Notes under the pieces: generated by a model | Seen by the model: only the letters and a program-made list of their open reading frames with translations | Told to the model about the DNA's origin: nothing | Databases searched by the model: none | Part shown: one piece after another, positions 1 through 30,381 of the stretch | Numbering within the stretch: position 1 is the first letter of the stretch | How the letters are laid out: each line of letters starts with the position of its first letter | Program-made: the position numbers and the translations under genes | From: a virus | Length of the DNA stretch: 30,381 bases | Direction: 5' to 3' (one strand) | IMG/VR virus record: IMGVR_UViG_3300027752_001667 | Span: 1 to 30,381 of that record

Positions 1-2570
1 CTTGTATTAGATGTTGACGAAGCATGTTGAAACTGTAAGTTACCAGCAAAGCCGTCAACAAACATACCACCAGCAAATGTTTGCTTGTTAATAGATTTAC
101 TAAATGATGCAGATTCTTGACAGTACGGTGACTTAGCAAGTATTTGTCCTTCTGGATCAAGCACCATCATAAAGCCGCCATGTCCTTGACCAGTAACAGC
201 TCTAATAATGTTAGCATCGTTCATTAAGAACACATCTAGTACATCATTTTCTTTTGGATAGTTAACTGAACCTGAACCGTCCATAACATCTTCAATAGCA
301 TCAAATAATTCAGCAACTACTCCTTGTGAGCCAGTTTCTGCTATGAATGAAGTATCAATAATTTGTAGTGCAGTAGTAATTGTGCCAGGTAGTGCAACGT
401 TAGTAAGAACATAATCAATTGCTGCTTGGGCTCTTTCAAGACCTGCAATTGTTTGAGATAGTTGCGCACCAATAGCAACACGCCCACTCGCACTTTGATA
501 ATATTTTAAACCTGCGGAAATTGTTCTGTTATATCCACCATACCTTATATCAAAGATCATAGCGTCAACAACTAGTCCAACATCACGTTTACATAGTGCT
601 TGATTATATGTAAATGATTGTGTAAACGGTGCAGTATTCGTAGCAATCTGTAGATTGATCCATTCAACAACTTCGTTTTGGATAAACGATTTGTTTAATT
701 TAATAAGCGCCGCTGCCTTTGTACGTCCACCTGCATTATCAATTTTAGGGTATACAGGTGATAGTGAATCACTTAGATAATGATGACCGTATAATTGTGT
801 TGCAACAGTCAACCCGTCAACTATAGGGTCTCTTCTAAACTTCTGGAATGACCAAGGAGAACTCGATGTTCCTGGTCTTGGCTTAATTAATACTCGTCTA
901 AATTCATCACCAATGATAGCAACGTTCTTCGGTACTTTAAGTGGATAGTTTTCTTGGTATATGCCACTTTCAATAAACAATGAAATTTGTACTTGGTTAG
1001 TAATGTCACCGTATGAAATAGCTTCGTCAATTAAGAATGTACCATACTTAATGTCAACATCAAATATTTCGTTGCCGTTACTATCTAATGCACCTGTGTG
1101 TGCTAGGATCTGTGCTAACGCTCCAGATGTTTCACCTCGTAAGAATAAACCTTCTCTAATGTCTCTAGTTCTAAATGCTACAGGAGTATCTGTTAATACA
1201 TCACCTGTGTAATCTGTACGATATCCGCCGGTTGCTAATAAGAATCTTGGTAAGTCAACTTCAACTGTTGGTACTGTTGTAAAGTTTGAACCTGCATCTA
1301 AAATGTCAACACTAGTAATAATTCCGCTACTAATAACTGCATTACCAAACGATCCTACAGCCGGAAGTGCTGCGCTTACTCTTACTGATACTAAACTATA
1401 ACCACTACCACCAGCACTAATATCAACCCCATTGACTTTATATGTAATATCAAATGTAGCTCCAAGACCAAATGTACTATCGGAAGTAGTTGCAACTCCT
1501 ACAGTTCCTGGTAATACTGTATAATCACCTTGTGCTACTAGTTGAAACGTTGTAATTGCACCTGGAGAAGTTGCTGTTGAAAGCACCTTAATAGTTGCAC
1601 TTGTTCCTGTACCACCCGACAGTGTAATAATATCGCCTGCTTGATAGTTTGCACCAGGAGCATTCATTGTAACTTTGTCAACACTCATTCTAGCAGTACC
1701 AGCAAATCCAGTACCTGAATCAGGTGAAGTATCAATTTGTGATAGTGTTACAATTCCTGAACCGTTATTGTAAGTAAGTTGTTTTTTGTATGGACCAATA
1801 TCGTCTAATGATTCTAAAACAATTTCTTCTGCACGTTTTAGAGCAGCTTCAATTGTTTTGTATGCATAAGCAAGAGCTCTACCTTGTAGTTCTTCACTAA
1901 CTCCAACTCTTTCGTCTTGTCCTGATGTAGCAACATAAAGATTTACACTACTACCAAACGCTGCACCATCAACATATTGTTTTGTTGCAGCAATTAAGCC
2001 GTCATATAGCTCGTCATCTTCTGGCGTTGGGCTTCTGCTTAAAATTAACGGCCCTGTCATAGTACCAAACGCTACGTTTTGGTTGCCTGTAGCAGGGTCA
2101 ATAGTACCAACACCTGCTCTTGAAATTTTAGTATCTGCATATCCTTTAGAAGCAGCCTCATCTGAAGTTACCGGAGTATCTAAGCCTTGAATTCTGTAGG
2201 TGTTACCACCTGATTGTACTGAAAGGTTACCACCTAGTTGTGGTGAAGTATCGCCTGAAATTTCACTAAATTCAGTAGATATAATAATTTGATTAGAGTT
2301 TGATATATCATCAACTGTGATGCCAAGACCAGCTGTAAGTTGCTTAAACTGTACTCCGTCAGTGGTTGGATTAACCGCTAATATTGCACCTTCTTGCCCT
2401 AAGAATGACTGTGGTGTATCATCAAGAGCAATAAATGTAAGTTTATCACCAAGTCCTAATGAGCTATACAGCTCTTTGAAGTTGTCATTTGTTTTACGAA
2501 ACGAATCTCTAATACTATCGCCGGTACCGTCGTTTCCAATACTACCAATATCTACAATTTTACGTGCCAT
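1..2570 (-). CDS. tail-fibre-like virion structural protein, C-terminus beyond the window
   Basis: The reading frame is open from an ATG at 2570 to the left edge (856 codons seen, no stop), so the gene is partial. The N-terminus (MARKIVDIGSIGNDGTGDSI...) is of the kind I associate with fibre or baseplate-attached structural proteins of marine T4-like phages. The middle is rich in Gly, Ser and Thr with short beta-type repeats. Around codons 550-580 there is a stretch (IYQENYPLKVPKNVAIIGDE, then RRVLIKPR) resembling pectate-lyase-like right-handed beta-helix coils, and near the edge a Gly-rich FAGGMFVDGFAGN segment. The likely role is host recognition or virion decoration. A GGGG ribosome-binding site lies 7 nt before the start, and a CTAAATATA motif lies further upstream. 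The exact place in the virion cannot be told from sequence alone. Confidence 0.8.
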   Translation of the reverse strand, partial: MARKIVDIGSIGNDGTGDSIRDSFRKTNDNFKELYSSLGLGDKLTFIALDDTPQSFLGQEGAILAVNPTTDGVQFKQLTAGLGITVDDISNSNQIIISTEFSEISGDTSPQLGGNLSVQSGGNTYRIQGLDTPVTSDEAASKGYADTKISRAGVGTIDPATGNQNVAFGTMTGPLILSRSPTPEDDELYDGLIAATKQYVDGAAFGSSVNLYVATSGQDERVGVSEELQGRALAYAYKTIEAALKRAEEIVLESLDDIGPYKKQLTYNNGSGIVTLSQIDTSPDSGTGFAGTARMSVDKVTMNAPGANYQAGDIITLSGGTGTSATIKVLSTATSPGAITTFQLVAQGDYTVLPGTVGVATTSDSTFGLGATFDITYKVNGVDISAGGSGYSLVSVRVSAALPAVGSFGNAVISSGIITSVDILDAGSNFTTVPTVEVDLPRFLLATGGYRTDYTGDVLTDTPVAFRTRDIREGLFLRGETSGALAQILAHTGALDSNGNEIFDVDIKYGTFLIDEAISYGDITNQVQISLFIESGIYQENYPLKVPKNVAIIGDEFRRVLIKPRPGTSSSPWSFQKFRRDPIVDGLTVATQLYGHHYLSDSLSPVYPKIDNAGGRTKAAALIKLNKSFIQNEVVEWINLQIATNTAPFTQSFTYNQALCKRDVGLVVDAMIFDIRYGGYNRTISAGLKYYQSASGRVAIGAQLSQTIAGLERAQAAIDYVLTNVALPGTITTALQIIDTSFIAETGSQGVVAELFDAIEDVMDGSGSVNYPKENDVLDVFLMNDANIIRAVTGQGHGGFMMVLDPEGQILAKSPYCQESASFSKSINKQTFAGGMFVDGFAGNLQFQHASSTSNT

Positions 2571-2599
2571 TTATAACCCCAATAAGTCTTTCATCTACA

Positions 2600-2608
2600 T
2601 ATATTTAG
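2600..2608 (-). promoter_or_regulatory. late-promoter-like CTAAATATA motif for the fibre gene
   Basis: CTAAATATA reads toward the fibre gene, about 30 nt before its ATG, with a ribosome-binding site in between. It resembles the T4-type late promoter core (TATAAATA), and the same nine bases occur in the opposite orientation at 2951-2959. Motif match only; the AT-rich context makes chance matches possible. Confidence 0.4.
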
Positions 2609-2650
2609 CCAATAATTTTATAAGCCTAATGTAAAAGAGTAAATAATAAC

Positions 2651-2938
2651 ATGTTCATAAAGACAGAAAGAATTAATACTCATTACACTCGGCAAAGCAA
2701 ATTAGGCAATACTCACGAATATTGTCGAGCTAAAACCATTGTACATTTACAATGCGACAATTGTGATACTGTATTTACCAGAGACCTTAAGAAGATTAAT
2801 AGAACTAGATTAAGCAACAACTATTTTCATGTGTGTAGCAACTGTGATGCCAAAAGATTTGCACAACGAAAAGGTGTAGAGCAAAAGCAAATATGGGATC
2901 TTCCAATATCTCAAGACATCCCAATCTCTAAATTTTAA
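2651..2938 (+). CDS. small zinc-finger protein, function unknown
   Basis: The 95-residue basic protein has two CxxC pairs, C35/C38 and C62/C65, spaced as in a treble-clef or zinc-ribbon fold, plus a lone C25. Such small zinc-binding proteins are common in marine T4-like phages and are usually unannotated. The chain carries many Lys, Arg and Asn residues, which would suit nucleic-acid binding, but no catalytic HNH residues are clear. It is the first gene of a plus-strand set (zinc finger, membrane peptide, IscA-like) divergent from the fibre gene, with 80 nt between the two starts. The zinc-binding call is fairly safe; DNA binding is only an inference. Confidence 0.7.
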   Translation: MFIKTERINTHYTRQSKLGNTHEYCRAKTIVHLQCDNCDTVFTRDLKKINRTRLSNNYFHVCSNCDAKRFAQRKGVEQKQIWDLPISQDIPISKF

Positions 2939-2950
2939 AATTATTTTTAA

Positions 2951-2959
2951 CTAAATATA
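2951..2959 (+). promoter_or_regulatory. late-promoter-like CTAAATATA motif
   Basis: The same nonamer as at 2600-2608 but on the plus strand, in the 52-nt gap before the 55-residue membrane peptide, about 31 nt upstream of its ATG. A GGAG ribosome-binding site lies between. It is likely a T4-type late promoter for the membrane peptide and the IscA-like gene, by motif only. Confidence 0.4.
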
Positions 2960-2990
2960 CATGTGAGCGAAAATTATATGGAGAAACAAA

Positions 2991-3158
2991 ATGAACCCTA
3001 TTAATTGGATTAAAGATAGATTAGAAGAAAGAACATCATGGGACGGGACAATTTTAATTGCAGTCGGTGTGATAGTTTTAATAGCAGGACCATTTGCTAA
3101 AATAGCAGCATATGGCGCAATCGGTTATGGTGCATGGACAATTTGGAAAAAAGATTAG
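2991..3158 (+). CDS. 55-residue single-span membrane protein
   Basis: ATG at 2991 follows a TATGGAGA ribosome-binding site and opens a 55-residue frame ending TAG at 3156-3158. The first 19 residues are charged (DRLEERTSWD). They are followed by a hydrophobic run rich in Ile, Val, Ala and Gly (about residues 20-45), consistent with one membrane span or two short helices, and a basic WKKD tail. Its 3' end overlaps the start of the IscA-like gene by 25 nt in another frame, which suggests translational coupling. Function is not recognisable; small membrane peptides of this kind are common in T4-like phages. Confidence 0.7.
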   Translation: MNPINWIKDRLEERTSWDGTILIAVGVIVLIAGPFAKIAAYGAIGYGAWTIWKKD

Positions 3159-3472
3159 TATCAATTACACAGTCAGCTATCGACCACATGTCGACTCTGA
3201 TTACTGAACAAGGCCAACCTGTCGTCCGACTTCAAGTCAAGGGCGGCGGTTGCGCCGGATTTCAATACGAATGGAAGATGGAAGATGCTGTTGAAGCGAA
3301 TGACGAAGTTATTGACTTACCCAATGGCAAGTTTGCTATTGATGAGTTTAGTGTAATGTATGTCGCTGGCACTGAAGTTGATTTTGTTAAAGAAGTTTTT
3401 GGATCTCAACTTGTAATTAGAAATCCTAATGCAACATCAAGCTGCGGCTGCGGCGAGAGTTTTGCTGCCTAA
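3134..3472 (+). CDS. HesB/IscA-type iron-sulfur carrier
   Basis: The 112-residue protein matches the A-type Fe-S carrier family over its whole length. It has a GGGCAGF block with C40 and a C-terminal SSCGCGESF block with C104 and C106. The 64-residue spacing from first to second Cys is the same as in E. coli IscA (C35, C99, C101), so all three cluster ligands are present. It should bind iron or an Fe-S cluster and pass it to client enzymes. Phage copies of this family occur in marine myoviruses. The start overlaps the membrane peptide, and a TTG three codons later is an alternative. Its last 36 nt overlap the convergent uvdE-like gene. The many radical SAM enzymes further along are plausible clients (inference). 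Confidence 0.92.
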   Translation: MDNLEKRLVSITQSAIDHMSTLITEQGQPVVRLQVKGGGCAGFQYEWKMEDAVEANDEVIDLPNGKFAIDEFSVMYVAGTEVDFVKEVFGSQLVIRNPNATSSCGCGESFAA

Positions 3473-4468
3473 GTAATGCTCATACAATTTAATACTCGCT
3501 AAATTCTTACATTTACTTTCACACATAATATCTGCATAGTCTAAGAAACTTAATGCCCAGTCATTAACTTTATCATTAGGATAATAATCACTGTGCGCTC
3601 TTAGTTTACCTTTTTTGTAGCCTTGTTCTAATAGTACAGGCATATCAGGCATAGTGTCATGTGCAAAGCCTTCAGGCAAGTGTTCTGTTCTGCTGTAGCT
3701 GTAATGCATTGCAGGACGTACACCGCGCCAACTATCAACTATGCGTTTAAATCTATCATCGGTGGGTAAAATATATTCACCTTCTCTTGCCCAGTGATGG
3801 TGTATGTCGAGTACGAGTGCGCAGGTATTGGCAAGCTCAAGACTGTCTGCGATTCCCCATTTGTTTTCGTCGTTCTCGATCGTAATAGTGTTTCTCGCCT
3901 CTTGAGAAAGTCTGTTGTTGACTGCATGTTTAATACCGGCTGGACCTTGCCTGCCTGATATATGGACGTTGCACTTGAAGTCTTGGAATGTGCGTCCATA
4001 GCCCATCCAGCGGATGACATCGGTGTGATATTCAAATTCTTCTATGGGACTATCTGAAGCAAGGACTGTAAATTGGCCTGGGTGCATGGAGAGTCTAACA
4101 TCGAGGGCTCTTGCTTGTTTGCCAACGTTTGCAAAGTTTTTCTCACAGTACGCAACAACATCCGGCTTACGCCAAAAATAAGACCACTCATGCTGAGTAT
4201 ACACAGGAAGTACATCACTACCAAGTCTAACCATTCGTAATTCATTTGGTAAACCTCCAACATATGTAATTAGGTTCATGTACGATTGTACATTATGAAC
4301 CATAATATCCCACAACCGTTCTTCAGCAACTTCACGGGTTTGTCTATTAAGCCACTGTACTGTTGTACTTTTTGTATTTAGTGGCCGCTGAATTTCTTCT
4401 AATACTTTCTTAGTCTGTGTTTGGTCCGGGTGCATGTATTTACATGCGAAGCCTATACGTTTAATCAT
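3437..4468 (-). CDS. uvsE: UV damage endonuclease UvdE/UvsE
   Basis: This 343-residue protein has a UVDE-type TIM-barrel pattern. Visible metal and active-site segments are SMHPGQ, ITIENDENKWG, LVLDIHHHW, MHYSYSR, RAHSDYY and the late DIMCESKCKN with its Glu, corresponding to the conserved His, Gln, Glu, Asp, Lys and His set of Thermus UVDE. The enzyme nicks DNA 5' of UV photoproducts and starts a repair route independent of UvrABC, which suits a virus of sunlit water. It is the last gene of the minus-strand operon, and its ATG overlaps the end of the HAD gene by 8 nt. The Ala-rich tail, encoded in the 36-nt overlap with the IscA-like gene, may be unstructured. Confidence 0.92.
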   Translation of the reverse strand: MIKRIGFACKYMHPDQTQTKKVLEEIQRPLNTKSTTVQWLNRQTREVAEERLWDIMVHNVQSYMNLITYVGGLPNELRMVRLGSDVLPVYTQHEWSYFWRKPDVVAYCEKNFANVGKQARALDVRLSMHPGQFTVLASDSPIEEFEYHTDVIRWMGYGRTFQDFKCNVHISGRQGPAGIKHAVNNRLSQEARNTITIENDENKWGIADSLELANTCALVLDIHHHWAREGEYILPTDDRFKRIVDSWRGVRPAMHYSYSRTEHLPEGFAHDTMPDMPVLLEQGYKKGKLRAHSDYYPNDKVNDWALSFLDYADIMCESKCKNLASIKLYEHYLGSKTLAAAAA

Positions 4469-5165
4469 GTTGTTTTAATAATTCCCAAGTGTGTTTCCAG
4501 TCTATTACAGTATAACACATTCCTAAATCATTGTCAATGATTTGTCGCTTTAAAGGATAGTCATTTCCTTCTTTGTGCATAGCATCACCAAAAAAGTGTA
4601 GTTCGTCATTAGAATCAAAGTCGCTTAATATTTGACTTTTATCATTGCCACGTGGTGCAATATCAATACCAGTTTCGCCACCTACAGTTGCTTGTAAATT
4701 TGGAAACAAATTATTGAATTCTGATGCAATTTTATTTCGTTCGTTGTGTTCGTTGTCGTAAATAGCATACAGTTTGCGTTCTTTCATTGTAGCATTACGT
4801 CCTACAATACTATAGTTTACCATACCTGTACGATTTTCAATATGTAATCCAGTGCGTAAAGGAAATGTACTTTCGACTAACTTTCCATCTAAAAAAGACT
4901 TTTCTACTAACGGTAAAACCCAGTCTGAACTTCTAATATTCTTTCCAGCTTCCCAAACATCACTACCGCTACAATTGTAAACAGTATTAACATTTTCAAC
5001 AATACTAGTACCAACTTGTTCTACAGTTTTAGGATAGTCACTGCCTGTAACAAGATGTACAGCGTTGTCGTATGTGAACTCTAAAAACCAGCGTTGAAAA
5101 TCAGCATTAATGCGCTGCCTGCTAGGTGTCAGTGTTCCGTCAACATCAAAAATAAATCGTTTCAT
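4461..5165 (-). CDS. phosphomannomutase-like HAD-family phosphatase
   Basis: The 234-residue protein begins with the HAD motif FIFDVDGTLTPSRQ (nucleophile D7, acid/base D9). Later GGETGIDIAPRGNDKSQI and FFGDAMHKEGNDYP closely resemble the corresponding motifs of eukaryotic-type phosphomannomutases, so it belongs to that HAD-IIB branch. It should be a Mg-dependent phosphatase or phosphomutase acting on a sugar phosphate. It sits in the operon with kdsA and a glycosyltransferase, so mannose-type sugar-phosphate metabolism is plausible; removal of phosphate from KDO-8-P is an alternative, though the motifs are not KdsC-like. Its ATG overlaps the stop of the upstream 40-residue gene (ATGA). Confidence 0.8.
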   Translation of the reverse strand: MKRFIFDVDGTLTPSRQRINADFQRWFLEFTYDNAVHLVTGSDYPKTVEQVGTSIVENVNTVYNCSGSDVWEAGKNIRSSDWVLPLVEKSFLDGKLVESTFPLRTGLHIENRTGMVNYSIVGRNATMKERKLYAIYDNEHNERNKIASEFNNLFPNLQATVGGETGIDIAPRGNDKSQILSDFDSNDELHFFGDAMHKEGNDYPLKRQIIDNDLGMCYTVIDWKHTWELLKQHD

Positions 5166-5284
5166 GGTTCAATTGTATAAAATGGGTCCACATAAAATAA
5201 CATAGTGTACACATCAGACCCGTATAAGATACAAAGTTCTGTTAAAAAAATTATAGCTAAGACTTTTAAAATATTGTTAAGCAT
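5162..5284 (-). CDS. 40-residue hydrophobic peptide
   Basis: A short frame fills the 132-nt gap upstream of the HAD gene: ATG at 5284, TGA at 5162-5164. Two things support it as a gene: an AAGGA ribosome-binding site 7 nt upstream of the ATG and an ATGA overlap with the HAD start, the same junction seen across the window. Residues 2-20 (LNNILKVLAIIFLTELCIL) form a likely membrane span or signal anchor, followed by a Tyr/Phe-rich tail ending FYTIEP. The function is unknown; it may be a small phage inner-membrane peptide. Confidence 0.6.
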   Translation of the reverse strand: MLNNILKVLAIIFLTELCILYGSDVYTMLFYVDPFYTIEP

Positions 5285-5297
5285 AGTAGTTCCTTTT

Positions 5298-6122
5298 TTA
5301 AAGTTTAGATTTTGGATATTTCTTTTTGAAGTGCTTAAATAATTTCATTACTCTTTGTACTTTAGCAACTACGTTATCTGTTTTAGCAAACTTGTGATGA
5401 TTAGCAAACACAAATGCATCTTCAACTTCTCGTTCAATATCGCCGCCAGTGTCCACTGTTATTTCGTGTTCGTGTAACATTGATCGACTAATTGGGATAT
5501 ACTGTGCTAATGGAGTGCCTGCTTTAACTAATGTCTCGCCTTCAAGTACATGCCAAAACAATTGCACAGGAATGGCATGCATATACATTGGATCAATAAT
5601 TCCGTAAGCAGCCGTAAATCTTGTTTCGTTGTTATACGAAACAGGCATCTGTAATAACAACATGTCATCACTAGCTTTTACTCTCCAAGGAGTTTCAACT
5701 TTAACTGCTGAATTATGATAGGGCTTATTTGTATTCTTAGTGTCATCTGGAATTAATGGTTCTGTCTGCCAAGGCGCATGCCAATTAATATAGTACTCGT
5801 ATCCTTGAATAGTGTAATTGCCACTATTAGGTTTTACAAAGTGAAATGGAACTTCCCAACCAAGGTTTTCAATATCAGGCCCTGTTTTAATAACAAAGTC
5901 TGCTGGCGCTCTAAGAACATATCCTGACTTCATCAACGGTTTGATACCGGGACAATTTTTAGATATTTGATTACCACTTTCAGGGCGAACCCTTCTAGTT
6001 CCTACATCATTAAATTTACGGTCTGCATTACCTGCAGGCTCAATTGGATATAAGGTAGCAACGTTCTCATCTAGTGAGTAAAAACGTAACCAACTTTTCT
6101 TATTTCGTTTAAAGTTAAACAT
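5298..6122 (-). CDS. conserved-looking phage protein, function unknown
   Basis: The 274-residue soluble protein has a basic N-terminus (MFNFKRNKKSWLRF) and a strongly basic, aromatic C-terminus (about residues 250-274, KLFKHFKKKYPKSKL). A CPGIKPLMKSGYVLRAPADF block (about residues 57-76) followed by alternating aromatic strands faintly recalls the uncharacterised DUF6065-type family, but I cannot confirm that. A beta-rich, cupin-like fold is possible from strand-like runs such as IPVQLFWHVLEGETLVKAGTPL. It lies 18 nt after the glycosyltransferase and 13 nt before the 40-residue peptide in the operon with kdsA, so a link to glycan or surface modification is conceivable. No catalytic motif is evident. 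Confidence 0.75.
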   Translation of the reverse strand: MFNFKRNKKSWLRFYSLDENVATLYPIEPAGNADRKFNDVGTRRVRPESGNQISKNCPGIKPLMKSGYVLRAPADFVIKTGPDIENLGWEVPFHFVKPNSGNYTIQGYEYYINWHAPWQTEPLIPDDTKNTNKPYHNSAVKVETPWRVKASDDMLLLQMPVSYNNETRFTAAYGIIDPMYMHAIPVQLFWHVLEGETLVKAGTPLAQYIPISRSMLHEHEITVDTGGDIEREVEDAFVFANHHKFAKTDNVVAKVQRVMKLFKHFKKKYPKSKL

Positions 6123-6140
6123 AATATTATATTACTATCT

Positions 6141-6953
6141 TTATTGCCAGTTGTCAACTACAAAACTATCTTTTACTTGTGCTGGATTTGGATCTCCATG
6201 AAACACTGCAATTGAGCAATCTGAATGTGGTTTAATATCGTTTCTAATATCTCTAAAGTTTCGTTGTCCGTCACGCATTGTTAATTCATCACGACTGCGT
6301 ATTTCCCATTTGTAACTTTGTATCCATTCGTCAGGCCAAAATCTAAGTTCTTCCCTACACTGTTGCCAAATCCAATCTTGGTCACCGTGGAGTTTTTGAG
6401 CGTGAGCTGGATTTTCAATAAACCTTTGAAAGATTTTTTGTTGGGTTCTAGCATTCCATGCCATAACTGAACTGTTTAAATGTTTGTAACCAGGATGGAA
6501 CTTTCTATTAAAATCTCTAATTCCTATAAAATCATCTAGCCACACATTACAAAATTTATCAATACTCTTGTGTACAACAACATCAAGATCCATGTATAAT
6601 ATTCTACCTTCTAATGGTAATGACGGATCAAACATATGTACTTTGTGCCACCAACCTCGAGGATATCCTTTGTTTGGTATAACAATGTTGTTTACGCCTT
6701 CTATAGGTTTTGGATCATCAGTTAAGCAATTGAACGTGTATGGCACATGACAATGTCTTGCAATCATGTTGCGTAGTTTAATAACATATTCGTGTCCGTA
6801 CTTGTTACCAAACCTAACACATAAAATGTTTGTTACTGGGCCATTGTCGTTTTGACGGAGTTTATCAGTATTTCTAAACTCTTTTTCTAAACGCCTAGCT
6901 GCTTTTTGCGCTTTACGTTCTGCCTTAGTAAAGTTGTGGTTTTCTATAGCCAT
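6141..6953 (-). CDS. GT-A fold glycosyltransferase
   Basis: The 270-residue protein starts with a charged helical leader (residues 8-30, rich in Lys, Arg, Glu and Ala). A GT-A nucleotide-sugar transferase core follows: TNILCVRFG at 41-49, the metal-binding DxD as ILYMDLDVVV (D122, D124), an acceptor-side LNSSVMAWN block at 159-167 and HGDQDW at 189-194. This order is typical of GT8-like or related phage transferases. It should move a sugar from a nucleotide donor onto a glycan or protein. It lies 3 nt after kdsA, in the same operon as the phosphomannomutase-like HAD, which supports a glycan role. Donor and acceptor cannot be told. Confidence 0.8.
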   Translation of the reverse strand: MAIENHNFTKAERKAQKAARRLEKEFRNTDKLRQNDNGPVTNILCVRFGNKYGHEYVIKLRNMIARHCHVPYTFNCLTDDPKPIEGVNNIVIPNKGYPRGWWHKVHMFDPSLPLEGRILYMDLDVVVHKSIDKFCNVWLDDFIGIRDFNRKFHPGYKHLNSSVMAWNARTQQKIFQRFIENPAHAQKLHGDQDWIWQQCREELRFWPDEWIQSYKWEIRSRDELTMRDGQRNFRDIRNDIKPHSDCSIAVFHGDPNPAQVKDSFVVDNWQ

Positions 6954-6956
6954 TCA

Positions 6957-7739
6957 TTAGCACTCAGCATGGCGGACAATGCTGTCGACCACTGCTTCAA
7001 AATCTTTTAAATGTAATGCATTAGGTCCATCGCTAGGTGCGTTGTCTGGATCTTCGTGTACTTCTAAAAAGAAATTCCTAATACCCAAAGCACTTGCTGC
7101 CCGGCATAAGCCAGGAACGTAATCCCTATTGCCGCCGCTACTGCTTCCGTTACCACCTGGTTTTTGTACAGAGTGGGTAACGTCGAATACGATATCAGCA
7201 CTGATATTGTTAAGCATGTAATCCATACCAGTGAAATCAACGACCAAAGTATTATATCCAAAACTAGTTCCTCTTTCTGTAATCCAAACCTCTTTGGCAC
7301 CTTCAGTTTTACTTAGTATATTTTCAATATCCCATGGTGCTAAGAATTGTCCTTTTTTAATATTAACAATTTTATCTGTAGCACATGCTGCCTGCACTAA
7401 ATCTGTTTGTCGGCATAAGAACGCTGGAATCTGTAAAGCATCTACAGTGTCGTTAAATCCTTCTGTAATCCAATTGATTTGTGGTACTGTATGCACGTCA
7501 GTGATTGTCTTTACAAGAAGTCTATCTTTGATAGTTTCAAAATCGTGTAGTGTAGCATTTAATCCAAGTCCACGCTGACCGTTAATACTTGATCTATTTG
7601 CTTTATCAAAACTAGCTTTAAAGTAATATTCAATACCGTGCTTTTCACATACACGTTTACACTCTTCAGCAATTCTTAATGATTGCTTTAGTGATTCGTG
7701 CTGACACGGACCTGCTATAATTCTCATACCTTCCGTCAT
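6957..7739 (-). CDS. kdsA: 3-deoxy-D-manno-octulosonate 8-phosphate synthase, metal-dependent type
   Basis: The 260-residue protein matches KdsA throughout. YFKASFDKANRSSINGQRG contains the KANRSS signature that separates KDO-8-P synthases from DAHP synthases. The metal ligands of the metal-dependent class are all present: C12 in IAGPC, H189 in DVTHS, E226 in FLEVHED and D237 in PSDGPNAL, with the same spacing as Aquifex KdsA. The E. coli-type Asn is replaced by this Cys. It condenses arabinose-5-phosphate and phosphoenolpyruvate, the committed step to KDO of lipopolysaccharide. The ATG directly abuts the stop of the QueD-like gene; an ATG four codons on is an alternative. A phage copy is unusual. 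Confidence 0.93.
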   Translation of the reverse strand: MTEGMRIIAGPCQHESLKQSLRIAEECKRVCEKHGIEYYFKASFDKANRSSINGQRGLGLNATLHDFETIKDRLLVKTITDVHTVPQINWITEGFNDTVDALQIPAFLCRQTDLVQAACATDKIVNIKKGQFLAPWDIENILSKTEGAKEVWITERGTSFGYNTLVVDFTGMDYMLNNISADIVFDVTHSVQKPGGNGSSSGGNRDYVPGLCRAASALGIRNFFLEVHEDPDNAPSDGPNALHLKDFEAVVDSIVRHAEC

Positions 7740-8222
7740 TTAATCTTCCTTGTATGTTTCTCTGCGTGTATGATATGGTGTATAGATTGCACTGTTTGCA
7801 CCGTGTTCTGCACACTCTGCCGACTCGCACCAACAACGATTGTTAGTTGCTTCACGTATAAGTTTATCTGCAAATTGCCATGCATGTTCTGCAAACTTCT
7901 CTGCACCTACACCATCAAATACTCTAATCTCTGCTAAGCCTTTAGCTTCAAGATCCATAAATGTTTCCATGTGTGGATCTTTAACATCAATTGCTGTTTT
8001 GTGATCGAAATGATCTTCTAACCAAGCCTTCAAAGGTTTTAATCCTCCAAAGTCAACTGCCCAGTTCTTATTGTCTAAATCACTGCAACCAAATACAAAC
8101 TTAAATTGTAAGCTGTATCCGTGTAGTAAATGACAATGCGAATGATCAGCATTAGGTTGTCTAAACACAGCACTCAACCCAATGTTGTGTCCGTATGTTT
8201 TTGTTGAAAAATATTGTCCCAT
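7740..8222 (-). CDS. divergent QueD/6-pyruvoyl-tetrahydropterin synthase-like protein
   Basis: The 160-residue protein has the T-fold features of the QueD/PTPS family: SHCHLLHGYS at 28-37, with C30 and H34 in the CxxxHG arrangement, and VDFGGLKPLKAWLEDHFDHK at 56-75. Two canonical zinc ligands look replaced: the AAH position reads AVF (F20) and HGH reads HGY (Y36). Nearby H27, H29 and H31 could serve instead. I associate this variant pattern with marine phage copies. The usual reactions are conversion of dihydroneopterin triphosphate to a tetrahydropterin, or to the queuosine precursor. It is the first gene of the operon, 8 nt after an AGGAG site and downstream of a near-consensus promoter. 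No FolE or QueE is visible. Confidence 0.8.
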   Translation of the reverse strand: MGQYFSTKTYGHNIGLSAVFRQPNADHSHCHLLHGYSLQFKFVFGCSDLDNKNWAVDFGGLKPLKAWLEDHFDHKTAIDVKDPHMETFMDLEAKGLAEIRVFDGVGAEKFAEHAWQFADKLIREATNNRCWCESAECAEHGANSAIYTPYHTRRETYKED

Positions 8223-8297
8223 AATTGTAACTCCTATATATGGGCGGCAGAATTAGAAGGGTTGACGCCAAGACCTTTTGTTAATATAATAATACTA

Positions 8298-8325
8298 ATT
8301 ATACACGATCTTGTGCAGAAGTCAA
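8298..8325 (-). promoter_or_regulatory. sigma-70-type promoter for the QueD-like/kdsA operon
   Basis: On the minus strand TTGACT (8320-8325) and TATAAT (8298-8303) are separated by 16 nt, five of six and six of six matches to the host sigma-70 consensus. The -35 box contains the stop codon of the upstream GT42-like gene. Transcription would begin about 70 nt before the QueD-like ATG, leaving a leader with a small hairpin (8257-8277). It likely drives the seven minus-strand genes down to uvsE early in infection. Confidence 0.75.
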
Positions 8326-8930
8326 GATATTGATTTAAAAAATTGTTCAAAACGCACATTAGGCTTTTTCCACTGTGCTGGAAAGTCCCATTCGTGCATG
8401 TTTTTTATAATAAATTGTTTGTTAGGAAAGTGTTTAAAAATTAATCCAATTTGTCTAACCCAAAACGAAGGATCAATTGGATGTGAATGTTCATCTGAAT
8501 AGTTGTCTGTGCCTTTGTACAAGTTATTAACTTTCTCGTTTATTCCGTATAAATCAAATCCTAATAGAGTTATTTCGTCACTCTCTAAGTTTGCAGCAAC
8601 TAACACTGCATACGGTCCACTGCCCCAGTTAATAGGTTGATTTTGTTTTTGTTCGTCGGTGTAAGGAAGTTCAGGCACTGCATGAATACGTTTATCTTTT
8701 CTAACTTTACGAAAGTACTGATAGTTTTCTTCACGAACATATATCTTTGTGTCCGTTGTGTTCAACCCCTCAGTGGATTCGTGTACCATGCGTCGATCAC
8801 AACAGACAAGATGTTCAACCGTCATATCTCTATGTACAGCGTTACATCCTACTAATGTGTATTTTGGAAATAGTTGTGGTAAATCTAAGCCTTTTCGACT
8901 CTCTCCATTACCTAATACTAACGTTGGCAC
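8322..8930 (-). CDS. GT42 (sialyltransferase)-like Rossmann protein
   Basis: The 202-residue protein starts with GTG, 3 nt after the stop of the fibre gene. Its pattern recalls family 42 transferases of the Campylobacter Cst type: an N-terminal TLVLGNGESRKGLDL (residues 3-17), then GCNA, and a central WGSGPYAVLVAANLESDEIT block followed by LLGFDLYG. Cst-II has the parallel segments GNGPSLK and SGVYMCAVAIALGYKEIYLSG with IDFY. It may therefore transfer a nucleotide-activated sugar acid, or be a related DUF115-type protein. The position between a fibre gene and the KDO operon suits virion or surface glycosylation (inference). No unusual composition is seen. Confidence 0.5.
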   Translation of the reverse strand: MPTLVLGNGESRKGLDLPQLFPKYTLVGCNAVHRDMTVEHLVCCDRRMVHESTEGLNTTDTKIYVREENYQYFRKVRKDKRIHAVPELPYTDEQKQNQPINWGSGPYAVLVAANLESDEITLLGFDLYGINEKVNNLYKGTDNYSDEHSHPIDPSFWVRQIGLIFKHFPNKQFIIKNMHEWDFPAQWKKPNVRFEQFFKSIS

Positions 8931-8933
8931 AAG

Positions 8934-9743
8934 CTATCGAATTTCTCCAAATGGTGCCCATATACCTGGGTTACCTGCTTGGATACATACCCAACCAATG
9001 TATGATTTTTGTCTTGCTTTAGTGTTCCAACAAATATCACCTTGATTGTAATTTCCACCTTGCGGTGCTTCTGTGCCGTTAATGTGTAATGCGTTGTTAA
9101 ATTTAATTGGACCTCTAACATGTAGGTCAACCTGTGCATCAGGATTTGAAACACCTACTGCTAACTTACCAGCAATTTTTGCATCGTTTGTAATTTTAAC
9201 ATTGCCACCTGCTTCTACAACAATTCTATCTTGATTATCAGTTTTGATGTGTAAAGCATGACTACCGTATGTACCAAGATATGCTTTTGATGCATCTTCT
9301 GCACCTAATACAATTTCAATACCATCTTCAGCAATACTAACTTGGCCATTTGGTTGATCAGTACCAATACCTAATCTATCAGATCCAGCATCGTAGTAAA
9401 CATACTGGTTAATAGACATCGAACCGTCTACAATCAACCCACGTAATCTACCTAATGTTTTAAGGTTACTTTCAGTAACACTGCTACCTAGTGCGCTTTG
9501 TGTTAATACGTCAAGTCCACCTACTTTGAATCCTTTGTTTTTAGCAACGTCTACATTCTCAGTTGAAAAGATATTATCCTCCATCAACACAAGTTGTTTA
9601 GTGTAGTCGCTGCCAGCCCAAAATATGCCTTTGCCGTTAACATCGGTTTTAAACATTACTGACTGATTTGTAGCCCAGCCACCATCGTTTGTGAGTGCTG
9701 ATTCTAAGTCTAAGAGTGCTTGATTAAGTTTTGTCTGATCCAT
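8934..9743 (-). CDS. short tail-fibre/structural protein
   Basis: The 269-residue protein has a helical start (MDQTKLNQALLDLESALTN). Beta-rich repeats typical of phage fibres follow: DRLGIGTDQPNGQVSIAEDG around 128-147, and the related AVGVSNPDAQVDLHVRG around 196-212. GIGT-type repeats are common in fibres that carry chaperone or knob domains. The C-terminal third has GDICWN...GWVCIQAGNPGIWAPFGEI, a small Trp-rich module often found at the tips of fibres and cell-surface lyases that probably binds glycan or packs a trimer. It lies 38 nt after the 433-residue gene and just before the GT42-like gene. Host contact is the likely role. Confidence 0.75.
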   Translation of the reverse strand: MDQTKLNQALLDLESALTNDGGWATNQSVMFKTDVNGKGIFWAGSDYTKQLVLMEDNIFSTENVDVAKNKGFKVGGLDVLTQSALGSSVTESNLKTLGRLRGLIVDGSMSINQYVYYDAGSDRLGIGTDQPNGQVSIAEDGIEIVLGAEDASKAYLGTYGSHALHIKTDNQDRIVVEAGGNVKITNDAKIAGKLAVGVSNPDAQVDLHVRGPIKFNNALHINGTEAPQGGNYNQGDICWNTKARQKSYIGWVCIQAGNPGIWAPFGEIR

Positions 9744-9781
9744 ACTACTATTTATTCCTTTACGCAGAAAAGCTGTTTTCG

Positions 9782-11083
9782 CTATTGTACTTTCAATAAT
9801 ATTATATCATTATTTATGCGTCCGTTTAGCTTAATATCAACCGCTTTAATATCATCTAAGAACGTTCGCAGTTTAACTTTACCGGATGTCTTAAACTCTT
9901 TAAGTTGTTCTTCAGGTTTACGTAAGGTCTTCTGAATACTTTCAGTTTCTTTAAACCCAGTAATAGTTGTACCTTTTACACTAAGTCCACTACCTTCTCG
10001 ACCTGCACCTAGCGGATCGATGATATCAGCAACATACTTGCCAATTTTACGTGTTTTAGTATTAAACACCCAAAGCTCGTTAGCTTTGATAATATCTTCT
10101 GGATTGATACTAGCTAATTGATACTTGTCATCAGTCTTAGCATATTTCATCTTAGCAACAAGTTTATCTGCACTGTACACTTTACGCTTACGAGGCTTAC
10201 GTGTTGCTTTACTAGATTCAATAATAACATCACATGCGCCTACTAGTCGATCTAATGCTGCAATAAACTTCTTAGCATCAGCTTTGTTAACATGTGCATA
10301 TGCTTCTTGCAATTGTGCTGCATGATCGTGATCCATTTCAGTTGCCTTCTTAGACAACTTAGTCGGTGAAACATATTCTTTCATTTCATCAAGTTCGGGC
10401 TGATACATCGATGCTATCATCCTTGCATGAGCTTGAGTAATTTTCATTACTGCAAAATGTCTTGCAAAGTCAAACTTCTTTGGATCAAACTTCTTTGGAT
10501 CGTCACAAAAGTCGTCCAACCACAGGTCAAACTTTTCACACGCTGCAACAGACTGCTCTCGAATACGTTCTTGAATAGTAAGAACACGCACATTGCTTTT
10601 TGCTTTTTCTTCAGCTACCTTTTCTTCAATTTTGTCTTTGCCTTGTTCAATAGCATTATAGATTCTTTTTTCTAAAAATTCAATTGATGATTTTAAATGC
10701 CCACTTGTACCAGCTAATGATAACCAATGTTCTGCTTCTACAGTACAATCCCTAGGAGCGCCTTGCATGTCCATTCTAGCAACAATACCAGCTGTAACAC
10801 TCAACGCTGATTTAGGAGCATTTTTTGCCCATTTAATCTGTTCGTCAGTGTAAGTACCTTCATTTTTCATCCATTCGTAAACATCCCCGTATAAGTCGTC
10901 GGGTTTAAAGTTTTCGTAGTACCAAGTTGAAGTAAATCTACGAAACTTATGAACTTCTTCACCAGTCCACTCTTCGTATCCTTCCCAACTAGGTTCTTTT
11001 AGCTTTGCTCCACGCATGATGCGAGGTGCCGCCCGAACGGTTTTCTTTTTAGGTTTAGCTGCTGCTTTGTTAGCCCTGGCCAT
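9782..11083 (-). CDS. large basic helical protein, function unknown
   Basis: The 433-residue protein opens with a Lys/Ala-rich basic tail (about residues 1-28), then a Trp/Tyr-rich segment (about 33-70). A long, probably coiled-coil middle follows, rich in Lys, Glu and Ala (about 135-290), including a 5-residue tandem duplication DPKKFDPKKFD. A conserved-looking ITQAHARMIASMYQPEL stretch lies near 215. I do not recognise the family; a virion-internal or DNA-associated protein is possible from the basic tail. It is the first gene after a consensus sigma-70 promoter and probably heads a transcript with the fibre and GT42-like genes. A GGAG ribosome-binding site precedes the ATG. Confidence 0.8.
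   Translation of the reverse strand: MARANKAAAKPKKKTVRAAPRIMRGAKLKEPSWEGYEEWTGEEVHKFRRFTSTWYYENFKPDDLYGDVYEWMKNEGTYTDEQIKWAKNAPKSALSVTAGIVARMDMQGAPRDCTVEAEHWLSLAGTSGHLKSSIEFLEKRIYNAIEQGKDKIEEKVAEEKAKSNVRVLTIQERIREQSVAACEKFDLWLDDFCDDPKKFDPKKFDFARHFAVMKITQAHARMIASMYQPELDEMKEYVSPTKLSKKATEMDHDHAAQLQEAYAHVNKADAKKFIAALDRLVGACDVIIESSKATRKPRKRKVYSADKLVAKMKYAKTDDKYQLASINPEDIIKANELWVFNTKTRKIGKYVADIIDPLGAGREGSGLSVKGTTITGFKETESIQKTLRKPEEQLKEFKTSGKVKLRTFLDDIKAVDIKLNGRINNDIILLKVQ
10471..10500. repeat. perfect 2 x 15-bp tandem repeat
   Basis: CAAACTTCTTTGGAT occurs twice in a row, exact to the base, inside the 433-residue gene. It encodes the in-frame duplication of a five-residue unit (DPKKF). It is a small slippage-type expansion that keeps the frame. 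Confidence 0.9.
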
Positions 11084-11115
11084 TTTTTGCTCCTGTATAT
11101 CCTGTAGAAAAATTA

Positions 11116-11144
11116 ACTATACGCTGATATATATCATTTGTCAA
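11116..11144 (-). promoter_or_regulatory. consensus sigma-70 promoter with a palindromic spacer
   Basis: On the minus strand TTGACA (11139-11144) and TATAGT (11116-11121) lie exactly 17 nt apart, about 30 nt before the ATG of the 433-residue gene. The spacer contains the perfect 12-bp palindrome TGATATATATCA (11125-11136), which could be an operator or just AT-rich chance. It sits in the only gap between thyX and that gene. Confidence 0.8.
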
Positions 11145-11158
11145 GAGATTTTTTCTCT

Positions 11159-11845
11159 TTACGATTTAATTGTGTCCATCAACGGAAAGATTTCTGCAAT
11201 TACTTTAGCACAAGCATGGGCAATTTCCATGTGTTCTTTTTGAGTGCCATTGGATCCACGTAGGTCAATATAATGTACCCAACTGCGAATACTACCTTGC
11301 ATATACAAACGTGACTTAGTTAAGCCTTCTGGCAAAACTTTACGAGCTTGTTCTTTAGCAATACCATTTTCAATTGCCCAGTCATATGCATCTTTTGCGG
11401 CATCAATTACTCTTTGTTGTTTATTTTTCCAAGTGCCTTGGAGAATAGCATGTCCATCACTTTCAGGATCTAAGTCAACAGAGTTCTGCCTGTTCTTAGG
11501 ATCTTGCAAACGTGCTTCACTTATTACAAACTGATCACCCATACTTGCTGGATCAGCATACCGTTGACTAAATTCTTGAAACGCAAAACTACGATGTCGA
11601 ACAACCTGGTGTGCAATATCTCGAGTGGTATCAATTTCCAATGTGGCATTAACCATTTCAAGTGGTGACCAGTGTTGATGTTTAATCAAATACTTAATTA
11701 ATCGTTCGCTTGTATCGTTGTTAATCTGTGCTGTAGGGTTTGAAACCTTTGCACAAAATGCAATGAGTTCCTGTAGATCTGTTAAACCTTCTGCTTCAAA
11801 ATCATCCGTCGCTTTTGAATAGCATACTAGACGTACTGCTGTCAT
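11159..11845 (-). CDS. thyX: flavin-dependent thymidylate synthase ThyX
   Basis: This 228-residue protein carries the ThyX signature RHRSFAFQEFSQRY (about residues 82-95). Supporting family segments are HWSPLEMVNATLEI, GIAKEQARKVLPEGL and the late SWVHYIDLR. It makes dTMP from dUMP using FAD, NADPH and methylene-tetrahydrofolate, and so releases tetrahydrofolate without dihydrofolate reductase. T4-like marine phages often carry thyX to supply nucleotides for replication. The ATG has an AAAGGA site 9 nt upstream. A terminator hairpin lies between the histone-like gene and thyX, so thyX is expressed by read-through or from a promoter I could not identify. Confidence 0.95.
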   Translation of the reverse strand: MTAVRLVCYSKATDDFEAEGLTDLQELIAFCAKVSNPTAQINNDTSERLIKYLIKHQHWSPLEMVNATLEIDTTRDIAHQVVRHRSFAFQEFSQRYADPASMGDQFVISEARLQDPKNRQNSVDLDPESDGHAILQGTWKNKQQRVIDAAKDAYDWAIENGIAKEQARKVLPEGLTKSRLYMQGSIRSWVHYIDLRGSNGTQKEHMEIAHACAKVIAEIFPLMDTIKS

Positions 11846-11866
11846 TTACTTTTCCTTTATGTGTAG

Positions 11867-11894
11867 ATAAAATGTAGGGCGCAAAGGCCCTACA
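11867..11894 (-). terminator. rho-independent terminator of the histone-like gene
   Basis: On the minus strand an 8-bp perfect GC-rich stem, TGTAGGGC/GCCCTACA, with a 6-nt loop is followed by TTTTAT. It lies 13 nt after the stop of the histone-like gene and 21 nt before the thyX start. The T-tract is short, so partial read-through into thyX is likely. Confidence 0.65.
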
Positions 11895-11907
11895 CGTTTA
11901 TGGGTGG

Positions 11908-12102
11908 TTACTGTCCTAATGCTGTATCTTTCCGTGCATTTTTTGTGTCAGTAATTTCTTTTCTAATTTCTTTAGCTGCCTTAGTGATTTCTTGTAGTGC
12001 CTTGCGAGCTCTTGTACCAGCTGCGCCGTTGCCTGCTTCAAATTTTACGTTCTCTTCCAAAAACGCCTCAAAGTTTGTTTTGAGGTTTTCTAAATTACTC
12101 AT
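11908..12102 (-). CDS. Hc1/histone H1-like DNA-binding protein
   Basis: The 64-residue protein is Lys- and Ala-rich. The block GNGAAGTRARKALQEITKAA followed by KEIRKEI (residues 25-50) is the signature seen in bacterial histone H1-like (Hc1-type) proteins, where a similar GNKAAGTRARKAL segment precedes a basic helix. It would bind and compact DNA, either phage or host. The ATG at 12102 is chosen because AAAGGA precedes it by 9 nt and the homology starts at MSNLENLK; a longer upstream frame exists but lacks a signal. The gene has its own perfect sigma-70 promoter and a terminator, so it looks like an independent, strongly expressed unit. Confidence 0.8.
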   Translation of the reverse strand: MSNLENLKTNFEAFLEENVKFEAGNGAAGTRARKALQEITKAAKEIRKEITDTKNARKDTALGQ

Positions 12103-12147
12103 ACTATTTTTCCTTTTAAAATGCGGCATTCGTTTGCTGCATGTTCT

Positions 12148-12176
12148 ATTATATAAGCCTAGACTGTGTTTGTCAA
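12148..12176 (-). promoter_or_regulatory. perfect-consensus sigma-70 promoter for the histone-like gene
   Basis: TTGACA (12171-12176) and TATAAT (12148-12153) on the minus strand are 17 nt apart, a full match to the bacterial housekeeping consensus. Transcription would start about 40 nt before the ATG at 12102. A promoter of this strength suggests very early, high expression using the host polymerase. Confidence 0.88.
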
Positions 12177-12203
12177 GCATTAAAGTGGTTAAATACGTAT
12201 ATA

Positions 12204-13184
12204 ATGAATGATTTTACTTTAATACCGTTTCACAATATTGTTAAGTTTGGGCAAAAGACCATGCTTGACCAGCCATTGTTTAATGTTAGCTGGATATTAG
12301 GCCGCTTTTGTAATTACAGTTGTAGCTACTGTTGGCCGTATGCAAACACGAATGTACCGGATCATCAGGAGTTTGAAATATATACTAATGCGCTTGATGA
12401 GATAAAACGTCAGGCTAGAGATAATGGCTTTACAGAATTCCACTTTAGCTTTAGTGGTGGTGAGCCTACTGCGTATAAGAAGTTTGGTGATTTAATAGAA
12501 CACTATGCCAACGATGATGATGCTAAGTATCTAAGTTTGCATCTAACAACGAATTTAAGTCCAGGTAGTAAATGGTGGAACAGATTTATTGATGCTACAC
12601 AGCATTTACACCGTCGAAGTATTACTGCAAGTTATCATGCAGAGTTTGCTAATGAACAAGAGTTTGGAGATAAATGTCTTCAGCTTATGAAAGGAGGAGT
12701 TTATGTTACGATCAATCAAGTTATGGTTCCTGAAATGTTTGAGGAACTTTACGAACGCCTGGAACGATTTGCCACCAGAGGTATCAATGTCACTCTCAAA
12801 CCCCAATCTGACCCCACCGCATCTTTCGTTGTACATGGATACACTGAAGAACAAATCACAAGAATGCAAAGAGGATTCCCACAGCACTGGAAAGAAAAAG
12901 AAGTAATGCAAATGTACATGGAAGATGCCAAAGGCAACGACTATGGGTTGGACCAAGCTGAACGCATGAACGCTTTTGGATTTAATAAATTTAAAGATTG
13001 GACATGTAACGCAGGATATCAAAGCTGCATTATAAGCGGTGATACTGTCAAGAGAGCATATAGTTGTAGCGATAAACCATTAGGTACGCTACAGGGCGGT
13101 TTTACGCTGTTTAAGACACCAACTAAGTGTATTACCGATACATGTGTAAGTAGTGCAGACAGTAAGATACCAAAGGTAAAGTAA
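12204..13184 (+). CDS. radical SAM protein 1 (C-terminal Cys-motif subgroup)
   Basis: The 326-residue protein has the CxxxCxxC cluster site as FCNYSCSYCWPY (C36, C40, C43) and the GGEPT SAM-contact motif at 85-89, so it should bind a [4Fe-4S] cluster and cleave SAM to a 5'-deoxyadenosyl radical. The C-terminal part has DWTCNAGYQSC and then KCITDTCVSSAD. This fits a C-x4-C-x-[CS]-x2-D pattern shared with radical SAM proteins 4 and 5 and probably binds an auxiliary cluster. The ATG at 12204 is preferred over an upstream one at 12141, which would add 21 unlikely residues and overlap the promoter of the opposite gene. It starts a five-gene plus-strand operon. The substrate is unknown. Confidence 0.88.
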   Translation: MNDFTLIPFHNIVKFGQKTMLDQPLFNVSWILGRFCNYSCSYCWPYANTNVPDHQEFEIYTNALDEIKRQARDNGFTEFHFSFSGGEPTAYKKFGDLIEHYANDDDAKYLSLHLTTNLSPGSKWWNRFIDATQHLHRRSITASYHAEFANEQEFGDKCLQLMKGGVYVTINQVMVPEMFEELYERLERFATRGINVTLKPQSDPTASFVVHGYTEEQITRMQRGFPQHWKEKEVMQMYMEDAKGNDYGLDQAERMNAFGFNKFKDWTCNAGYQSCIISGDTVKRAYSCSDKPLGTLQGGFTLFKTPTKCITDTCVSSADSKIPKVK

Positions 13185-13786
13185 TGAAGATTGATATTCA
13201 AGATATAAAGTTTTGGATGGACGCTATTCGCAACAGCGAAGATAGAGACCGTACACTTGAAAGTTTTTGGGGAGGCCAGTTAAAATCAAAAACTTGGTTA
13301 ATTGAAACTTTAGAAAAGTCTAATCATGTTGCCAATGCTGAAGTAGTTATATTTGGTGGATGGAATGGAGTGTTAGCTAACATGCTGTTTAATAGTAGCA
13401 TAGGGTTTAAACATATTACAAGTGTAGACATTGATCCTGTATGCGAAACCGTTGCACTGACAATTAACAAACGTCAAGAAATGGAAGGACGTTTTATAGC
13501 AGTAACATCAGATATGTGTGATTACGAATATACAAATAAACCTTATTTTGTTATTAATACAAGTTGCGAACATATTAGTCAACAACAATATAATAAATGG
13601 TTAAGTAATGTTCCAGAAGGCTCGAAGATAATATTACAATCAAATAACTATTTTGACCTTGAAGAACATGTTAACTGTAGTGCATCATTAGAAGAATTTG
13701 CAAGAAAGTCTAAGTTAAAAGTATTACACTCAGCTGAATTAGAATTACCTAAGTACAAAAGATTTATGATTATAGGAAACCTTTAA
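13184..13786 (+). CDS. SAM-dependent methyltransferase (class I Rossmann)
   Basis: The 200-residue protein shows a class I fold pattern. VVIFGGWNGVLANMLF (54-69) is the Gly-rich SAM-binding loop, ITSVDIDPVCETVA (78-91) has the acidic residue at the end of strand 2, and YFVINTSCEHI is a plausible strand 4 motif. It should transfer a methyl group to an unknown acceptor. Both ends overlap by 1 nt (TAATG) with radical SAM proteins 1 and 2, so it is tightly co-translated with them. A matching role, methylating the product or substrate of the radical enzymes, is an inference. Confidence 0.72.
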   Translation: MKIDIQDIKFWMDAIRNSEDRDRTLESFWGGQLKSKTWLIETLEKSNHVANAEVVIFGGWNGVLANMLFNSSIGFKHITSVDIDPVCETVALTINKRQEMEGRFIAVTSDMCDYEYTNKPYFVINTSCEHISQQQYNKWLSNVPEGSKIILQSNNYFDLEEHVNCSASLEEFARKSKLKVLHSAELELPKYKRFMIIGNL

Positions 13787-14868
13787 TGTTTGACTTTAAT
13801 GATCTAAAAACTATTCACATTGAGCTAACAACAAACTGTCAAGCAAAATGTCCAATGTGTTCAAGAAACATACACAGCGGAGTAGAAAATCCGCTATTAC
13901 GAATAGTACAATGGACATTGGACGATTTTAAAACTATTATTAACAAAGAAGTATTAGACACAATTAACCGTGCGTACTTCTGTGGTAACTTTGGCGATCC
14001 ATTACTAAATGACAGTCTTATTGATATGTGCAGATATGTAAAGGACACCAGTCCTAAGACAGCAATAGGTATACATACAAACGGTAGTTTAAGGAATGCA
14101 AAATGGTGGTCAGATCTAGCAAAAGCATTACCAGAAGACCATTGCGTTTACTTTGCTCTTGACGGACTAGAAGACACTCATAAATTATATAGAGTTGGCA
14201 CAGATTGGAATCGTATTATTGAAAATGCAAAAACATTTATTGCAGCCGGAGGCCGTGCTAACTGGACATATATCAAATTCAAACACAACGAGCACCAAGT
14301 TGATGAATGTAGACAAATTGCAAAAGATTTAGGCTTCCAAGATTTCACAGTTAAAAACACATCAAGATTTTTAGTTGAGCCTAAGTATGATGTATGGGAT
14401 AAAAATAAAATTCCACTGTATAGTTTAGAAGCACCATCTGATACCGAAACACACTTTTTACCTAAAGAAGTTATTGACAATTATAAATCAGTTTTAGACG
14501 AAGCAGAAATAGATTGTCATGTACAACAAATAAAAGAAATATACATTGATGGTTCTAAAACAGTATTACCATGTTGTTGGTTAGCACAAACTCCAATGAC
14601 TCATTATGATCCTGCACATGTTTGCGAAGATGTTATAGATATGTTAAGAGGACAATATAGTAAAATGATAAGTGACTTTGGCGGTATAAGCAATCTTGAT
14701 GCAACTAAAGGAATAAAAAATATTATTGACTCTGACGTTTGGCAAAACATATGGAAAAAGAAATGGAATGAAGATAAAATGCTAATGTGTGCAAGAACAT
14801 GTGGTAAGTTTAAAACATTTAATATCTCACAACCACAAGATCAATTTATTGAAAGAGAAATGTTATGA
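13786..14868 (+). CDS. radical SAM protein 2
   Basis: The 360-residue protein has TTNCQAKCPMCSRN with the CxxxCxxC site C18, C22, C25. FCGNFGDPLL stands in place of the usual GGEP motif, as in many radical SAM/SPASM enzymes, and IGIHTNGSL follows. The C-terminal half has VLPCCW and a late MCARTCGKF, consistent with a SPASM-type auxiliary cluster region. It likely starts radical chemistry on a peptide or small-molecule substrate. It overlaps the methyltransferase (TAATG) and radical SAM protein 3 (ATGA), so it is the middle gene of the operon. It does not belong to the twitch or C-terminal Cys-motif groups of this island. Confidence 0.87.
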   Translation: MFDFNDLKTIHIELTTNCQAKCPMCSRNIHSGVENPLLRIVQWTLDDFKTIINKEVLDTINRAYFCGNFGDPLLNDSLIDMCRYVKDTSPKTAIGIHTNGSLRNAKWWSDLAKALPEDHCVYFALDGLEDTHKLYRVGTDWNRIIENAKTFIAAGGRANWTYIKFKHNEHQVDECRQIAKDLGFQDFTVKNTSRFLVEPKYDVWDKNKIPLYSLEAPSDTETHFLPKEVIDNYKSVLDEAEIDCHVQQIKEIYIDGSKTVLPCCWLAQTPMTHYDPAHVCEDVIDMLRGQYSKMISDFGGISNLDATKGIKNIIDSDVWQNIWKKKWNEDKMLMCARTCGKFKTFNISQPQDQFIEREML

Positions 14869-16271
14869 CAGATTGGCACTACGATAAAGAAGATACTAGA
14901 TTAGGCAAGTTTCAAAGAGAGCTTGAATCTGTTTCTAGTAGTACGTTTTGTGTACTTCCGTGGATACACATGGCAACTAGGCCTAACGGTGATATGCGCT
15001 TATGTTGTACTGCTAATGCTAGTGGAGCTGGAGACGATCACGAAGTTGGTCTTGTAAAAATGGAAGATGGCAAACCTGCAAACTTTGGCAAACATACTCC
15101 AATGGAAGCATGGAATAACGATTACATGAAAAGTGTACGTACAACTATGCTTAAAGGAGAGATCCCTGCAAGTTGTAAAGGATGTTTCAAAGAAGAGTCA
15201 CAAGGCATTGTTAGCAAACGTATATGGGAAAGTGCAACATGGAAAAATGATGAAGGTATTGATATACCAGAACTTATTGCACAAACACAAGAAGACGGAA
15301 CCGTGCCTGAACAATTAAAATATCTGGATCTAAGATTAGGACATACATGCAATATTAAGTGTGTAATGTGTAGCCCGCATGATTCAAGTAAGTGGGTTGC
15401 GGACCATAAAAAACTTATTCCTGTACTACAAGACCCAGAAGTTAAAAGACAAATGCAATGGGATAAGAAACTTTTTAACAACAAATGGCACGAAAAAGAT
15501 GCTTTTTGGCAAGAACTCAATGCGCAAATACCTTACCTTAAACAAGTATATTTTGCTGGAGGAGAGCCGTTAATGATCAAAGAGCATAAACGCTTTCTTA
15601 AAGAAATTATTACACAGGGCTATGCTGACAAAATTTTAGTAAGGTACAACTCCAATGGTTTGCTAGTTGACAACGAGTTAATTGATATATGGAGTAAGTT
15701 TAAGAAAGTTAAATTTGCAGTAAGTATCGACTCGTATAAAGAGCGTGACGAATACATCAGATTTCCAACTAACTTTAAACAAGTTGAAAGCACATTACAT
15801 TTACTAGATAACACTCCCGACAACATTCATGTTAGCATTGCAACAGCAGTACAAATATTCAATATAAAAACTATACCCGAATTTATTAAATGGAAAGTTA
15901 ATAGTAATTTTAAAAAGATGAATGTTGGTTTGATTGATGGACATATTATGGGAGGCGGCCTTTTAAATGCACACTTAGTACACATACCAACATTTTTAAA
16001 TATTACAATACTGCCTGAAAAAGACAAGCAAGAAGTACGTGAAAAGTTCGCTGAACTAAAACAATGGTTATGGAACAACTTTACACAAGACGATGAGTTT
16101 TGGAAACACAATCCTAAAGGTTGGCGCCAATGGGAAGGGTTACTAAAGCACATGGATAGTTGTGATAACAGTCATATGTTACCTGGCTTTAAAGAGTATG
16201 TAAATAAATTAGATGCAATCCGTGGCTTGAATGCCGCATCAGTATTTCCGGAGTTATCACATTTACTATGA
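14865..16271 (+). CDS. radical SAM protein 3 with N-terminal twitch/SPASM-like domain
   Basis: The 468-residue protein has an N-terminal Cys region: FCVLPWIHMATRPNGDMRLCC (C29, C47, C48) and ASCKGCFKE (C104, C107), typical of the half-SPASM or twitch domain that carries an auxiliary Fe-S cluster. The radical SAM core follows, with HTCNIKCVMCSPHDSSKW (C162, C166, C169) and VYFAGGEPLM. This inverted order (twitch before core) is a form I associate with uncultured phage proteins. Radical SAM protein 6 on the other strand has the same layout and motifs, so the two are paralogues. It overlaps both neighbours by ATGA. Substrate unknown. Confidence 0.88.
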   Translation: MTDWHYDKEDTRLGKFQRELESVSSSTFCVLPWIHMATRPNGDMRLCCTANASGAGDDHEVGLVKMEDGKPANFGKHTPMEAWNNDYMKSVRTTMLKGEIPASCKGCFKEESQGIVSKRIWESATWKNDEGIDIPELIAQTQEDGTVPEQLKYLDLRLGHTCNIKCVMCSPHDSSKWVADHKKLIPVLQDPEVKRQMQWDKKLFNNKWHEKDAFWQELNAQIPYLKQVYFAGGEPLMIKEHKRFLKEIITQGYADKILVRYNSNGLLVDNELIDIWSKFKKVKFAVSIDSYKERDEYIRFPTNFKQVESTLHLLDNTPDNIHVSIATAVQIFNIKTIPEFIKWKVNSNFKKMNVGLIDGHIMGGGLLNAHLVHIPTFLNITILPEKDKQEVREKFAELKQWLWNNFTQDDEFWKHNPKGWRQWEGLLKHMDSCDNSHMLPGFKEYVNKLDAIRGLNAASVFPELSHLL

Positions 16272-17278
16272 CAGATATTATTAAGATTGTTAATACTAGA
16301 GAAGAAGATTATATAGCAATTACATACTTCCCTACAGATATTTGTAATTTTGATTGCACGTATTGTTTTCCAGGAAGTCACCCATCTAAATATAGATACA
16401 GAAAAGACACAGACTTTGTCATTGACAACTTTAAAAAATTATTTGCTTTTTATAAATTAAAATTTAATAAATCTAAAATATATTTTGAAATTGCCGGTGG
16501 TGGCGAACCAACACTATGGCCGGATTTATTAAAATTTTGCAAAGAAATTAAAAAAGTTCCAGACTTATCTATAGCACTAGTATGCAACGGATCAAGAACA
16601 CTTCGTTGGTGGGACACTATTATTCCCTATATTGACGAAGTTATGTTAAGTTACCATAACGAATTTACAAAAACAGATCATTACATCAATGTAGCAGATT
16701 TGATTTGGGAGAATGGTAAGAAAGTAAATGCTAATGTATTAATGGATTATCCTAATTGGGATAAGTGTATCGATGCAATTGAACAAATGAAACAAAGTAA
16801 ATACAACTGGTTTATAAATGCAAAAGAAGTAGTAACTGCTCCAGGGCACGATGTAGAATCATATACTTTAGAACAAAAAGAATATTTAAAACAACCTATT
16901 AAGCGTTTGCCTAATTCAAGTTATATACTAAACAATCTACAAGATTATAGAATGGTCGAAAGTGTTGCAATACTTAATAACGACAAAGTAGTTACAGCAG
17001 GTCCTAATTATTACTTAATAAACTCTATTAATAATTTTAAAGGATGGGCATGTAACGTAATATCTGAAAGAATAACTATTTTTCCTTCTGGCAAAATAAC
17101 AGGATCGTGTAACATAGACTTTGATTATGATTTAAATTTATACTCGAACACGTTAGAAAAAGACTTAAAACAAGTTACATTACCTTATGTAACATGTACT
17201 ATGAATTGTTGTGCTTGTCTAAGTGATAATCACATTACAAAATCAAAGCCAGCTATTATTCCTGCAGTACCTTTGTAA
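16268..17278 (+). CDS. radical SAM protein 4 (C-terminal Cys-motif subgroup)
   Basis: The 336-residue protein has DICNFDCTYCFPG (C26, C30, C33) and IAGGGEPTLWP, so the cluster and SAM sites are intact. The C-terminus repeats the subgroup pattern: GWACNV, then TCTMNCCACLSDNHITK, matching C-x4-C-x-[CS]-x2-D. It is the last gene of the plus-strand operon and ends inside the convergent radical SAM protein 5 (23-nt overlap). The coding strand is very A/T-rich even for this window. It probably acts on a substrate similar to that of proteins 1 and 5; which one is unknown. Confidence 0.87.
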   Translation: MTDIIKIVNTREEDYIAITYFPTDICNFDCTYCFPGSHPSKYRYRKDTDFVIDNFKKLFAFYKLKFNKSKIYFEIAGGGEPTLWPDLLKFCKEIKKVPDLSIALVCNGSRTLRWWDTIIPYIDEVMLSYHNEFTKTDHYINVADLIWENGKKVNANVLMDYPNWDKCIDAIEQMKQSKYNWFINAKEVVTAPGHDVESYTLEQKEYLKQPIKRLPNSSYILNNLQDYRMVESVAILNNDKVVTAGPNYYLINSINNFKGWACNVISERITIFPSGKITGSCNIDFDYDLNLYSNTLEKDLKQVTLPYVTCTMNCCACLSDNHITKSKPAIIPAVPL

Positions 17279-18170
17279 GAGGTATATCAGCAGCACACGT
17301 ACACCATTTACGAGTACAAGTTATCCATTCTTCAGGCTGCTCAAAACTGCCATCATAGATGTTACCTATACTTCCACCTACTCTACAAGTAGCACGATGT
17401 ACATCGCCGTCCCAATTAATCATTAGGCTTTCAATTCCTGCACTGCATTTCCAACCTTTAAATTGATTTAGGTGTTGTTTAATAACATCGTTGGCATGCA
17501 TCTTAGTTGTGTCGTCAATAATTACATTAGGATTTACGGTAGACGTTCTGTCTAATATCCATTCTAAATCTTTACCATCATATTTTAAATCATCAAATAC
17601 ATCATGGTCTCCTTCTGTCCATCGTATTCGTCTTACAACAAACGGAATATTATGGCTGTCAAACACCGTAGCACATTCTTTTACTCTATCCATAAATTGA
17701 TGGTGTGCCATTAAGTTAACTTGAAATGGCTTTTGTGTATACGCACCTTCATTTAATTGAGAAAACAATAATACTGTTTCTGCGCATCGTCTCCAATTTT
17801 CAGTATCTTCTACGTGCAAACTAAACACAATGTGACTTACATTAAGATCGTTGTAGTACTGGGCTGTGCGGGTTCCGTTGGTAGTTACGTTAACCCACTC
17901 AAGCTGTTGACCTTGCATTGCATGATCGACTAGTTCTACAAACTGTGGATGAACACACGGCTCACCGCCTGTGAAACTTACACGTATTGGCTTGCCAATT
18001 TCCCCTAGTGCATCAACTGCATCTAACAATACTTTAATATTTGTGTGCGGGCTAGTGTTGTCATGAATTGCTGCTGGGCAATAACTACAATCTAAGTTAC
18101 AGCGTTTACCTAAATTCCATTCAACATGAACGCTATCTTGTCGATCATAACTAGAAGCTATTTTAAACAT
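17256..18170 (-). CDS. radical SAM protein 5 (C-terminal Cys-motif subgroup)
   Basis: From the ATG at 18170 the protein has 304 residues; a TTG three codons earlier is possible but less likely. KRCNLDCSYCPAA gives C24, C28, C31, and FTGGEPCVHP is the SAM-contact motif. The tail has GWKCSAGIES and then TCTRKWCTCAADIPLTK, the same C-x4-C-x-[CS]-x2-D signature as proteins 1 and 4. It overlaps protein 6 by 8 nt at its start and protein 4 by 23 nt at its end, so it completes a minus-strand set (QueC-like, 6, 5) facing the plus-strand set. Confidence 0.87.
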   Translation of the reverse strand: MFKIASSYDRQDSVHVEWNLGKRCNLDCSYCPAAIHDNTSPHTNIKVLLDAVDALGEIGKPIRVSFTGGEPCVHPQFVELVDHAMQGQQLEWVNVTTNGTRTAQYYNDLNVSHIVFSLHVEDTENWRRCAETVLLFSQLNEGAYTQKPFQVNLMAHHQFMDRVKECATVFDSHNIPFVVRRIRWTEGDHDVFDDLKYDGKDLEWILDRTSTVNPNVIIDDTTKMHANDVIKQHLNQFKGWKCSAGIESLMINWDGDVHRATCRVGGSIGNIYDGSFEQPEEWITCTRKWCTCAADIPLTKVLQE

Positions 18171-19434
18171 ACGGCGCAAACTCTGGATTTATAACTTCAA
18201 ACGGTCCTTGCTTACGACTTTTGTCTAAGTTACGATTAAAGTTAATACAGTCTTGCCATAACTCGTCGTGTAAATCGTCTGCTTGTAAGAAGTTAATATT
18301 ATCCTGAATCTGCGTTAACGTAAAATCTTTAATTCTGCTATCACTTTTTACAAGTTTGTAATCTAAAACTTTTTCTTTCATTGCTTCTAGTTTATCAATT
18401 ACTTGTAGTTTTAGTTCATTAGGAATAACCTGTGCTGATAACGCCTTAGGATATTGTACTCTATGACTGTAGAATATAATTTCCATGTTCTCCATAAAGT
18501 ACTCAATTACTTTATCAATTTGCATTATATTGTTTGACTGTACAGTAAATGCTCCAACAATTCTACTAACTGTAGGAATTGTTTTCATAATTTTAATATT
18601 TTCTTCAATCTCAATAAACTTGCCATTGCCTCTAATGTATTCATAGATATCGTGTATACCGTCTATGCTTACATTAACAGCAACACTTTTAAACTTAGGC
18701 CAATATTCGTGTACAGTTCGACCGCCCTTAATACCAAGTGTAGTTCCGTTAGTAGCATACTTTAATTCAATGTTCTCTCCATACGGTGCTAACATATCTA
18801 AAATTTTATAATGTTGAGGATCCATTAATGGTTCGCCGCCTGCAAACTCTACTCGTCTAAAGTAGGGCAATAGTTTCTTAAAACTACTCCACCAATTATC
18901 TGTATCTTCAAATGCATCAATATATTGACCTGGCTTTTTAACCAGTGCATTAACTGTTGGAATGAGAAAGTTATTTTCTTTTTTGTAAAATTCTGTAACT
19001 TGATCCCAGTCTTTCCATTGTGTGCTATCTAACGGGTTACACATACGACATTTAAGATTACATAAGTTGTTTAACTTTACTTCCATTGTAGGTATTTCAA
19101 ATGGCATTGAATAATCATCTTCTAAGGCGTCTAATGCATTGGGATATAAATTAATCCTAGCTTCTGGTATGACACCTTCTATATGTCGCTGACGTAAACT
19201 TTGAACTCCTTGGTCTTCTAACCTAAAACAAGGTGCGCATACTTCAGGTCGTTCGTCATTCATTACCTGCCGGCGTACCTCTTTAATCTTGTCTCCGTTC
19301 CAAATTTCTTCTAGTGTGTTATCTTTGATATCGCCAATAGGAGCACTGCGGCAACAAATCTTAATTGCGCCATCTTCTCTAGTTGCTAATCCTGTAAAAG
19401 GATGCATACAAAAAGTTTTACTGTTGCATGGCAT
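18163..19434 (-). CDS. radical SAM protein 6 with N-terminal twitch/SPASM-like domain
   Basis: With the ATG at 19434 it has 423 residues. That start has a GGGGAG site 6 nt upstream and keeps the overlap with the QueC-like gene to 17 nt; an ATG at 19491 with a closely spaced AGGA would add 19 residues. The N-terminal twitch-type Cys are C9 in TFCMHPF, C27/C28 in KICC and C66/C69 in EVCAPCF. The core has NNLCNLKCRMCNPLDSTQW (C125, C129, C132) and VEFAGGEPLMD. These motifs line up one by one with radical SAM protein 3, so the pair arose by duplication or parallel acquisition. It likely carries two Fe-S clusters. Confidence 0.87.
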   Translation of the reverse strand: MPCNSKTFCMHPFTGLATREDGAIKICCRSAPIGDIKDNTLEEIWNGDKIKEVRRQVMNDERPEVCAPCFRLEDQGVQSLRQRHIEGVIPEARINLYPNALDALEDDYSMPFEIPTMEVKLNNLCNLKCRMCNPLDSTQWKDWDQVTEFYKKENNFLIPTVNALVKKPGQYIDAFEDTDNWWSSFKKLLPYFRRVEFAGGEPLMDPQHYKILDMLAPYGENIELKYATNGTTLGIKGGRTVHEYWPKFKSVAVNVSIDGIHDIYEYIRGNGKFIEIEENIKIMKTIPTVSRIVGAFTVQSNNIMQIDKVIEYFMENMEIIFYSHRVQYPKALSAQVIPNELKLQVIDKLEAMKEKVLDYKLVKSDSRIKDFTLTQIQDNINFLQADDLHDELWQDCINFNRNLDKSRKQGPFEVINPEFAPYV

Positions 19435-20158
19435 TGGTAACTCCCCATTGTCTTTCTTGGCACCAAAAACATTTTTTACATGTTGGAACATATTGTCCTG
19501 GCTTGTATGTTGCGTAGTCTAATCCTTTAAACACTTCCGGATATTGCTCATTATCACCTTCGCAACTTCTTGTTATATTAAGTAACTCGGCAATATCATA
19601 TTTTATAAATTGCCCAATAATCCAATCTTTTCTAGTTTCTATAAATGGGTGACAAACTGTAACTCCCATATGTAACATTATAGCATCTATTGATGGTGTT
19701 TGTCTATCATTTAATGCACCTTCTAACTCTACATCAGGGTTTAATGTTACTCCTGCAAACCATGCATCTAACTTTTCCTTGTGTGCTAGATACTCATTAA
19801 ACGATCGTAAAATAATTCTGTTTCCAGATTTCATTTTACCATTTTCGTCTTTGATCATAGTTGTGTGTGGTTCTTCCAGATCGGGTGGTATAAAGTTTGT
19901 GTGTCTTATAAATTCAAGTTCTGGAAATTTAGCAATAAACCAATCAAACACTTCAGCTGAAATGTGTTCTTGCCATGGCCTTGTTTTCCAACAGCGTATC
20001 TGTGTACTAATATGTACCCTGCAATTTACAGGTAAATTTTTACATATCAAATATGTTAATAATGCACTGTCTGCACCACCGCTAAGGCTTATGCCAATAT
20101 TTCTCCAATTTGGATCAATGGGGAAATCTACATGATCTATTTTAATCCACTTACGCAT
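19418..20158 (-). CDS. QueC-like ATP pyrophosphatase (PP-loop)
   Basis: The 246-residue protein has the PP-loop ISLSGGADSALL (26-31 = SGGADS), which binds ATP and activates a carbonyl or carboxyl group by adenylation. Near the end C199 (RSCEG) and C227-xx-C230-xx-C233 (PTCKKCFWCQERQWG) match the zinc-binding Cys pattern of QueC, the 7-cyano-7-deazaguanine synthase. In the queuosine pathway QueC acts after QueD and QueE. A QueD-like protein lies 10 kb away, but I see no QueE or QueF. It may have another substrate. The ATG at 20158 is preferred; it overlaps the divergent oxygenase start by 27 nt. It heads the minus set with radical SAM proteins 6 and 5. Confidence 0.7.
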   Translation of the reverse strand: MRKWIKIDHVDFPIDPNWRNIGISLSGGADSALLTYLICKNLPVNCRVHISTQIRCWKTRPWQEHISAEVFDWFIAKFPELEFIRHTNFIPPDLEEPHTTMIKDENGKMKSGNRIILRSFNEYLAHKEKLDAWFAGVTLNPDVELEGALNDRQTPSIDAIMLHMGVTVCHPFIETRKDWIIGQFIKYDIAELLNITRSCEGDNEQYPEVFKGLDYATYKPGQYVPTCKKCFWCQERQWGVTNAMQQ

Positions 20159-20875
20159 GATAATATTTACCAAGTTCTGTACGCAGTTAATACAGTTCCG
20201 GTAAATATTAGTATGCTAGAAAAAACAACATACACAGTCCCCTTGGAAATGCTTAGTTTGGTTGATGTTAACGAGCTTAACGGCAAAACTTCAATTAACA
20301 AGCCAACTGGAAATTTCTTTTACGATCCGTGGATTATATCTGCTGATTATAGAGACACTGTATGGCATAAAATTTTACAAACACTAGATTGCTCTAATAT
20401 TGGTGAAGCTCGAGTTATAGTTTTAAATTCTCCAAGCTGCTATACCAAACATGCAGACATTGACGATCGCTGGCATTTAAATATATTTGGCGATCAAGGA
20501 TATCTAATTGATCTCGACACTGAAATAATGCACAAAACAGAACAAGATGGCATTTGGTACAAAATGGATGCTGGTGTTATGCATACTGCTATAAGTGTTG
20601 GCGAGCATAAAAGAGTCCAACTAGTTGTAAGAGAACTTTTAGAACGTAACAAATTAGTTGACCCAGTAAAAGTATGGATATCATTAGTAGGTAACAATCC
20701 AAGATACGTGTTTGATAACACACTAAGTCCTTGGCTTAACAAAATACATAAACAAAAACTAATGTCAAATTTTGAAGCAGGCAGTACTATGGTTAAATTT
20801 GATATTGAAAAAGAATTACTTGCAGAACTTAACAAAGTAAAGCCAGTGCAATTTACAATAGGAATCTACGAATGA
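20132..20875 (+). CDS. aspartyl/asparaginyl hydroxylase-like 2OG-Fe(II) oxygenase 1
   Basis: The 247-residue protein has a C-terminal double-stranded beta-helix pattern: CYTKHADIDDRWHLNIFG with H107, D109 and R113, and DAGVMHTAISVGEHKRVQL with H151 and R161. This H-x-D...H triad plus Arg suits Fe(II) and 2-oxoglutarate binding in the AspH/asparaginyl-hydroxylase branch. It probably hydroxylates an amino acid or small molecule. The ATG at 20132 has a GGGGAAA site; the next ATG (20213) lacks one, but would avoid the overlap with the divergent QueC-like gene. It starts a seven-gene plus-strand operon and overlaps the kinase-like gene by ATGA. Confidence 0.68.
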   Translation: MIYFNPLTHDNIYQVLYAVNTVPVNISMLEKTTYTVPLEMLSLVDVNELNGKTSINKPTGNFFYDPWIISADYRDTVWHKILQTLDCSNIGEARVIVLNSPSCYTKHADIDDRWHLNIFGDQGYLIDLDTEIMHKTEQDGIWYKMDAGVMHTAISVGEHKRVQLVVRELLERNKLVDPVKVWISLVGNNPRYVFDNTLSPWLNKIHKQKLMSNFEAGSTMVKFDIEKELLAELNKVKPVQFTIGIYE

Positions 20876-21561
20876 AAATTTGGAAACCATATCTTAAAAT
20901 AAGTGAAGAAGGATACCCTTGCATGGCTCAGCAAACATATGAGCCGTTAGTAAGTTCTGATGGAACAACGTTTTGTAAAAACTATGATGTTGATAGCGAA
21001 TATCAAAAGATGGAAGGTAAAGACCGTCCTCTATACACCAAAGAAGTTGTTGATTGGTTTTTTCAAAACGAACTAACATATCTTGAACTTTTTAAAGACA
21101 AACCGTATGCTCCGGAAGTTAAAGACATTGATTACAAAAATCAAAAGATTTATCTCAAGTGGTACGGTAAAAGTTGTAATCAAGTAATATACGATAAACA
21201 AAGCGAAGGCTGGCCAGAGTATATGTGGCGCCAACAAATTAGAGATATTATGGTTGATCAGTATGATGAAGGTATCTATAAACTAACAATGTATCCACAT
21301 TGTCATTACATAGACAATCACAGACAGATGAGAGCTATCGACTGGTACGGGTGTGTTCCTATTGACGACCCATATATTGAATTAAAATACATGGATGGTA
21401 TTATACATGATACAGCACAATTTAGATTAGATGAAACAGGTGCACCTATTGACGATAAAGTAAATTTAGAAATTATGTTTAAGCGTAGTTTGAGTACACA
21501 TGTGTTATGGGGAGATGAAAACATGAGTTACATACACAAGGAAATATTTGGAGATGGCTAA
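20872..21561 (+). CDS. kinase-like protein A
   Basis: The 229-residue protein resembles a reduced protein-kinase-like (RIO/APH-type) fold. It has a helix-C-like ELTYLELFKD (about 68-77), a hinge-like IYLKWYGKS (about 94-102), then DEGIYKLTMYPHCHYIDNHR and MRAIDWYGC, which sit where a catalytic loop and DFG-type metal site would be. The D in RAIDW may be the metal ligand; the classic HRD and N residues are not clear. Protein B at 24837-25529 is a paralogue with the same order of blocks. Both lie among oxygenases, so phosphorylation of a small molecule or protein is possible, but catalysis may be lost. Junctions: ATGA before, 8-nt overlap after. Confidence 0.45.
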   Translation: MKIWKPYLKISEEGYPCMAQQTYEPLVSSDGTTFCKNYDVDSEYQKMEGKDRPLYTKEVVDWFFQNELTYLELFKDKPYAPEVKDIDYKNQKIYLKWYGKSCNQVIYDKQSEGWPEYMWRQQIRDIMVDQYDEGIYKLTMYPHCHYIDNHRQMRAIDWYGCVPIDDPYIELKYMDGIIHDTAQFRLDETGAPIDDKVNLEIMFKRSLSTHVLWGDENMSYIHKEIFGDG

Positions 21562-22132
21562 ACTAGTTGGACTTACAGAAAATATAATCGACTGGGATCC
21601 TATTGTTGATCTTTGTGCCAACTGCACAACAGGCGATTACAATTCTGTTAAAACAGTTGTTGATCGTTCAGAAGGCAACTGGAGAGAAAATCCTGAATTA
21701 CTAGGATCGTATCATGACGTTATCGATACTTGGGATAACGCAGGTTACAATTTAGATGAAATCGAATGGTGGGATTATTATCCAGGAGACCATTTTGATA
21801 TTGATATACAAAACAAGTTTGCAAAAATTATAGATGCAGAACCGTTAAGAGTGTTTGTTAGCGATGTTAGACCAGGCACAAATGTTCCATATCATTGGGA
21901 TGTAGAAGATAAAGAAGAAGAATGGTTAGCACTTGGCGAACTTAAACGTTGGGTATGTTTTATGGATAAGCCACGATGGGGTAATGTGTTAATACTAGAA
22001 GACCAAGCATTTCATAATATAGCTCAAGGCGAGATATGGGAATGGGATAGTTATCGTAGTCATCATGCTGGAACAAGCTGTGGTATACATCACCAATACT
22101 TGTTTCATTTTTTAGGAAGGCCAAACAAATGA
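21554..22132 (+). CDS. 2OG-Fe(II) oxygenase-like protein 2
   Basis: From the ATG at 21554 the protein has 192 residues; a TTG two codons earlier is less likely. The metal triad is visible as PYHWDVED (H114, D116) and RSHHAGTSCG (H171), in a beta-helix context with DVRPGTNVP before and WGNVLILED between. This order matches small phage 2OG oxygenases related to aspartyl/asparaginyl hydroxylases. Protein 3, directly downstream, has the same blocks, so they are tandem paralogues. An AAGGAAA site lies upstream of the ATG, inside the kinase-like gene. Substrate not predictable. Confidence 0.65.
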   Translation: MAKLVGLTENIIDWDPIVDLCANCTTGDYNSVKTVVDRSEGNWRENPELLGSYHDVIDTWDNAGYNLDEIEWWDYYPGDHFDIDIQNKFAKIIDAEPLRVFVSDVRPGTNVPYHWDVEDKEEEWLALGELKRWVCFMDKPRWGNVLILEDQAFHNIAQGEIWEWDSYRSHHAGTSCGIHHQYLFHFLGRPNK

Positions 22133-22656
22133 AAAACTTAGGCGTATGTGATACAATAGATTGGAACAACGTTATTGCACAATGTGCTAGTGTTGATCCT
22201 GAGTTTGTAGGTCCAAGCCACAAACGTGGAGATACAATACCTGGACTAGATCCTATACTAGATATGTGGGAACAAGCAGGATATAAAACTGTACACGAAG
22301 GCGGCACAGCAGGATGGGATATGTTTATGCCCGGCAAGCAATTTGATCAAAGTGTAGCAGATGCATGGAATAAATTTTATGGATTAAAGTGTGAAAACAT
22401 TTGGATAAGCAGAGTATGGCCCGGACGGTTTGCTCCTATACATTGGGACGTACACGATGACGAAGTTAACTTGCCCGACTGCCCAAGATATCATAGCCAT
22501 ATAGGAGAACCGCAATGGGGCCACATTTTTATTGCAGATGAAGAAATATTTTATAACCAGCCACAAGGAACAACTTGGGAATGGACTGATAGAAAGATAT
22601 GGCACGCCGGAACTAATTGCGGGCTAGTGCCTAAGTATATATGGAACGCATGGTAA
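22129..22656 (+). CDS. 2OG-Fe(II) oxygenase-like protein 3
   Basis: The 175-residue protein carries the same signature as its neighbour: RVWPGRFAPIHWDVHD (H105, D107), QWGHIFIADEE, then WEWTDRKIWHAGTNCG (H159). The two share short blocks in the same order but differ in most residues, suggesting an old duplication with divergent substrates. It overlaps protein 2 by ATGA and the next gene by TAATG, so translation is coupled. It probably uses Fe(II), 2-oxoglutarate and O2 to hydroxylate an unknown target. Confidence 0.65.
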   Translation: MKNLGVCDTIDWNNVIAQCASVDPEFVGPSHKRGDTIPGLDPILDMWEQAGYKTVHEGGTAGWDMFMPGKQFDQSVADAWNKFYGLKCENIWISRVWPGRFAPIHWDVHDDEVNLPDCPRYHSHIGEPQWGHIFIADEEIFYNQPQGTTWEWTDRKIWHAGTNCGLVPKYIWNAW

Positions 22657-23255
22657 TGGAAAATATTTTATATTTAGATCATCCATGGATCATGGTTTAC
22701 AAAGATGTGTTAGACGATAAAACTTGTGATAAGTTTGTTAAAAAGTATAATGAGTTAGGAATGAATCCAAACGCAGGATTAGAATCTAGAGAACAAACCT
22801 ACGGACAGATTACAGAAGAAGTAGAACAGCGTAGTATTAGTTGGGACACTTCACCTGAAGATAGACAGTTTTTTAGAGATAAAATTTGCGAAGTATTAAA
22901 GATACCTGACAGCCATATTGAAGCTGGTGACATTTATAGATATGATACCGGGCAGTACTTTGGCCTACATCATGACTTTCCGTACACACCTGAAGATATT
23001 GCGTACTATGCCAAAGGCGGCGATAGAAAAGCAACTGCAATCTTTTGGTTGAATGACGGATACGATGGTGGAGAATGCAAGTTTCCTGAATTAGCCGTTA
23101 GTGTTGTACCTATGAAAGGCGGCATGATGTATTTTGAATACGACTACGATGATGAAATAATCAATAAAATGACAATACACGAAGGCATGCCAATTACCAA
23201 AGGCGCAAAATGGATAGCAGCTTTCTTTATTGCCAACGGTCCGAGGGTAGAATGA
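22656..23255 (+). CDS. prolyl-4-hydroxylase-like 2OG-Fe(II) oxygenase
   Basis: With the ATG at 22656 (TAATG with the previous gene; an ATG 15 nt earlier also exists) the protein has 199 residues. It follows the P4H pattern well: YRYDTGQYFGLHHDFPY with H105 and D107, TAIFWLNDGYDGGECKFPEL, and MTIHEGMPITKGAKWIAAFF with H175 as third ligand and K185 for 2-oxoglutarate. This is the most canonical oxygenase of the island. Related proteins are common in marine T4-like phages; targets may be peptidyl-proline or free amino acids. It is followed by two SDR genes with ATGA overlap. Confidence 0.85.
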   Translation: MENILYLDHPWIMVYKDVLDDKTCDKFVKKYNELGMNPNAGLESREQTYGQITEEVEQRSISWDTSPEDRQFFRDKICEVLKIPDSHIEAGDIYRYDTGQYFGLHHDFPYTPEDIAYYAKGGDRKATAIFWLNDGYDGGECKFPELAVSVVPMKGGMMYFEYDYDDEIINKMTIHEGMPITKGAKWIAAFFIANGPRVE

Positions 23256-23710
23256 AAGTTGTAGTATTAGGCGGATCAAAAGGTTTAGGGCAACTCCTTT
23301 CAGCATATTTCAAACTTAAAAATTCTGATGTAAAAGAGTTTAGTAAAAACAGTTCGTTTGATGAAGTAATTGCAGTTGCTAAAACTTGTGATGTTTTTGT
23401 TTGTAACGCTTACGCAGACGGCACGCAAATAAACTATATAGAAACACTAAAAGACTATAACATCAAAATTATAGTAAGTGGTAGTATTGCAGCAGACTCG
23501 CCTGATCCTAATATGCCTGTGTATAGTCTAGACAAAAAGAACCTGCGTGAAAGAGTAATTGAATTATCACAATCTCGTAATACATGTAAAGCAAGTATAC
23601 TGTTATTAACACTTACAGGAACAGCAGTAAACGAATATCAAACAATACACAATACATTAGACTATTGGATGGAAAATGACACAATTAACGAAATTAGGTT
23701 TACAATATAA
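23252..23710 (+). CDS. small SDR-type NAD(P)-binding protein 1
   Basis: The ATG at 23252 overlaps the preceding stop (ATGA) and begins with MKVVVLGGSKGLGQLL, a Rossmann Gly-motif (G7-G13). The 152-residue protein is short for the short-chain dehydrogenase/reductase family (about 250) but keeps VCNAYA (NAG-like, 51-54), VSGSIA (S78) and Y91-x3-K95, the Ser, Tyr and Lys of the catalytic centre. It could reduce or oxidise a carbonyl or hydroxyl made by the oxygenases. Lack of the usual C-terminal substrate lobe suggests it may work as a heterodimer with the next gene (inference). Confidence 0.7.
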   Translation: MKVVVLGGSKGLGQLLSAYFKLKNSDVKEFSKNSSFDEVIAVAKTCDVFVCNAYADGTQINYIETLKDYNIKIIVSGSIAADSPDPNMPVYSLDKKNLRERVIELSQSRNTCKASILLLTLTGTAVNEYQTIHNTLDYWMENDTINEIRFTI

Positions 23711-24310
23711 ATGACTAAAAAAATAGTAATCACAGGACACACTAGCGGTATTGGTAAAGCAATTTTTGATAAGTTTACAGAAGTAAGCTGTCATGAGATT
23801 ATAGGTATGAGTCGTAGCAACGGATACGATATTGAAAAAGATTTTGATAAAGTTGTAGAAGAAGCCGCAGGAGCAGAAATTTTTATTAACAATGCTTATA
23901 GAGATCAGCAGCAGTTAAAATTATTTAATGCACTCAAAGATAAAGTAGATATGATGGTTGTTATGGGCAGTGTAAGCAGACTTTACCCCGAGCTTATTCC
24001 AACAGACTATGTACAAGATAAACAAGAACTTGCAGAGGCGTGCCGATTAGAAAGTATTAATCCTGATGGTATTCCTGTTTTGCATTTAGACTTAGGCTTT
24101 CTCGAAGGAACTACAGTAAGTGGAGATGATCCTGCAGAATTTTTAAGTGACTCTACTACTCCTTTAGAAGATGTAGTAGATACTATTATCTTTTGGGCAG
24201 GCAAGCCTACTATTAGACAAGTTGAATTTCGTTGGAAGCTGACAGATCATCTACGTGCAGAACTAGAGCGTATTAATCCTAACTTAGACCCATCTCGGAT
24301 ACAGTTCTAA
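23711..24310 (+). CDS. SDR-type NAD(P)-binding protein 2
   Basis: The ATG follows the stop of SDR 1 without a gap. The 199-residue protein has ITGHTSGIGKAIF (the TGxxxGIG motif), INNAY (NNAG-like, 60-63), VMGSVSR with catalytic-type Ser, and Y100-x3-K104 in TDYVQDKQE. This is the classical SDR set in a short version. Similarity to SDR 1 in motif order and size suggests a tandem paralogue pair. The role is probably redox of a sugar, amino acid or cofactor intermediate. Its last 27 nt overlap the convergent GNAT-like gene. Confidence 0.8.
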   Translation: MTKKIVITGHTSGIGKAIFDKFTEVSCHEIIGMSRSNGYDIEKDFDKVVEEAAGAEIFINNAYRDQQQLKLFNALKDKVDMMVVMGSVSRLYPELIPTDYVQDKQELAEACRLESINPDGIPVLHLDLGFLEGTTVSGDDPAEFLSDSTTPLEDVVDTIIFWAGKPTIRQVEFRWKLTDHLRAELERINPNLDPSRIQF

Positions 24311-24844
24311 ATTTTCATAAAATTTGTCAGGATGTATTTCCCACACAGTTTGATCAGTATGCCTGTAATGCACTTCTTTAATTTTACTTACCACACCTAT
24401 CTTAGCAAGTGTAGGAAAATATATAGAGTGTACTAGACGCTGACTCCCTTCTTTACTTTTGTTTGAAGTAGCAAACACTCTACCTTTATCTTTTGTCCAT
24501 TCTAAACAAACAGGAAGCATAAATTGATCTGTAAGATTTTGATGTTCAGCACAAAGTCGATTTGCTTTTACTAATCCGTTGTGCGGCCTTGCTTCGCCAA
24601 ATGTACATACTCTTGTAAGTATCCTATATGAGTTAGGACCCATAACATCATCAAACGAGTGTGCTGCTACACTGCCTATTGCTTTATCACCGTTATACAG
24701 TATCCAAGCATTCCACTCACGTTCGTTATGAAAACAATCAATCATAGCCTTTTGACTAGCATTATTGACGAAGCCTCTGCGAGTTGCCTCACTATAAAAT
24801 TCAGACAAGTCTAAGTCTTCATTCCATTCTATCATTTTATGCAT
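24284..24844 (-). CDS. GNAT-like acetyltransferase, tentative
   Basis: The 186-residue protein has a GNAT-like central run: WNAWILYNGDKAIGSVAAHSF (about 43-63), then YRILTRVCTFGEARP, which looks like strands 2-4 of the fold. The Gly-rich acetyl-CoA P-loop (R/QxxGxG/A) is not clear, though LAKIGVVSKI could be related. The assignment is therefore weak. The ATG at 24844 overlaps the kinase-like B gene by 8 nt; an ATG at 24835 is equally possible. It forms a two-gene minus-strand set with kinase-like B between two oxygenase blocks. Function unknown. Confidence 0.42.
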   Translation of the reverse strand: MHKMIEWNEDLDLSEFYSEATRRGFVNNASQKAMIDCFHNEREWNAWILYNGDKAIGSVAAHSFDDVMGPNSYRILTRVCTFGEARPHNGLVKANRLCAEHQNLTDQFMLPVCLEWTKDKGRVFATSNKSKEGSQRLVHSIYFPTLAKIGVVSKIKEVHYRHTDQTVWEIHPDKFYENLELYPRWV

Positions 24845-25529
24845 ATATTTGTTTTGCCTTTTCCATTACATCGTCACGAAAGTTAGTTTTAAAACTTTCA
24901 AACGCCAGCTGTTGTATAGCATTATGATTAGTAGGTGCATCGACATCAATGCCCATTGTTTCCATTTTAGGAAATAAGTCTGCTTGTCTATCTTCACTGA
25001 TATGACTCATTACACTACGTAAGCTAATATTAACATCATTATTATCATATGTAAAGAAGTAATTCATACTTTTTAGTTTACCGTCTACAATAAAATAACT
25101 GCTAGGGTGCATACTGTATTTGTATAATCCTAAGTCTTTGTGTGCTTGAATAATTTCTAACATTTGTATGTCCCAGTCTGGTAGTACAGATGTATAATCA
25201 TTTGTATTACAGCCCGCTAATTCCCACATGTCTGGTCCGTCAATTTCTAAATATATTTTACGCCATTCGTAATCTACAGTATATGCAGGTATGTGCTGAG
25301 GATACTCTTTACGCATTATACTAAGGAATTTTATTTCACGTTCAAACTTTTCATCCATTAAATTAGGATCAACTACTTGATTGTGTCCTTTGTGATAGTC
25401 AGTATCATTGTAGTACCATTGACAAAACTGTTTCTTGTTATTGTCAACAAGACTGGTGTATATTAAGTTATTGCGGCAAAGGCCTTTTCCGGGAACGTTG
25501 TTGTAGTAATATTCAAAGTTAGTGTTCAT
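24837..25529 (-). CDS. kinase-like protein B
   Basis: The 230-residue protein is a paralogue of kinase-like protein A. It has a substrate-lobe start with FCQWYYNDTDYHKGHN, helix-C-like KFEREIKFLSIM (about 62-73), hinge-like IYLEIDGPDMWE, and a catalytic-loop-like HKDLGLYKYSMHPSSYFI followed by LKSMNYFFTYD. In A the last block reads RAIDWYG; here the Asp is replaced by Asn (MNYF), so metal binding may be impaired and B may be a pseudokinase. It shares the minus strand with the GNAT-like gene and is divergent from oxygenase 4 with only 26 nt between the starts. The fold call is moderate, the activity unknown. Confidence 0.42.
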   Translation of the reverse strand: MNTNFEYYYNNVPGKGLCRNNLIYTSLVDNNKKQFCQWYYNDTDYHKGHNQVVDPNLMDEKFEREIKFLSIMRKEYPQHIPAYTVDYEWRKIYLEIDGPDMWELAGCNTNDYTSVLPDWDIQMLEIIQAHKDLGLYKYSMHPSSYFIVDGKLKSMNYFFTYDNNDVNISLRSVMSHISEDRQADLFPKMETMGIDVDAPTNHNAIQQLAFESFKTNFRDDVMEKAKQIYA

Positions 25530-25555
25530 GCTGTTATTTAACGATAAGTATTACT

Positions 25556-26371
25556 ATGATTAGAGGAATTGGCGGTAAGCCTTATATTAACTTAGACCCA
25601 TACTTAGACATCACAGGTTTCAAAAATTTGCATCCGGAGATTGCTAAAGGATTTGCATTAGCAAGAGATTATGCTAAAGAAGGCACCTGGATGGCACCTG
25701 GTTTTGATTGGAAAGATTCTAGTTACATATTAGATTGGAAACCAATTTATAAAGCTATGGAAGAATACGAAGCATTGCCTGATGACGATCCTATTAAAGT
25801 ACAAGGACAACTAATACTTCCTAAAGATTTTGGCGACTACAAACAGCGTAATATTTTTACTCGCTATCTTAAAGCTACTATGGGAGCAAATGATCCTTAC
25901 ATTTATTACTTTTTATGGAATGAAGGAGACTGGAATGAGCGTAATGCAGAAAGACAATTAACTGAAGAGTCAAAGTATTTTCCGGGTGTAGTTAACTGGG
26001 TGCAAAGTATGCAAAATGAAGGTATTATTGATCGTATTGGTAGAGTTATATTTTTCCATTGCGACCATAATGGCAAAGCATTTGAACACAGAGACCTGGA
26101 CGCTAATAATGGAGTACACGATGATAAGCAATACAGTCCGCACAATAATGAATTCATACATATACGCTATCGCACAAAGAGAGGATTTTATATTTGGGAT
26201 CCCGAAAGTGAAAACAAACAGTACCTCAACTGCAACGCAGCATTTTGGAACGACCAAGATTGGCATGGCGGTGAAAGTTCTAAAGAAGTAGAATACGGCT
26301 TACGTATTGATTGCAAATTTTCAAATGCATTTCGCAAACAGCTAGGCATTGACACACTGGATCATTATTAA
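25556..26371 (+). CDS. 2OG-Fe(II) oxygenase-like protein 4
   Basis: The 271-residue protein has an N-terminal region without recognisable motifs, then an oxygenase-like half. VIFFHCDHNGKAFEHRDLD has H178 and D180, and DWHGGE has H237 as a plausible third ligand, with R250 in YGLRID as a possible 2-oxoglutarate contact. Spacing fits a double-stranded beta-helix. It is longer than its relatives in the island. It starts 26 nt from the divergent kinase-like B gene, and the next gene begins 2 nt after its stop. Substrate unknown. Confidence 0.6.
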   Translation: MIRGIGGKPYINLDPYLDITGFKNLHPEIAKGFALARDYAKEGTWMAPGFDWKDSSYILDWKPIYKAMEEYEALPDDDPIKVQGQLILPKDFGDYKQRNIFTRYLKATMGANDPYIYYFLWNEGDWNERNAERQLTEESKYFPGVVNWVQSMQNEGIIDRIGRVIFFHCDHNGKAFEHRDLDANNGVHDDKQYSPHNNEFIHIRYRTKRGFYIWDPESENKQYLNCNAAFWNDQDWHGGESSKEVEYGLRIDCKFSNAFRKQLGIDTLDHY

Positions 26372-26373
26372 AT

Positions 26374-26874
26374 ATGGATTGGGTAGGTAACTTTAATAAC
26401 ACACTAGCTCCTGAAATAAATGATCTTGTAATGATCTCGACTGGTCAAGCTCGACCTGGTGATTGGGAACCTATTAATGCTGTTGAAGAAGATCTTTGGA
26501 AACAAGGTCAAGAAACATTTAACTTTGATAAAATAATGTGGTATGTATATGAACAGCAAGACTTACAAATTGATCTAAAGTTTCCTTGGACAACTGGAAA
26601 CTGTCATTGGTGGATCACTAAACTACTACCTGGGCAAATGATGCCTATGCATACAGATCCACACACTCACGATGATGGCACATGCAAACGATATTGGGTA
26701 CCTTTACAAGATTATATTCCTGGGCATGTTTTTATATACAATGATGTAATGGTATCAGATTACAAAAGAGGTGATGTGTTTCAATACTCACATTCGCAAG
26801 ACGAACACGGTGCAGCAAATCTTTCTTTTGTACCAAGGATAGTGCTACAAGTTACTGAGTACACCAATCATTAA
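26374..26874 (+). CDS. 2OG-Fe(II) oxygenase-like protein 5
   Basis: The 166-residue protein has LLPGQMMPMHTDPHTHD (H93, D95), a central WVPLQDYIPGHVFIYND, and FQYSHSQDEHGAANLS with H145, in the same order and spacing as oxygenases 2 and 3. The Pro-Gly turn two to six residues before H-x-D is shared by all three. It therefore belongs to the same small phage 2OG family related to aspartyl/asparaginyl hydroxylases. The ATG follows the previous stop by 2 nt without a clear ribosome-binding site, so coupling is likely. Its end overlaps the 449-residue gene by 23 nt. Confidence 0.62.
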   Translation: MDWVGNFNNTLAPEINDLVMISTGQARPGDWEPINAVEEDLWKQGQETFNFDKIMWYVYEQQDLQIDLKFPWTTGNCHWWITKLLPGQMMPMHTDPHTHDDGTCKRYWVPLQDYIPGHVFIYNDVMVSDYKRGDVFQYSHSQDEHGAANLSFVPRIVLQVTEYTNH

Positions 26875-28201
26875 TATGCCAAGTAGGGCATTTAAATTCA
26901 TCAATATTATATACAAGAATATCTTTTGCAGTCCCATATAAGTTATAGGGTGTAAACGCTTCTGAAGTTCTTGAGCTAAAGTTTATTTGTGCGTCTGGCA
27001 TTTCTTGCTTTAAATAATTGATTAAATGGTTCTCTTTTTGCAGTTTATACTTAATGTTGTATAGTGTGTTAGTACCTTCATAGCAAAAAATGTTGCTTAT
27101 GTTGTACAATGTATACTTTATGTAACGTTTTTCTAGGTAATCACATATATTAACATGCTCTCCTATGTTGTATAGTGTATTAGTGCCTTCATAGCAAAAA
27201 ATGTTGCTTATGTTGTACAATGTATACTTTATGTAACGTTTTTCCAGGTAATCACATATATTAACATGCTCTCCTAGTAAATCCCATTTAACAAATTTGT
27301 ATGTCACGTTAGGCAAACGTTCAACATTTTCTTTCCAGTAAGCTAAACTGCTTTCGTTGTAATCGTAAAGTACAACAGTTACAGGCTTAGTTTTGTGTAT
27401 CCATGATTTATACATTTCACCACTTGCTGGAGCAACTACTTGTCTTAGATTTTCGTAAATCCTATTATGATGTTCAGTGTGATCTGTATGTATATGCTCG
27501 GTCCTGCAAAAATTATCTTTGTAATATACATACTCCAACTGCTTGTAAAAGTCAGTAGGACTTTCAGGATAAAGATGTTTTTTATTGTTTCTAATATCTT
27601 CAGGAAATGCTTTAACATAAAACCCTTTTTTTAATGCAACACTAATAATATTCCATCCGTGACATTTATGATTGTATTTGGTGTTTCCAGACGGCGTATC
27701 TAGTTTAATCCAATGAGGAGTATAGCTGTCATGAAAGTTATTAGTTGAACGTTGTACTGCTAGTTGTGTGTGCTGCTCACCAAGTTGCTGTTGTCCAATT
27801 TTTGGACACCCTAGGTCTTTATAGTTTGTTAGGTTAACCAAAAAACACTGTTGGTGCAGTTCGTAATATGCATCGCCTCTATCCAAAATATGCCCTTTAA
27901 CTAGATAGTCAGGTTGGCATTCTTTGAGCAGAGCATCTATTGCTGTTGTGCCATTAGTAAATTCAGTACCCGTAGACAGCATACAAGCGTGTTTAAAGCG
28001 TTTCATTGCTTCCTGTAGTAGTAAGTCCCCACTTGTGCCTTGCAGCACTGTATAGCCCTTAGAGAAGAGGTTCTGTAGTGTAAAGTCAGCTTGGTTCTTA
28101 GTAAGCTCTTTGATCCACGGATCAGTTATTTTGGCAGTTGTATCTAAAATACAAAATACTAGTTCGTTGTTGCCATTAGGATTATATTCAACTATGTTCA
28201 T
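26852..28201 (-). CDS. 449-residue protein of unknown function with an internal duplication
   Basis: I do not recognise a family. The N-terminal half has a beta-alpha order with segments such as LVFCILDTTAKITD, GYTVLQGTSGDLLLQEAM and PDYLVKGHILDRGDAYYELH. From about residue 255 a Rossmann-like stretch appears: VVAPASGEMYKSW, then VTVVLYDYNESSLAYWKEN, reminiscent of a nucleotide- or SAM-binding domain. Residues of about 309-382 are two copies of a 37-residue unit (see repeat). The ATG overlaps the stop of radical SAM protein 7 (ATGA), and it is the last gene of a minus-strand set led by radical SAM proteins 8 and 7. A scaffold or substrate-modifying partner of those enzymes is possible (inference). 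Confidence 0.7.
   Translation of the reverse strand: MNIVEYNPNGNNELVFCILDTTAKITDPWIKELTKNQADFTLQNLFSKGYTVLQGTSGDLLLQEAMKRFKHACMLSTGTEFTNGTTAIDALLKECQPDYLVKGHILDRGDAYYELHQQCFLVNLTNYKDLGCPKIGQQQLGEQHTQLAVQRSTNNFHDSYTPHWIKLDTPSGNTKYNHKCHGWNIISVALKKGFYVKAFPEDIRNNKKHLYPESPTDFYKQLEYVYYKDNFCRTEHIHTDHTEHHNRIYENLRQVVAPASGEMYKSWIHKTKPVTVVLYDYNESSLAYWKENVERLPNVTYKFVKWDLLGEHVNICDYLEKRYIKYTLYNISNIFCYEGTNTLYNIGEHVNICDYLEKRYIKYTLYNISNIFCYEGTNTLYNIKYKLQKENHLINYLKQEMPDAQINFSSRTSEAFTPYNLYGTAKDILVYNIDEFKCPTWHINDWCTQ
27054..27275. repeat. 111-bp tandem duplication, two copies
   Basis: Two direct copies of 111 bp (27054-27164 and 27165-27275) lie inside the 449-residue gene. They differ at three bases, all silent, so both encode the same 37 residues. 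The frame is kept. Confidence 0.95.
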
Positions 28202-29031
28202 ACTTGTAACACTTTAATTTTCTTAATTTCAGATTCTATTGGGAGATCAATTTTTTTACTCCAATTGCATAATTGGCATTGAGATTGCGATTGTAATCTA
28301 GTATCACTCCACTCTATAAATTCTTCAGGACTACTGCCTAAATCTTGCTGTGCAATATCTTTATACGGTTGTTCTATTTGAAACTGTCTAGCTAACTTTG
28401 GAAGTAAGGCTTGTTGTTGACATCTGTAAAATCGTCCGTCTAGTAAATGCATACATTCTTTTGTAGGGCATAAACTAAACTGCTCGTCTATGTTACTAAG
28501 TGTTGGCCATGTGATTGATCGTTTGTCTTTTACCATATGCGGCAATTTATAGAATTGCCATGATTCAGATAATTCACCAACAACTACATTATCCTTTGTT
28601 AGTGTGTAATGTATGTCTGCATCAGTATGACGGTTGTCAACAAACTTAGTGTATGTGATATTGTTATCACGTAACCAAGATTTTATATTTGTTAAATCAG
28701 TTTGTGAATGTGCCGATATTTCTATTTGCCAGTTATCAAACCATCTTAAATTTAGTTTATCTAAATGCCTACCATTAGTTACAATCCACTTCTTACTGTT
28801 GGGCCACATATATTCAACCCATTCTGTCCACTTGCCTAACTTAGGGTGCAATGTTGCTTCGCCTCCTAAAATAAATATTTCATCAAACGTAACTTTATCT
28901 TTAAGTACTTCTACAGATGAATCAATCTCAAAGTGACCTCCCCAGTTCAAGTTGTTGTAAGTAAAACAACTTTCACATGCTAGATCACAAGTGTGTGAAA
29001 TATATACTGTAAGTTCAGGAAGGCGAAGCAT
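28198..29031 (-). CDS. radical SAM protein 7
   Basis: The 277-residue protein has SHTCDLACESCFTYN with C15, C19 and C22 and ILGGEATLHPK (GGEA at 56-59), so it should bind the radical [4Fe-4S] cluster. The C-terminal Cys (SLCPTKECMH, FYRCQQQ, CQLCNWSKK) suggest a SPASM-like auxiliary site. It is the shortest radical SAM of the island and lacks features of QueE. The ATG immediately follows the stop of protein 8, and its own stop overlaps the 449-residue gene (ATGA). It probably works with protein 8 on one substrate. Confidence 0.83.
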   Translation of the reverse strand: MLRLPELTVYISHTCDLACESCFTYNNLNWGGHFEIDSSVEVLKDKVTFDEIFILGGEATLHPKLGKWTEWVEYMWPNSKKWIVTNGRHLDKLNLRWFDNWQIEISAHSQTDLTNIKSWLRDNNITYTKFVDNRHTDADIHYTLTKDNVVVGELSESWQFYKLPHMVKDKRSITWPTLSNIDEQFSLCPTKECMHLLDGRFYRCQQQALLPKLARQFQIEQPYKDIAQQDLGSSPEEFIEWSDTRLQSQSQCQLCNWSKKIDLPIESEIKKIKVLQV

Positions 29032-30039
29032 CTATATCCTATTTTTTGCGTACTTGGCTAGTACGTTTTGTTCGTTTTGTTTTACTTTATCAACATTCTT
29101 AGGACACATATTACAGGCATCGATGTGTGTATAATGTTGATCATAAAAATTACGTATGGCGTTTGGATCGTTAAGTGTTAGGTCAACAGGCTTGTAGTTT
29201 ATATATGGTTGCCAATCTTTGTCATTTAGTTGTCCAGTCTTTGTTAGCACATTAATTAAAGTTCCTAATGCTCCACACTTGTATACTTTTTTGTTATACA
29301 ACATTGCACAGAAACAGCTAGGGCAGCCTTGCCAGTATGACGATTTTGGATCACCTTCGTTGAACGGTCTCAACTTTCCTAGTGAATCTTTGTTATGTAT
29401 CTTTTGAAAGCTATGAGCTTCCATATAATATATTCCACTCTTGTTCTTTGCATCCATCCAGGCTGCTTCGTTAGGAGATAGCTCATTTAAATCTATACCT
29501 TTACGGTTATTAAACTCTTCCCAAGCAGCATCACCGCCACCTAAGTTCATTATAGTTTTCCACCAAGTAGAAGTTACTTCTAATTTAGGTATACCTACAC
29601 GGGCTGCAAGTGTATATACATTTTCTAACATCTGATTATGTATTATTAGAACATCCCATGCTGCAACATGACTACATATCTGCATCCACACTTTATATTC
29701 TTTAATTAATTCTACAGCAAAATCCATTTGCTTTGGCTTGTTTAGTGCAATACCATTAGTAGGAAAGAAAATAACTTTATCTTTTTCTTTTTCTAAACTT
29801 CGGATATGTTTAATTATTGCAAGAACTGTATCTTTATATAAGAATGGTTCACCTCCTAGCACACTCCAACATTCTACATTGAATTGTTCACTAGCAAGTG
29901 TAACACTTTCTAATATGTTTTCAAGGGTAGGATCAAACTCACCATTACGTATGTAATCACTTCTAGTATCACAGTGAGCGCAGGCCAGTTGGCATTTGTT
30001 ACCATAGAACACATCTAATATTTTAATACTATTGTTCAT
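29032..30039 (-). CDS. radical SAM protein 8
   Basis: With the ATG at 30039 (AGGAAACAG ribosome-binding site; a start 24 nt upstream is possible but lacks one) it has 335 residues. GNKCQLACAHCDTRSDY gives C16, C20, C23, and CWSVLGGEPFLYKD is the SAM-contact motif. C-terminal Cys at GCPSCFCAML, VYKCGALG and DACNMCPKN look like a SPASM-type region for further Fe-S clusters. It overlaps the oxygenase gene by 11 nt. It heads the pair 8-7 followed by the 449-residue protein. Confidence 0.86.
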   Translation of the reverse strand: MNNSIKILDVFYGNKCQLACAHCDTRSDYIRNGEFDPTLENILESVTLASEQFNVECWSVLGGEPFLYKDTVLAIIKHIRSLEKEKDKVIFFPTNGIALNKPKQMDFAVELIKEYKVWMQICSHVAAWDVLIIHNQMLENVYTLAARVGIPKLEVTSTWWKTIMNLGGGDAAWEEFNNRKGIDLNELSPNEAAWMDAKNKSGIYYMEAHSFQKIHNKDSLGKLRPFNEGDPKSSYWQGCPSCFCAMLYNKKVYKCGALGTLINVLTKTGQLNDKDWQPYINYKPVDLTLNDPNAIRNFYDQHYTHIDACNMCPKNVDKVKQNEQNVLAKYAKNRI

Positions 30040-30381
30040 TCTGTTTCCTATAACTTCTTGCAATAAGTTCTACAAATTCATCTTTACGTTTACCTGGTAT
30101 ACCATGTGCTATTAAGTGTATTCTAGGTGTGTTAGAATTGTTAACAAAACTATGTACGTTTCTTATATTAATTATAAAAGCCTTTCCTTCTTTAAAAGGA
30201 ACAGTACCGTGTCCTTCAAGTGTCATATGACAGTCGTCTGGGTGAATAATTGCTATGTTAATAGGTACTCCAAACTCAAGCATATCTAAATTTTCTTCAC
30301 CTGGTAACTTTCCAGGAGCATCACTGTGCGGACTTATTTTGCCGCCAGGTTCAAGTTGCATAAAACGTATTCTTCTATAGC
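30029..30381 (-). CDS. aspartyl/asparaginyl hydroxylase-like 2OG-Fe(II) oxygenase 6, partial
   Basis: The frame is open to the right edge, so the N-terminus is outside the window; the ATG at 30361 is internal because the frame before it (YRRIRF) already fits the family. Visible motifs are LEPGGKISPHSDAP (H-x-D), VPINIAIIHPDDC, GKAFIINIRNVHSFVNNS (distal His) and PRIHLIAHG (Arg). This set is typical of the aspartyl/asparaginyl beta-hydroxylase family and is more canonical than oxygenases 2-5. It sits directly upstream of radical SAM protein 8 with an 11-nt overlap, so the oxygenase and radical SAM genes are one operon. Confidence 0.8.
   Translation of the reverse strand, partial: YRRIRFMQLEPGGKISPHSDAPGKLPGEENLDMLEFGVPINIAIIHPDDCHMTLEGHGTVPFKEGKAFIINIRNVHSFVNNSNTPRIHLIAHGIPGKRKDEFVELIARSYRKQNEQ

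Follow-up and report, generated by a model that had tools for sequence, protein, structure and literature searches.

T4-like phages from marine and other aquatic samples have a conserved island of genes for radical-SAM and 2-oxoglutarate (2OG)-oxygenase-type proteins. In the 30,381-nt stretch of DNA analysed here (the window; IMG/VR record IMGVR_UViG_3300027752_001667), this block spans positions 12,186-30,379, encodes eight of the former and seven of the latter among 23 gene families, and is 99.8% coding, with a largest gap of 26 bp. Its gene order is largely the same among the carriers and its genes are under purifying selection, a combination far above chance. For its function we favour, at about an even chance, the tailoring of a surface glycan or an aminosugar/cyclitol over the modification of peptides, small molecules or nucleic acids; that the enzymes form a single pathway, what kind of substrate it takes and how the phage gains from it are all inferred.

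Extent and conservation of the island

The initial annotation had placed an almost gapless island at 12,204-30,381; both the island and its compactness are real, but it is larger than that. Past the right end of the window it continues into a module with an amidinotransferase, whose closest match in a PDB search is the inosamine-phosphate amidinotransferase StrB1 (E=2.5e-90) and whose score against PF02274 is under the cut-off; this module is not present in every relative. The continuation had been missed, as had gene X, an ErpA-like carrier, possibly the supplier of Fe-S clusters, and KdsA (Table 1). The window also contains QueD, a GT8-like gene and, near the island, tail-fibre-like genes. 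The carriers, all uncultured and from seas and lakes, are T4-like phages: a T4 gp9/10-like baseplate protein is encoded in the window (T4_gp9_10_N above cut-off), and the gp46-type gene of the related contig G001 is nearest to jumbo T4-like phages. A tRNA search meant for host assignment found none, and the T4-type late promoter TATAAATA had no exact copies, only scattered one-mismatch sites.

Table 1 Genes of the island and two further genes of the window, with the evidence for each assignment
Feature	Position	Strand	Evidence
R1 radical-SAM, auxiliary-cluster Cys	12186..13184	+	PF04055 above cut-off; CxxxCxxC 65/65
MT, methyltransferase-like	13184..13786	+	32% to phage Mosig 'putative methyltransferase'; no Pfam match
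R2 radical-SAM	13786..14868	+	PF04055 above cut-off; Cys invariant
R3 radical-SAM, N-terminal twitch family	14865..16271	+	NF033640 398 bits, cut-off 170
R4 radical-SAM	16268..17278	+	PF04055; Cys invariant
R5 radical-SAM	17256..18179	-	PF04055; Cys invariant 72/72
R6 radical-SAM, N-terminal twitch, R3 paralogue	18163..19491	-	NF033640 320 bits; hhalign 100% to R3
QueC-like PP-loop ATPase	19418..20158	-	PHROG QueC (C-terminal part); SGGxDS and 4 Cys invariant
O1 oxygenase-type, beta-hydroxylase-like	20132..20875	+	7v4f profile match, E=1e-14; HxD...H 40/40
K1 kinase-fold, catalytic Asp not recognisable	20872..21561	+	AlphaFold2 and Foldseek; kept in relatives
O2 oxygenase-type	21548..22132	+	HxD...H 48/48; homologous to O3, O6
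O3 oxygenase-type	22129..22656	+	HxD...H 53/53; homologous to O2
O4 2OG-Fe(II) oxygenase	22641..23255	+	PF13640 above cut-off
S1 short SDR-like	23210..23710	+	S2 paralogue, hhalign 100%
S2 short SDR-like	23711..24310	+	weak adh_short and Epimerase matches
Conserved putative 'GNAT-like'	24284..24844	-	conserved family; no Pfam, PHROG, PDB match
K2, K1 homologue	24837..25529	-	hhalign 99.4% to K1
O5 oxygenase, 2OG fold	25556..26371	+	AlphaFold2 pLDDT 88, Foldseek; HxD...H 39/39
O6 oxygenase-type	26374..26874	+	homologous to O2/O3; PHROG 2297 common with O4
X	26852..28201	-	conserved, often beside O7 or R5; no database match
R7 radical-SAM	28198..29031	-	PF04055 E=7e-5, below cut-off; Cys 6/6
R8 radical-SAM	29032..30063	-	PF04055 above cut-off; Cys 16/16
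O7 Asp/Arg hydroxylase-type oxygenase	30029..30379	-	PF05118 above cut-off
A-type Fe-S carrier (ErpA/IscA-like), outside island	3134..3472	+	TIGR00049 above cut-off
KdsA, Kdo-8-phosphate synthase, outside island	6957..7739	-	TIGR01362 and NF003543 above cut-off

Relatives of the island were found in 122 distinct IMG/VR contigs, 89 of which hold at least 10 of the 23 families, and carriers have up to ~20 radical-SAM genes each. Within these 89 contigs a core is retained almost throughout (R3 in 88, R5 and R6 in 87, O1 in 84 and the QueC-like gene in 82). The homologues are not solitary: at least three other island families were present at all 80 loci found with O5 as seed and at 42 of the 43 found with R1, and the earlier proposal of a dedicated, co-inherited enzyme pathway is thereby well supported. 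In distant relatives the order and orientation of modules vary, and larger islands add a UDP-glucose dehydrogenase, an epimerase and a carbamoyltransferase. Compared with one close phage, the window shows dS values from 0.02 (S2) to 2.3 (R1), which points to cassettes exchanged separately.

Several candidates were set aside. The 108-kb contig 'Gammaproteobacteria MED685' is phage-like rather than bacterial in origin (same flanking architecture, ThyX), and a 3.5-kb 'Thermoplasmata' contig, considered as a cellular match, is probably a stray phage fragment. A PNP_UDP_1 nucleosidase in the MED685 phage island, considered as a recycler of radical-SAM by-products, did not turn up in any of the 15 virus records searched, and KdsA, which only 9 of 19 records contain, was not retained as part of the pathway.

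Active sites and family assignments

The eight radical-SAM and seven oxygenase-like proteins recognised in the initial annotation were both recovered, with catalytic sites that appear intact as far as can be read from the sequence. PF04055 finds all eight radical-SAM proteins, seven of them above the curated cut-off; across the six sequences compared, the weakly matching R7 always has the CxxxCxxC motif and its additional Cys. The catalytic Cys residues are invariant in every radical-SAM family (up to 74 sequences per family compared, radical-SAM and oxygenase families taken together), and auxiliary-cluster Cys residues are kept in all eight proteins. By score, R3 and R6 belong to NF033640 (N_Twi_rSAM). 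Bacterial members of this family, 23-32% identical, mostly occur as one to a few per genome (at most 10), unlike R3 and R6, which lie inside a phage island together with oxygenases.

HxD...H is invariant in all seven oxygenase-type families, and by this motif plus fold or family links O1-O7 belong to the 2OG-Fe(II) oxygenase family, with 2-oxoglutarate-dependent activity predicted. Pfam assigns O4 to 2OG-FeII_Oxy_3 and O7, truncated where the window ends and ~220 aa long in a relative, to Asp_Arg_Hydrox; O1 has a profile match to a solved beta-hydroxylase, and every Foldseek match of the O5 model is a 2OG oxygenase, including prolyl hydroxylases, T7H and ALKBH5. O2 and O3 form one family (hhalign 100%), each related to O6 (98.5-98.8%); a PDB profile search with O2 gave nothing significant.

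The remaining assignments of the initial annotation stood in part. Because the QueC-like ATPase matches no curated family profile in Pfam or NCBIfam, and PHROG QueC only partially, we keep the label QueC-like rather than QueC; its SGGxDS motif and four Cys are invariant in the alignment. The two kinase-like proteins are homologous to each other and share a kinase fold, as the K1 model (pLDDT 72) matches Ark1, Rio2 and Bud32 folds in the PDB with modest TM-scores (0.35-0.45) and K2 follows by homology, but a canonical catalytic Asp is not recognisable: by-eye inspection for the catalytic-loop and DFG-type Asp found no HxD-type Asp at YKLTMYPHCHY, and ID-W-Y-G present in K1 but lost in K2. The two SDRs rest on the weak S2 matches and the S1 paralogy, the methyltransferase on its resemblance to the Mosig protein; the GNAT-like label found no database match at all. 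X has no match in Pfam, and PDB profile searches with K1, X, the QueC-like and the GNAT-like protein yielded nothing significant.

Candidate substrates and products

Conservation as a unit in 122 contigs, intact sites and purifying selection argue for a pathway. In it, auxiliary-cluster radical-SAM enzymes and 2OG oxygenases would activate unreactive C-H bonds of the substrate step by step; the reductase-like S1 and S2, MT, the QueC-like ATPase and the kinase-fold proteins could next act on the groups so created, oxidising or decorating them, and the amidino-, carbamoyl- and perhaps sulfo-transferases of relatives may decorate them further. The substrate would most likely be a sugar, aminosugar or cyclitol unit destined for a surface glycan (host LPS or capsule, or the virion), and the benefit could be altered receptor chemistry or phage protection. 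The initial annotation had named an unknown compound, a surface glycan or a host protein as the target; we favour sugars and surface glycans since sugar context recurs in the comparisons with phages K566 and Mosig (see below), in the larger islands, in the StrB1-like module and around bacterial relatives of R3 and R6, and since KdsA and the GT8-like gene lie within the window. Among the matches listed, a GT2 gene lies within 8 kb of those bacterial relatives in six of the 12 genomes, against an expectation of 1.2, in a small test that does not control for accessory-island bias. On the other side, no glycosyltransferase was assigned within the window's part of the island, KdsA is inconstant, and auxiliary-cluster radical-SAM enzymes act on peptides too. 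A more specific version, in which a widespread phage lineage functionalises C-H bonds through a modular pathway, with 8 to ~20 radical-SAM enzymes and comparable oxygenases, to give a new, possibly guanidinylated sugar or cyclitol decoration of the cell or virion surface, is tentative, with perhaps one chance in three.

The island could instead be a dock of partly independent, swappable cassettes, each operon with its own target. This reading, compatible with several of the others and to be given about one chance in four, fits the wide dS range, the variable modules of distant relatives and the cassette gain reported for pelagimyophage islands (PMC7029224), but the core families stay together. 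Slightly less likely is that the enzymes modify proteins, by analogy with RiPP maturation or protein hydroxylation, the target being a structural component of the phage, such as a tail fibre, or a protein of the host. Cys residues of the auxiliary-cluster type are common in peptide-modifying enzymes, and here all eight radical-SAM proteins have them; NCBIfam shows weak similarity to peptide maturases; O7 is of the Asp/Arg-hydroxylase type, O5 resembles prolyl hydroxylases among others, and tail-fibre-like genes are nearby. However, the 99.8% coding block contains no precursor peptide, as the initial annotation had already remarked, and no protease or transporter, and the analogous systems sit in sugar context.

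We consider it improbable that infected cells make a diffusible small molecule, such as a guanidino-cyclitol or an aminoglycoside-like compound, and set it free as they lyse. The StrB1-like amidinotransferase, the carbamoyltransferase and the many C-H oxidising enzymes would suit such a product, and the nearest solved relative of O1 is described under nucleoside-antibiotic biosynthesis, but neither a transporter nor a resistance gene was seen, and the amidinotransferase module lies outside the window and is not always there. Least probable is the hypermodification of DNA or tRNA bases, evading host nucleases or tuning translation: the QueC-like ATPase with QueD, the proximity of the kinase fold to the RNA kinase Ark1 and to Bud32, and the T7H and ALKBH5 matches of O5 are in its favour, whereas TGT/DpdA, TET/JBP and hydroxymethyl-dU kinase are not among the names returned by the scans made, and the relatives of R3 and R6 associate with glycosyltransferases.

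Comparison with known systems

Phages usually carry single auxiliary enzymes, and some evidently devote 18-45 kb to oxidative and radical chemistry. If the more specific version given above is right, no virus may have a larger biosynthetic system based on radical-SAM enzymes, and the island would represent a new class of glycan chemistry. Its product, once found, should reveal new enzymology and probably new surface chemistry in the contest between phage and bacterium, and help toward the function of the uncharacterised N_Twi radical-SAM family. The richness of T4-like viruses in radical-SAM genes was noted in 2017 and 2020; we found no published account of the ordered island. The T4-like environmental genome TARA_ERS488813_N000010 (183 kb), with 12 radical-SAM genes, has in common with the window an A-type Fe-S carrier according to its published description, but was presented as a case of Fe-S metabolism and not as an ordered radical-SAM/oxygenase island (PMC5332604).

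The island in its present form is not known from any cultured phage: a near-DNA search gave no match there, nor did K1, O5 or the QueC-like protein when used as protein queries, and R3, R6, the QueC-like protein, K1, O2, O3 and O5 were not found in cultured phages. The gene island of Pelagibacter phage Mosig EXVC030M (at 55-75 kb, beside VrlC) is, like that of the window, a variable one in a marine T4-like phage; it has dioxygenases and homologues of MT, R2 and R4, together with genes for an ArnB-type aminotransferase, an epimerase, a carbamoyltransferase and a GT8-like protein; the stretch of Mosig that was read encodes only two CxxxCxxC proteins, against eight in the window's island. In pelagimyophages, the gain of radical-SAM cassettes was reported for the host recognition cluster (PMC7029224), which is bordered by VrlC and gp14 and includes tail fibres; tail-fibre-like genes occur near the window's island, and BLASTP with the Mosig VrlC against G001 and the MED685 phage contig gave no match. 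The cultured Vibrio jumbo phage K566 (OZ196521) has six NF033640 matches, three above cut-off, in a radical-SAM cluster at 161-171 kb interleaved with GT8 and GT4 glycosyltransferases and adjoined by LpxC and PagP; identity is 22-24%, and, unlike the island, the cluster has no recognised oxygenase set. With Mosig and K566, both cultured and both carrying partial versions, the question of what the island makes becomes testable.

Enzyme content and catalytic sites

The left part of the window, a 30.4-kb fragment from an IMG/VR virus record, is T4-like in character, with a gp9/10-like baseplate or tail protein and tail-fibre-like genes, and also encodes ThyX, UvdE, QueD, KdsA, a GT8-like glycosyltransferase and an ErpA-like Fe-S carrier. 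The radical-SAM/oxygenase island comprises 23 genes in six blocks of alternating direction, is 99.8% coding and has a largest gap of 26 bp.

All eight radical-SAM proteins of the initial annotation (R1-R8) were matched by PF04055, seven of them above the cut-off, and R3 and R6 are members of the NCBIfam subfamily NF033640 (N-terminal twitch, N_Twi, radical SAM). The seven oxygenase-type proteins (O1-O7) were likewise upheld, by routes that differed among them: Pfam assigned O4 and O7, O1 matched a beta-hydroxylase of solved structure in a profile search, O5 adopted a 2OG-oxygenase fold in an AlphaFold2 model, and profile-profile and PHROG links tied O2, O3 and O6 to oxygenases. When the relatives were aligned, with as many as 74 sequences in a family, the eight CxxxCxxC motifs varied in none of their cysteines and the seven HxD...H triads in none of their residues, and further cysteines typical of auxiliary clusters were kept in all eight radical-SAM proteins. 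Judged from these alignments, the catalytic sites are probably intact. Comparison with two close relatives gave dN/dS values of ~0.02-0.3 for the genes in which they could be computed; R6 and O7 yielded none that was usable. The two proteins described as kinase-like have a kinase fold, no catalytic Asp could be recognized in them, and they may be binding proteins. No database match gave an assignment for the protein described as GNAT-like or for the product of gene X. The phage-encoded Fe-S carrier plausibly serves the island enzymes.

Coordinates of the island and of individual features in the window and its relatives
Feature	Location	Observation
HAD protein	window 4461-5165	adjoins UvdE; strong match to eukaryotic-type phosphomannomutase (PF03332), unusual for a phage
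g11908	window 11908-12138	small, lysine-rich, conserved; adjoins R1 and ThyX; 54-75% identity in distant relatives
Island	window 12186 to right end	
Duplication in gene X	window 27075-27244	in-frame, tandem, 111-bp, 59 bp exact
StrB1-like amidinotransferase	L198:5707-6783; loci L364-L404	41 viral loci, usually with radical-SAM gene R10, often with oxygenase O8
Cytidylyltransferase	G009, L198:14708-15397	CMP-Kdo synthetase type (PF02348); KdsA also present in G009
PNP_UDP_1 nucleosidase	L181:16365-16922	inside the radical-SAM island of the MED685 phage contig

Conservation and extent in relatives

Two seed searches yielded at least 122 distinct contigs; among the matches listed, 121 of the 122 carried at least five island families and 89 at least ten. 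Each of the best 80 loci for O5 contained three or more further island families, and 78 of them five or more; three or more were also present in 42 of the 43 R1 loci of at least 10 kb among the matches listed. These frequencies are biased because the scans covered close relatives and kept the best 80. No listed locus of either seed was solitary, and ThyX and g11908 still adjoin R1 in several distant relatives, which argues against homologues scattered singly without conserved neighbours. The dS between the window and one and the same relative was very uneven (0.02 for the short SDR-like protein S2, 2.3 for R1), which shows that cassettes were exchanged separately. The duplication in gene X is missing from two near-identical contigs (L009 and L010) and is therefore either a difference between strains or an artefact of assembly.

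In the related record G009, the island runs on beyond O7 with two more radical-SAM genes, another oxygenase-type protein, an AMP-ligase-like protein (weak match) and an amidinotransferase closest to StrB1, the inosamine-phosphate amidinotransferase (E=2.5e-90). The remainder of the island is absent in 17 of 37 longer amidinotransferase loci, and this gene and its usual neighbours form a separate module. Other virus records had up to 19 PF04055 matches. In both G001 and the MED685 phage contig the island extends over ~40 kb, with the addition of UDP-glucose dehydrogenase, an epimerase, a carbamoyltransferase, TauD, a nucleosidase and a weak sulfotransferase match. The PNP_UDP_1 nucleosidase, which was not found in 15 virus records searched, might clear 5'-deoxyadenosine or SAH from the radical-SAM and methyltransferase enzymes.

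Possible function and comparison with known phages

The enzymes are of the types that make up a cascade of C-H oxidation and tailoring. Sugar and LPS genes surround the island's analogues and relatives, and in bacteria N_Twi radical-SAM genes had a GT2 glycosyltransferase within 8 kb in 6 of 12 genomes versus 1.2 expected (P ~4e-4, a rough estimate). Because of these surroundings, we give about even chances to a surface-glycan or aminosugar/cyclitol pathway. The island could instead be a dock for cassettes partly independent of each other, which we consider rather unlikely; this fits several of the other readings, and the likelihoods are thus not mutually exclusive. Modification of peptides is slightly less probable again, production of a released small molecule is improbable, and modification of nucleic acids is the most doubtful, all behind the surface-glycan or aminosugar/cyclitol pathway.

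The island carriers are T4-like phages; for the gp46-type gene of G001, the nearest counterparts are in jumbo T4-like phages (44-49% identity), among them Phosso, PA5oct and Atu_ph07. A 108-kb contig in the GTDB MAG 'Gammaproteobacteria MED685' (L152, L181-L186) appears to be a T4-like phage contig carrying ~20 radical-SAM genes, which would have been placed in this bacterial genome by faulty binning. In 2017, a T4-like environmental genome of 183 kb was described as encoding 12 radical-SAM genes and an A-type carrier (PMC5332604); pelagimyophage islands with radical-SAM cassettes were reported in 2020 (PMC7029224), and an enrichment of radical-SAM genes was also noted in Tasman Sea phages (PMC7150976); in the open-access literature searched, we found no description of an ordered radical-SAM/oxygenase island or of its function. 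No close copy occurred among cultured phages in a collection of 50,697 records, where two partial analogues stand out. Pelagibacter phage Mosig has genes like R2, R4 and the island's methyltransferase-like protein near VrlC, accompanied by a carbamoyltransferase, an aminotransferase, an epimerase and dioxygenases, and in Vibrio phage K566 N_Twi radical-SAM genes are interleaved with GT8/GT4 glycosyltransferases and adjoin LpxC and PagP.

Follow-up and report, generated by a model that had tools for sequence, protein, structure and literature searches.

According to the portion of a review cited here, assemblers poorly separate tandem from haplotypic duplications, contig ends being especially prone to this, which gives rise to false duplications (PMC10462168), and viral benchmarks, in the sections drawn upon, describe chimeric contigs arising from co-existing similar viruses (PMC5610896; PMC11443906). 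The locus presented here is a 111-bp tandem repeat within a single gene of a phage record, found in a window of 30,381 bp (by "window", the whole stretch of DNA that was analyzed is meant), and, judging from the sequences compared, its best explanation would be a false (haplotypic) tandem duplication at a contig join between two strains of one phage population, to which we assign a probability of roughly 0.7. The repeat does exist in the record, but the virus itself most likely lacks it.

The repeat (27054-27275) consists of two head-to-tail copies that differ by no indels and three mismatches, and it is called by Tandem Repeats Finder at 27054-27276 (period 111, 2.0 copies, score 425). All three mismatch pairs (27068/27179, 27074/27185 and 27134/27245) are transitions, and all three are silent (CTG/CTA, GGC/GGT and AAT/AAC, respectively); as 111 bp corresponds to 37 codons, the repeat is in frame and the ORF stays open. 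The initial annotation had described two in-frame copies with three silent differences, and this description was borne out by the repeat finder, the ORF and the codon comparison alike. The repeat as such is far beyond chance, while the silence of just three changes constitutes weak evidence, the probability of three random transitions in the unit all being silent standing at about 0.037. When the repeat is looked at alone, in frame, with silent changes only and within a single ORF, no sign of a fault is visible.

Table 1. Positions of the repeat, its junction and the associated features within the window.
Feature	Position	Strand	Remarks
Host gene	26852..28201	-	449-aa ORF
First copy in reading direction	27165..27275	-	Resident haplotype; identical to the one copy in L001 and L002
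Second copy in reading direction	27054..27164	-	Second-haplotype silent transitions 27134, 27074 and 27068
Junction of two haplotypes	27164..27165	-	1 bp microhomology; exact 28-mer absent from the viral collection
Tract with all seven single-base differences from L001	26948..27365	-	Silent transitions only
18-bp in-frame gap relative to L001	4047..4048	-	Six residues (EIVERS in L001); UvdE-type UV endonuclease gene 3437-4468

The most telling comparison is the one with L001, an 80.9-kb near-twin phage contig whose base 1 corresponds to window base 30381 and which has one copy where the window has the extra 111 bp. Over the whole shared stretch, 29,963 window bases are without any difference, and all that sets the window apart from L001 is confined to an 18-bp gap at 4047 and the 418 bp running from 27365 to 26948. 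Seven single-base differences are found within the latter (27365, 27356, 27305, 27134, 27074, 27068 and 26948) and none elsewhere in the shared sequence; the copy at 27054-27164 accounts for three of them and the sequence to either side of the repeat for the other four, and all seven are silent transitions. These positions were taken from the BLAST alignment together with a copy-by-copy list, the gap placement of a global aligner being such that three of them are hidden. The probability of seven random transitions in the tract all being silent is about 6e-4, and that of seven random sites in 30 kb clustering this tightly is about 7e-12. A further contig, L002, which carries a different sample number from L001, agrees with L001 at 7/7 sites, and the copy at 27165-27275 is, letter for letter, the sequence of both.

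The tract is thus made up of two haplotypes that continue outside of the repeat (three sites inside, four in the flanks), one of them being the reference haplotype and the other setting itself apart by about seven silent bases over some 307 bp of single-copy length. Within the 418 bp, the order runs from resident to second haplotype (27365-27305), back to resident (the first copy), then, after a step back of 111 bp, to the second haplotype again (the second copy, as far as 26948) and finally to resident. The junction between the copies is accordingly a joint of two haplotypes. Because one copy equals the sequence of the relatives and the haplotype of the other continues into both flanks, the three differences between the copies pre-date the joining, and they are to be read, on this comparison, as the middle of a longer haplotype and not as changes gained after a duplication.

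As the two contigs, the window and L001, terminate at a common base, they are taken to come from one population, perhaps even from one sample, and L001 provides a near-identical, single-copy sequence from that very population. The shared contig end may have another cause, since the last 300 bases of the window (30082-30381) are also present, at 100% identity, in the more distant L007, whose other aligned stretches match the window at 83-93% identity, and any assembler may branch at such a point if several strains have it in common; 30082-30381 marks, where the contig ends, a boundary in the strain mosaic.

Copy number in the related genomes tells the same story. Relatives of the 449-aa protein are encoded at 30 loci of the viral collection (25 distinct proteins), and the SNIFxYEGT-like stretch that lies within the unit occurs once in 30/30 of them, all 30 having been used for this count, and twice in the window; the duplication is therefore seen in 0/30 relatives, the near-twin included. 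The proteins of the closest ones, L001 and L002, are 412 aa long, i.e., exactly 37 residues shorter, with nothing else missing.

A second departure from L001 is the 18-bp gap in the UvdE-type gene. The 3/3 other copies examined (L001, L036 and L037) contain the six residues it removes, either unchanged or nearly so, and the Pfam UvdE score amounts to 112.9 bits for the window as opposed to 134.4 bits with the six residues. Since both the gap and the repeat set it apart from its relatives, the window is the odd one out at both places. Homology is nearly absent at the joints, with a microhomology of 1 bp at the duplication joint, which is thus of a kind requiring no sequence homology, and of 0 bp at the gap. 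In the viral collection (viral_contigs), which may omit records very close to the window, there were no exact matches to the 28-mer spanning the duplication junction, and the gap joint was not found elsewhere. For the second haplotype, two exact patterns were searched, the first taken from the second copy and the other from the flank with 27365/27356, and neither was found; the donor strain is therefore one whose existence we infer. No N, as would flag a scaffold gap, occurs in the window.

A false duplication could have come about as follows. Two strains, about seven silent bases apart over some 307 bp of the gene, would have been present in the data; the piece coming from the 30381 side would end at 27165, the far end of a 111-bp overlap, in the resident haplotype, and the onward piece would start at 27164, the near end of the same overlap, in the second haplotype. 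Had these pieces been laid end to end rather than merged, the overlap would be printed twice. The gap at 4047 may represent the same fault with the opposite sign, the pieces there having been joined with 18 bases lost, so that one process, end-to-end joining with a misjudged distance, could cover both the repeat and the gap. The joint would then be a product of computation and not of a cell. Neither a plain de Bruijn assembler nor simple k-mer chaining invents a junction without an overlap, and a scaffolding, gap-closing or merging step, or else a chimeric read, must therefore be assumed. It also has to be said against a false duplication that 111 and 18 are each divisible by three (a 1 in 9 coincidence), and that keeping the frame at both departures from L001 is what would be required by selection acting on a living virus.

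The only other tandem repeat with a period of at least 30 in the 35 loci counted (395,515 bases; 37 loci were scanned, and L031 and L032, being pieces of the window, were excluded) is located at L030:793-1030; its unit measures 119 bp, the copies differ by one mismatch and their joint shows no microhomology. A long ORF, tail-fiber-like by eye, is cut by this duplication after 55 residues, and the following ORF begins within the second copy. This looks to be an assembly fault of the same type in a further record of the collection.

The family of the protein gives little to go by: no Pfam match was obtained, the best PHROG match (E 0.14) was not usable, tblastn against named phage genomes at E 0.01 retrieved no homologue, and a profile scan of bacterial and archaeal contigs (genome_contigs) yielded 20 pattern hits with 0 relatives among them. 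A search by sequence against solved structures gave one match (E 0.13), a poxvirus entry-fusion protein, which was taken as chance. The AlphaFold model of the L001 protein, for which 29/30 relatives were aligned (L007 was left out), has a mean pLDDT of 88.0 and is divided into two domains by structure comparison, with residues ~9-228, among the matches listed, resembling GT-A glycosyltransferases, and residues ~223-390 resembling class I methyltransferases. The N-terminal fold is like that of the PBCV-1 capsid glycosyltransferase (2p72_B; Z 9.6, rmsd 3.8, 167 residues, model residues 12-227) and of LH3 (6tex_A; Z 9.4, rmsd 3.5, 160 residues), although at the sequence level, with 9-10% identity, it is unlike GT-A enzymes and the likeness is one of predicted fold only. 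The C-terminal fold is like that of EgtD (4pio_B; Z 9.2, rmsd 3.7, 150 residues, model residues 223-388), with EgtD and other methyltransferases reaching Z 8.2-9.2 over residues 223-390, whereas the sequences are unlike (11% identity, no Pfam match and none of note in the PDB set). The L001 model has the Rossmann-like methyltransferase fold in this domain, at Z values that are middling, and a P-A-S stretch is invariant in 29 proteins, SAM binding by it being putative only. With Z middling and identity at ~9-11%, a predicted fold is all that is claimed for either domain. The closest viral predicted structures are those of uncharacterized Caudovirales proteins (best TM 0.74), and the 30 viral loci would, on these models, represent an uncharacterized phage family joining GT-A-like and methyltransferase-like folds in one chain.

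The repeated unit corresponds to L001 residues 310-346, modeled as short helices (315-318 and 321-326) followed by a strand (327-331), with S332, N333, Y337 and T340 as its invariant columns across 29 proteins, and it would thus be an inner helix and the central strand of the methyltransferase-like domain and not a free-standing module. In the model of the window protein, which holds two copies (alignment A2; 24 rows, i.e., the window and 23/30 relatives), residues 312-348 fall under a pLDDT of 50, while the same element in the single-copy L001 model is a confident helix and strand. The alignment used for folding matched the relatives to the second copy, so the first was without relatives and would have had a low pLDDT in any case; the window model accordingly suggests one of the two copies to be surplus and does not indicate which. 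The proposal that the repeat forms an extra structural module was dropped, given that the two-copy model is unfolded at 312-348 (a result that the alignment favors) and the one-copy model is folded.

The strongest competitor of a false duplication is a real event, namely an in vivo unequal, illegitimate recombination within the gene between two co-infecting strains, each contributing one copy, that left donor patches on both sides, and the 37-residue insert beside the inner strand of the methyltransferase-like domain would then be tolerated as a loop or cripple the domain. We regard this as unlikely, albeit deserving of consideration: the repeat and the gap are both in frame, the seven silent transitions (P ~6e-4) speak for the second haplotype being the sequence of a real, selected strain and not sequencing error, short-patch strain mosaicism is seen between the window and L002 (1 to 136 SNPs per kb in aligned stretches within 11.5-28.2 kb), and phage T4, according to the abstract of one study, picks up changes by recombination (PMC9391042). 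Set against this are the four template switches that would be needed within 418 bp, one of them an illegitimate joint, in a genome the rest of which is without a single base substitution relative to L001, as well as the 0-1 bp of microhomology at both joints, the confinement of the duplication to the window (none of the 30 relatives has it, and its junction 28-mer was not found in viral_contigs), and a gap that costs the UvdE-type protein six residues which the three other copies examined all have, unchanged or nearly so, its score falling from 134.4 to 112.9 bits. The fuller version, in which a real lineage had the helix and central strand of a two-domain enzyme doubled by co-infection recombination and was caught before any further change, along with an 18-bp in-frame loss in its UV endonuclease gene, appears more doubtful still; were that lineage real, it would capture a phage population, clonal in other respects, in the course of rearrangements that need little homology and preserve the frame.

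That strains of these phages do exchange patches of sequence is shown by the comparison with L002. At 24000-24814, the window and L002 differ at 136 positions within one kb, the other aligned stretches (11.5-28.2 kb) showing 1-28 per kb, which suggests recombination patches between strains. The window also contains a dense phage-borne cluster of radical SAM enzymes: six radical SAM genes score above the Pfam cut-off at 12141-19491 (two of them with SPASM domains), and further ones lie at 29032-30063 (above the cut-off) and 28198-29031 (below it). A gene of the 2OG-Fe(II) oxygenase type is present at 22641-23255.

The scenario put forward by the initial annotation, in which a single genome freshly duplicated the unit and the copies then diverged silently under selection or were kept alike by gene conversion, is very improbable: it would fit the frame and the three differences, all silent, yet the copy at 27165-27275 is unchanged relative to L001 and L002 and 3/3 changes lie in the other copy, the haplotype of which runs into the flanks with four more changes at a like density (7 in ~307 bp, as opposed to 0 in the other 29,963 bases), while later divergence would not spill into both flanks and spare the rest of the genome, and gene conversion removes differences and does not import a tract. 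What stood of that earlier interpretation is the alternative it mentioned, a mix of strains in the assembly, which is best supported by the two haplotypes and the single copy of L001, and what fell is the fresh duplication and the extra module; the word "collapsed", moreover, does not fit this mix, as haplotypes that were due to be merged seem to have been laid end to end.

The record should, therefore, be treated with caution and not be read as depicting a new protein module. A clean in-frame repeat with silent differences mimics selection, and it takes comparison with a near-twin to reveal a joint of two strains; a cheap test for such repeats is to see if the differences that separate the copies continue in the flanking sequence. 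If the joint were real after all, the case would amount to illegitimate recombination between phage strains and a protein with a doubled core element.

A false duplication at a contig join differs here from the cases covered by the cited portion of the review, which concern heterozygous genomes (PMC10462168), in that it would involve a phage population and a mere 111 bp, in frame, and it is also unlike the chimeric contigs of viromes, as the benchmarks, in the sections cited, describe joins of two genomes and not short tandem repeats at the joint (PMC5610896; PMC11443906). With the latter it would share its source, highly similar co-existing viruses (PMC5610896; PMC11443906), and it resembles the haplotypic (false) duplications at contig ends, as characterized in that portion of the review, in having adjacent copies that represent two haplotypes of one locus which is single-copy elsewhere (PMC10462168).
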